Made by a program: the position numbers and the translations under genes
Assembly (NCBI GenBank): GCA_012295275.1
Contig: CM022669.1
Coordinates: 3,191,494 to 3,255,493 of the forward strand
Reading direction: 5' to 3'
Source: Chrysomallon squamiferum
Lineage: Eukaryota > Mollusca > Gastropoda > Neomphalida > Peltospiridae
DNA: 64,000 nucleotides
Shown: positions 1 through 64,000 of the stretch, one piece after another
Numbering within the stretch: position 1 is the first letter of the stretch
How the letters are laid out: each line of letters opens with the position of its first letter
The notes under the pieces: generated by a model
What the model was told of the DNA's origin: nothing
The model's database searches: none
The model's input: the letters and a program-made list of their open reading frames with translations, nothing else

Positions 1-71
1 TTTATTTATTTATTTATATCCATTATTATTTTTTATTTTATTAACCTTTTATAGGCTTTTGTTTTTCTAAA

Positions 72-117
<46 letters not shown>

Positions 118-139
118 TTTTTTTTTTTTTTTTTTTATA

Positions 140-172
<33 letters not shown>

Positions 173-432
173 TTTTTTTTTTTTTTACTGATATTAAAAC
201 TATTGTTTGTCTGTAAATATACTTTCTCTGTTGTACTTCTCGCTTATGCGAATACAAAATAACAATAATAAAAAAGAGATTACTTTGATACTTTTTAATA
301 TGGCAAAATGTAATAGCTTACAGTTTAAAAAACAAAACTTTTAAGTTACTCAATAATTTGTTAAAATAAGAAAATATAACAGGGTACGGTATAAAAATGT
401 TTAAACAACTTAATAACTTGATAAAATAACAA

Positions 433-482
<50 letters not shown>

Positions 483-3400
483 ATGTACTGTATAGAAATA
501 AAACACACTATGGCTTTTTTAATGTACGTTTAATATAACATCATTTTGTTCAAACTGAACGTTTAAAACCACTTTAATTCTTGTTAGTAAAACATAATAC
601 CAAACTGCTAACTTGCATCCACATCTTCTTTATCGCTCATTAGGTGAAAAGTCGCCATTACGTACACAAATCAAACCACGAATGCTAACTTATTATTTGT
701 TTTCCTTATAAGAAAAATACACTTCAGAGTGCATGTAATTACGAGATTTTATCTTTAGCGTATTTATCTAAATGTTTCTCTGAACAGGTATTTACTTTCA
801 CAGACACCAGTTAACAGTTTATTCATCAACGAAATCAAATATTAAACCGAGACGTGTAAACACGTGACTTACCCCCCCCTGTACGCTGTCGCTAAAGAAT
901 ATTCCGGTGTGTTTTCTAACAGTGTGATGCGCTCCGCTATGACGAATGTTCGGTCTTGTTTTCTTTATTTATATGGATGAATAATTTTAAATATTTGTCG
1001 AATCGAAACGATACATTTATTATTATTATTATTAGTAGTAGTAGTAGTAGTAGTAGTAGTAGCTTTAAATTACAGTTTCAATATCGATCATTCTTCTTTT
1101 CGGAAAAATGAAATGAAGAAAAAATGAAAGACTGCACATGTAAGATTTCATTAAAAATAACACTGAAATGGATGAAAGAAATTAAATTTTTTAATTTATA
1201 ACTTTTCTTTTTGACTAGTTTTACTAGTAATTTATTATTATTAATTCTGTTAAATCAGTTATATCATCACAAAATCAAGATCAGTTTATCTGATATTCAA
1301 TAAATGTGTTATTTTTTTCTATCATAAATACTGATCGATACTTTTGAACGACCATACAGTTTCTGTCATAAAATGTCAGACAAATTTAGTTGTGAAATTT
1401 AAGTTTCTTTCACTACATCATGCCCACTGAGCAATTTATTTTATTTTTTTCGTTCTGGGTGAGTTGTCGTTGTTTTATTTTTTTTTTTACAGTTTTATTT
1501 TTTTTTTTTTTTTTTTTCGTTGTTTGTTTGCTGTTTGCTCGTTTTTGTTGATTTGTTTTTGTTTCTGCTACTAAACGGATTGCACGTTCCTTGTTCCTGC
1601 ACTTATTAGCACAAGAGAACAAATAGGAAGTGACAGTTTTTGTCTCTTTCGTTCTCATTCCGCCCTCGATCTGGTTTAATTGTGTAAAACCCGTGTTTCG
1701 CTCACGCATGCCTTAGCGTGGCATTGTTCACCATTTAGCACCCGGTCGAAAAATAGCAAGTAATTCCAGAACATTCATTTCAGTGCCGTGCAACAAACTT
1801 GTACTGTGGTGTGCTCCTTTTCCGAAATATCTTTTTATGGAAAAGAATTAAAAAATTAAAATTAAAAAACAAGTTTTAAAAATTTTTCATTTTTCTTCTC
1901 TTTTTTTTCATCATTTTATTTTATTTTATTTTATTTTATTTTATTATTATTATTTTTTTTTTCATACATTTATTTTCTGCGTTGTTGTTGTTATTTGTTT
2001 TGTTTATTTCCTTTTTTTATTGATTTATGTTTATTATTTGTTGCTTTGTCAGGAAGTATTAATATCTCTCTGGTTTGTATTTTTTCTTTCTGTATCTTTA
2101 AATTGTAGTCTTGTAATAACTAACATTTTATTTTGTCGTTGTCCTTTTTCGTTGTTCTTCAAACTGAATAACAATTTAGCTTTTACAAACTGAAGAATAA
2201 ACAGTGGAGCAAATGCATTAAGACGTACAAACCGCTGATGTAAATTTAACTTGTCTAATACAGTGCAGACGAGATTAATAATTACTGTCATGTGAACTGC
2301 CCTGTGTGACTGAGATAGTCACCTGACTGACAGATTTCATGACAGCAGTCCACGTGCATCAGTCGTCACGACCACGAGAACAACTTTTAAACTTAGACAT
2401 AGGTGAGAGGAAAAGCGGCGGAACAATGAACTGTTATTGGTTTAGCAAACAATCGCACTGAAAGAATGTCTTCTGCAATTAAAAATGCGAGATAAAATAA
2501 GCCTCTTGTATCCAGATGTGTTTGGTTTTGTTCACCGAAATATTTCATTCAGTTCAGTGGGGAAATCTGAATCAGGCGAGGTGGCTGCGTGATACTTAAC
2601 AATATAAATTGCATTTCGGTTTTTGGGGAGATTTTATCAAAAAATTTGACATTTACGTAATGTTATATCTGTTAAGGGAATATAGGTGGGTTTTTTTAAA
2701 ACCTTTATTTTATTGATTTATATTTTCAGTTTTTGAATTTCTTATCTTTTATGATTTCATACTCTTTTTCCTCTTTGGCGTTCATTTCATCTTTTCTAAT
2801 TTAAACAAAATATTCTTTTTGTTTCGGTTAATTTCCTTTTTCCTTTCATTCTTTTCTTCGCTCTCTCTGTCCTATTTCTCTGTCGCTGTCTCATATTATA
2901 CTGTTGTTGGATTTTGGAGGGAGTCACCGCAGAATAAAAACGATTCAAATTAACAGAAAACATATATAAAAATAAACAGGTCTCTTAATAATTATCAGTA
3001 TTATAATTCTATAAATCATTTTTACACAGTTTTGATTTTCTAGTGATTAACACTGAAAATGTAAACACAAAGACATATTATACAAACAAGCAAGAATAAA
3101 TTATTGAATTAACCTAGTTGATACTATCAGGAATTATAAAAACTAAAACTAAAACTAAAAACTAAAACGAATTCAAGTATTATATTTTATTGATTATTCA
3201 GACCAATATTCTCTTTTTCAGTTCATTTCGGACGCCTTTCATTAAAAGTTTACATTAATAATTTAAATACAAATATCTTCTCTTTAATTAAAACGAAATA
3301 CAAATAATTAAAACTTCAGGTCCAATAAAAATAAGATCACTTAATTGTCAAATTAGCAGTAATAATAGTAGTAGCTGTAGAAGCAGTAGTGGTAGCAGTA

Positions 3401-3634
3401 TTAGTAGTTGTAGTAGCAGGAGTAATGGTGATAACGCTTTTGGTGGTATAATAGTTGTAGTAGTAGCAGAAGTGATAATAGTAACAACCGTAATAACGGT
3501 GGTAGTAGTTGTAGTGATAGTATTAGTGATATTAGTAGTTGTAATAGTAATAGTGATGGTAGTAGTAACAGTTATAATAGTAGTAGTTGCTATATAAGAA
3601 CACACTTTAGTAGTAGGTGTAGTTTTAATTTTTA

Positions 3635-3917
3635 CAGTGACGAAAGTGATGTAGCAGTTTTGCGTGCAGAGATCTGATGATGCCCGGGGCCAACTCCTTG
3701 ATTATATGCCCCCAAAGACTCAAGTGTAAGGCCTAGTACTGAGAAATATGATGGGAAAGGAAGATATTTTGAACATGTAAACATAGTTGAAACATAATAT
3801 AAACACTTTATTCGATTTAAATATAAATGTATTAAGTTCTTTTCTCTAAATCGATGCCCACCTAGATGCCCGGGGCCACCGCTCCTTCGCCCCACCCCAC
3901 CCCGCAACACGCCACTG
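3635..3917. mobile_element. Putative hAT-like non-autonomous element (MITE)
   Basis: A 283-bp block, clearly more GC-rich than its surroundings, begins with CAGTGACG and ends with CGCCACTG, which are imperfect terminal inverted repeats. Inside, an 18-bp GC-rich motif around GATGCCCGGGGCC occurs twice in the same orientation, near 3679 and 3864. Ends of the CAGTGGCG type are common in animal hAT elements. I find no clear 8-bp target duplication and no transposase, so the call rests on ends and composition only. Confidence 0.4.
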
Positions 3918-4359
3918 TTGCCAGTATATTATAATAACAAGTGATTGCTGTAGTAAATGTAGTAGTGGTAGGAACAATTCTTTATGTTGTGCTAGTTATA
4001 TTAATAAGAAGAAAAGAAAATGTCTGTGATATAATTACGACAGAAACAAAACTGATCTTCAAAACACTTCACATCTGATCTGTCTTCGTTTGACTCGAAA
4101 TGCATCAGTTAGGTGAAAAATGTCATTTTCACTGGATTTCAAAAAATAAACCTTTATAAAAATATCATAAAGTAAACTTGAACTTGGCCGGTTGCTGATG
4201 AATGCACGGAATGTGTGGAATGATTACTCGAAAAGAAATCGTTTAATTTTTTTCAACTTTGGTTCACATTTCTTTTTTTTTTTTTTTCCTTAATCTTTGC
4301 TTTCAAATATTCACGATATTTTAAGTAACTTAATCATTTTATAAAATAATTATTGTTAG

Positions 4360-4559
4360 GAAAGTATGAAGGTATTATCGTTCAAAAACTGTTTGAAGAA
4401 AATGTTGTAGTCGTAGATAAATACGACTCAATGAAAGCTGTTATATATATACTGCGGAACGTTTTGCTGGCTGATGCAGTTCGAGTTTTAGACGCTAAAA
4501 GTTATGATAAACAACAAAAAATAGTAAACCTTAAAATAAAACTTTCTGTGAAACCATAA
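4360..4559 (+). other. Possible orphan terminal coding exon, unrecognised
   Basis: An open frame of about 66 codons follows an acceptor-like TTGTTAG and ends in TAA at 4559. Its composition is mixed and protein-like (GKYEGIIVQKLFEEN near the start) rather than repeat-derived, and AAATAAAT lies about 45 bp past the stop. I do not recognise the product and find no upstream partner exon. It may be chance in AT-rich DNA or a fragment of a decayed gene. Confidence 0.15.
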
Positions 4560-5423
4560 TTACTATTCACAATATTTTTTTGTTTAGAAAGATATAAAAA
4601 TTAAATAAATTAATTAATTAATTAATAGTAGTAGTGATAGTTGTAGCTGTAGTAGTAAGGGTATGCGTAGCAGTAGTAGTTGTAGTAGTTGTAGTAGTAG
4701 TAGTAATAGTTATAGCAGTAGTAAAATAATGAATTGTTGATTAAATGTAAAAATAAAACATATAATGAATAATACTTCATTACTGAATGATAACTGATGG
4801 GAATTGTACAGACAGACATAGCTAAATATCTCACAGTTTGTCTCGTAACAACTTCACCCTCTAATTCGCTTGATACGACTCCAAGTATCACTCGTAGACT
4901 GATCTAAGTCAATATTCGCGACTTCGCACAGTGAGTCAAAATATGACAGATGTAGATCTTGTATTGAATCAGGTCTTTTGTTTTAAAGCTGCCGGGAATT
5001 TTTAAATAAACATGAATATTTGGCACACGAACTATGTGTTATTAAATCATTAGACTGAAGACTATTTTATTTTATTTATTTTTATTATTTATTATTTTTA
5101 TAATTTATTCATTTACGTATTATTTTTTGTTTGTCTTGTTGCATTTTTTAATCATAGTTTTCATTTTTTAATATATATTGTTGTTTTCTTTAATTTTTCT
5201 TTTTTTTCTTTTTTCTCTTTTTTTTCTCATTTCGGGCAAGTGTTTCTTGACTCTTTGTTTAATTTGTTTCTTAATTTGTGAACGGCTTTGAATAGCCGGT
5301 GGTACTGTTTACTTTTAATAAAATTGTAATAACTGATGCCAAATTCATCTCGTGTAAACATTCTGGCATTTTAACATTATAGATGTTGATAGAGGATATT
5401 TGTAATTAGTGAACAGATTCAGT

Positions 5424-5427
<4 letters not shown>

Positions 5428-5516
<89 letters not shown>
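5428..5516. repeat. (CT)n microsatellite
   Basis: An uninterrupted CT dinucleotide tract of roughly 88 bp, the longest pure dinucleotide array in the window. Confidence 0.95.
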
Positions 5517-5522
<6 letters not shown>

Positions 5523-6083
5523 CTCTCTGGCTCTCAGTTTCTCTCGCTTTCTCTCACTCAGATTTTCACTGCATGAACTTTTAGAAAATGTTCACATTTA
5601 GTTAATTATAAAAATAAACTAATACTGGAAGATATTCATATTGATATTGAACAAACATCAAGAAGTCACGAGGGATAAAGTCAACATAAAGACAGTCCAA
5701 AATAACCTGCCTTAATAAAGACATATGGATCGAAATAAATGCACTGTTTATAACTAAAGTACGTTATCTGTATTGTTTTGTTAAAATATGTTTGCCAAAG
5801 ATTGCGTTCGTTACCGGTATTAGCTTTTTAAGACCCTAGATTGATCTCCGAACGAAAACAGGACAAACTGGTTTAGAAAATATCTCTCTGCGAAATTATA
5901 CTATGTTAAGCTGACGAATTTGCACTTGCATGAAAATATGCAGGAATTTCTCACAGCAATATCATCCTTTTTCAGATCGTTTTTCTGCAAAGATATCGAC
6001 GAAAATTTCGTAATATTTCATAAGATTCAGTAATGGAATTTTTTATTTATTATATTTTTTTAATATTTTTTTTATTATTCTTA

Positions 6084-6129
<46 letters not shown>

Positions 6130-6147
6130 TTGTATTAATATTATTAT

Positions 6148-6208
<61 letters not shown>

Positions 6209-6531
6209 ATTACTACATCTATTATTTTTGATATTTCTTATTCATTTATTTCTCATTATTTACTAAATTTGTAATTATGATTTTGTTGAGTTGCTTTTAT
6301 CTTTTCTTTATTTTTATAATTATTCGTATACTTTAAAATAAAATTTAAAAATCACCACGTTTGTTGATATCTTGCCGATATTATATTTACTGTGATATTA
6401 TGATTTTAAATAAAATATACAATTACTATTATCCGACTTTTTTTTCTTCTGAAAATATCACAGGTATATTTCGCTTCGTTTGTGTGTGTTAGACGTTTTA
6501 ATTTTCTATTTCTTATTTTATTTTATTTTAT

Positions 6532-6572
<41 letters not shown>

Positions 6573-7022
6573 ATTATTATTATTTAGTAATTTGTGTATA
6601 ACTACATTTAAATTGACTCTTTACCCAAGTTTCATCAAACTGGTTTAAATCATTCTTTTACAGTGTCGGCCAGTCTCAACATCGATCAAACTGTGCTTGA
6701 AAGATAGCTAGCCAACACCACAGTCACAGCCTCTTCTTCTCTGTAACAACTGAACCATTCTACATCTATCATTATGCTTGTGGCGAACTGCTGATTTAAA
6801 ATAATTCCTATAAAACATCCCATAAAGCCTACTTCATTCATTCATTCATATCAGATAAAATAACATTTAGTGGATGTCTTTAATTACTTTTATGTCTGTT
6901 TTATTTGTGTTGTGTTGTGTTGTGTTGTGTCGTGTTTTGTTTTGTTTTGTTTTGTTTTGTTTTGTTTGTTTTTATTTTATTTTTAGTTCAGTTTCAGTTG
7001 TTGTTGTTTGTTTTACGTTTCA

Positions 7023-7075
<53 letters not shown>

Positions 7076-7473
7076 TGTAGTTGTTACGTTGACGTAGAAG
7101 GCTAACAACTGAAGGGAGATAACCGATTGTTTCTTGGGCTACCCATTGATAAATGAAGAGATTAAATTATTCGGCAGAGTATCTGCAGATATTAACATAT
7201 AATAACTACCATTCAGTATTAAGATAATTCCTCAAAAATCATGCTTTGTATTACTGAAACTATCCTGAATTTATGCGATTAGAAATAGTCAGTACCGCCC
7301 GAAAAGCATCGTTATTACTGATGGCGACTTATTATTGGAATGGTGCGCTTGGTGGAAACTAAAATACGAAATATAAAGCCGGAAATTTCCATTAAGCCCA
7401 TTTCCTGACATCGAGTGGAACACGAGCTTCATTTATTTTTCACGTTTTATATACATATCTTTTAGCAGCAGAT

Positions 7474-9409
7474 ATGATTCGCAGTTTTACAGGCAGAAGA
7501 GGATTAAGACTTTTGCAGGTACAGATTTACCATAAAAGTTATTAGTGTATGCATTATAAATGTGCATCAGAACAATAAAATCGGCATCTGTTACTGTCGA
7601 CCTCAACTTTAATTAACAGTTTTTCGCTAGTTCATTACGTCCATTAATACATTTTATAATGTTGTCTTTCGATGTCTGTAAATTAGATTGAAATGAAATA
7701 AACAAGCTATAACTTTAAAAATAAAATTATTATGTTATTTAAAGAAAAAACACATTTGAATTCAGTATCCTGATGCAATAATTTAAAGAGGATTGCCTCT
7801 TCTATCTATTATTATACTACTACTAGTAATAATAATATGTAAAAAGTGTATTACTTTTAGTCATATGACTCATTTGTGTTTCAGTGGCAACTGTAATGCA
7901 TCGGGTTGAAGTTTGTAGCATTATATCAATCAAAACTACTTATCTTTTCAATGATTTGTATAAGGAATAAGTTCAATAACGTTAAATCAAAGATGAAAAT
8001 TATTTAATTAGGATTATGCATTAGAAAACTGGAATTTACTTTTAAGGATACATGTCATAAATATTTCTCTATTTTCTAGCACGCAGTACGTCAGACAGAG
8101 CAACAGGTACGATGTCGGTCGCATCTTCCATTTAACACTGTCGTGTTGTTTGTACCACAGCAAGAGGCCTGGGTTGTGGAAAGATTTGGAAAATACAACA
8201 GAATTCTTGAACCTGTGAGTAATGGATGCCTGTCGTTTGTAATATTTATTTTAAATACTGTGAGAATTATACATAATTTAATATTTCAGATTACTTTAAA
8301 AAATAAAATAAATAATTTACCCATAATATATCATTATTTGGTTTGATTATATCAAACATTCACAAGTTAAATTATAGTTGTAAATGTATCATATTCTTTT
8401 CAGGGATTGAATATAATTTTGCCTGTAGTAGATTCTATAAAATATGTGCAGAGTCTTAAAGAGATTGCACTGAATGTGCCTCACCAAGCAGCAATCACAC
8501 TTGGTAAGTCATTATTACTGTTAATATTTATATAGTTATTATTATTGTTGTTAATATCTATATAGTCGTTATTATTAGTATTAAATAATTAATATTTAAA
8601 TAATTAGAAATATCATTGTTAATATTTGTATAGTTAAAATTAGGTTTATTATTCAAAATATCTGCATTTCTATTAATTATTGCTGTTAATATTTTGCAAA
8701 TGGATTTCAGTTGATTGTTATTATTAATATGTTCATCATTAATCACTTCAGTATAATATATACAAAACAGTGAAATTTATAATCATATGTTGTAAGCTAC
8801 ATCTGTGTAGATAATTCCAGCAACATTAAATAATTATATTGTCTCAGAATGTGTTTATTGTTATTTTTGAGTATTCACAAGTGAAAATAACTTTTTTAGT
8901 AATTATTATATTATTTTGATAAATAATAAACTGTGTTGTAAATTATTTATTAATTTCAGATAATGTAACTCTAACAATGGATGCTGTTTTGTATCTTAGA
9001 GTAGTCGAACCATATAAAGTAAATATTGATTCACTTATTCTCATTTCTGTTTTTCATTTAACAATCCAGTATCTCTAACTTGTAAAAGATGAGAGTATCT
9101 CTAACTTGTGAAAGATGAGAGAAAACATAAAAATATAATTATATATCTTGTAAAATTTCCACACTTGGAGAACAGTAATTTCTTTTTATTACTTCTTAAC
9201 AGCTGGTTTATATAACTGTAACAGATTAGTTTACTCATTTCTTTTTGTTGCCATGGAATTAGGAGGATACAGTAAGAACTAGAAAAAGAAACTCATTTTT
9301 TTTTACTATTAGATCAAATATGCAAGAACTAAAATACTAAAATACTTTGAATCTATCAAATTTATAGTGAATTTTGTTTCATAAATTTTTTATTTCTATT
9401 AAAAAAATA

Positions 9410-9470
<61 letters not shown>

Positions 9471-12386
9471 TGTAAGTATATTGTTGTGCTGTAGGCCTGT
9501 TATGGAGTGGAAGATCCAGAGTATGCCATCACACAGTTAGCTCAGACAACAATGAGATCAGAAATAGGAAAAATGTTACTTGATGCAGTCTTTAGGGAGA
9601 GGGAGTCTCTCAATTATAACATTGTTGGTAAGATTGTTTTTTTTTATTTTCACCTCTGTTATAAATCAGTCATGTTTTATTAAAAGATTTTTTTAAATAT
9701 TATTTTATATGTATATAATTACTATTATTATTATAATTACTTTTATTTTTGCACTTCATCTGTTTCATGAAATATTGTTAGATGTATTTAGACTTTAAAT
9801 TTTATTGCCTAAAGATACTAAAAACTTTTTAATTGCAGATCATTTAACATTTTTAATAATTAACTAACTTAAATATAATTATAAAACTTTTGGAGATTTG
9901 CTGACTTACTAATTCGATCTTGTTACACTTATAATAACAGAACTGTCAGGTGTTTTTAAATATCCTACACAGAAACTACATGATGTGAATTTATATTTAC
10001 AGAAGCCATAAACAAAGCATCTGAAGCGTGGGGTGTGAGGTGTATGCGATACGAAATCAGTAAGTCACAACACAACATTTTTATTACTGATTTAATTTAA
10101 TTCCATATAATATAACTTAGTAACCTTGGTTTTACTTAGGGAAAAAGTATAGTTTTCTCCTTTTTCCTTTATTTCAAAATTGTAATTCTGGGCTGAAAGG
10201 TGTTTGGTTGCTCTCAAAATAACTGTTAAAATAAGTTACTTCTTAAATTAGGAAAAAGGCACAAATAGCACAGTGGTTTGCAATAAACTAAAACTGTTTT
10301 TATGTAAACAAGAACAGTTTCAGAATCATTTTACTAAACTAAATAAAATTAATGGCAGTTAAGAAAATCTGTGTAATGTTTTGTTTTGTACTTTCTAAGA
10401 GATGTCACAATGTAATTCTGAATCATACATCAGTCTGTTGTCATGCGCTGTATAAAAACACTGTGTCTTGTATTTTACTGCATAACTCTTCATTAAGCAT
10501 GACTGTACAGACTTGCTGAGTAATAATATTATATTATGTTAGGTCTTATGAAATCTGCTTTAAACTATATCTGACATTTTATTATAAAATATTGTTTATG
10601 TTTGTGTAACAGGAGATATCAAGTTACCACAGAGAGTGCAAGAAGCCATGCAGATGCAGGTGGAAGCAGAAAGAAAGAAAAGGGCAGCCATTTTAGAATC
10701 AGAAGGTTTTTAATTATTATTTTATTCCATTTGAAAAAAAACAAACATATTTTGCTCTGTTCTATATTTATGTTGAAATTATTTAATGAATAAGACTAAA
10801 GCTTAAATTTTTATTTAAAACTGCTGTTGTTGATTGTGTTTTTATTTGATAATTTGTTTTTGTTTAGGTATACGAGAGGCAGAAATTAATGTAGCAGAAG
10901 GTAAAAAACAGGCGAGAATTCTCAACTCAGAAGCCAACAAGATGGAACAAATAAATCAAGCTGTTGGTATGCAGTCATTTGTTAAATACTTGTTTCCCTT
11001 TTGATTCTTATTTTTATTTTTTGTAATCTGTAGTTTTTATTAAAACTGTCAATTTCAATTATACTGGTTAGACAAACTGGGAAATACTGGAAAGGTGAAG
11101 GTGGCATGTGATCACTGTAAAGTATTCTGCAACCCTTTGCTATAAAGATGAACAGATTTGGTCCTCTATAAAAATTGAATGTGCAGAAAGTAAATAATGG
11201 TATTGCCATTAAATTGCTTTAATTATTATGATTTTCACCTTTAAACATTTTACTTGTATTTCTAGGTGAGGCAGAAGCTTTAATTGCCAAAGCAACAGCA
11301 AAAGGAAAATCAGTCAGCATTGTAGCCCAGGCTTTATCTCATAAAGTGAGTGATTTAAATATCATTATATCCAATATCTTTGATTCAGTACATTCTGCAT
11401 AATAAATGCCAGTACTAATTCGGAAACATTTTACAATATTAGTTTGAATATGAAATCATACTTGATTCACTTGTTTTGTTTTAATTTCAGAATGGTATGA
11501 ATGCAGTTTCATTCAATGTTGCAGAGCAGTATGTGAAAGCATTTAGTAACCTGGCAAAGACTGGAAACACCTTGATTTTACCTGCAAGTACAGGTGATGT
11601 GTCCAGCATTGTAGCTCAGGTAAAATAATTGTATTAAGTATTTTGTTAAATTTTTTGGATTTGATATGGGTTAAAACAAGTCCACGATTGTTTGTGTAGA
11701 TCTTTTAAAGTGTCTGTATTTCGTTATATGCCTTAGATCGTTTTATTTTCCATATCACCCATTGTTCCTCAACTGACAATCAAAGGCTGTGTTATCAACT
11801 TTCCGTAACTACACATATAATAGAATATTACTAAATAAAAAATGTATGTAGTCAAATAAAATATATTTTCTGTCCTTTCCTATTGAACTGTAATTGGAAA
11901 TTATCAATCCAAAGGATTCTATGCTTGAAATGATATAACTATGACAGAATAAAACAAGATTCTTTGCTTAATTTAATTCCTTCAGCTGCTTAAACAAAGA
12001 ATGTTGTATTAATGAAACATATGAACAGTTTTTATTTACTCCATTTGTAAAGCACTGGATCATGAAAAAGATGTTTAGTTTTAATTCCTGAGTGAGAAAT
12101 GAGTAAATATTTGACACTGATGTATTTACATGAATGTTTGCAGGCTATGACAATCTACAAGAATCTAGCAGACAAAAATATCGACACAAATACCGAGGTT
12201 GAAGATACCATGGACGAGACCACTACGGCAACTGAAACACTATCGTCGTTGTCCCAGTTTGAGAAAATGGAGGAATTCTCATCTCCGACATTTGACGAAA
12301 TTGACCAGAGAGATTCTGAAAAGACAGACTCCGCACACAGCAAAATGGACCATAGCGATGACAAAACAACAAAAAAGCCTTCTTGA
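7474..12386 (+). CDS. STOML2: Stomatin-like protein 2, mitochondrial (11 exons)
   Basis: Predicted exons are 7474-7518, 8080-8214, 8404-8503, 8960-9018, 9495-9627, 10003-10059, 10613-10705, 10868-10966, 11266-11345, 11491-11619 and 12144-12386, all with GT/AG borders and compatible phases, giving 390 residues (human STOML2 has 356). The N-terminus is short and Arg-rich (MIRSFTGRRGLRLLQ), as expected for mitochondrial import. The SPFH/band-7 domain starts near residue 36 with NTVVLFVPQQEAWVVERFGK and continues through QLAQTTMRSE and MQMQVEAERKKRA into the Ala/Glu/Lys helical region. The family organises cardiolipin-rich patches of the mitochondrial inner membrane and supports respiratory complexes and proteases; that role is family knowledge. 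The last exon gives an acidic Ser/Thr-rich tail of about 80 residues that is poorly conserved. The ATG at 7474 is the only start giving the presequence in phase. Confidence 0.95.
9418..9463. repeat. (AT)n microsatellite in STOML2 intron 4
   Basis: A pure AT dinucleotide array shortly upstream of the exon beginning at 9495. Just upstream, at about 9067-9118, a 26-bp unit (AGTATCTCTAACTTGT...) is tandemly duplicated. Confidence 0.9.
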
Positions 12387-12747
12387 TGTAAACCTGTTTG
12401 ACATTTCGAAAACTTAAAGTGTACAACATGACTGTGATGAAACTCCAGTTTTTAAGTTGAATTGTGTGATGGAAAGATCACGTAAAAGTTAATTATGAAT
12501 CAAAGATGGTGCACATTTAATGTATGTAAAAAATTTTAATTTTTTTTTAAATCATGTATATACTAACAAAGTAAAAATTCTGACAGGAAGTTTTTTTGTT
12601 TGTTTAAATTCATATCTTTTGAGTTGGTTCAGTTTTGGGCATTACTTCATAAATTATATTTTTATGGAAAACATGATAGCTTTCAAACAAAATGAGAATT
12701 CACCTGTAAAATTATTTTTCAAAATGTAATGATAAAAAAATAATAAT

Positions 12748-12829
12748 AATAAAATGAAATAACAGTGCTGAAACAGTTAATATACATTCAGCTTTAAAAA
12801 TTATTATTTCATGTGGTGAAGGAAATAAA
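12748..12829 (+). terminator. Candidate STOML2 polyadenylation signals
   Basis: AATAAA occurs at 12748-12753 and again at 12824-12829, about 360-440 bp after the STOML2 stop. Either could end the transcript. The call is by motif only, with no transcript evidence. Confidence 0.4.
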
Positions 12830-13586
12830 ATTGGATGTAATTTGGTTTTTAATCATTGCTTCCAAATCTTTATCTTAGTCATCTCATTTATATTTTAATT
12901 TCCTTAGAGGACCACCTTGTGAAATTAAAACAATTGTAATTTTCAATGTCTACAGAATGACAATCACTTCCATAAAACAACTTAACAGTGGTAGATCACA
13001 TTTTTCACTCACTGATGCTACAATGTAAATATGCATGTGCATCCTGGGACATCATACAGTTTAAAATACAAACCTGAAATGTAATGAAAAGATATACACA
13101 TCTGTCCCCTGATTCCAAATGTTATTAGTAAATTGATAGTGTTCTATTGAGATGGCAAAAATAGCAATTGTAATACATTCCAGTTAGCATAGGGTTCAAA
13201 AATGATACTTGTCTTATGACTTGAAAGTTTTAGAATTTAGTGTATTTAATACATGTAGTACAAGAACTAAGGTAAACAGCTTTACCATTTCAGTTCTGTA
13301 ACAACAAATGATTTATAAATAACTCACATAAAAAATGCTGAATATATGGTTGTGTGATAGTTATTAAATATTGAAAGAGCCCATAACAAACTTTTATAAA
13401 AAAAATTATCTGAAATTTGCTTCTGAGGGTCATCACATGCTAATTTTTTATCCTAGGTAATCAGTTTTGTGTCTGCAGGATATAAAACAGTAATTTCAAT
13501 GCTTATAGTTTTAAAAATCTTCCATGTCTTTGTCAAATGGTCCTTAGTTCATTCTGTTGCCCAGGAAACAGTTTATTATATATATA

Positions 13587-13630
<44 letters not shown>

Positions 13631-14408
13631 TGAAAACATTTTATTATATCAAAAATTAGCACATTATTAGAAAATATATATGTATAAACAAAACACTGGA
13701 GGTAAACAAATTATGTTAATGTTTTTCATTATAAACAATTTGAGCATAAATATTTTCACCGTTAGTATTGATATTTAAATGGCATCACAAGTTCAAAGTA
13801 TTAGCAAAAATAAATTAATAATAACTTCATATCCATATCTACAGCAGCAGGATTAGTATTATTTTGAATTGTGCAAGTGCTAAAGATTTAAATAAATCCA
13901 CATTTTTATATCACAGAATTTTACAAAACTTGTATTCAACTAATGCACCAGCTTCATATTTCAATTATCAAAATTATCTATCATAATTCTTATCGAAAAC
14001 ATATAAAAATTTATTTGACTGTGTGCAGTAGATTTGCCAGATCATGAAAACAGAATTAGGAAATAAACAGTTTGTCTTCATGCACCAATTATTTCATTAA
14101 GAATGAAGAGCACCAGTGATCAACATTTTCTATTTCAATTCACATTAGGACATACAGTTTTATTTATTGCCAATTTGTCAAACCAGGACACTTAATAAAT
14201 ATTTTATAGTCACATTATTTCATTTTCTTTAGTTACAAGCATAATGATGAAAATTTGCTATTTCAGTACATATATTATAATTTTGTTCTGATCATTTACA
14301 ATAGTAGCCTTGCCAATTTCTCAACTACATCTATAATTTTTTTGTCCTACCAGATGATTATTTCATTATCTCCAAGTATCCGTAGGAGCAGCACCAGTTA
14401 TCACTATT
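12830..14408. other. Convergent intergenic region between STOML2 and the FAS-like gene
   Basis: This is the tail-to-tail spacer of two converging genes. It holds a pure A run of about 37 bases at 13590-13626 preceded by a short TA tract. TTTATT at 14159-14164 is an AATAAA signal on the minus strand and a candidate end for the FAS-like transcript. I see no coding sequence. Confidence 0.6.
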
Positions 14409-17400
14409 TTAGTTCATATTTGGGCAGAGAATTGTGTTCAGTTCATTTATAACAGCCTTGCTATTTTCTCCACACAGAAATGTTTCGTGGTTTCCGTCAA
14501 AGTAAGTAATGTGCACCTTGCCTGTGCAGTGCGGCACCAGTCCATAGTCCAGTGAGAGGGGAGTGGAATTCCGAGGTTCACACTTCAGTCGCAGCAGATA
14601 GATATCTCCTGTAGCAAAATAAAATGAAACATTCTAAATGTAATTCTGGAACTGGAGTTTTTGTTCATCCCACACTAGATGTATTTATAGTCTTTGTTTT
14701 AAATTATATTATTTTATTATTATTAACAATTTTATTTTTATTTCATTTTTATATTAATTATTGTTTATTATTTTCATCATCATTACTATTTTTATGATTA
14801 TTATTATTATTAGTATAGTAGTAGTAGTATTTTTATTATTATTAAGATAATTACCCTCAAACTTGTCATTTACTTCATAGTCGTCAATGATCTTTCTGAT
14901 CTGCACAGTCTCAATTGCCTTCTTCTCGCGAGTCAGTCTGATAAACTCTTTAGCTGAGTTGTAAACTCCGTCCTTCGCCATCTTCAGATGATTCCTGTTC
15001 TGCTGTATCCGACTCTTAGCAGCCAGCCATTTTGTTTTCTGAGGACTTGGACTAAAAGCAGATTGGTTTAGCAAATTATCAACTAATTAATGAAAAAAAT
15101 AATACAGGCCCTGAAGCTGTATTTAGAAAAGTGTTGGTGTTTTTTAAATCATTACAGGCTATAAATGACTGGAAATGTGAAATGTTTGTAAGACCTATCA
15201 ATAATGTTTGTTGTTCTTTTACTTGTCTAAGTAATAATGTACCATGATAAAATCTTTATTTTTTTATTTATTAGTTATTGTTATTGTTAATAATTTTATT
15301 ATTATTATTATTATAGTTTTTTATAAATCAGACCTGTTATGTATATAATAACATTCACAGTATTTAAAGTGTATTGAAAGTTCAGTATTATATTGTATGT
15401 GATAACAATCACACCTGACAAGAACATTGCCCATACAGATGTCAACAGCCAGAGCTGCCCTAGCAGACAGGTTAGGAATTTGTTCCAAGGCTTCTTGCAC
15501 CATCTCCCTGTGTGGGATTGGTCCAAACAGTTCCATGTACCACATTATAGAACCCACCTCCAGCAAATCTGCCACCTGAAACAAGAGATTTTCAGTCCTC
15601 ATGGTTTAATGATAAAGTATGAATATTTATGTTTACAGATTTCAAGAGGAAGGATAAAATGCAAACTGGTTGAAATGTTGTCTAAATTAACATTTTATCA
15701 TGTTTAGACAGACCAACCTATTTGATTAACTGCCATTAGTCATATGTTTATTTGTCAGTTTATAACACAGGCCAAGATTTGGTGCACACTTAATACTCTG
15801 CCTGTTACCTGGATAAAAATGGTATTATCCCACATTGTTATATATTGTAGTGGACCAATAATAAATAAATGAAAGAAAGACTTATAATTTTATTTCATCT
15901 AGATAACACAGCACACATGTGTAGGTTTGCATTTTAATTTAGAGCACTATAATTTGGTTAATGCTCATGAACATTAAAATTTCAAGTCTGACGTGCTGGG
16001 AATCACTGTCTGAATTATCACACCACCATCACAAACGTCAACAGCAGTGGACATGTCTGAAGTGCAAAACATGTTTACACTTATTGTCTCCTGATCACCT
16101 AAGCACGTTTCAGCAGATAGCCAACATCATCTAAGAACTGAAGAGGTGTCTTGACTCTCTGCTGTAGCTGATGTTTGAATCTAACTAGTCTGTTTTCCAT
16201 CTCTCTGTACACACATTGTGGGATGGAGGAGCGGATCAGTCCGCAAGTGGTGTTCCTGATTTGATCACCAATGGTATCCCAGTGCATCTTCCATTTCAAG
16301 TCTGTCAAACAACAGTCTTCCGTTGTAGAGGTGACTTGTCTAAGAGGGGGACTTGATGGCAATACCCTGACTGCAAACAGCAATAAATACTCCACTTTCC
16401 GAAGTCCAGCCATGGTGCAAGTATTCCATGATTTGACATTCCACAGTAATATATATATATATATATATATATATGCAAATGTCTCAAAAGCTACTATTTG
16501 AGTACACTCACTATAATCTGGTAACAGTACTTCACAATTGGAATTCTGTTAAAAAATTATTTTTTTAATATCTCACTGCTGTATCAAAACATGTCTCCTT
16601 CAAAGTCCTTCTCCTGCTTAAGAAGAATGTCTCCTTATAATTGAGTAACCATGAAAACGTGCTGCCCACCAGAGTTGTGATTACAACAGTTAGAAGTGAA
16701 ACCCAGTCAACACTAGCTGATCATTCCCCACACAGGTGTGTCCAGCTTACTTACTGCTTGACTGCTTTCCAAATTGTATGACTATTGACCATATGACTAA
16801 TGGGCATATGAGTAATGGGTGGATACCATCTACTTCATTATTATTAAAGGTTATGCAAAGATCAAATAAGGCTGTTTATATTATAAAAATCAATAACCTG
16901 AATCCAGTTTTATAAGAAATAAGAAATGCATTTGGAATATATGTTGATATTAATAAAATCTGTCATTTAACTGTATGTAATGCATACAAACACATTAATA
17001 TAACATTGCATATATAACTTCATTATCAGTAAGCTAGAATAACTCACCATGTGATCTGGTGTTCCTTCTGGTATGTGTATCTGTCTAATTCTCTTTGTCT
17101 GTCCATGTGCCCACTCTGGTGATCCATCCAGCATTATTAGGTACTCAACCTAAACATACAACTTAGATCATCTGTATTGATCTTACTGAACTAATGAATG
17201 AATATTTGGTGGATGACAGATGGATCAAGGAAAGTTCAAATTTACCTACATTAAATTTCTGTAAATTCCATTCTTTTTAAATATATATCAGAAACTTTAT
17301 ATTTTAATTTTTTCTCAACTTACAGTTTTGTTAGCATCCTGTAGTTGTCTGGCTATTTCAAAAGCAATCATTCCTCCAAATGAGTAACCGAGAATCCGAT

Positions 17401-20400
17401 ATGGTCCTTGAGGATTCTCTTCTTCTATGCATTTTCTGTAGAAACTAAACAAACCAATAGAGATTTCAATTAACCAAGATCAATGGTCATTAGAAACATT
17501 CCCTTCTCTACTGAAAATTCATGAATTCATAACTTGGCTACAATCGAGAAGCATGGATTTTCTTTCTTTGGTCATTCTGATTATTAAAATTCCAGTAGTT
17601 TAATTCTTATAAATTGTAATCTGTTAAAGAGGAAACCTGACTATGTAGATGACTGTCAATCAGTTACAAGAGAATGTTCAACTTTGTTAAACCAGCAGAG
17701 CACACACCAATACCTTAAATTAAATCAGCAATGGCCTGAAATGGGAAAGTCTTTTCTAGTATTTTAGTGATTTTAAAATCTGTATTAATTGTGATGGTGA
17801 TGTTCCCACCTGGCAATGTCTTTGACTGATGTCCGAGGAGTACTTGATGACATCTGAACCCCAATACACGGCACCTTCAACTTCATTCCAACAGGTTGTA
17901 ACAAAGTAAGAGTGCCTATAAAATATATAATTAATTAAATAAATATGTATGTGTGTATGTATGTATAAAAATATTTTGTATGACCTGTCACATCAAGATA
18001 ACTCTAAAAATTGAACAATACTGAAACATATACAAACTAGAAATGCTCTAATAATTTTTGGATAAAATATTTTACCACCTATTAAATAATATATATATAA
18101 AATATAAGTTTTTATTAAGAAACTAATCACCTGTAACGGGGTGAACCATGTAGAGGGGAACACCAGTAGAAATGCTGTTCAATCTGACTAGAGTTGGGTC
18201 ACTTCTTGATGGCGTCATGAATATTTTCAGGGCTGGAGTCATTGGGGTACGGGGGGCTCCCACAAACACCAGATCCAGCTGTTTTTGTATAGAGAACGTG
18301 TGTCTGCAAATTTCAACAATTAATTCTTTAAAATAAATATCAGAAAAAGAAGAGTTTATCACAGTGGTGGTAGACTGCTGTGTCATTTGACTAGTTGCTT
18401 TAGCACAGTATCTAAAGTAAGTGTTTGGAGTATGAAGAAATATATATTTAACAAAACACTATAGTTTTATTTTACTGGCAATTAATCTTTGCTAGAAATA
18501 AAGGATAATTTAGGTAACTAGCCTGAAAGGATGCAGTGAGGCTGACATTTTTATTTATTTATTTATTTCTGCAATATCATTTTCCAATAATAATAAAAGT
18601 GAATAAATTCATTACAAAGTCCTTCAAGGATGTTTAACATTTCAATTACATCACAAAACAAATTCTTGGTCAGTCAACAAATATTAACAGGAAAGACTGA
18701 CTGCTATAATACACATAATAGACAAATGCATACAAAGTATAAAGAATACGGTTTTATAAATACAAATATTTCAGTACATTCAGCTGCAAGTTTGGTTCTG
18801 TTAGTATTTATCACTTATGATGTCAGTGAAAAATAATTTAAATCAGGACTTACGGTGTTGTGAAGGAATCAACCAGTCCCTGATTTCTCTTTCTTTGTTG
18901 TTTTCTTTTTACTTTGTCAACAGCAGGCTTTGTTAAAATATTTCTGTTTTAAAAGAAAATGAAACAACCAGAACATTTGCTGTCTTTGTTAAAGTCAATG
19001 GGAAGTATATTTTGTTGTGAGAAATTAAATCTAACTGAATACTTTATCCTCATCAATTAAATGTGAAAAGTAAGGTGTATTTTTCTTTTCTTTTCTATTG
19101 AAAATCTGAAATGTGAATTATAATAGCTCATCTTCTTCCAGAGGCAGGAACCTGTTTTATTTTTGTATTTTGTTTTTCTTGCCAAATTTATTTCCTTTAT
19201 TTTTAAAATACATGCCATCCACATATTGTTTAAGTTGATAAAATCCAAGAGTTTAAATAAGTTTTCAGTCAGGAAAAAACTCACATTTGTGATACATATT
19301 CTGCATTAACATCTGGTTTGTGAGGTAGAACACTCTGGTATCCAGGATCTCTCTCTATTGTAGCTATTGGTTTTCTGGTTAAATATTTTTAAATGATTGA
19401 TAACACAGAGAAAACAATATTTTTAACAGATTATCATTGTTAAAAATAAATAAATAAAAGACTGAGTTTACCTTATTTGTAAGATCAGTCACAGATGTTA
19501 GACATTAAAACAAACCTAACTGAATAACCATTTTCTATTTATATTTGTTAAAACCTTTTGTTAGGTTTAGTTACAAAAAAATAGAGAACTTTTTTAATTA
19601 GATTATAAAATGTGTTTAATAAAAATATTAACAAAATAAAATTTATACATCTTTCATTAGTGCTTGCATATCAGTTAATATTTAGGCACAAAACAATTTT
19701 TACAAAATTATGAAGAAAAACTTACACACATTCCAGTGGTGTTTTTTCACCTTTGTCAGGTATGGTAAAGGAGAGTACAGGTGTAGATAAAGCTGTCTGT
19801 GTGTTCACCTTCATCATCTTTTCCAGGTGAGGTACATCTATCAAAGCTGGATACAGTTCAGCAGTTTTGCATGGTGGACTGCTACTGGAAATGAGTGTTT
19901 CGTCAAATGGTGCAGACTGCAGTACAGAAGATTCCTTGAATACACAAAAAATATTTTAAAACGAAGTGTGAAATATTTCAATGCCAAACTAAGCATTTAA
20001 ATGACATCACAATGACCATACAGATAATGAAAAATAAAGCAAATGCAGCCACAAGCGGGGATATATTTATAAGCAGTTAGTAATTTTTTACATTCATTTT
20101 GTCATAAACAGAAACACATGCACCATGGCCTTTTATGAAATAGTCATGGGACATTGCGTGGAATTGAAAAGTAATTCATAGTCAGTCATTATCCCAAAAG
20201 ACTATTATTATTATCTACATTTGTACAGACAGCCAAGTCCACAACACTGCAGATCACTTTGTACCAAAAAAATCACTAGACCTCTGTGGACAAGACGCAG
20301 ATGTAAACTGCTAGATCAAACCTGGTGTTGCGGTAAAAAGCTTTCCTGGATTTTCTGTAATGCAGCAACGTCTGACTGGGACAACTCGGTGAAAACATCA

Positions 20401-21372
20401 CCCACGTTTATTCCTGGCTTGTCTAGCACATGAAGCAGACTCTGCAGCTGTATTGTTTGTGACGATGTCCACGTCTCTGTCAAACTGTAGGTAAATCCTT
20501 TCATCTCAGGGTAGCCTTCTTCAAACAGCTAGACAAACATACAATACATAGAAAGTAATGAGTAAAAAGAATGAATGAAATAAGTATTTCTCAATAGTCA
20601 GTATCATAAAAAAAGAAAGAATTGTAACTAGTATATTGTGGAATAACAGCAATAATATATATTTTTTTATATAGCCTAAAAAATATGTATTTGCTAATTC
20701 TAATTTATGAATGAATACTTCGGAACCTTAATTTTAATGTCACGAAAGAAAAAACAGCTTTAAAAGTTGTCATAGAATCTATGGTGTCAGACAAAAGGTA
20801 ATTGTCATATGTTCAGTACAGTATAATTAAAAATACCATCTGGTACATTTAACACATTTAAAACAGATATACTTTCAGATCGGTAGTATTGGATAATTAA
20901 GAATAAAATCTATTGTATTTATCATAGAAATAAGTGTTCAGATTTCAGAATTTCAGATAAGCAGTCTTCAACGTGTGTTATAATCTAGTCAAATGAATGG
21001 AGAGAAGTGGATTACATTTACCCGTTTGATGGCTTCTGACACTGCATTGTAAACTAACAATTTAACATCATCAACAGATTTCTTCATCAGGGTCACAAAA
21101 GCCTGTGCTGGGTCAACAGCAACAACAGATATGTTTCTGAGGAAATGATTCATTCCAAACTTGTCTGACATGCTGGGAGTCACTGTCTGAATTATCACAC
21201 CACCATCACAAACAACGTCAACAGCAGTGGACATGTCTGAAATACAAACATGTAGATGAGATCAAACATACAAAACACTTGTAGCCTACAATGCAAAAAC
21301 ACATACAGACAGTATATCAGACACAAATACATACAAACACAAACACACACACACACACAAACACACACACAA

Positions 21373-21405
<33 letters not shown>

Positions 21406-22928
21406 CAACCACACAAACACACACACACCCACACTGTAAAGATCACAGATAACACAAGACTACACACTGTACACACTACACACCACACTGAACACAAAAC
21501 ACACATATACACAACACAGATTATGCACTAAATGCAGTGAGAATTAACATTTATTCTGATTTAATGATCTCTGGTTTGTTACGTTCTGAAAACAGCAAAC
21601 GTTCTCTGACCTGCTCCACTGTTTTTGATACAGATGTCACATCCTTGACCTATAGTTAGTCGGCGGATCTTTGCAACAATGTTTTTAGCTGATAAATTTC
21701 TAACATTTGGAAACATTGGCATCCAAATCTGCTCGGATTTCAGAATCCCATGTTGCAGTGTAGACCCACACCCAAGCTGATCAGCCAGTGCTATTATGTA
21801 AATAGCCACAGTATCTGAAAAATGTATATAACATTCATTACATATACATTTAATACTTTCTATCAGTAACATACTTCTGATTGTTTTACTGAGAAAATAA
21901 ATTACCATGTTCTATTGATTAATTTCAAGGAATCTTGCATTCATCAACTGATTTTTCTACAACAGGTAAACAAAATCTTTGATAACCTAGTGGATTAATC
22001 TTTCTCATTAAAAATTTAAATTATTTATTTTCTTTATATAGTTTTAACATGAATTTTGTTTAAAAAATCAGATTAACAAAAGAGTAATGAATAGGAATTA
22101 CTGTCTAACCTAGAGGTGGGAGAACAACAACAGAGGAAGTTTCTGAAGCCTTTGCAGCATCCAACAAAATGTAAGTAGCCAAAACGAATGGAACCATCAT
22201 CTGCAAGTCAGGAACATGACAAGGAATATCTAGTGGAATGTCACAGCAGGATAAACCACCATCTGTAACGATAAAAATATGTTATTTATATGATATAACA
22301 GTTAAAACAGATACTGATATACATCTGTTTACATCATAGTTGACAAGAAAACTTTAGAAAGATAAAGAGAACTTGGACTGATCACATACTCATATCTGGA
22401 AAAGATGATCATTCATAAAACTGACTGGTGCTGAGAATTTGAGTAAGACATCAGTGGAAAGGATAACACCTGAAACCAGCTAGAGAAAATATCACTGAGA
22501 CATTAGAAGACAATTACTGATGGAGTAAGGATGACAAGCATAAACAAATAAAATGTATAATACTAAAGCAGTTAACTTGATATTTTTTTCTAAAATTGAA
22601 AGAAATCAAATTTCTCACTGACCAATTTCAATTTTTTTCCCCCTTGTCTAATACTTTTAAATTTAAAATGTAATTCTCCACTTACCAGATTCAATAATTA
22701 TTCCCATTAACTGTTTGGATGGGTCTGACTGTTTTGATCCTAAACAGAGCATGACTCGGTTCTGTCTGTGTGACTGAGAATTCAGTGTACTGGTGACTAT
22801 TACAGAGATCAGCAGATCGTCTGTGTGTGTGTCAGATGTCATGTCAGTCTGACATGAGGACTGGTTTAAACTGACTGGTATGTCCGATTTGAACTGCAGA
22901 ACAAGACATCCAGCCTTTGCAGAGTCCT

Positions 22929-22973
<45 letters not shown>

Positions 22974-25900
22974 TTACTTGTACTATTTGTAGTAGAGGCA
23001 TTAGTAGATGCAAAAACACAAGTATTATTATTATTAATAATAAAAATAATAACAAATGACAGCTCAAATAGTAATAGCATTTACTAGTGATAACAATGAA
23101 GAATAAAATACATATCAATAAAATAAAAGCAACAATAACTATTATAATACAATTATAATAATTGTAACTATTATAACAAAAACAGAAGAATGTACAAGTC
23201 TATCAATGATAATAACAGTAGGATTAATACTGATACACATACCTGCAACAGCATCCACCATGGTAAGAATGCTGGCTCCCTGTTTGACCACTTCCAGGTG
23301 TTTTACTGGATTCACCATCACTTTCACCAATGGCCACTTAATATGTTGTCCAGCAAACTCAAGGACAGAGTTGAGAAATTCCAGCCAGCTGTCCTCCCAC
23401 AAAATCTCGGTGGTCTCAATTTCAGACAGAGCACTACTGAAATAGTGAAATTTTGTGATGAAATAATAATTCCAAATAATTACTGTATCTGCATAATCAT
23501 ACTGACTGAATATATTAATGACTTCACTTATTGAGGCCAATGGGACCATTCATCTGAACTTTCATAGAAACATACAAACATACCTCGAGTTGTGAGTGCT
23601 CCATTTTATGAGTTTTCCGAGTTATGAGCAGCTGCCAGGTCAATTTTATGCTTTTGAGTTGCGAGCCAAAACCCGAGGTTGTTGATACACCGCCGCGTTT
23701 TAACAAACAACATAACAAAAAATTTTTGCCAAACATGAGTGAGGTGTGCATATAGTCAATATGGCTAAGCAGTACGAGAGTAATACTCTTACTGTACCAT
23801 ACTGAAGCAGAAGGAGACGATAAAGGCTTTAACTCCAGCCAAAAGCATTAAAATAATTTCTAAGCTGCGGACCTCTGTCCATTAAAAGATGGAGAAACCC
23901 TAACCCTGTACACTTTACATAATTAATTTATTTCTTTACATTCTCTTTTGTTTTGTTTTTTTTATACAATATTCGTCATTTATACATACATTTTTCTTAT
24001 TTAAATATGTTACAAAAAATTGGAGTGGTTTTTGGGGGCTGGGACGGATTAATGGCATTTCAGTTTCATTTGGGAAAACTGATTTGATAAAATGAGTAAA
24101 CTGAGTTACAAGCTTGGTCACGGAACGAATTCAACTCACTAGTCAAGGTACCACAGTATTTTAGAAACCTGTGTGAACAGAAAACAGCCTAACAGCATAT
24201 TCACACTAACTGATCATTATGTGATTTTATCTGCTTTTTACCGAGTAGCACTATTTTAAATATTAATATTTATCATGCAAAATACCTGTTCTGCATGTTC
24301 TCATTAACATCCATGTCATAGCCAGGAATTGTGGGTAAAAACATGTCTGCTGATGGCAGAAGATATTTTCCTCTGAGAAGAATTCCATCTGTTTAAATAA
24401 ATAAGTAAGTATGTATGTATGTATGTATGTATGTATGTATGTACATACATAAATAAATAAATAAATAAATAAATAAATGTTGAAAGTATTAATCATCAGT
24501 TGTTGTACTGACATACAATTTATGAAACATTGTACATTAAATATCATTATTAGTTTTAATAAAAAAAGAATGAAAGACAGATCTTCTGTTATACAACTAC
24601 GAAATTTTAAACACCAAATACAGTTAACTATTAATAATTAATAATGTCCATATTTTACATTCTGTAACAACTGTTATCCAGTTGTTTTCATAGCTTTATG
24701 AATTTCTGAATCAGAAGTGTTAATAATGGATTTTCTTATAAGCCTTAACTATTTTGTTTTGTATATAAGAAGGATTATCAACTTTCTTATTATTTATAAT
24801 AAACAATTTGTGTTATTTATCTCCAAAATCAAACTATTACCATCAGGAGAAACACAGAAGCATTTCTGACCAACAAGTACTTCAATGAGTGCATCTTCCA
24901 CTGTTGCTGGGGACAGTTTGTCAAAGTTCACGTGTAGATCACTCAAAACAATGGAGTCTAAGGCTTCTTCCTTTCCACTCTGTAACAAGTTTTGTGAAAT
25001 CTGTTCTAGGTGGTTTACACATAAAGGAAATACTTCTAAAGCATTTATTCAAGCATGGATTCAAAATTTCATTCATGGTATGTTTTTCTAATAATGCACA
25101 TCACATGAGATGTACTTTATATATACATATATATAAAGAGAAAACCATCAGAATATTTAATGGGACACATCTTCATTTCACTGGGATTTTGCTAGTACAT
25201 CTCATGTGATCTGGATTAGTAGAAAAACACTTTGATTATTCTGAGATGAGAGGTTCCAAACTCATTCAGCCCCTTTCTGGATTCAAACCCAACATTACTG
25301 TTATGTTTCTACAGTGTGACCCATACATTCACTTCACAGCATTTTAAATCCACATCTTTATTAGAATACCTACACTGTAAAAAATTATTTAAAAAAACAA
25401 CAATTACATTAGAAGATGGCAGTGAAAGTGTTACAAATTAAGTTAAGAAATCATTTTGAAAATTAATGACAATTTTAAGAGTGAAATATCAAGGTCTGGG
25501 AATAAACAATAGAGAATATTTGATTTAGAAAAAAGCTGAAATCTGTAAATGTGATGGAAATACAAATGTATGATGTTTTAAAAAGTTTACAAACCAGTTT
25601 ATAACTTATTGCACTGCAAATGTGATAGAGGACAAGAACCAGTGGATCCCAAAGTTTAAAATTATCAATTTCAGGAATTGTGTACAAGTTGTCAATATCA
25701 TCTTTCTCTGAAAAGAAAAAAACACATTTATTAAAACTGATTTTTCTCTGCCTTTTCTTTTAGAACCATTGTTATTTCAACAATATGAAAAATCAGACAG
25801 CATTTACTTCTGTCATTCAAAATTATTTTCACTCACCTTTTTCTATTAAAATATCACCAAAAAAAAAAATAACAAAAACAATCAAAAAACAATAATAATC

Positions 25901-28900
25901 ATAATAATATTCTTAACAACAACATCAACTACTATAAAAACAAGATGATTTTTTTGTTTGTTCTTTTCACCTTGACAGCAGAAGTAGGTCCAGTCAGCAA
26001 TTGGGTAAGTAATGATGTGATCCCAGCCAACCAGTGGACTTAAAGGTGGTGCAGTACAGTCCAAAACAGCTGATGTCTTAAAGAGATGGCTTACATTGAC
26101 ATCAAACCCTGAAACATAATATTTGACTTGTTATTCATGGAAACACTATTGGATAGATGATTTCCCCTAGACACCTTTACCATAGTTTATATAAATTTAT
26201 GACTTATGACACACAGACACACTACACACAGACACACTACACACATTTATTCAAAGACAATAATACACATCCTCTCAAGTGTTGTCTAACTGGGCAGATT
26301 CACATTTCAGAAATGAGTAGAGTCTTTCTTTATGCTGAAGCTTTAAAATTGAGCAGCAAGTTCTGTGAAAATGAAACATGAGCAGACTGATGATTTCAGA
26401 ACCGGAAGGACACCATCATTATGCTTGTAACTTTCAAAATGAACAAAGTACTATATAACAAAGGTCAAAAGATTCAGTGGACCCCAACATTCTTCAAACT
26501 GAACAATAATGGCAGATATGGAATCCTTGTCATACTGCCTTTTCAATGGTCTATTGAGACATTTGGGTTTGAGGGTTTGATTTGACACAGAATGACCCTA
26601 TATATTATCCTAAATGAAATAACTTTTTAAGAAAAAATCATGACTTGGCAACATTGAATCTAAAACTTTAAAAAAAACTAATGGATCATTTAAATCTAAA
26701 GCAGTGAAATACTTTTAAATAAAGAGTAGCATGCACAGATTGTGTTCCATTTAGATCTGTTAGAATACCACATTACTGGATGTAGTCCTATATCTGTTTG
26801 TAATACAAACAAGCATATTAATAACACAGCTTGCAAATGAAAATAGTTCATGAAATAAATGGAATTCATGACTGCCACATAAATAGTTTGAAAGCTGTAA
26901 TCCTTGTATCTGCCAAATAATACTATTATCTATCAGAAAAAATCATAAATATTATCTGTCAATAAAATCAATGTTTTTGTCATTACCCAGGAGATGCAGT
27001 TCAGCTAGAGTATTCAACAGAGAACATGTATCTGGATTACAATGAACAATTCCTTCACAGATAGCTTCAGTAGCCAGGTCTGACTGACAAGTCAGATTGG
27101 ATGTTTTTGTGATCAGTTTATCTGAGGCATTCCACATGTGACTTGACCTTCTCTTCTGCAAACCTTCCTTGAGAAATGAAACCTGACTTCCTCTCCTCTC
27201 TGCCAGTTTCTTTATTTTGGTTCCCTTCTTGTCCAGAAGATCACCACAGCTTATACCCTTTAGTGTTCTGATGGATGTTTTCTCTGGTGACATAATGTAA
27301 TCATCACTTGTCCTGCGAGACTGTGATGGTACAGGACTGAATGGAATGTCAAGATACTTGTCAGCTGCACTGAGTGTAATGAAGACGAGTTTGTCAGGAA
27401 GACATAAGGCAGGTCTCTTCCAGTTGTAGCTGTGTTGTAGCAGCTGACAGAAGTACTCAGCATCACACTGATCATCTTTCACAGAAATCCTTGGCTGGAT
27501 GATGTGAGATGATGCACTAAGGAACTGTGGTGATCTGAAACAAAATATTAATCAAAATTAAGTCTGAATTCTTTTTAATATTAAAGGATACTAGATGTTA
27601 AATTATAAAACTGTATGTACATAATTTTGAGAGGCAAAACAATGCCAACATTCAAGGTCTCTTTAGTTAGTGGCAAAGGATTTAATGAATGAAAGTATTA
27701 TCAGTATGCATTAATATTGTTTACTAATGACAATTGCAAACAGAAGAACTTACAGTTTCTTTGGTGATTTGATAATCTTCTTCAGTTTTTGTTTCAGGTT
27801 ATCCATGTCTCCCATTAGTTTGCTGTACAGAGGTAGTGTACACTTCAAATCCCTCACAGCATAACCTTAAAATACAAACATGATTACATTATTATATTTT
27901 TGACATAACATGAGTCATATGCCAAAGAGAATTGGTTTTGTTTTTGTTTTTTAATTCTATTTTTGGACTGTTACTTACTGGGAGGATATCGTATGGGTGG
28001 GGGATATAAACATATTGGCTGCAAATATTTTTATAATTTTATACACTTCAATGACATGCATTGAAGGCAACACAGAAGAATAAAATGTGAAAATCTGTGA
28101 CGAAGTATTATAAGGAAGGAAGCAAGGATGGAGGGTGAGAAAGACAACGTATAGAAGGATGGAAAAATGGAAAGATGAATGAATGCACAGATTATTTAAT
28201 GACACTGGAACACTGACTGTTAGATGTTTTAGACATAGAACAATCTATGAACAATTCAATAAATAATTAATTCAAGAAGCTGTGACAATGAAAACAACCT
28301 TTCTGTTTAAGTCTAGCCAAAATCAGGTCTCTGTTTCTGACATGAAAGGTCATCACAACAGACGTCTGAAGAACTGCAATGACCTTGACCTGTGGACTGA
28401 AGACATAGGCTTCTTCTGCAGTGATGTTAACCAAGTAAGTGTTCAGTTCTGTCATGAAAAATGATTTTTTATTAATAATTACTTAATTTATTTAGTAAAT
28501 GAAAATAGAAAAAACTGATGTGATGCTGGTCCTTCCAAATCATAAAGTGTTCTACCAGAAACATTTCTAAAAATTAGAAATCATTTAACTGCTTACAGGT
28601 AAATATTTGTTGCTGATAAATTTTAGGAAAGCTTCTTTTTAGTTTTCTTGTTAATAATAGAAATCTTTCCCATTCCTATGGCTAATGCTGAAAGAGTATG
28701 AAGTGCAAAACAGAAGACAAGGAATACAAGTACTTAGTAACTGTACATGAAAACAGATGTGGAGTTCAAGTTGTTAATATCACCACAATTACTTCATCAT
28801 TTTTTAGAATCTAAATATCATTGAAATAAATAGTTACAAAGTATTTACCACAAAGTTTTAGATAACAATCATATCATTGTTGTTATTACCTGTGTTTGTG

Positions 28901-31057
28901 CTATCAGTATGATTATTAACTTGTTCCAGGTATTCACCAATGGTCAAAGCCACCTGTAGACATTCAGCTAGAGAGAGACAACCTGTCAGGTAAGCAGATG
29001 CAATTTCAGACAAACCACAGCCGATGGTGCCTGATATCTCACAGTGTGATGCAACAAGAACAGCCCTCAGTGCTGAAATACAGCAACATAGACAGACACA
29101 AGTCGTATTCAGATTTGTGACAATGCTGTACAATTAAAATTCATATGAGCATGTCAAGCTCGCTGGTTAATACACAGTGAAAAAGAGTGTAGATGGTTGT
29201 TTAATATGTTTTAAAATAAATGTTTAAATAATAACAGTCTAAGAATAGTATCAAGAAGAAGAAAAAAGGAGGAAGGGGAAAAGAAGGCAAATAACTCACT
29301 AAATAATTAGTTAATTAATTAACTAACTAAATACAAAAAATGTCCATTATACTTTCAAAATGTCCTATCCATTAAATCAAATAATAAAATAAAGCCAAAA
29401 AAAAGTATTGAAAAGAGATGTTTCAATATGTACAAAACTTTAAGAAATTTTCAAACTGTTTTAACTTATCTCTTGAACCATGCTGAGCAGGTTCAGAAAA
29501 AGGCTACTCCAATTCTGAATTTTAAACTACAGCTGCATTTCCTGTAATTTACACTGCTTTATCTCAATCCAAATGATAAAATGTAAATAAATATTAGAGA
29601 CCTAAATCATCGCAGTGACAAGGTGGTGTAAATATTAACAGGTAAATTGAATGCCTCACCTATGAGACAAGCAGTGCGAGTGACTAAACCAAGTCTGGAT
29701 AAAGGAGGTTGCTCCTTGGTCATATTCTCCATTAGAGACCAATCTCCAGTAAGCTGCTGAACAATCTGTAAATAAAATTTTATAATGGACATGTTCTGAT
29801 GATGTTAAAATAAATTAACACAAATATACATGCATTCATGTCAAACAAATGAACAAACGAACGAACGAATGTACACACACACATTGTTGCATTTATCTTG
29901 GCATACTGACATTCATATATATGCACAAATAATAATATACACACACATGAATTTGTATAAACACACACACACACACAACGCATATGTTCATGAAAACATA
30001 CATAGACTATTTTTTTAACTAAATCTAATACCTTATCAGAATTTGAGACAGACTGTACAAATGCAGAAAGAGACATGATTTCTTGTTTAATACATCCAGT
30101 GGACCATGCAATATCATTCAAAATTAACCACAGTTTTGGCGGTGCTTCTTGAACATGGAGGAATTTAGAGGTAACTGAAAGAGTAATGAGTAAAAGTATC
30201 AAACAGATGACTCAATATTACATAAACTAGACTGGCTTTTATCTGGCTTTCAGAAAAAAAAAATTCCAAACAAAATAGCTTTTTAGAAGTGTATTAATCC
30301 GTTATTTCATTCTTTACTTTTCTTTATACTATAAATATATATTAAGCTCCAATAAAAACAGTTTTCTTTTCATGTATTGTAGTATACGTTGTGTATTTTG
30401 CATGTATGTTTTATTTTTCTATTTACTGGATGTATGGCCAATTTTTTGATGTTTGAATGTTTGGATACACTCATAAACTTGTTCATTCTTTCTTGTATAA
30501 TGGTCTATGTGTGTATATTATTGAAACTGATTATATTTTAATGTAAAAATATTTAATCTTTCCAGCTATTGAACTAAATGATATGTACTAACCTGTACTA
30601 TCTGTAAAAATACTGACAACACCTCTGATTGGCTGTTTTCTGTCACATGACAACAAAGACTTGGTAAAGAAATGAAGTAAATTCTCATCATTTCCATGAC
30701 TACTGATGAAATTACTGATTGTGTTGAAATTATCTTCATTTCTGGCTGTCACAGGAATTATGATTTGGCTTTGAAGGGATTTTTCTGAATGTAAATGGTT
30801 GAATAATAAAATAAAGTTATATAAATACAGTCATTCAGAAATTAAGATATATTAAAAAGAAAAAGATATATTTCATATAATAGTAATAATGATAATGATA
30901 ATGTAATAATAATAATAATAATAATAATAACAATAATAATATTAAAAGCATCATAAATATTTATTTAACCTAATCTTTGCAAAAAATAAAGTAAACAGGC
31001 CAATAAGAAAATGTCATGAAAAAATTGTCCAGTATTTTCTTTGTCAACAACACTGAC

Positions 31058-31114
<57 letters not shown>

Positions 31115-34100
31115 TATATGTACAGCAGTAATAGTAGTAACAACAATTACAATAAAAATGTAAACTAACAATTATAATAATAACTGTAATAAATTAATAA
31201 TAGTATTAATAATAGTAATAAATAAAAAATTAATTTATAAATGATGCTGTTACCAGGTTTCTTTATCTTGTACGGCTGTAAAAGTGCATGTCCATTTACC
31301 CCACCAAATCCGTAACAGTTGACACCCACCCATCCATCTGGAAGAGCAGTGGGTTGGTCAACTACACAGACTTGTCCATTGACAATGGGCGTGATCTTTG
31401 GGTTAGGGGTTTTGAAATGAAGACTGGCAGGAAGTATCCCATGATGCATGCTCATAATGCATTTGATCAGACCAGCCAATCCTGAAATGATCCCCAGAAA
31501 ATCAAAATATGATTTCATGATATACTTTTCTTCAGTCATCATCTACAAAATCTTAACTGTATTTAATTAATGTCTAATGACACCCAGCATAATGAAATAA
31601 GTACATGTAAGTTATTATTTTTAAGCTACTTAACAGAGATGAAAATGCATCTCATTATAGAACGAATGTTATCTTTTATAATTGTATTAATAGCCTGAGC
31701 ATCCTCTGGTGGAGAGAAGCTCAGATAGATAATGGGATGGATATCGCTGGTTCTCTGCCATATATAGGTCTGTTTGCACTGATTCTGGCTAGTATAGTCA
31801 TTAACAATCAGTTCTACAGTCCTTTAGATCAGTCATTTTCAAATTTGCTGGTACCATACCAGTTAGTCATATATATAGCCTACATATTACAAGAAGAAAT
31901 CAAGACCCCTATCATAAAATCCCCAACTCAGAAATCTAACACGTTTGAATTGACATAAATAGTAATGTAATTGTCAGCTGATTAACATGTGAGAACTTTT
32001 CAGTAAATGTCAGATCATATAAGATGGCATCATATAAAGATTATTTTTTAATTTGCTAATCATGGATAAATGAAAGAATATTTAACAGCATCGTGATAAT
32101 AATGATACTAATGGTACAATACATTTATTGTTTAAAGTAAAAGATATCATATTCCCATTGACAGCAAAGCATGTACTCACAAGTCATGCAGTCTTGAAAC
32201 CATAGATGACAAAATAGCTTAATGGGCTAATGAAGATTAATGGGCTAATGAAGATTAATTCAGCAATCCAAACATTCTTGCTGCTATAGTCAAAACAGAA
32301 GACTGTACCATCTGATTCTTTAAATGATTCATACAAAATACTGTAGATACATGATTCCCCTTAAATGATACTGAAACTTGTAAAACAGGATTGTACCAAA
32401 AGTGGACATTTCCCCGATTTCAATGAATTTGTTATCAAAGGTGTTCATATCTAAGGAAGAACTAAATTAATCTTTTTATCAGTTACCTGCAGCAGCCTCA
32501 CAGTGTCCCATGTTGCTCTTCACAGACCCTACAAGAAGTTGTTGTTGACGATCCTGACACAATACATCAGCCACTGCCTGGGTTTCAGTTACATCTCCAA
32601 TCTGTCAGAAACAACATACAAATGCATCTTTAAAATTGCTATAGCATATAATGTTGAATTTTAACTGCAAATTTTCCCAACAGTGATAAAAGATTCATTT
32701 TTGTGAATCTTTGGTAACATAACAGGAACTAAATAACGAATTAATTTCCATAATTTTACATGTTTAAAACTTTCGTACTCAGCATTAGAGATATAATTTT
32801 GTAATAATACTGTGAGAAAGTAAACTGCTACCATTACATGGACTGTTTTTATACGTTACCAGCTTGGGACATTATTTCGACAGAAAAGCACCTACTACGT
32901 CCACCTGCTCCAGACAATAAAAATGGTGGAATAAAAATAAACAATAATCAGTGGTTTGAAAACTGCATTATCGCCTTCACTGAAGATGAAGCAAAATATA
33001 TCTGTCCAAAGCTGATAAAGATTTGATTAATTCTGAAGAAAATTAAACAAAATATTAAGAAAACCAAAATGAATAAAATAAACTGTTATTTAAAACCTCC
33101 AGTATAATAATAACTCCTAAAATGTAAGGTCTTTTCTACCTGTGTTCCAGATCCATGCATCTCTATATAAGCTAGATCTTTAGTCTTAATTCCAGTTCTT
33201 GTGTAAATTGTTTGGAGCAAAAACTTCAGAGAATGAAGGCCTGGGTGAGTAATACCTGCAAGTTGAAAGAAAACAAGGCTAACATTGCTTACTTTTTAAC
33301 ATCAAATGAAGGGTTAAGAATCAAAGTAGTGTGTAGCCTCAAACAATTACAAAATGAGTTTGGATCAAACAAGAGTGGAGATTAATAATATCAGACAATG
33401 ACAGAACTGTCTGAACTAATCAGATTTGACTGCACTCATGAAAAACATCTTAAATATTCCTGTTACGGTTTTTTGTTTGTTGATTTGTGTTTGTGTTTTT
33501 GTTGTCGTTTCTTTTTCTTTTTTTTAAATACTTAAATAATTTTAACAGTATTCAGTCATTTTAAAAATGGTTTGTTAAACTATGTTTTTTATATCTCCTT
33601 AGTAAAACTAATTTTTTTTAATCATTAAATCATTTTTTTTTAAATGAGTTTCTTAGAACACCAAGACACATTTTAATATTAATGGTTATTAGATGTGGAA
33701 GTTTTTATAACAATAAACTGGTTAAATGAAACCTGATGACAGTCTAATACATCAGTAACACATTACCTTCCTCTTTATAACCATCACAGTTAATGGCTAT
33801 GTCTATCAGTGATGCATAAATTCTTCTACAGGTAGACTCAGAGCTGGAAAAAATATAAATATTTTATAATCCTACAGCACACAGTAATAGTAATATCCTA
33901 TATAACTAAATCATTACATATGAAGAATTATTAGGTGTCATCATTTCATTTTTGCATTATATGGCTTATAAATTTAAATTAAATTACACATACACATACA
34001 AAGGACTTTAAGGGATATATTGTTAATTTGCACTGTAAGTTTTGTTCCTTTCATTTCTAATCATTTAAAATGAAAAATCACAACTGGGACCGATATAAAA

Positions 34101-37100
34101 TTAGTCTGTTAACCAGTGTGTACAGTTATAAAATAGTGTGTTGTTTAGAATGTGGTAAGGGTCATGCTGTAGTTACTGAAAAAGCTGATTAATTTCATGT
34201 CAAAAGGATGATGACCTAAAAGTTTGAGGCTTGTATTACAACATATCTCTGTACCATGTGTCACAGCACCAAGTATCATTGCAACATGTTTCAGTGTACC
34301 ATGTGTCACAGCACCAAGTATCATTGCAACATGTTTCAGTGTACCATGTGTCACAGCACCAAGTATCATTGCAACATGTTTCAGTGTACCATGTGTCACT
34401 GGACCGAGTATCATTGCAACATGTTTCAGTGTACCATGTGTCACTGGACCGAGTATCATTGCAACATGTTTCAGTGTACCATGTGTCACTGGACCGAGTA
34501 TCATTGCAACATGTTTCAGTGTACCATGTGTCACTGGACCGAGTATCATTGCAACATGTTTCAGTGTACCATGTGTCACTGGACCAAGTATCATTGGAAC
34601 ATGTTTCAGTGTACCATGTGTCACTGGACCAAGTATCATTGGAACATGTTTCAGTGTACCTTGTGTCACTGGACCAAGTATCATTGGAACATGTTTCAGT
34701 GTACCTTGTGTCACTGGACCAAGTATCATTGCAACATGTTTCAGTGTACCTTGTGTCACTGGACCACGTATCATTGCAACATGTTTCAACATGATACCTT
34801 GTTTCACTGGATCATGCATTTAAAACTTACTACAAATCTAAAATTAAGTACATTTATTTTATAATTAACCTTTTTCACTTTGTGAATGTTTGTTCTGAGG
34901 GTGAAGAAAACAATAAAACCTCACCTTGACAAAAACATGGCTGCCACCCCATCTGATCTAACATAACCATTGGCACTAACATCATAGACATGGCTGTCTC
35001 CTGTTGGACTGAGCATGTTGAGCCGATGAAATCGCAGCGAGACATTAGGACTTATAACAAGATTGATGCCTAAAATCAAATAATGAAAATTACTTGACTA
35101 CAGAACTGCAAAAATAAAATCTTACAATTAGTCTTAGTATACATTATGGCAACAGTAGTCATTGGGTTTTTTAGTTATATTATAATATAGTAAATATAAG
35201 ACGGCAGTTGATGGATGTACATACTGACTGAGAAATTTCCATTCATTATATATTTTCTGATTAATTCTTACATATGTGGCCTAATATATCGAAAGTCACA
35301 TACATAAATTTTACTGGACTTGTTATCTATTTGTTTATTTATTTATCTCCCTCTTTGCTTAATTATTAATAATTTATTTATTTATTTGTTTATTTATTTA
35401 TTTCCCTATTAAATAGTTAGGTTTCAGAATGATCATTTAGGTTTCTTAGTTTTCAAACTGATTATAACTGATACCAGCAACAATGGCTTGTTTGCATCGT
35501 CCCATTACCAGATCACCAACGGCCACATCGAGAGCAGCAAATGAAGAGGTGCATGCTGCATCGACACTGACAACAGGCCCATCACATCCAAACATCTGAC
35601 TTAGCTGACTGATCAGCTCAGACTTCACATTCACTGAGACAACATAAACATTGAGTAAATATTCACAATGTTATATAACACAAACTTGGCAATCACATAT
35701 AAAATTCAAACTGAAAATATTACAGGTGTGTAATTTTGTCATGTTGTATTTATTATAAAGTAAGCAGTAACACATGCAGGTTGAAATGTGGTCTAATGCC
35801 AGTCTATTTATTTTAGGGGAATGAAAAAAATGTCTACTTTTAATAACCAGTGCCTTTATCTCTATACCAACACCCTTTCTTTCTTCTTTTTCATTCGTTT
35901 TTTTTTAAATTAAAAGAAAAAAGATTTGTTTCAGAAATTAAGGAGGTCACTTTCATTTTCTATCAAGTATTTTATTAAAAAAAATAATGATAATAAATAA
36001 ATAAATAAAAACAAATTTACCTATTCAGTATATTATCTGTTACATTTATAAATGACTTATTGTGCATTAGCAATACAAAGTGACTGTCAGTTACAAAAAT
36101 ATTTAAATTTCTAAGACTATCATTTGCTATACGTATACAAACAAGAGTAATAGATCAGTGTTCAAGTGTACTTACACCATCCAGAATCAGCAATGAGAGA
36201 CGTGGTGACTTCATCTAAATCAGAAAACGTACAAGCAAGGTACAGTCCTGTCTTACTAGACTCAATGTCGTTCAAGGTCAAGCCGGTGTCTACAATGCAT
36301 TCATGAACCACTTCAAGAAGCTGTCGGCACATCACACTTAAATGTTTAGCCTGTAGTTGTAAAAGAAAACATTTTTAAACCATTTTTATGAAATTTATTT
36401 TTACATCTTGTATATGGAATGAGGAAAATTTCTGTTAATTAGTGTCGAATAAAAATTCTTGAAATTTTTTAATATAAAAAAGAAAATAAGTTGTTGAAAA
36501 ATAAAATAATGAATTACAAAAATATTTCAAAATGTTAGTTTAAGATAGATAATTATTTTTATTTTTCAAAAAGTCTGAATTATAATTGCAGTAACAAACA
36601 ACTTTCTACAACAAATTTTGTATTCATATTCAATTATGAAGAGTAAATTTTCCAACTGTTTTACCTCCATTTCAGGAATTTTGAAGTATTTGGCATCAAA
36701 CATGTTTATATCTGGAATGTGGCCAGTTCTTGGGGGTAACCCACACAAGCCTGCAGGCCACACATTGTCATCCAACATGTCGACTCCATTTATCAAGTTT
36801 TCCCAGAATTCCTGGAAAACAAGGCAGGTCCTGATTACAATTAAACATTTGGAGTTTTCTCTTGACTATTAGTTTCATACATTTCATAGAAAACTGCATT
36901 ATGTTCAGCTGTATGTTTTTCTTATTGGAGAATGTATATATAATGTAGTATTTATATTTTGGTAAATAATAGTTTGAATTTATATTTTGCTTGTAAACAT
37001 TCCTGGACCTGACTACTTTTAGTTTTTATTATTTTTTTTTTGATTGATTTCCTTTTATATGTACATATGTAACAAGTTTGATAAAACAAAAAACCATTAA

Positions 37101-37508
37101 CAATAATTAACATTAAAATTTAGATTCAGTTACTGTACTTAATTCAAACTAATTTGGAGTATTCTTTTTTTCTTTTTAATAAATGCCTTGATTCTGAATA
37201 TTATTAGAATTTTAAACAAACCATCCTTTCCTCTGCATGGATTTGTTTTGCATTTTGGAGGTGGGTTTTTGCAACAAGTTCATCTGTTAGTTTTATTGTT
37301 AATTTTGTTAACGTCTATCAAATTGGGCTTCTATGCTATACTAAAGCTTTGGGCCTTGCTGTGTCTACATCCAGAGCTGACGACAATATAATATTTAATT
37401 TAAATCATAAATGATATTTTTTTAATAGTAATAACTTACATTCACATTTGATGATTTGGGGAATCGACAAGCAATTCCAGAAATATATGCTTTCACTTGA
37501 CCAGTCAT
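14409..37508 (-). CDS. Fatty-acid-synthase-derived protein: intact KS and TE, degenerate middle, no KR (36 exons)
   Basis: Thirty-six exons on the minus strand join to about 1,920-1,940 residues, against about 2,500 for animal FAS. The order follows FAS: ketosynthase (residues about 1-410), acyltransferase-like (410-900), dehydratase-like, enoylreductase-like, a carrier-like segment, a linker, then thioesterase. KS residues Cys158, His291, Lys324 and His329 align with FAS Cys161, His293, Lys326 and His331. The TE keeps GYSFGG, an LDGS Asp and a C-terminal GNHETF His. The AT, DH, ER and ACP active-site motifs are lost, and KR is not found. The start codon at 37508 opens directly into the KS fold (QVKAYISGIACRFPKSS) in good phase. 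All junctions agree in phase except 23243/22926. The function is unknown: KS and TE chemistry may survive, or the protein may be a non-catalytic FAS relative. It could also be counted with animal FAS-like polyketide synthases, but no normal chain-loading machinery is present. Confidence 0.85.
15986..16074 (-). pseudogene. Intronic partial copy of an ER exon of the same gene
   Basis: This intronic stretch repeats the start of the ER exon at 21162-21253, including its acceptor, with a 3-bp deletion and a few substitutions. The shared core runs from the acceptor CTTCAG/ACATGTCCACTG through GATGGTGGTGTGATAATT. It lies in the same orientation as the gene, within the intron between 15575 and 17048, about 5 kb downstream of its source. 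It is too short to be a full exon and has no matching donor, so it is a relic. Confidence 0.8.
16099..16413 (-). other. Unidentified 104-codon open frame in an FAS-like intron
   Basis: The frame begins MAGLRKVEYLLLFAVRV and ends VGYLLKRA-stop. It has normal amino-acid variety, several Cys residues and a basic/Gln-rich end (RFKHQLQQRVK). It sits directly next to the relic ER-exon copy and next to a TA array (16449-16474). I do not recognise a family. It may be a fragment of a mobile element or a duplicated exon from elsewhere that arrived together with the exon copy. Confidence 0.3.
18854..20528 (-). other. Carrier-protein-like segment lacking Ser, plus basic linker
   Basis: Exons in transcript order: 20528-20322, 19934-19726, 19374-19285 and 18943-18854. 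Where FAS has KR then ACP, the first exon reads LLHVLDKPGI followed by DVFTELSQSDVAALQKIQES. This can be aligned with an ACP helix pattern of the type LCHILGI...LADLGxDSLMGVEV. If so, the phosphopantetheine-bearing Ser position is Asp (SQSD, about residues 1438-1441). No Rossmann-fold KR sequence occurs between ER and this segment. The following exons form a Ser/Pro- and Lys/Arg-rich linker (KVKRKQQRKRNQG) into the thioesterase. The ACP alignment is weak and tentative. Confidence 0.45.
21022..22926 (-). other. Degenerate enoylreductase (ER) domain exons
   Basis: Exons in transcript order: 22926-22686, 22262-22110, 21814-21611 and 21236-21022. ER signatures remain: PFVLATYILLD (FAS PVVYxTAYYxL), ALADQLGC after the cofactor loop (FAS ALSLGC), CDICIKNSGADM (FAS VDLVLNSLAEE) and FGMNHFLRNISV (FAS LGMAIFLKNVTF). 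The NADPH loop, GSGGVGQAA in FAS, reads VVVLPPLDTVA, with no glycines. NADPH binding is therefore unlikely. The first exon has a phase conflict with its upstream neighbour. Confidence 0.75.
21331..21432. repeat. Imperfect (AC)n array in an FAS-like intron
   Basis: AC dinucleotides interrupted by AAAC and CC units fill about 100 bp just upstream (in transcript sense) of the ER exon ending at 21236. Both strands give open frames of repeated His/Thr or Cys/Val, which I reject as genes. Confidence 0.9.
23575..24157. mobile_element. Tigger/pogo-like non-autonomous element in an FAS-like intron
   Basis: The left end reads TACCTCGAGTTGTGAG. The right end, read on the minus strand, gives TACCTTGACTAGTGAG after ACTGTGG. 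Further in, both ends carry the characteristic 'GAGTTATGAG / GAGTTACAAG' and 'GGAACGAATTCAACTC' text. Ends of the CAGTGGTACCTTGG type with such inner sequence are typical of Tigger/pogo relatives in the mariner superfamily. The roughly 580-bp interior shows no intact transposase. It sits wholly within the intron between exons 24286-24388 and 23243-23436. Confidence 0.5.
25080..25231. mobile_element. Short foldback MITE with about 37-bp terminal inverted repeats
   Basis: The sequence ATCACATGAGATGTACT at 25100-25116 is found perfectly inverted at 25194-25210. The match continues outward, imperfectly, to TGTTTTTCTA at 25081 and its complement near 25230. The total span is about 150 bp with a short AT-rich centre containing a TATATA tract. 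No coding capacity. It lies in the intron between 24979 and 25595. Confidence 0.6.
26987..30784 (-). other. Degenerate malonyl/acetyl-transferase (AT) domain exons
   Basis: Exons in transcript order: 30784-30593, 30174-30032, 29765-29660, 29072-28890, 28448-28299, 27865-27754 and 27534-26987. The KS-AT linker and AT fold are recognisable: PPKLWLIL at the usual PLWFI strand, IASAYLTGCLSLAE after the nucleophile elbow, and LKKIIKSPKKLSPQFLSAS near the end. The nucleophile motif GHSLGE reads GCGLSE, so Ser is replaced by Gly577. The catalytic His of AFHS aligns with Tyr682. The last exon (548 bp) carries a Ser/Arg/Lys-rich insertion of over 100 residues in place of the final AT strands, before ELHLLGFDVNV re-enters the FAS AT-DH linker. 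Confidence 0.8.
31058..31112. repeat. (AAT)n microsatellite
   Basis: An uninterrupted AAT array within the FAS-like intron between 30784 and 31254. Similar AAT arrays lie at about 22930-22972 and 30904-30930. Confidence 0.9.
31254..37508 (-). other. Ketosynthase domain exons of the FAS-like gene (active-site residues present)
   Basis: Coding exons in transcript order: 37508-37440, 36811-36665, 36350-36176, 35633-35475, 35069-34925, 33843-33767, 33255-33140, 32601-32487 and 31481-31254. The nucleophile is in VDAACTSSF (Cys158; codon at 35551-35553). The first His is in EMHGSGTQ followed by IGD (His291), and the Lys/His pair is in GSVKSNMGHCEAAAG (Lys324, His329). The fold closes with NCYGFGGVNGHALL. 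EFWENLINGVDMLDD near the start and NMLSPTGDS are also typical of FAS-type KS. The residue spacing matches mammalian FAS to within two or three positions, so the domain looks condensation-competent. Confidence 0.9.
34246..34791. repeat. 45-bp tandem minisatellite in a KS intron
   Basis: About 12 copies of a 45-bp unit (beginning TCAGTGTACCATGTGTCAC) run head to tail in the intron between 33843 and 34925. Copies fall into ordered variants: AGCACCAAG first, then TGGACCGAG, then TGGACCAAG with CATTGGAAC, and later CCTTGTGTC. This points to stepwise amplification. Because 45 is divisible by three, several frames on both strands stay open for up to 224 codons; these are by-products of the repeat. 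Confidence 0.95.
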
Positions 37509-38190
37509 TTTGCTGCTGCTGTTTATGTTGTTGCTGTTACTTTAAAACATACTGCCATAGATTCTGAAACATCAATACATTAACTATTTATAATTTTTAA
37601 ATTACAATAATAAGAAAGAAAGAACATAAATTTGTTTCAAAAAAATGGAAAACAAAACATTAATACGACAGTATACCTGTTTCAGTTTACTTTAATAATG
37701 TTGGGAAATCCGAATACTGTTACAAATCATAGGAATCCCAGTCACGGAAACATTACCGTTTAAGAAAAGTAGTCATTGGTATCATTAGAAACAGCATTCG
37801 AGAGCTCACTTTAAGAGGCCATTATTATTATTATTATTACTTTAATTGTTATTATTATTAAAGTATTTGATAATCATGAGCAGAGCAAATGCCACCCCAG
37901 CTACATGGCCGCGCCTGAAATAGACAGTACTATTATAGTCATAGTTAACACGTTTTCTTTTCTGTTATTATCTTAAATAATTTTAACACTGAAAACACGA
38001 TAATAAATTATAACGCTCAAAATAGATAATCTTAGTAACTAAAAGACTAAATTATTATTGTATGTACCTGTTTTACATGAAAATTAAATGTAAACTCAAG
38101 AAAATTCAGTTCCAACTGAGAACAAAATGTCCGCAGTTGTCTGCCGGTTTCGAGGCTGACCCAGCACGTGCGATTTCCGATAACATAGTC
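37509..38190 (-). promoter_or_regulatory. 5' UTR exons and promoter-proximal region of the FAS-like gene
   Basis: The start-codon exon extends to an acceptor at 37563 (TTTCAG on the minus strand). A likely upstream non-coding exon has a donor AACAG/GTACAT at 38068/38067 and runs to about 38150-38190. The stretch around 38125-38205 is more GC-rich than its surroundings and contains a CACGTG E-box at 38165-38170. The E-box is a possible regulatory site by motif only; the transcription start is not known. Confidence 0.4.
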
Positions 38191-38199
38191 CGTGCAGAC

Positions 38200-38262
38200 T
38201 GAGTATATTTTTTGAATGCGCTTCAGTCCGATTTAGAAATATAATTTTTTCATAACTATTTA

Positions 38263-38311
<49 letters not shown>

Positions 38312-40326
38312 ATATGTTTCATATTTACAATATTCTTCTTCTTCCTCTGAATATTTGAACGATCAGTTATGGGCCTGGGTGGTCACTCTCCTAGTTTCCC
38401 TCCACCATATACTTATAGGAGATGCAGATTACAGTTATAATTAAAGCTTTAGCCCTGTGTCTTAAGACATAAAGAAACTATTATAATATGATATATTAAG
38501 ACCATAATTTTCTGAACGCATTGATGTCACTGGCCAGGAAATCATGCGATGCAAAATAAGTAAGTTACTTAATAAACATTGACTTTTAAATATTTTAAAT
38601 GTTCTAAAGGTTTTATTTTTTTATTTTTTTTTTTTTTTTTTTAGTATTAGATTCCTTTAAATGCCAAACGGAGCTTCAAAATATGTGAGTAGTTGAGATG
38701 AGCCAGGACCCCAAAAGGTTGATAACCACTGGTCTAACATGAAATGTAATGTTAAATTATATCCCTTTCTTTTTCTTCTTCTTCTTCTTTTTTTGACCAT
38801 TACAGCAAAGATTCTACGACATGGTTGCAAAAGTAAGCGTTTACTACCTGTGGGACGGTGCATAATTTTAACAGATCCCGATATTAGAAAGGAGTAAAAC
38901 ATGGAATGGTGCCATTGGTGTTGCTATTGTTTTTATTTCGCTTTATCGAGTAAAACTGAAACATATCATCACCAACATCGTTGTGCAACCTTGGTGTCCC
39001 ATTGTCGGGTGAAATCCACGGCATGTTACTACATCTTACTATCTTACGCTCTCCTCTGTCAGACGGTTTTTGTTCCAGTACTCATCCTGTTCATCACTAC
39101 ATCATCTCGAAGGTCTTCGTCTTGATCACTTCCCTTCATGATAATAAGAAAAAGAAAAAGAAGAATAGTAGTGGTAGTACTAGTAAAGATAACCACTGTA
39201 ATATTCGATATGATTTCCAGTGGTGAGGCGCGATGCCCATCAGTTTCTGCTGATATGCTCATCCGAAAATATTACAATTATGATGAATGCTGTTTTCAGT
39301 TGCTTCGCCGTAAAATAAATAGAACGTCAACAATGGATGTGACATGAATTGGTATGAGGTCAACAATGGACATAACGTCATTGCAATTAACTTAGGAGTA
39401 TGTTGATTTGTTGAAGAAAATACGACAACTTGCAGCCGAACATGAAAAAGATAGTGGCAATGGATTGAACATATGCTCCGTCAACGAACACCATCTATAA
39501 ACAGGCAAGCTGTGACAGGGAATCCATAAGAAAAAGAAAAGAAAAAAAAGAGAGAACGTGCAAGAAACGTGGAGAAGAAAGCTCCAAGTGTACATTGGTA
39601 CTTTGGACAACTCTGAAGAGCTCTTGTCAACGGCCTGTTTCCCACAGTGGATTATGGACACAGTTAAGCAAACTGTATTTGGATTTCTTATCGACTGATT
39701 TGTGCAGGAGATAGTTTTATGAAATCCAGTAGGTAGAGTGTAGGAAAAATGATTTTATTCTGTGGTTCCGAGTTCTTAACAGAGCATTTTTTAGAAAATG
39801 CATAAACGTATCTGGAATCTATTTTCAATCAAAGGTACCAGAATAATTTATACTGTAATTTGTGTTCTCATTTAAACATGACAGACGACGCTGATCTTAT
39901 AAACTAAGTGCACACCACTTTATAAATAGTACACTTTATAATAAGAAAAATAGAATACTACAGAAGTTATATATGTTTATATATATGTGGCGCTTGAATA
40001 TGTATATAATTTTGTGTATCTATATATCTAGGAATGTATACATATGCTTATATTTTATGTCTGCACGCATGAATATGTATTAGTATCTGATATGTATATC
40101 AAAACACATGCAGACATGCACAGCAATTGCAGTTACAAGAAGAAAAAGAATGAATAAAAGAGCGCGAAATAAAATAAATAAATAAATAAATTTATAATGT
40201 CGAAGAGAAGTAATGGCTAACGGTACTTTATTTATAAACTTTATGTCGATCATCGAAACACAATTTTTGTTTTTCTTCCTTGTATGTTACAACATCGATA
40301 AGGAAAAGTTCGTTTATTTATTTATT

Positions 40327-40389
<63 letters not shown>

Positions 40390-41195
40390 TATGTATTTAT
40401 TTATTTACTTACTTATTACTGTTTTTCCTTTTCTTCATTTATACATAACAATAATAAATAATAATGAAGGCTCGACTAAACGATAAACTGTTTTGTAGCT
40501 TCCTTTCACTCACTCGCTGTCATCTTGCTCGCTATAATTTAAGCAATATGACCTAGAAACAGACGAACCAAATAAAATGCAACAAGTGAATAACATACGC
40601 GGGTAAATATTTCATTATGCATACAAATAATTAATGAATTGTAATGGAAAATAAAATTATTTTAGCTAATTCTAATGCAACAGTAAAAGATAATTTTAAG
40701 CAATATGAGGGCATGCAATCTTACAGAAGTAAACATTCCCCATTATACAGCATTATCGTCGTCATCAGGAACACCTCCCTAGATTGCAGATGTCGGCATA
40801 GCAGTATCATGAGTATGTTTTTGTAATGATTTGCATAAACATCTTTGTCATGAGGTATAAACAACACGACTGTCCGTACATAAAGCTTTTTTATTGTTTG
40901 TAATTTCATGAACTGAATGCATCTCAAAATCTAAACAACAAAAGATAATCAAAAACTATTTATTAATTGAAGCTGAGCAATACAATTTATTATGTTTACA
41001 ATTAGGACACTGAATTAACAGATTAAACTGGAAAAACACACAAACAAACAATACAACACAACACAAAAACATCAGTTTAGATTAAGATAATTATGTATGT
41101 ATGTATATATGTATGTATGTGTATATATATGTGTGTGTAATATATATATATCTTGTATATGCATCAATTTTGTATAAGGCTGTTTAAATTCTGTT

Positions 41196-41251
<56 letters not shown>

Positions 41252-42450
41252 ATAATATAATATAATAAGCACACATTCAGTACATACACCAATACACCAG
41301 TATTTGTAAATCATCTATATGATGTTAAATATTAATTTATGTTTATTATTAATAACTTGCCTGTTTTATAATTAATGTTTTAAGTATTGGAGTATATATA
41401 TAAAAAAAAAATATATAAAAAATAAAAATATAAAAATTAATAGTAATAAAGTAAAATATAAAATATTAAAAATATTTTGTCCAACATTGGTAGTGATCCA
41501 CATTTTGTTATAGTATTACTGTTTTTTATTTTCATTACCGAAAATTGGCAAAACTGAATAAAACCATATTAAGATCTGAACTGATATATATATATATATT
41601 GAAAATATATAATTTATAGTCTGATAAATTTATGGCTGATATTAAGAGTTCTGGGCAAATTAGAACAAATGGTTTAAAAGGCAGAGAAAGAGTGTAAAAA
41701 GAGATTTCTAGTGTACCAAAATGGTTTGCAGCTTAAACCAACTTATTACTATCTATCTGTCTGGATGTATGTATGTGTGTGTGCATGTGTGTATGTATAT
41801 ATAGATCATGAAAAAAAAAAAAAATAAACAATATTACATTTCATTTTACAAAATATCCAAGAACTATTTATCTTCACATTTTCTGATGAAAAAATAAATG
41901 ATGCCAATTATTATTATTATTTTTTTTTAAAGGTATTTTTTAATGAAAATATATTATTTGAATATAAAATAAATGTGATAGATGTCACTTAAATTATGCA
42001 ATAAATGTAAGCTGAATTGATATTTCCTATTCATACATAGATTTACAAGTTTCTGCATATATTTAGCATAGATCAGTGTGGTCTGCCTGTTGTCTGTGTG
42101 TGTGTGTGTGCATGCATGCAGAATATTAACAGCTATGGTTAATTAATAATCCCTGTTCAACACACACATGCACACATATGTACATTTATAATGTGATATG
42201 ATTATAATTTTTATTTTTTTATTTTAGATCAGCAAAATAAGAAAAAAGATGCCAGATATTAAGATGCACATCTGCAGGTCATCCATATTTCTTGTAACTT
42301 TAATTATGCTTTGTTAACTTCATATCAAGAATGATGTACAGTTATCTTTTTTTTCAGATTCAAATGGGTTAACTTAAACCAATGAATTTAGCCTTTACTT
42401 CTCTTGCTGAAGGATGCAGAAATGTGAAAATGGAATGACTTAATTTTTTT
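38200..42450. other. Intergenic region between the FAS-like and zinc-finger genes
   Basis: Both flanking genes point away from this region. It contains ATT and ATTT arrays (about 38265-38310 and 40316-40389), TA arrays (about 41201-41247), a T run near 38620-38642, and a LINE remnant near 39415-39660. At about 38685-38735 a phrase resembling a hAT terminus (AAAAGGTTGATAACCACTGG) occurs. No intact gene is seen. Acceptor-like sites at 42358 (TTTTTTCAG) and 42453 (TTTTTTAG) probably belong to 5' UTR exons of the zinc-finger gene. Confidence 0.6.
39415..39660 (+). mobile_element. Remnant of a LINE reverse-transcriptase C-terminus
   Basis: On the plus strand, broken frames spell WQWIEHMLRQ followed by an Asn-Pro, then a Lys/Arg-rich run and TWRRKLQ, and later a Val-Asn-Gly-Leu-Phe-Pro phrase. 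The pattern W-x-W-I-G-H-x-L-R ... G-N-P-x-G-K-R-K-R-G-R-P ... T-W-R-R is the familiar C-terminal tail of many non-LTR retrotransposon polyproteins. Stops and frame changes show it is dead, and upstream RT motifs were not found. Confidence 0.5.
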
Positions 42451-42481
42451 AGATCAGAACAATTCCTCTGTGTTACTTGCA

Positions 42482-45193
42482 ATGGCGGATAAAAACAACA
42501 CTGCAACACGCCCCTCATATGATAGACGATCAAAACTGTTGTTTTTTGAAAAAATGTTTAATTGTCAAGAAATATATGCTAAACATTCAGCACAGAGTAA
42601 GAAAGAGAAAAACAAAAGATGTTTGTTAAGTAAAAAGATTAAATTACCTGCTGGGAAATTGTTAAAGAAAAGAAAAAAGCTTGAACTGCCTGTCAGAATA
42701 TATAATGTTAAAAATAAGTCAGACTCTATTAACAGTGGAAGTATCTCATGTGCTGAAAATGGTTTTGTCTCAACTTACAAAACTGAACACATTACAGAAG
42801 CTACTGATGATGCTGTAATCAGTATTTTAGATGGAAATGGTAACAATTTACCCCCAAATAAAATAACTTCATCAGGTGAAATTATTGTTTCAAAGTCTAA
42901 AGACAACACAGATGAAACTATAGATGTTGCTCAGAATGAGAATAACAAAGCTGCACTGGGTGGCCCTGACGCATCATCAGGTGGCCTTCATAATAACAAA
43001 GTTCTGGAAAATGATTTATCTGGATTTTCTGGTAAACAAGAACAAAACAATAAGGGAGTTACAGTATTTGCTTACAAATGTCAAAAATGCCAAAAAGGTT
43101 TTGCAGCATTTAACCTTCTGCAAGACCACAGTCCTACTGAGTGTTCAAAATTTAGAAAAACGAAACAAAAGTCCAAACCACGTGACAAAAAACAGTCTTT
43201 AAGTATACTGTTTTCTTGTCATGTTTGCAGTAGAACATTTGTCAAATCAAAATCACTTGTCAGACATTATAACAAACATTTCTCACCACGGGATGCTTGT
43301 ATTTTACCTAATAGGTTAGTTAAAACAACTCATGAGGACCAGAGCACGTCACATTTTGTACAGCAGACTGTTTTATCAAACCATGAACCATTTGATATTG
43401 ACTCCAGTTCAGAAAATCGTCATTTTATCTGTCGTGTTTGTGATAAACATTTTGCAGAACAGATGTCATTTCTAAACCACTTCAGAAGCCATCATTACAA
43501 GACTTCACAATCTGCCACCTCTGGCAATGACCTGCATGATAAAATTAGTCAGGCTGATCAAACCATAAACATGCGTGACAAAAGTGAAGTCATGAATCCT
43601 GAAGAGTATTTTATTTCATCCAGTGATTTCCAAAACAATCAGTTAAATAGTCAAAAAGAGGTTGAAGGAAGCTTGAAAGAATTGGAGAAAAAGTCAAATA
43701 ATGCTGCTGGTTCTTCACATTCAAAGACAAAGAGGAATGATATGAATGTTAACAGAGAACCTCTTGAATATTCTCAACTTAGTGTGAAGTTAAAAACAGG
43801 AGATAATGAAGACTGTGAGAATTCGAGAATTAGTATTAAAATAGGAGGATTCGAAATAGAAATTGATCATCCTGCAGATGATGTTAATGGGGAAAAAATG
43901 GCAAAAAATGATACAAGTGAAAATAAATTTATTTGTAAAGTTTGTTGCAAATCATTTTCTAACTGCATCCAATTAACACGTCATAATACAATCCATAAAA
44001 TTATACCAGAAAGAAAAAACACAGAATCTCATCTTGACAAGGACTTGAATGAAAAAACAAAACCATATTCATGTCCCGAATGTAGAAAATCATTTTCAAC
44101 AGTGTTAAGATTTCGGTACCATATTAAAACACATGGTAAAATGTCTTACTGTGCTACTTGTGGAATTCTTGTAAGTTCATTAGAAAATTTAATGTGTCAC
44201 ATAAAGGAGCATAAAAAGAAAGAAAACAGCTGCAAGAGTTCAGAATTAAAAAATGAGACAAAAATTGACGGAAATAAATGTAAAATCTGTTTGATCTGCT
44301 CTAAAAGCTTCATTTCAGCATATGGTTTCAAACAACATATGGCCCGTCATGGTTTCAAAAAATATTGTCCAAGATTGAGTAAAACAAAAACAAAGAAAGT
44401 AAAAAAGTTAAGTTCAAAGTATGTTGCTTCTAAACAAAATGAATCAAAAGATGTTAAAAGAGAAAATGACATATCTGTACATTCAGCAAATTCTGATTTA
44501 GAAGAAAATGAAAATGAATTTAATCCCATCTCAGTTAGAAATAGTTGCAATGCTGACAAAACTGATTTTACTCACACCATTAATAGTCCATGTGATGATG
44601 ATGCAGACTATAATTTAGATGATTCAGACATACAGACGTCACTTGTAATTTCTAACACTTTCAGTTTAACTAAGGACAATTCTGAAAATGTTGATATTCT
44701 TACTCGATTGGAATGTCAGTTGGCCATAGAACAAGAGGAACACTTTAGTAAACAAGTTCCAGAATCTTCCTTGACAAATCTACACAACGGCATGACAAAA
44801 GATGACATTTTTATTAAACCAGTGAAACAAGTAACTGATGTTTCTGTATTGAATGAACAAGACAAGAGGACTGATTGTGAAACTGATTCGTCACTGAATG
44901 CTACTTCAGACTCTGACAGCTGTTTCAGAAAAGATGAACTTTCAGAAAACCAGGCAGGACAGTTAACTCATCTTTGTCTTGTAGATAAACAGGAGATGAA
45001 GACGGACAATAACAGTGATATAACTGATGTTAAAATCAGTTTTCCTCAACTTGGAGAACATGGCAGACCTACTGGACAGTCCAGTGTCAAAATGGATTCA
45101 GATATTGTTTGTGAGATCTGTTCAAAAATTATGCCAACATTGGCCTTCAAACGCATTCATCTTTTATTGCATAAAAAAGTAGTTAAAAAGTAA
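42482..45193 (+). CDS. C2H2 zinc-finger protein, 903 residues, single coding exon
   Basis: One uninterrupted frame encodes 903 residues. The start is the ATG at 42482 in a good context (GCAATGG); the frame stays open a few codons upstream, but without another ATG. Eight finger-like units are spread out, with first Cys at about residues 200, 246, 317, 485, 531, 557, 603 and 877. The clearest are FSCHVCSRTF...H3-H, FICRVCDKHF, FICKVCCKSF, YSCPECRKSF and CLICSKSF. Finger 1 and the last finger are irregular. Long acidic, Ser/Asn-rich spacers separate the clusters, and KLLKKRKK near residue 60 could be a nuclear signal. No KRAB, SCAN, BTB or ZAD domain is visible. Likely a nuclear DNA- or RNA-binding regulator of unknown target; no named orthologue recognised. 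Confidence 0.85.
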   Translation: MADKNNTATRPSYDRRSKLLFFEKMFNCQEIYAKHSAQSKKEKNKRCLLSKKIKLPAGKLLKKRKKLELPVRIYNVKNKSDSINSGSISCAENGFVSTYKTEHITEATDDAVISILDGNGNNLPPNKITSSGEIIVSKSKDNTDETIDVAQNENNKAALGGPDASSGGLHNNKVLENDLSGFSGKQEQNNKGVTVFAYKCQKCQKGFAAFNLLQDHSPTECSKFRKTKQKSKPRDKKQSLSILFSCHVCSRTFVKSKSLVRHYNKHFSPRDACILPNRLVKTTHEDQSTSHFVQQTVLSNHEPFDIDSSSENRHFICRVCDKHFAEQMSFLNHFRSHHYKTSQSATSGNDLHDKISQADQTINMRDKSEVMNPEEYFISSSDFQNNQLNSQKEVEGSLKELEKKSNNAAGSSHSKTKRNDMNVNREPLEYSQLSVKLKTGDNEDCENSRISIKIGGFEIEIDHPADDVNGEKMAKNDTSENKFICKVCCKSFSNCIQLTRHNTIHKIIPERKNTESHLDKDLNEKTKPYSCPECRKSFSTVLRFRYHIKTHGKMSYCATCGILVSSLENLMCHIKEHKKKENSCKSSELKNETKIDGNKCKICLICSKSFISAYGFKQHMARHGFKKYCPRLSKTKTKKVKKLSSKYVASKQNESKDVKRENDISVHSANSDLEENENEFNPISVRNSCNADKTDFTHTINSPCDDDADYNLDDSDIQTSLVISNTFSLTKDNSENVDILTRLECQLAIEQEEHFSKQVPESSLTNLHNGMTKDDIFIKPVKQVTDVSVLNEQDKRTDCETDSSLNATSDSDSCFRKDELSENQAGQLTHLCLVDKQEMKTDNNSDITDVKISFPQLGEHGRPTGQSSVKMDSDIVCEICSKIMPTLAFKRIHLLLHKKVVKK

Positions 45194-45572
45194 ATAAATT
45201 ATTTTAAAATGCTTCAGTTTAATATTGTATTATACACCAGATTATTTCATGACATTTTATAAATAAAAAATCACTATGTACAATATTTTTATTTCATTTT
45301 ATTTTATTAATGTTTTATTTATTTATTTATTTATTTATTCTACAAAGAAAGAAAAAAGATTGAATTTCCATTATTTAATTCTATATTCCTTTTGGAAGTG
45401 TTTTATTAAAATGTGTGTATATATGTATGTATATATATGTATAAAAATATACACAAACACACACATATATATGGTTAATGTCATGGTGCTATAAAAATAT
45501 ATAGATCATGCATCATTGTTATCTGTTTAAAGTATATTAATTTTGATTTTTACAAGATAAAAGGAGCAAATA

Positions 45573-46000
45573 TTGGATTAAGATGTTGTTTGTGAGATTT
45601 GTTCAAACGTACCAACATTGGCCTTCAAACACATTCATCCTTTATTGCATAAAAAAAATCCACTGGAATTTAAAACTAAAATATAGTGATTGCTTCAGTT
45701 TAATATTGTCATGGACAATACATTTTTTCATTACATTTTATGAATACAAAATCACCATGTACAATATTTTTATTTTCTCAACATTTTTTAAATTTGTTTT
45801 ACTCTTTTATTTTTAAAAAAGATTGAAAAAAATAACAGATGGATTTTTTTCATTGTTTAATTCCTTTTGGAACTATTTTATTAAATCTTGTCAGTGTAAA
45901 GATACAGAGATCTTATGTAGATATTTTATTTTTATGTAATATAATTATATATACATAATACCATGCTGTAAAAATATAGATCATGCAGTCTCATTATTAG
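45573..46000 (+). pseudogene. Tandem copy of the zinc-finger gene's 3' end
   Basis: This stretch repeats 45094-45526, which covers the last finger, the stop and the 3' UTR of the zinc-finger gene. Shared landmarks in order are GTTTGTGAGAT, CCAACATTGGCCTTCAAAC, TTTATTGCATAAAAAA, TGCTTCAGTTTAATATTGT, ATGTACAATATTTTTATTT, CCTTTTGGAA and ATAGATCATGCA. The copy has a 3-bp loss and other changes that break the finger, has no upstream gene body, and is called a non-coding relic. Confidence 0.85.
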
Positions 46001-46883
46001 TCAAAATGAAATGTACAAATATTATTTTATCATTTATTTTTATATTTTAAATCTTAACAGGTTAAACTTTGTATAAATTGAAATGGTTTTATTGTGCAAT
46101 CACTCAGGAATTTGATCAGAATATGTTTTTAAAATAATTTATTAAACAATGTGAACAAATTTCTATTAGCTTCAACAATCATAATATATGCATTATTAAT
46201 ACATCTTAGTCATTAAAGAAACTATGAAAGTTATTAAATATTTACTGAAAACCAAGCCTGTTGTTTGTTTGTTTAATCATCATCTTAAAAATATTATCCA
46301 TCATTTGAAAACAATGTAGAGGTTTGACTAGTTGAATCACTGTCTTAACATAAAGCCAAGATAAAATTATTTAAAAACAAAGCAGTGGTCATGCAGTTTT
46401 TCCCTCATTCTTTCTGTGCTTAGCTGAGCACACAAGAAGTGGCTGTAATTCAGTGGTGGAACTAAATGTTACTTGATCCAGAATTGATGCATAATTATAT
46501 CCAATTTTAATCACATACCATTAACAGCTGTTTTATTCTATGGATGTGAAGATTCATACCAAAGCTAACTGTTAAGAATAACTCACGGAATGTAAAAGTG
46601 AATTTACTTTGTCGTATCATCATTACCAGGGCTGTAACTTGGATTACTTGTGTTACATAGACAATACATTGGCTAGATTTTGTTTTATGTTAATGAGTAG
46701 TTGTGTCAAATAATTTTGAATTAATACTTGTAGGAGGAAAGGTGCAGTCGCCATTTCTAATTCTTATTAACACAGAATATGACAGATATTAACTTTACTA
46801 GTACTACTACTATTCTTATTATTATTACTGTTTTATTTTCATTCAAAGGTAAGTTAATTACAGAATTATTACACAGAGAAATG

Positions 46884-48349
46884 GGTGCTACTTTGGCATG
46901 TGATCTACAAGAAGCAAATTCTACTTTGGTGTGATATATCTGCTTATTTTAACCATTTTGTTTATTCTTGGTTTTTTATTATTATTTTTCACAGCATAAA
47001 TGAAACAAATTTTCCTTTTATTATATATTTATAATTTATAAGAACAAGGGTTAAAAAGTATACAAATTCGAATCATCTTATTTATGAACTGAGCAAACAT
47101 CTGCTAGAAATGCAAGTAAAAGATCTTCAGCATTCTTCCTCATCTGTAGGCAACAGAATTAATGGGAAGGTTCTTTGGTTCACTCCTCTCATTTTTTTAA
47201 ATATACAAATTTTTAAATCCAACCAGGTTTGTCAACTGCATAATGTCTTTGGTGATTGACAGCAGAATGGCCGAAATTTAGACAATTTAAGTTGGAGTAC
47301 TCTGGCCATTTGTTGGATTCAATAATTGAATTTTCTGCAAATACTCTTTGAATTATAGGTTCAAGTGTTTCACGATTTATTTTTTCTACATAAAAACAGC
47401 GGCAACCTGCACCTTTTTTCATTCTGAAGACCCAGGATCCATCAATGCATCTTCCATGGTTTCAGATGTTTTCTACTACAGCTTCACTATGAGTTGAATC
47501 ATGGTCATGGTCTCCTTGCAGCATTCTGCCTCTGTTGTAATTTCGGTGTCCTGCAAAATGAGTTGCATCAATTTGCACAGGCTCATCATTTTTCCACGAT
47601 TATTAACAATTTGTGAACAAATTTCACGACACATTTGAATCAATCACATACTGATTTGCTACCTCTACCAGTCAACTGGTGCACCTTATCATAAGAGATA
47701 TCTTGAGTAAAATATGGCTCAGAGAAAGATTGCAATGGACTTTGTTGTTTAAATGTGTAAAGTGGAAAAAAACCTTTCTGGCATGGATGGAATGATAAGT
47801 TTGGCAGCCGCAAATTTTGCAACATAAAGTTGGCAGGATTTCACCCTTTCTCCCTTTTCTTCAAGCTTCCTTCATTTCTCCACTACACCAATGACATGTT
47901 GCAGCATTTGCTTCATCATCTACAAGACCATTTCTTCGTAAGATTGTTACACTGTAGCTACCTTTCTATCATCGCTGATCTCGTTGTAAAAATCTTTAGC
48001 TAGCATCTTAAAGGTGCTTTAGAAACTGAAAACTAAATGAACAAGTAAAATTATAGAGCTGAATACTGATGAACTACCAAATCGTGTATCTATTCAGAAA
48101 TGACGTTTGTCTGATGAGATTTTCTTATATGTCATATGTATCTGTCATGCGTTAATCTTAAAGGATTTTAAGATCTTCCTGTCTAATCCATTTCCGATCC
48201 TAGCTAGGTGAAATCTGTTGTATGATTTTACCTGCCTGCTATAAACTGACACGCTGTTATATAAATTTGCTAGATATTTGTTTTGCTGAAGATCGTCCTT
48301 TAACAAAGTTTAAGTGGTAGATCACATGCCAAAGTTTGAAAGTAGCTCC
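46884..48349 (-). mobile_element. Decayed Merlin-family DNA transposon (IS1016/ISXO2-type transposase)
   Basis: The left end (GGTGCTACTTTGGCATGTGATCTAC) and the inverted right end (GGAGCTACTTTC, then CTTTGGCATGTGATCTAC) form terminal inverted repeats about 1.46 kb apart. On the minus strand, fragments of a transposase survive. ENPANFMLQ to KGFFPLYTFKQQSPLQ lies near 47640-47830, IDATHFAGHRNYNRGRM near 47510-47570, then GSWVFRMKKGAG, and RETLEPIIQRVF to NKWPEYSNL near 47213-47430. WVF...RETL..II...S..W..Y..L and VNH are hallmarks of ISXO2-like DDE transposases, to which eukaryotic Merlin elements belong. The second catalytic Asp position is Asn, and stops and frame changes interrupt the gene. 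No clean 8-9 bp target duplication was seen. Confidence 0.75.
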
Positions 48350-48671
48350 GAGATGTACACATTGCTTTTTAATTTTTTTGTTAATATAGCTTTTGTTATT
48401 ATATTTAAGTCTAAATACTGGTTATAATTAATTGCCACATACACCTGTTTATTTTCATTTCATTATTAGTTCTAAACAAATATATTTCCGGATGTACTCC
48501 AAAAATTTGCTGCGAAACTATAATTTACTGGTCCGCAGATGCTTTGATTCTGTCTGCGAGAAAAGAAAATGTTGACCTGGATAAGTGAGATGTTATTTAT
48601 TTGTGGTATGTCTGAGTAACAACCATACATAAGAGAGCATTATCTGACAGCCAGTTGCAGAACACATTACC

Positions 48672-51600
48672 ATGAGTGATTCTCGAAGGAAAAGGCATGG
48701 TCCAGGCCCCAAATCTAGGTCTGATAACGCAGAAAACGCTTGTCGAATTCCAATGAATGGTGCTAATCGTGGGAAAGGTAGCCATTCCAGTGTAAGTTGT
48801 ATCAGTCTCATGTTAAAAAATAAAGTAGATCTGAAGTTTATTTTAAATATTGTGATTTTTAGGAACAGTGTTAACGATGGTTAACGGTCTGCATGTGATG
48901 TATGGTGAAAGGTTTCACAGGTTAGATTTTATTTGGATACTTGTTCTGGCATGTTCAGGATTAATACTGTAATAACTAATAGCGTAAAATTGTTACACAA
49001 GACTGAGGATTGACTTATATTAACGTAGTCACTAAGCTACAGCGATACAGCACATTAATTTTTCAAGCCTTTAGCAACAAACTGTATAAACTAAATGTAA
49101 ACATAGTTGATAATTGATAGTTTAAGTGTAAATATAAATTAAGGAAGAATAATAATTTTTGTTTATAAATATGTAAGAAGTAGGAATATTTGATGAGAAA
49201 TATTTTTAGTTATGATAAATATGTTAATGGCATTTCATTGTTAACGATTGTTATTTTTGAAACAAAAAGATGAGAGAAAAAATAGCAGTCAAAACTTCTT
49301 ACACTGTTTCATTCATATGAGATAATCTTTTAACTGCATCATTTGGAAATTACTCATTAATAATTAGTCATTTTAGTGCCTTTTTATTTTTATATATAAT
49401 TAACCAATGGGGAACTCAGTATAATGAGAACCAACAAGATAAAAGCATAAAGTGAACTGAATCTGTTGTAACAAACTAGTTAAAACATCTGAAAATAACA
49501 AGACATTCCTCTTGTTAGAATTGTTCAATAATTACAATGAGGCAGTTACATGACAGGATTGATAACTTGTCAGGCACAAGTCACATATATTGTCATTATC
49601 ATTTTGTACTTTGAATGTTTTCTTAAAAACTTATTTTGAAAATACTATTAGATTAAAATATCAGATATATAATTAATAATTATTGTTTATAATTTTTTAC
49701 TTATATCAAAAAGTGCATTACGTTAGTTTGTTATCAACGAATTTCAAATAGTACATTTTTAAAATAGAGTTCATGTTAATTTCTTTTTAATTATAAAATA
49801 ATTCTAATTTCCTATTTCTATTTATATATTTATAATCATTATTGGGTGGGGTTTTTTATTAATATATTTATTAATCATTATTTTTTAATTAATTTGATTA
49901 GTTTAAAAGATCTTTGTGAAAAATCCCCAAAAACTTACCATCTTTGAAATATTACTTCTGTCCTGAAATTTTAATCTTTTTGTTTTGTTAATCAAATAAT
50001 ATACATTTGTTATAAACATAACTAATCTGTGATAAATCTTGTATGTCTTAATATTTTCTTTCTTTTTTCACAGACCTATTATCAAAGAATGAATAATATT
50101 GACTCAGTCAGGAAAATTGTGCAGGAAGAAGGGAGAACAGCAAGAAATCTTGTCAAATACAGCGTTCCCCTAGAAACACACCAGGAGCGGACAGGTAACC
50201 AAATTTAAATAGCACATTTTCTTTTCCTGTTTAAAAAATTATACTGTACACTAGAAGTTAAATTCATTAAATATGTAAACCCATATGATAAATCATAATG
50301 TTGCCAACATTTAAAAAAAAATATTTTTAGATATTTGAGGGTTCCTGCAAATTAAATATGCTATATTTCTTTTTCAATATATAGTCTACAGCTGTGATAA
50401 TTTAATTACCTTCTTAAATAAAATTATCATTTCACTGACCTTTAATTGTCTATTTATGTTGTACATAACTTTAATATTTTTCCTGTTTTTCCTTAATTAT
50501 TTTTATTTATTACAACTGCAAAACACAGTTAATTATTATTATTGTTGTTGTTGTTGTTATTATTTTTATACACACAAATATCTACTACAGGTCGACCTGC
50601 TACAAGACAGGCTCGTAAAAGTAGACCAAACTCATTTTCCACGGAGAGCTACGTAACTACCAACATGGTACCAAAATCTCCAAAATCAGAAGTAAAGAAA
50701 TCTGATCCTCGAGCTCGTTACTGGAAGTTTCTGTTTGATAACTTACAGAGAGCTGTTGACGCCATTTATGAAACCTGTGAAAATGATGAGAGTGAAATCG
50801 AATGTAAGGTAAGTAAGGAGTGAACTTCATTTTGTTATAAAATAATGTGAGAGAAAGGGAAAATAAAGTCAGATGTGAAATTTATAAGATGTGAAGCAAT
50901 CTTTTCTGTCTCAGACTTTATTGGGATGCAATAATGAATAAACTCAAATAAAACAAAAATTAAGTGTTGTATCAGAACAAAGTATTCAGGAAATTGTGAC
51001 AAATTTATTAATTTCAGTTTTGTTAATTATTTATATTACAGTTGTTGGAAAGTTTGGACAGTTTTGAATAAGGAGGTGCTTGTAATATGAATTATGGAAA
51101 AATAATTTGCATAATTAGAATACAATTAATGCTTGCTTTGTGAGTTTTAGCAACAGGTAAAATAAACCATCAGCTAAATTCCCAAAACTTATTGAATAAT
51201 AAAGAACTGTTACAGTATTAATACAATTTAATCAGTACAGTTTTATTTTCAGCTGACTTGAAAATCAGATAATTTTAAATAATGTTTTGATTAAAAGAAA
51301 GAGAATTTCATGGTGAATTAAATGCTTTTCTTATCAGGAGGTGATAATGATGTTGGAACAAAGTACGAAGGATTTCAAATCACTAATAGAGCGGCTTGAT
51401 TTACTGAAGGCTTACGAAGATGCTGCCAAGGATGGAGATAGGTAAAAAAATAGACTGTTATTTGGAATTCAGTTGTCTTTTTATAATGGTGATGTGCAGT
51501 TTTATTTTTTTAATATGGAATATTTCCATTTTATTTATTTTAATTTTTTTATTTGTAATTTGTATTTCAGGATATTTTTTCATAAAACATTTTATAATAC

Positions 51601-52424
51601 ATAAAAAAAATCATTAATTATTTTAATTAGAGAATTTATTTCTCTGGAAAATGGTATGGAAAGTATTGTTTTATTGTGGTAATAGTATTCTTTACACTTT
51701 ATTACAGACCTCCTGCGATAGCTTGGGAAGTTAGAAAAATGTCACCAGGAAAGAACTCTTCTCATGGTTCAGGACATGGGCGTTACTCTCCCAGGCCAGC
51801 CCAACGAGCTTTGAGTTTTAACACTGCACCACAGAACCCAAACAAGTCAGTACTTAAAACTGTATAACCTTAATGTCCTAAACTGATAAAATCATAAAAT
51901 GTTTTATTAGATGCTAAATGTATTACCAGTAGTTAAAGTATATCAGGAAATTTTATTAGATAATTTCCATAATGTGAATTTATATATTGGAAAACTGTTT
52001 TTGTATTTTTGGACCAAAATTCAATACAAATTGTAAAAATAGTTGTTTTGTATGGACAACACTTAATCTAAGATTTTGCATAATTATTAAATATATCCTT
52101 AAAGAATAATCCATTATTATTAAAATACAATATGGAAATGTGTTTTACATTATATTAATGTTGCAGAAATGTTGACTTTATTTGTGATTCAAACTTGGGG
52201 TGTAAAGATTTATTTTATTTATGTATGAATGTAGATCACCTCAAGTAGGTAGTTGGGCAGACAAGGTACGAGGTGTCCCTACACTACCAACACCTCCACA
52301 ACAACAGCATCAACAGCAGCTGGATACACTGTCTGACGAAGGTAACATTTGTTTTGTTTACTCTGTAAGATGAAAGTAATAAAAGTTATGCATGCACACA
52401 CACATATATATATATATATATCCA

Positions 52425-52489
<65 letters not shown>

Positions 52490-54492
52490 ATTTTTAATAT
52501 TATGCATCAAATATATGGTTAAACTTTATAAAGAAATATCTGAGAAAGTCAAAGCCGTAACATTCTATCATGAATTTCATGATGAAAAGATGAACAAATG
52601 TTCCACAATGGATGTAAAATATTTTATTAAATATATAATCATAATTTGTTTTAATTTGGCAGATGAAGATGGATGGGAGACTGTTCACAGAGGGGGTAAA
52701 ATGAAGTCACGGTATTCGCCTTCCCAGAAGTCTTTGGAAAATATTGCAAAATCATGTGACGGTCAGAAGAAGAATTTACAACGATCTAAGTCTGTTCCTG
52801 ACTCGACTGTTGATGATGACAGTGTGAAGTCAATACAGAACATGGCTAGCAAGTCAGTTTCTGAAAAACTTATTCATGTTGGTGACAGTCCGAGAGAAAG
52901 GACAAGCAGTAAAGATAGTGAAAAAGAAAACATTCCACAGAATAAGAGTGCTTCTAGTGACAGTGTACCTCTAAATACTTCTCAAGATGACAGTTCTGTG
53001 AAGAAAGATAAAGACAAATTAACAGTGATGTCAGACAAATGTACAGAAAAATCATTCAGTTCTGAAGAGGGCCAGGACGAAAATGCACTTGTTGAGCAGT
53101 TTGTTAATGTAAATTTAAATTTCTTTTTTCTTTTCTTTTCTTTTTGTTATTATTTTCTGTACATCTCAGAATATTATCATCTTCATGCACAGCATTGCAA
53201 AACAAAATATATTCAGTTAATTAATTGTGAAATAATAATTAATAGTCAATAAAGTTGTAATGAATTTAACATTTAAACTAACGTGAAAATTTTAAGTTTT
53301 TACAATGATAATAAATATTATTTTAAAATCTACCATGAACAGGAATAAAGCCACAATAAAGAAGTAGACTATAGCCTGTAAAATGTAAAAAAAAATTGAA
53401 TTTCATTAATAATATTATCTTTTATTTTAAATGGTACTGGATTAAGCGTTATATGGAATAGTTTAATGATGCATCATTCAGGAATTCATTATTTTGTTAG
53501 AAGTTGTAATTTTTGGAAGATGGGATTATATTTATCTATAAAACAGAACAATCTTGACATGTTAATGCTATTACATTGTCTTCCACAAATGTTAACAGTA
53601 ATATATATTTTCTTAAATCTAATTTTACAGGAACTGGCTTGTGTTCTGGATGAGGAAGAAAGTTTGTCCTATCAGCTTGAGAAAGAACAGGAGAAGGCCA
53701 TTCAGTCAGCTATCAAAGTGGAAGAGTCGTATCGTAAAGAAATGGCTAAAGAAGAAAGCCTTGAAATCAGCATAGAAGCTGATGATGAAGAATTGGTGGT
53801 ATGTCTTCCATGTTTAAAATGTAACTTTGATGTTGTGCATAAATAACCTAATAACTGTATATACTTATGTTAAATATTTTAATTGTTGTTAACATCCAAA
53901 CGTTGTTAATAATTGAAAACAAAATAAAGGTGTTTTTTCTTAAACATATCACTTTCCATCCATCTTAATCAAATGTTATTGTTAAACTTCTGATAGAAAA
54001 GGTCAGTGGTAAGAAACACTGTAAATGTACTAAATGTTTTTGATAAAAATTGATCAAATGACTAATTTAGTAACTTTCCTTTTCTTAGACTCTTAATTAT
54101 TGTCTCTGTATTTCAGAACACAACCAGCTCACTGGACACATCAGATAACCAAGTTTTTGACTGGGAAACCATGGTAACAGAATATGAAGGTGAGTAATTC
54201 AGTTTAATATTAGCTAGATAATATTAATAATTTTCATTTAATTTATTATATTACCTGATATATTGATATAAAATTAACTGATATTATTTTGTTTTACTGG
54301 ATTGATTGACTGGCAGTTTATAAAATTATTAACTGAGCTGTAAATCAGATGCATTAAAAGTTAACCAGTTCATGACTAGACCCAAAACAAACTGTAAAAT
54401 TGGTCAGAAAGCAAGGAAAATGTGACTTGTATAATTTTTCTTCAAATATTAAATTGTGTTTTTGTTTATTTGTTAACTGAAGTATGATTATT

Positions 54493-54535
<43 letters not shown>

Positions 54536-57500
54536 TTCATATTTTTTAATCTCTTTAATTTTCTTTTTTTTTTCTTTTTTTTTTTAATCTTAATATTTTT
54601 TAAATGTTTATTTTTATTTTTAATCTCTTTAAAATATTAAATTGTGTTTTTGTTTATTTTTTAACTGAAGTGTGAGTATTTTTTAATTTTAATTTTATTT
54701 ATTAATTTTTTTAATTATTTTTAATCTCTTTCATTTTCTATTTTTTCTTTTTTTTTCAGAGAAAGATAAAACAAAGAAATCTTGGGGGGAGCAGGTTGAG
54801 GAGGCTGATGCCAGAACACCAGGTCATGGTTTCCACATGCACGAGAAACTCTCTTCTCCTTCTAGAAAAAGGTGACCATGCAGTGTAACAAAGCTTTTAT
54901 ATCAATACATCATTTACTTACACTATTATTTTAGAGACATAGCTAGATAACATTTATTGATAGCTCAAGCTCACTATCTATGTCAGCATAATATTAAACT
55001 CTTATTTTTATTTTTTGTTTTTGTTTTTGAAATATAGATCACCTACTGAATCACGCAGGAGACATGAAGAAAAACAGGCAAAGGCTCAGGAATTGAGAAG
55101 AAAGTTTTTACAAGAAAAAGCCAGTCACTTAAAAGAACTTTCCAAAAAGGTGCTCTATTATTATTATTTCTTATTTTATTTATTTTTAATTATCCAGTTA
55201 TGTAATATTTACAGTCCCATTATCTGACTTGTTAACCATAATTATTATTGGATTTAATATTTTATTTTGTAACATTATTAAACAAAAAAGAAGAAAAAAG
55301 AAAAATTATTATACGTTATCAGTTTTTGTTACTTTACAAAAATGTATTGTTATCTTATTGCATATATAAGGAAGTCCAAAAATGATAGTTATATTGTTAA
55401 TGTGTTCTTGTTGACAAAAATGCTAAACTGAATTTTTGTTGAATGCTTTCAGGTTGAGGCAGTACAAATGTGGAAAGAAGAGTTGATTAGACAAAGGTGG
55501 GCAACAGTTGAAAGGAAACTGCAAAGAGCTGAAGAAAAACGACAGAATCAGCTGAAAATCAAAGCAAAGAAAGCTCATGAAGAAGAAGCAAAGGTAAATT
55601 TCTACATCTTGAAGGCTTGTATGTTTATATTTTAGCCAAATTTTATCTGATGAAATAAAATGGTTCCTATCTCTTTTATTATTTAAATTAATTTAGAATA
55701 GTCCTTAATTTTTCATATTACTTTTTTTTTTTTCATACCATTTATACACAAATGAAATTGCATTCATCCTTATGTTCCCTAGCTGATGGAATTGTATGGT
55801 TCACATTTTTTTGGTCTTTTAAATTAATTTAGAATATTTGTTGATTGTTCATGTGTATTTTTCTTACTGTTTATAGGCAAATGAAATTGCATTCATCAAC
55901 ACTCTGGAAGCACAAAACAAAAAACATGATATCTTGTCCAAACAAAAAGAATCAGAGGCAAGACTACAGGATTTAATGGTAATAATGCAATACTTTTTTC
56001 TTTTTAAATTAAACAATTCCAGTGTATAAACTGTTTTTTAATATAAATTTATTCTTAAATTTTATTAAGCATTCAACTGTTTATTCCTATATCTGCCTTA
56101 CCCCCCCCCCAAAAGAAAAAGAAATCAAAAGTATTGGAAAGTAAAACAGATATTGTCATAAAGTTACTGCTTTTTTTAATAAAATTTGTTTTCATCTTTT
56201 TAAGAAATTTATATGCATTTCATTAATTCATGAAGATCATATTGTTTTGTTAAAATGATAATCATCAAAAGCTGTCATACACTGGCAGTGAAAAATTAAC
56301 TTTTTACAAAATAATAGATTTATCACAATGAAATGTTAAGTATTTAATAGATTGTTCTGTATTTGTGATCTGTCAGGAGGAGAGACAGAAGAAAACCGAA
56401 GAGAAACAGGCGAAGGAAGCAGCAGTGGAGGAACGTCGCAAAGCTCTGGAAGCCGAACGTAAAGCGAGACTTGAAGAGATGCAGGAGAAAAGAAAACAGA
56501 GATACGCTCGAATTGAACAGCAGCAGCAGGAGAAAGAGAAAGAGAGAATGGAGATATCAAAAGCAAAAGAAAAGTAAATCAACTTCTCATACTTGATAAA
56601 GTAACAAGAAGGAATAATTGCATGAAATGTAAATGGTTAAAAAAATTCTGTAATTTTGTTTTGTTATTGTTGTTTGTTTTTGACTTTTTAACTTTGTATT
56701 TTCTCTAATTCGTATTCTGATTTTATATTTCTATTTATTTATTTTTTAAAAGCTTTAAAAATATCTTTTAATTGGTATTTACTTAATCAGCGTAGAAGCA
56801 TTTTAAGAATGTTTTAATGATGGCTTTAAATATATACTTACTCTTAAATTGTTTGTTTGTTTGTTTGTTTGTTTATTATTTTATTTATTTAGTTATTTAT
56901 TTATTTTAGAGACAGAGAAGAAAGACTGGCAGCACTGAATGCTCAAAAGCAGGCACAAATTCAAGAACTACAGAAAAAGATACAACAAAAGGTTTGTCTC
57001 TTTATTTACCTTAAAAGTCAGCTGAAGAGAAAAATATATATGTATACATATATACTATACTGCTGCTGTTACAGTGTAGTAATATTCCCAGTTATCAAGA
57101 ATTGATCTGTAGCTGAATGGATATAGTGTTAGTTTGATGTATGATGTATCCAGATAAATTCCTCTTGATGCATCCTTTCAGGTGTTTCCAGTTGTCCATG
57201 TTTTCATAGTAATATATCTAGTACTAGAACAGGTTTTTGTCCTGTGGGAAAAATGAAGAAAAAGAAATTCAGTTATAACATTTCAACCTAGTTTGTTGTT
57301 TTTTGGGGTGTTTTATTTTTTTTATAATCAACATTTTAGCATGATTGAAGAAATAGTTTTAGAGTTTTATTTCTTTTTGTCAATGCAGCAAGATCAGAGT
57401 TCTCAGAGACATGAAGAGATTCTGCAGCAGATTCGAGAGAGGGCGTTTGAAATGACAGTGTTACGCCACTCAACAGAAGATCACAACGATGCCCCTGAGC

Positions 57501-58610
57501 TTACTCCCTATGTTGTTGAAAAACTTTGTACAATCTGCAATTACTTGGTAATTACTTTTACATTTAAATTCTGTTGTGACGTAGTGCACAAACTTTCACA
57601 TTCAGAAAATGTATTAAAAAATATAGATTATCCTGATGTGATTATTCCAACAGTCAATCCACTTTTGACAAGTCCTGCCTATGGGAAAGAATATGTTGTA
57701 GAAGATCTATTGTGCTATTCTGTAAGAGTAACCCATGAATAAATTCTCTGATTCAGCAATAAATATACGTTTTGTAAAAGACCATTGTATATACATAACC
57801 AAAGCTGTGACATAATTGCTGCTGCTAATAAAATTTTATTAAACAATTGATTTTGAATGTGGTAATAAACATTTAAAAAAAAAAATTGTTTATAAATGAA
57901 AATAATTTTCAAAAAACAACATCAATAAAAACCTCTAAAAAATACAAAATATCTACTTGTTATAAAATAATTATTCATTAAACTTTTGTAAAAAATAATA
58001 ATTAAAACAGCCTTTCCATAGGATGTGCACTGAAAAATATTGCAAAACAATATTAAAGAATTGTTATGTAATTTTTTGTTTTAGATTCCTTCAGAAGTCT
58101 ACTTACTAAGTCATCTGAGAGGAAAGAAACATCAGCAGGGACTGAAAGACAACAACTTGGGGAAAACCATGTCTAATGAAGATATAGTAAGTGTTTGTTT
58201 TAAAAATGGTGTGTCGTTGTGACACCAGACTGAGAAGTTGTCTCTTCAGTTTTCCCACTGACTAAATTGAATACTCTCCTCCAAAACATGAATTTTTTTG
58301 GTCATTTTATCTTTTCCTTTTTTTTCTTCAGAATATTGATAAAAAAAATTTGGTTGTGTAGAAATTTATAGTTTGTTCATTGCTTTGAAAACACATATTG
58401 TACCCACCATTTCTGAACATTTTTTATTAACATTGATGATTACTTACAAACTTATATTCTGCCTCATAGTTTCTGAAAATAAATTTAGTTTTTTCATTAT
58501 TATTATTATAATTTTTTTATTTTTTTTATCATGAATTATTTCTCCTCCACAAACTACTTTTTATTATTGCTATTATTATTACAATTATTATTATTGCTTT
58601 ACTACAACTA

Positions 58611-58643
<33 letters not shown>

Positions 58644-58762
58644 TAATTTTTAATTTGTTTTTTACTTACTTATTTTATCTAGAATTTAGCATCAAACTAC
58701 TACTTATTATTGCAGTTGTTATTATTATTATCAGTGTTAATACAATTATTGTTATTGTTGTG

Positions 58763-58800
<38 letters not shown>

Positions 58801-60505
58801 TACTACTATACTATAGTTATTATTGTTATTATTGTTACTGTGATTAACCACAATTTAAAGTCAGTATATTGTGGTGTTTTAGGAAAAGTTTAATCTGAAA
58901 CACATTGTGAATGCTCCAGACAACAGCAATCATCCAAAGATAGTGACAGTCAAAGAACGTCAGAAAGCTCTCAAGAAACGCTGGAAAAAACTCAGACAAA
59001 GAATGACTTCCAGGTTAACAATTATTTGTTGCTGTATTTTTCTTTTTTTAATGTATCATTTAGCTCTTACCTTTTAAATGTTACTGTGTTTTCTTTAACA
59101 TTCCTTCCATGAAAATATTAAATTTGTACTCTACATATTCTGGTATCTTTTATATCTGTATTTTTAAAAGACTGATCATTTTGTAAATTTGCCAGACTAA
59201 CATAGCATGAAAAAAAGGTTAAATAAAATAGCACATAAAAAACATATCCAGGTGCATATTCACCTCCTTGTGACAGACAAGGAAACTGAATCCAGTTTGT
59301 GCTGTCATAAAGTTGTTAAAATTTGATTGTTAAGAAGTTCATTTGTCTATTTACGTGGTTATTTATTACATTTTATTTTATATTTTATATTTTATATTTT
59401 ATATTTTATTTTATTTATTTATTTATTTATTTATTTTAAGTTTTTCAACATTATCTGTTTCAGGGGTTTAGAGTATGAAGGATCTCTGGCTAACAAACAA
59501 CAAACTACAGAGTCTGATCATAAAGCCAAGTAAGAGATTTTTAATTTTTAGTTCTGTTCTTTCACTGTTGTCTTTAATTACATATTTTGCTACATAACTT
59601 TGTTAAAACTGTATTCACAGCATTGTTAAATTATTGCTTCCATTCTCTTACATTTTTCACAGAATAATTTACATCTCCACCAAATTTTATCATGTAGATA
59701 TAATTCTGAAAATCTTTGAATTACTTACAGCAGTAATGTATTGATGACTGCTCTGTAACTGTTCTGTTAGTAAATACACATATGCAGATTGCAATTTGTC
59801 AGACAATTTTAAACATACATAACCTATTGTATTCTTTTTATTTTTTTAAATATATAAATTATTATATCATGCTGAACGTTTTATTTCTTTTATAATTTTA
59901 TGGACTTAACAGATATAAAAAAATACTAATGATTTTTTTAGGCTTCAGAAAATTGTGAAAGATTTAAGCAAATATCTTCAGAGTCAGGATACTGGACCGT
60001 GGCCACAAAACAGAGTATCAGCACTTGACCGTGCTGTTGTTGAACTCTCCAGGATTTTGGAGAAAAAGGTAAAAGATTACAGTTTATTATAATTTATATT
60101 TATTTATTTGCTTTTATAAGCTTAACTGTAAAACCAGTCAGTAGAATGGCTGTCAGTTTTACTTGCAGTATTCTGTAGTATGTACTCTTTTGCTGAATTA
60201 TCCAGTCAGTCAGATAATCCTACGTTTGCTACACATTCATCCTATTTTCATATGCATCTTTATATTCTGTCTTGAACAGTTCTGACTTGAGAAAATCAGT
60301 CCTTACAAAATATTATACACTTCAGTAAAATATCAATTAATTTTCTAATATACCATAGCTGCCATTATAAATCTTTCTTTGCTAAGGAGTTTTCATTGTT
60401 ATTTAAAGAAATCATCAAACTGTGATGTTTTACTACTAATTAAATTACATTGAATTAGTTATAAAGATGCTCAGTATTATTGCATATGTGTGTGTGCATG
60501 TGATT

Positions 60506-60538
<33 letters not shown>

Positions 60539-61709
60539 TCATCTAATCTTGTTCATCTCAGGTTGCCAGTGATCAGATAAGCTTTCGAATTCTTGGTGGA
60601 TTGACTAGTCTTAGTCGAATTCTCAAAGTAATTGATGATTCTACAGCCTCCATGCCACCAGTGATACCAGCAAAGTGAGTAGTAACATGTACATTTTTTT
60701 TTGTAAACTCTATTATCATCAACAACACTGGTATCATTGTCATCATCATCATTGTCATTATCAGAATCATCATCGTTATCATACTGAGATAATATTTCAG
60801 TTCTTAATATAGGCTAGAAGACAAATGATGATAATATTAATGTGGAGAAATATTTCAGTTTCCAAAGTGTGGTCCATGGACCCTTTAGAATCCAAACATC
60901 CTTTCAGGGGATCACCAGGGCGATAAATATTTATAATTATCATAGGACTTGTTCTAGAAAATCATGATAATGCTAAATGTAGCAAATTTATATACTTTCT
61001 GTATTGTTATTGCAAAACAGTACAGATAACTGAAAATTGGTAATGATTTATCTTTCTGTTTCATTTCATTTTACAGATCTCTGTGTCATGTGTGTGATGT
61101 TTATCGGTTAGCCTGTAAAGCCAACTTCGAAAACTGTCATTACATGCTATTCAGCAATAAACTTGGTCAAGTTGCAGACCACCTTATACATCAGCTTGCT
61201 GTAAGTACTTTCATCAGCCATTTCAAATATGTTACTTGTGTTACTGTAGATAATTAATTTGATTTATGACTAACAGAAGTTGAATGATGTGTAATAGCCA
61301 AAGATATAAATTTATGTACCTAGTAAAAATCCATGTACTACACAGATTATTGTACTGTTATTGTGACTGTCAGTTCAACAGATGATGGTTTATCACTGTA
61401 TTTATTCTGTTGGTACACATCAACTCAGTTACACTTTATTGTTTCTGAACTTATTCTCATTCTCAGGATTGTTAACTTATAAAATGTATCAAACGTTCAA
61501 TTGCAGTTGCTGATCCCAGATCAAGTGTCAAAGAGCAGTGAAACTAAATTTTCATATGACCCACTTGCTGCCAACCTGATGCAGGTGATTACCTGTGTTT
61601 TGACCTGTCTTGCCAAGAACAACCCAACTTTACATTCCAGTGAGGCGTCCATGGAGAGGATGAGCAGCAGTGGAGATGCTTTTGCTAGTCGTGGAAATGA
61701 CTTTATCAG
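48672..61709 (+). CDS. SCAPER: SCAPER, S-phase cyclin A-associated protein in the ER (5' part, 23 exons; 3' end outside window)
   Basis: Exons: 48672-48791, 50074-50194, 50591-50808, 51338-51441, 51708-51845, 52235-52341, 52663-53108, 53631-53798, 54117-54189, 54760-54871, 55038-55149, 55453-55593, 55877-55978, 56377-56573, 56910-56991, 57389-57547, 58085-58186, 58883-59013, 59464-59529, 59942-60068, 60562-60674, 61077-61200 and 61507-61709. All phases agree, giving about 1,088 residues; the human protein has 1,400, so the C-terminal part lies beyond the edge. Landmarks match [39 protein letters not shown] (SCAPER N-terminal domain, about 121-190), [32 protein letters not shown], then a long Glu/Lys/Arg coiled coil (about 560-790). 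A C2H2 finger (Cys794, Cys797, His810, His816) and [18 protein letters not shown] follow. SCAPER binds cyclin A/CDK2 and is linked to cell-cycle and ciliary functions (family knowledge). The exon-1 N-terminal extension of about 50 residues is not in the human form. Confidence 0.95.
52409..52485. repeat. (AT)n and (CA)n microsatellites in a SCAPER intron
   Basis: A short AT array is followed by a CA array of about 57 bp between SCAPER exons 52235-52341 and 52663-53108. An open frame runs from the CA array into exon 52663; the His/Thr string is not part of the protein, because exon 52663 is preceded by a good acceptor (TTTGGCAG). Confidence 0.9.
54435..54758. repeat. Tandem duplication in the SCAPER intron before exon 54760
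   Basis: Two units with a period of about 190 bp share AATATTAAATTGTGTTTTTG, TTAACTGAAGT and TTTTAATCTCTTT, separated by ATTT tetranucleotide runs (54493-54536). The second unit provides the polypyrimidine tract and acceptor of the next exon, so duplication may have created the present splice site. Confidence 0.65.
55650..55905 (+). repeat. Tandem duplication of about 137 bp including the start of a SCAPER exon
   Basis: Two adjacent units share AAATTAATTTAGAAT, a T-rich tract and then AAATGAAATTGCATTCATC. In the downstream unit this last phrase is the beginning of the exon at 55877, preceded by the acceptor TTTATAG. In the upstream unit the acceptor position reads TACACA, so the copy cannot be spliced. 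Confidence 0.75.
57548..57742 (+). other. In-frame open extension after a SCAPER exon (possible retained-intron product)
   Basis: After the exon ending at 57547, the reading frame stays open through the intron start for about 64 codons, with a varied composition ([18 protein letters not shown]), then stops at 57742. The donor TTG/GTAATT is normal, and joining to 58085 completes the zinc finger, so splicing is the main route. Intron retention would give a protein truncated in the middle of the finger. This is most likely chance. Confidence 0.2.
58592..58806. repeat. Poly-T and (ATT)n low-complexity intron DNA
   Basis: A T run of about 28 bases near 58611-58638 and an ATT array near 58768-58798 lie within the SCAPER intron before exon 58883. 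A TTTTA-type array lies near 59366-59410 and an AT array near 60508-60535 in later introns. Confidence 0.85.
60855..60935. mobile_element. hAT-like terminus remnant in a SCAPER intron
   Basis: The phrase CAGTTTCCAAAGTGTGGTCC followed by ATGGACCC and, further on, CAGGGGATCACCAGGGCG closely resembles the end of non-autonomous hAT (Charlie-type) elements, whose ends read CAGTGTTTCCCAAAGTGTGG. Only one end is evident, so its extent is unclear. Confidence 0.4.
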
Positions 61710-64000
61710 GTAATCATACCTCTACTAAGTATCTTTAGCTTATGTCATTTATTCTGTTGTGCCTTCTTCCAATTAGAAGTTGAAATACATACCATGTAGA
61801 TATACTCTGGTTAGAGGGAACTATTGAGTAATGTGACATATGAGAAAATCTGTAGATACTGAACATAATTTTATAACCAGAGCTTTTTTCTTGTAACAGT
61901 TTAGTGTTTAGTGCCTGTGTTGTACAGACCCATTCATACACTTTGCTTTATAACACCAGCGGCAAATATCTATAGTCCTTTGACACCATTTTCCCATTCT
62001 TTGATGATCTTTGTCTTTCAAGCAGTGGTGGTGTTCCAGGTTGAGTTCAGATAAAGTGATCAGTATAATTATTGAGATTTCTAAAATTACAAGTCCAAAA
62101 ACTTCTTTATTAGTTTCATTTTAATTGCCAGTTATAGAGGATTGCATTGTCCAAAAATAACATGAACATAAAACACACACACAATAGATATTTATGTCTG
62201 GAGAATACTGCCTATGGCAAGCACTGAAATTATGCCTCTGTTCAAACATCTCTCATTTTTCAGATAACTTTATCATAAAATCAGTTCAAAAATACTATCA
62301 AGAGTAATAGAAAATGTTCAGTGGCACTCCCATATCTTAGTCATGCACTGTTCATCAAGATTCTTTAATTGAAAACAGTCATTCATTTGATGCATGTCAC
62401 ACACAGATAATAACATTCAAATCAATATGTACAGTCCAAAGTCATGATGATTTCAAGCAGTGTTAGTTTCTTGCATCTAGAATCTGTTAGTCTGTATCTG
62501 TCTAGTTTGAACATGTTTCCAGCTAAGAAAAATTTGTTGTACCATGATGCTGTGGTTGACAAGTAATTTCATGCCAGGATGTACAGTTCGGGATACACTT
62601 TCTAGTTCTGTCTTCAGAATTCAGGGGATCAAAGTGATCAGTGATTGTTGGTTGTTCCAACAATGATGGAATCTGTGAAATGGGAAGAACTGATGGTACA
62701 ATTGTGATTCTACATTATTTTAATTATTGTTGCTCTTGTGCTGTCCTTATGTTGACTTTATCATTAATGGAAATAAAACAATTTGCACTGGAGATAACAT
62801 CGTTGAAATACATAATGTAATCACATAGTGTTGTCCTGGCATCATGGCAGAGTGGTTGCTAGCTGTCAAGTACAAATATACCTTGACAACATTTTATGAA
62901 CACATAAACACAAAAACAGCAACACCCTTGTTACATTATTGTAACCACGGTCTTGGTCTTGGGATGAAAAAAAAAGTTTTCAGTTATCAATTGTTCACTG
63001 CAGCTGCCTTTTGACTATGCTAATTAGGTCCCAGCTGATGAGCAACAATATCAGATATGTTCAGAAATAACTGATTTAAATATTCTAGCACATAGATCTT
63101 TAAAATAATATGGATTCTAACAGAACAGTAAAATACTCAGGTTCTGGTAATTTTTAAATCACTGAAAAATATTTCTAAGAGGAATTGTTTTAAAAGACTG
63201 AGTAACCATAATTACTATTGATAACTTTTTCTTCATGTTGAACTTATACTTAAACACATAAAAAATACGTGCACACATATACAGACATGTTTTATTTTAT
63301 TTATTTGTATGAATTTAATTAATAATAATTTAAAAAATTGCTTTATTGTCTTATTTTTCTTTCATTAAAGAAAAAATACTTATTTTCTCACAATTTTAAG
63401 ATAATGATGATACATGATTATTTTAAAAAGAGTTAATCACGTAATGTTTTATACCAAAATAGTTTTGTTTATTCTTGGTCATTACCATATTTCCTTTAAT
63501 CAATGTTTAGAATCTATTTTTTTTTCAATAACATTGAAATTGTTATAAAAAACAAAACAAAAAACTGGGGGTAGAAATGTGTTTTTCTCTAACAAGCTTC
63601 AACTTATAACAAAATACAGTTTGATGCTATTAATTTCAAGTTACTGTTTTAAATGATAAGCAACCTTTTGCTCTTGCTTGTTTAACAAATATGATGAATA
63701 ATGATTGAGATTTGCAAGTATTAACACAAATATTAATGATTCGGTGTGCTGGTGTTAACATGTCATCTCTGTAATCTTTATTAATATAAATGAGGTTGTG
63801 TGAACACATGCTTCTTAATTATAGCTATTAATAATTAAAAGTGATCAGTATAATTATTTTCAAAATGTATGTTCTTTTCAAAAATGACATTCACTATATT
63901 TAACTTTAACACAAGATAGTGGGTTTTGGGGGTTTTTTTCTATGTTGTGTGTGTGTGTGTTAAACAATAAATTTCTTTTGAACTGAAAATATTTCAAAGA
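61710..64000 (+). other. SCAPER intron running off the right edge
   Basis: After the donor at 61710 (CAG/GTAATC), no further SCAPER exon is recognisable within about 2.3 kb. The expected next block, corresponding to the human DLISYVVNMG region, is absent, so this is a long intron. It is ordinary AT-rich DNA with a GT tract near 63948-63960. Confidence 0.6.

What the first reader, a model, noticed from the sequence alone, without database searches (positions are those of the whole stretch)
14409..37508. FAS-derived megasynthase reduced to an intact ketosynthase and thioesterase
The 36-exon gene keeps the full FAS scaffold order and clean splicing. Only the KS (Cys158/His291/Lys324/His329) and TE (GYSFGG Ser, LDGS Asp, GNHETF His) keep their catalytic residues. 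AT, DH, ER and the carrier-like segment have lost theirs, and KR is missing. That architecture is not a normal FAS, nor the usual animal FAS-like polyketide synthase. The KS might condense or decarboxylate acyl groups delivered in trans by another FAS, with TE release, or the protein may act as a regulatory partner of FAS.
Basis: partly seen in the sequence, partly recalled or inferred. Interest (0 to 1): 0.9.

Follow-up and report, generated by a model that had tools for sequence, protein, structure and literature searches.

The report
Molluscan fatty-acid-synthase relative keeping KS, TE
This snail-like gene is a distant cousin of the fatty-acid-making megaenzyme that has kept only its chain-joining and chain-releasing catalytic sites; the same stripped-down protein occurs in snails and bivalves, very probably belongs to a published group of unknown chemistry, and as assembled here carries a frame break that may be a sequencing error.

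Summary
A minus-strand gene (37508 to 14409; 34 or 35 exons in my models) encodes an FAS-like protein of about 1950 aa. KS (C158/H291/K324/H329) and TE (S/D/H) residues are intact, AT Ser/His, DH His and the ER motif are lost, and KR and carrier are absent. The 'carrier-like segment' is not conserved and may be intronic.

Two corrections. It is not unique: in the window plus nine relatives from gastropods and bivalves (Gigantopelta, 57% over full length) the KS set is intact in 9 of 10, the TE triad in 10 of 10, and AT Ser, DH His and ER motif are lost in 10 of 10. KS phylogeny, HMM scores and domain content match the 'mo-clade 4' AFPKs of Lin et al. 2024 ('unknown biochemistry'); their sequences could not be compared. 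And splicing is not fully clean: indels in ER-like exons 22 and 24, one breaking the frame, suggest an assembly error or very recent lesion; KS and TE show no excess of changes.

Most likely a KS-TE enzyme acting on acyl groups delivered in trans; the mechanism is inferred.

The parts
37440..37508 (-). exon 1, start codon 37508, KS
36665..36811 (-). exon 2, KS
36176..36350 (-). exon 3, KS
35475..35633 (-). exon 4, KS; catalytic Cys158 codon 35553-35551 (DAACTSS)
34925..35069 (-). exon 5, KS
33767..33843 (-). exon 6, KS
33140..33255 (-). exon 7, KS; His291 codon 33157-33155 (EMHGSGT)
32487..32601 (-). exon 8, KS; Lys324 and His329 (KSNMGH)
31254..31481 (-). exon 9, KS end (GFGG) and start of linker domain
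30593..30784 (-). exon 10, KS-AT linker domain
30032..30174 (-). exon 11, AT-like
29660..29765 (-). exon 12, AT-like (donor refined with relatives; 29620 in the 34-exon model)
28890..29072 (-). exon 13, AT-like; GHSxGE replaced by GCGLSE, Ser lost (start refined; 29065 in the 34-exon model)
28299..28448 (-). exon 14, AT-like
27754..27865 (-). exon 15, AT-like; AT His lost (LYSKLM)
26987..27534 (-). exon 16, AT-like with a long insertion
25971..26108 (-). exon 17, AT/DH-like
25595..25707 (-). exon 18, DH-like; HxxxGxxxxP lost
24841..24979 (-). exon 19, DH-like (both ends refined with relatives; 25000-24805 in the 34-exon model)
24286..24388 (-). exon 20, DH-like
23243..23436 (-). exon 21, DH-like; strong donor 23243; the 34-exon model uses 23196
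22686..22926 (-). exon 22, ER-like; frame shifts near its start relative to relatives
22110..22262 (-). exon 23, ER-like
21611..21814 (-). exon 24, ER-like; NADPH motif lost; two compensating indels around a 16-residue out-of-frame stretch
21022..21236 (-). exon 25, end of ER-like
20322..20528 (-). exon 26, post-ER segment where FAS has KR
19726..19934 (-). exon 27, linker
19285..19374 (-). exon 28, linker, found by match to the Gigantopelta relative; absent from the 34-exon model
18131..18411 (-). exon 29, linker with VFVGAPRTPMTP motif, then TE start; may begin at 18303, leaving out the 'carrier-like' stretch
17810..17915 (-). exon 30, TE
17324..17444 (-). exon 31, TE; nucleophile Ser in GYSFGG, codon 17383-17381 (acceptor 17444 refined with relatives; 17435 in the 34-exon model)
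17048..17149 (-). exon 32, TE; Asp in LDGS, codon 17128-17126
15415..15575 (-). exon 33, TE
14855..15051 (-). exon 34, TE, with an insertion relative to FAS (SPSPQKTKWLAAK)
14409..14608 (-). exon 35, TE; His in GNHETF, codon 14489-14487; stop codon ends at 14409

Best explanation
The gene is a molluscan orthologue of a TE-bearing animal FAS-like family (very probably mo-clade 4 AFPK). The family branches beside animal FAS, shares its losses between gastropods and bivalves (so AT, DH, ER, KR and carrier function were probably lost before those classes split), and keeps KS and TE as its only complete catalytic sets on a partly preserved FAS scaffold. Shown here: the architecture, retention of KS and TE catalytic residues across the sampled family, loss of the others, and stronger conservation of KS and TE than of the dead domains. 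Inferred: the KS takes acyl and malonyl groups from a carrier or CoA made elsewhere (for example from an intact FAS, as Gigantopelta has), performs one or a few decarboxylative condensations without reduction, and the C-terminal TE releases a beta-keto or poly-beta-keto acid, or simply trims acyl chains.
For: Relatives of similar length and order in Gigantopelta, Haliotis (two species), Potamilus, Sinanodonta, Mizuhopecten, Pecten, Patella and Mya. Window plus these 9: KS set intact 9 of 10, TE triad 10 of 10, AT Ser lost 10 of 10, AT His lost 8 of 10, DH His motif lost 10 of 10, ER motif lost 10 of 10; no phosphopantetheine motif in the aligned ACP region in 10 of 10. Pfam on the window and 7 of the 9 relatives: KS and TE above cut-off in 8 of 8; KR, PP-binding, DH and MT in 0 of 8; the intact Gigantopelta FAS, run as control, has AT, KR, PP-binding, DH and pseudo-KR above cut-off. 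Identity relative to KS falls from 0.92 (5 FASs) to 0.54 (6 members) for AT and rises from 0.59 to 0.78 for TE. Sites invariant in the 5 FASs and ungapped in the 6 members are kept in all 6: KS 80 of 186, TE 22 of 38, AT 8 of 105, DH 8 of 75, ER 6 of 142. KS clade 100/100 beside animal FAS. In a predicted model of the C-terminal half the TE matches human FASN TE (TM by target 0.81-0.84), the ER-like part matches FASN ER weakly (0.46-0.47), and the stretch where KR and ACP would lie is below pLDDT 50. Gigantopelta also has a 2555-aa FAS (P0155).
Against: No biochemistry, transcript or product was seen. A KS without its own carrier or AT has no demonstrated substrate. In Mya P0008 the KS has lost Cys, both His and Lys while the TE triad stays, and a second Mya protein, P0009, lacks the KS Cys region, so KS catalysis is dispensable in one lineage. 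The residue aligned with the DH Asp is kept in 8 of 10, and the two pectinids keep the AT His, so the losses are not total. The window copy as assembled has a frame break in exon 22. The structure used only 4 sequences (mean pLDDT 57).
Confidence: 0.55

Rival explanations
1. Regulatory or scaffolding pseudo-FAS: the protein dimerises with, or docks on, the true FAS through its KS and ER-like surfaces and modulates it; catalytic residues are kept for fold or as a decoy.
For: Dead domains are still moderately conserved within the family (DH-like 36.5%, ER-like 30.3% mean pairwise identity). Mya has lost the KS set yet keeps the protein. An intact FAS coexists in Gigantopelta.
Against: A complete KS set in 9 of 10 and TE triad in 10 of 10, with TE more conserved relative to KS than in FAS, is more than a scaffold would need.
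Confidence: 0.2
2. Mainly an acyl-thioesterase: TE hydrolyses acyl-CoA or acyl-ACP, and KS serves only as an acyl-binding or transacylating module.
For: TE triad 10 of 10 while the KS set is lost in Mya; of the five domains compared, TE alone is more conserved relative to KS than in FAS.
Against: KS is the most conserved domain in absolute terms (mean 50.2%), and the condensing His pair and Lys are kept in 9 of 10.
Confidence: 0.15
3. In this species the gene is a recent pseudogene; the function exists only in relatives.
For: Uncompensated indel in exon 22 (stop at aa 1145) and two compensating ones in exon 24; unusual changes at KS sites invariant in 7 relatives (T156A, S159T, T293S); in the ER-like part 14 window-derived against 6 Gigantopelta-derived residues, and in the DH-like part 13 against 7, with the out-of-frame stretch left out.
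Against: The indels lie in two exons, 22 and 24; a TTA run abuts exon 22 and a CA array lies at 21321-21434, places where assemblies err. No other stop in 1117 + 828 codons. At 285 sites invariant in 7 others (out-of-frame stretch left out) 15 changed only in the window, 9 only in Gigantopelta, 31 in both; KS 6 v 6, TE 1 v 1; by majority residue over all parts 77 v 75.
Confidence: 0.1

Closest known systems
mo-clade 4 AFPKs, Lin et al. 2024 (PMC10764717; outline, sections 8, 9, 11, 12 and passages read)
   Same: Molluscan, FAS-like KS outside canonical FAS, TE present, InterPro sees KS-AT-TE only, present across mollusc classes
   Different: The parts I read do not say that AT and carrier are lost at residue level or that only KS and TE keep catalytic sets; I could not compare with their sequences (no supplement look-ups allowed)
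Animal type I FAS (Gigantopelta P0155; human FASN structures 8vf7, 3hhd, 7mhd)
   Same: Domain order; KS 41% and TE 33% identity to Gigantopelta FAS; best solved-structure matches
   Different: No KR, no ACP, no pseudo-KR match; AT, DH and ER catalytic motifs lost
Sacoglossan AFPKs EcPKS1/EcPKS2 (mo-clade 1; PDB 9cq1, 9cti, 9ctk)
   Same: Animal FAS-like KS
   Different: EcPKS1/2 have AT, KR, ACP and no TE (PMC7280274 passages); the window KS scores 269-274 bits to them, 307 to the putative PKS 7zma, 329-346 to FAS
Type II and trans-AT ketosynthases; type III PKS (recalled, no call)
   Same: KS working with groups supplied in trans, or with CoA directly
   Different: No relation tested; here the KS is embedded in an FAS scaffold with a fused TE

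Membership tests
Functional animal FAS | AT Ser/His, DH, ER, KR and ACP active sites | tested here: not met
   Searches (AT Ser/His, DH His, ER motif lost; DH Asp-aligned residue kept; no ACP motif), Pfam
AFPK (Lin et al. 2024) | KS scores higher with an FAS HMM than a PKS HMM, FAS score in the 400-600 band | tested here: met
   with my own HMMs (9 FAS, 14 PKS, none of the PKS from animals): window 418 v 318; 9 of 10 family KS 404-441; Mya 280 v 259. Not the authors' HMMs, so the band is only indicative
AFPK (Lin et al. 2024) | KS outside the canonical FAS clade but closer to FAS than to PKS | tested here: met
   100/100 clade, sister to 9 FASs plus an Anopheles FAS-like protein, rooted on 15 PKS rows; no animal PKS and no mo-clade 1-3 sequence in the set
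mo-clade 4 | TE present, unlike mo-clades 1-3 | tested here: met
   TE above cut-off in 8 of 8 scanned
mo-clade 4 | no domain other than KS, AT and TE recognised | tested here: met
   window: only KS (with extension) and TE pass Pfam cut-offs, AT is below it. Relatives: AT above cut-off in 3 of 7 (P0002, P0004, P0121); Haliotis P0002 has a PLAT domain in addition
mo-clade 4 | groups with the published mo-clade 4 sequences | not testable with these tools
   supplementary alignments could not be opened (0 look-ups allowed)
mo-clade 1 (EcPKS1/2) | active AT, KR, ACP, no TE | tested here: not met
Pseudogene | relaxed constraint and disabling mutations | tested here: inconclusive
   frame break in exon 22 and more window-derived residues in DH- and ER-like parts, but no excess in KS or TE; dN/dS not computed, no relative's coding DNA was at hand

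The most novel reading that the evidence does not exclude
An animal type I ketosynthase that has become carrier-independent: it loads acyl-CoA and malonyl-CoA directly on a KS that no longer has an AT or ACP, and releases the product through its fused TE, a type-III-PKS-like chemistry reached by stripping down an FAS-like megasynthase and kept in molluscs since before gastropods and bivalves split.
Probability: 0.15. Interest if true: 0.85.

Novelty: new member of a known kind. Interest (0 to 1): 0.5.

Why it matters
A mollusc-wide enzyme family of unknown chemistry is narrowed to two testable activities, KS and TE, without its own carrier or loading domain. If the KS condenses, it shows that an FAS-like megasynthase can be reduced to a two-site enzyme fed in trans; if it does not, it is a very large FAS-derived pseudoenzyme. 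Either answer can be tested with Haliotis, Pecten or Patella relatives, whose database proteins run full length, and bears on unexplained molluscan lipids and defence chemistry.

Tried and rejected
Treated as an ordinary FAS: rejected by loss of AT, KR and ACP. Treated as a mo-clade 1 type AFPK: rejected by TE presence and AT/KR/ACP loss. Treated as a degenerate carrier in exon 29: not supported, not conserved in 9 relatives and possibly intronic. Treated as one damaged copy: the same losses recur in nine relatives. The 34-exon model was kept only as a bridge for searches and alignments (rest on it); relatives support other ends for exons 12, 13, 19, 21 and 31 and one more exon, 28. The protein searches scored only the candidates sharing most words and listed the best 120, and a region search with the post-KS part of Haliotis P0002 listed only P0002 itself, P0003, P0009 and one jgi protein, P0234; so the family list is what shared words could reach, not a census, and no cephalopod or chiton member was seen. 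The window's own genome could not be searched (tool busy). dN/dS was not possible: only proteins of relatives were returned. Rfam and tRNA scans of the window were empty. On re-reading, the FAS-invariant counts were found to include columns gapped in the family; one search recounts without them and is the one cited.

Full report
What is there. The minus strand from 37508 to 14409 holds a multi-exon gene. I chose exon cores by eye from stop-to-stop frames, joined them by splice-site scores and obtained 34 exons, all GT-AG, 1958 codons without an internal stop. Relatives later showed better ends for several exons and one further exon, 19374-19285, giving 35.

Domain state. Pfam finds KS (two halves and extension, residues 9-465) and TE (1658-1753) above cut-off; AT (21.2 bits, cut-off 32.7) and zinc-ADH (16.3, cut-off 31.8) only below it; KR, DH, MT and PP-binding not at all at E up to 1.

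It is a family. A search of about 5.8 billion proteins (7982 candidates scored, best 120 listed) returned proteins of the same order and 1844-2051 aa from Gigantopelta aegis (57% identity over 100%), two Haliotis species, Patella, Potamilus, Mizuhopecten, Pecten and two from Mya; a profile search added Sinanodonta. The window therefore very probably comes from a gastropod, nearest among the hits to Gigantopelta; the species was not determined. In the window plus nine relatives (P0001-P0008 and P0121; Mya P0009, truncated in KS, left out) the KS set is intact in 9 of 10, the TE triad in 10 of 10; AT Ser is lost in 10 of 10, AT His in 8 of 10 (both pectinids keep FHS), the DH His motif in 10 of 10 and the ER nucleotide motif in 10 of 10; the residue aligned with the DH Asp is kept in 8 of 10. 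The aligned ACP region has no phosphopantetheine motif in 10 of 10. Mya P0008 is the exception in KS: Cys, both His and Lys are gone while its TE triad is kept. Pfam on seven of the nine relatives agrees, and the intact Gigantopelta FAS P0155, run as a control, shows AT, KR, PP-binding, DH and pseudo-KR above cut-off, MT below it. Which residues are catalytic in each domain is from general knowledge of these enzymes.

Selection. Among six members with an intact KS, mean pairwise identity is KS 54.2, TE 42.1, DH-like 37.4, ER-like 31.6, AT-like 29.2; among five FASs it is KS 65.6, AT 60.5, DH 52.7, ER 48.9, TE 38.8. Relative to KS, AT falls from 0.92 to 0.54, ER from 0.75 to 0.58 and DH from 0.80 to 0.69, while TE rises from 0.59 to 0.78. 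Of sites invariant in the five FASs and ungapped in the six members, all six keep 80 of 186 in KS and 22 of 38 in TE, but 8 of 105 in AT, 8 of 75 in DH and 6 of 142 in ER. This is what retained KS and TE function with loss of the rest predicts. It is a protein-level comparison, not dN/dS.

Placement. In a KS tree of 35 sequences the ten family members form a 100/100 clade, sister to nine animal FASs plus an Anopheles FAS-like protein (97/90), rooted on 15 PKS rows that are bacterial where named. The Mya branch is long. No animal PKS or mo-clade 1-3 sequence was in the tree. With HMMs built here, nine of ten family KSs score 404-441 on FAS and 309-356 on PKS; Mya scores 280 and 259. Against solved structures the window KS scores 329-346 bits to FAS, 307 to the putative PKS 7zma, 274 to EcPKS1 and 269 to EcPKS2.

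Known kind. Lin et al. 2024 (PMC10764717; outline, sections 8, 9, 11, 12 and passages) describe mo-clade 4 AFPKs: more FAS-like than PKS-like, TE present by contrast with mo-clades 1-3, only KS-AT-TE found by InterPro, nothing by antiSMASH, present in all surveyed mollusc classes, of 'as yet unknown biochemistry'. The family here meets the points that I could test. The published sequences could not be opened, so membership is very likely, not proved. In the held library only that paper contains 'mo-clade'. Of 24 papers with a word beginning AFPK, 20 were listed and most of the listed titles are unrelated. Among the listings I saw no paper on a function of mo-clade 4 or on its residue-level losses; besides Lin et al. 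I opened only passages of Torres et al. 2020 (PMC7280274) and of a 2026 paper (PMC12833800).

Structure. A prediction for the C-terminal 831 residues of the Gigantopelta protein, with three relatives in the alignment (mean pLDDT 57), gives mostly 50-90 in the ER-like and TE parts and leaves residues 271-512, where FAS has KR and ACP, almost wholly below 50, with a few short helices at the start and little after residue 329. Foldseek matches the TE to human FASN TE (TM by target 0.81-0.84) and the ER-like part to FASN ER (0.46-0.47); among the 50 rows listed no ACP or KR match to the middle stretch is named, though two FASN chains that include ACP appear through the ER region. With four sequences this is supportive only.

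The frame break. The donor at 23243 and the acceptor at 22926 are what relatives support, but they put exon 22 out of frame after a few codons, with a stop at aa 1145; the two parts on either side, 1117 and 828 codons, are otherwise open. In exon 24 the reading frame gives STLQHGILKSEQIWMP where another frame gives VYTATWDSEIRADLDA, close to Gigantopelta's VYTASWDSEIRADLDT. These indels lie within about 1.3 kb in the ER-like exons; a TTA run abuts exon 22 and a CA array lies at 21321-21434. Leaving out the out-of-frame stretch, 285 sites are invariant in seven other members; 15 changed only in the window, 9 only in Gigantopelta, 31 in both (KS 6 v 6, TE 1 v 1). By majority residue the window has 77 derived residues and Gigantopelta 75; in the DH-like (13 v 7) and ER-like (14 v 6) parts the window has more, in TE (7 v 12) and AT-like (12 v 16) fewer (with the stretch included, ER-like is 23 v 7). 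I read this as an assembly error or a very recent lesion rather than an old pseudogene. It cannot be settled without reads.

How it most likely works. Shown: two conserved catalytic sites on a reduced FAS scaffold. Inferred: substrates come in trans, since no AT or carrier remains; no reduction is possible, so any condensed product would be released as a beta-keto or poly-beta-keto acid by TE. The Mya case shows that KS catalysis can be lost while the TE triad is kept, which favours TE as the core function in at least one lineage. A regulatory role on FAS is not excluded.

Noticed in passing
window 16056-15986: A 93% identical copy of the first 74 bases of exon 25, with some sequence before it, lies in the intron between exons 32 and 33; a partial exon duplication.
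   Followed up: partly
window 34250-34788: Twelve copies of a 45-bp unit, 98% matches, in the intron after exon 5.
   Followed up: no
P0002 residues 483-591; also P0003 by its listed Pfam domains: In Haliotis a PLAT/LH2 domain is inserted between the KS linker and the AT-like part; this may mean lipid or membrane targeting there.
   Followed up: partly
window about 18290-18200 and relatives: A TP-rich motif (consensus VDLLFVGPPRTPMTP) shortly before TE, clear in 7 of 10 members and weak in the two unionids and Mya; function unknown, possibly a docking or phosphorylation site.
   Followed up: partly
window 42428-45193 (+): A 921-aa uninterrupted open frame with C2H2 zinc-finger matches.
   Followed up: no
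window 52383-53252 and 57257-57742 (+): Open frames with stretches ([39 protein letters not shown]) that resemble SCAPER from memory; no Pfam match at 1e-3.
   Followed up: no
P0008 and P0009 (Mya arenaria): Two Mya family proteins have lost the KS catalytic set or its region but keep the TE triad.
   Followed up: partly
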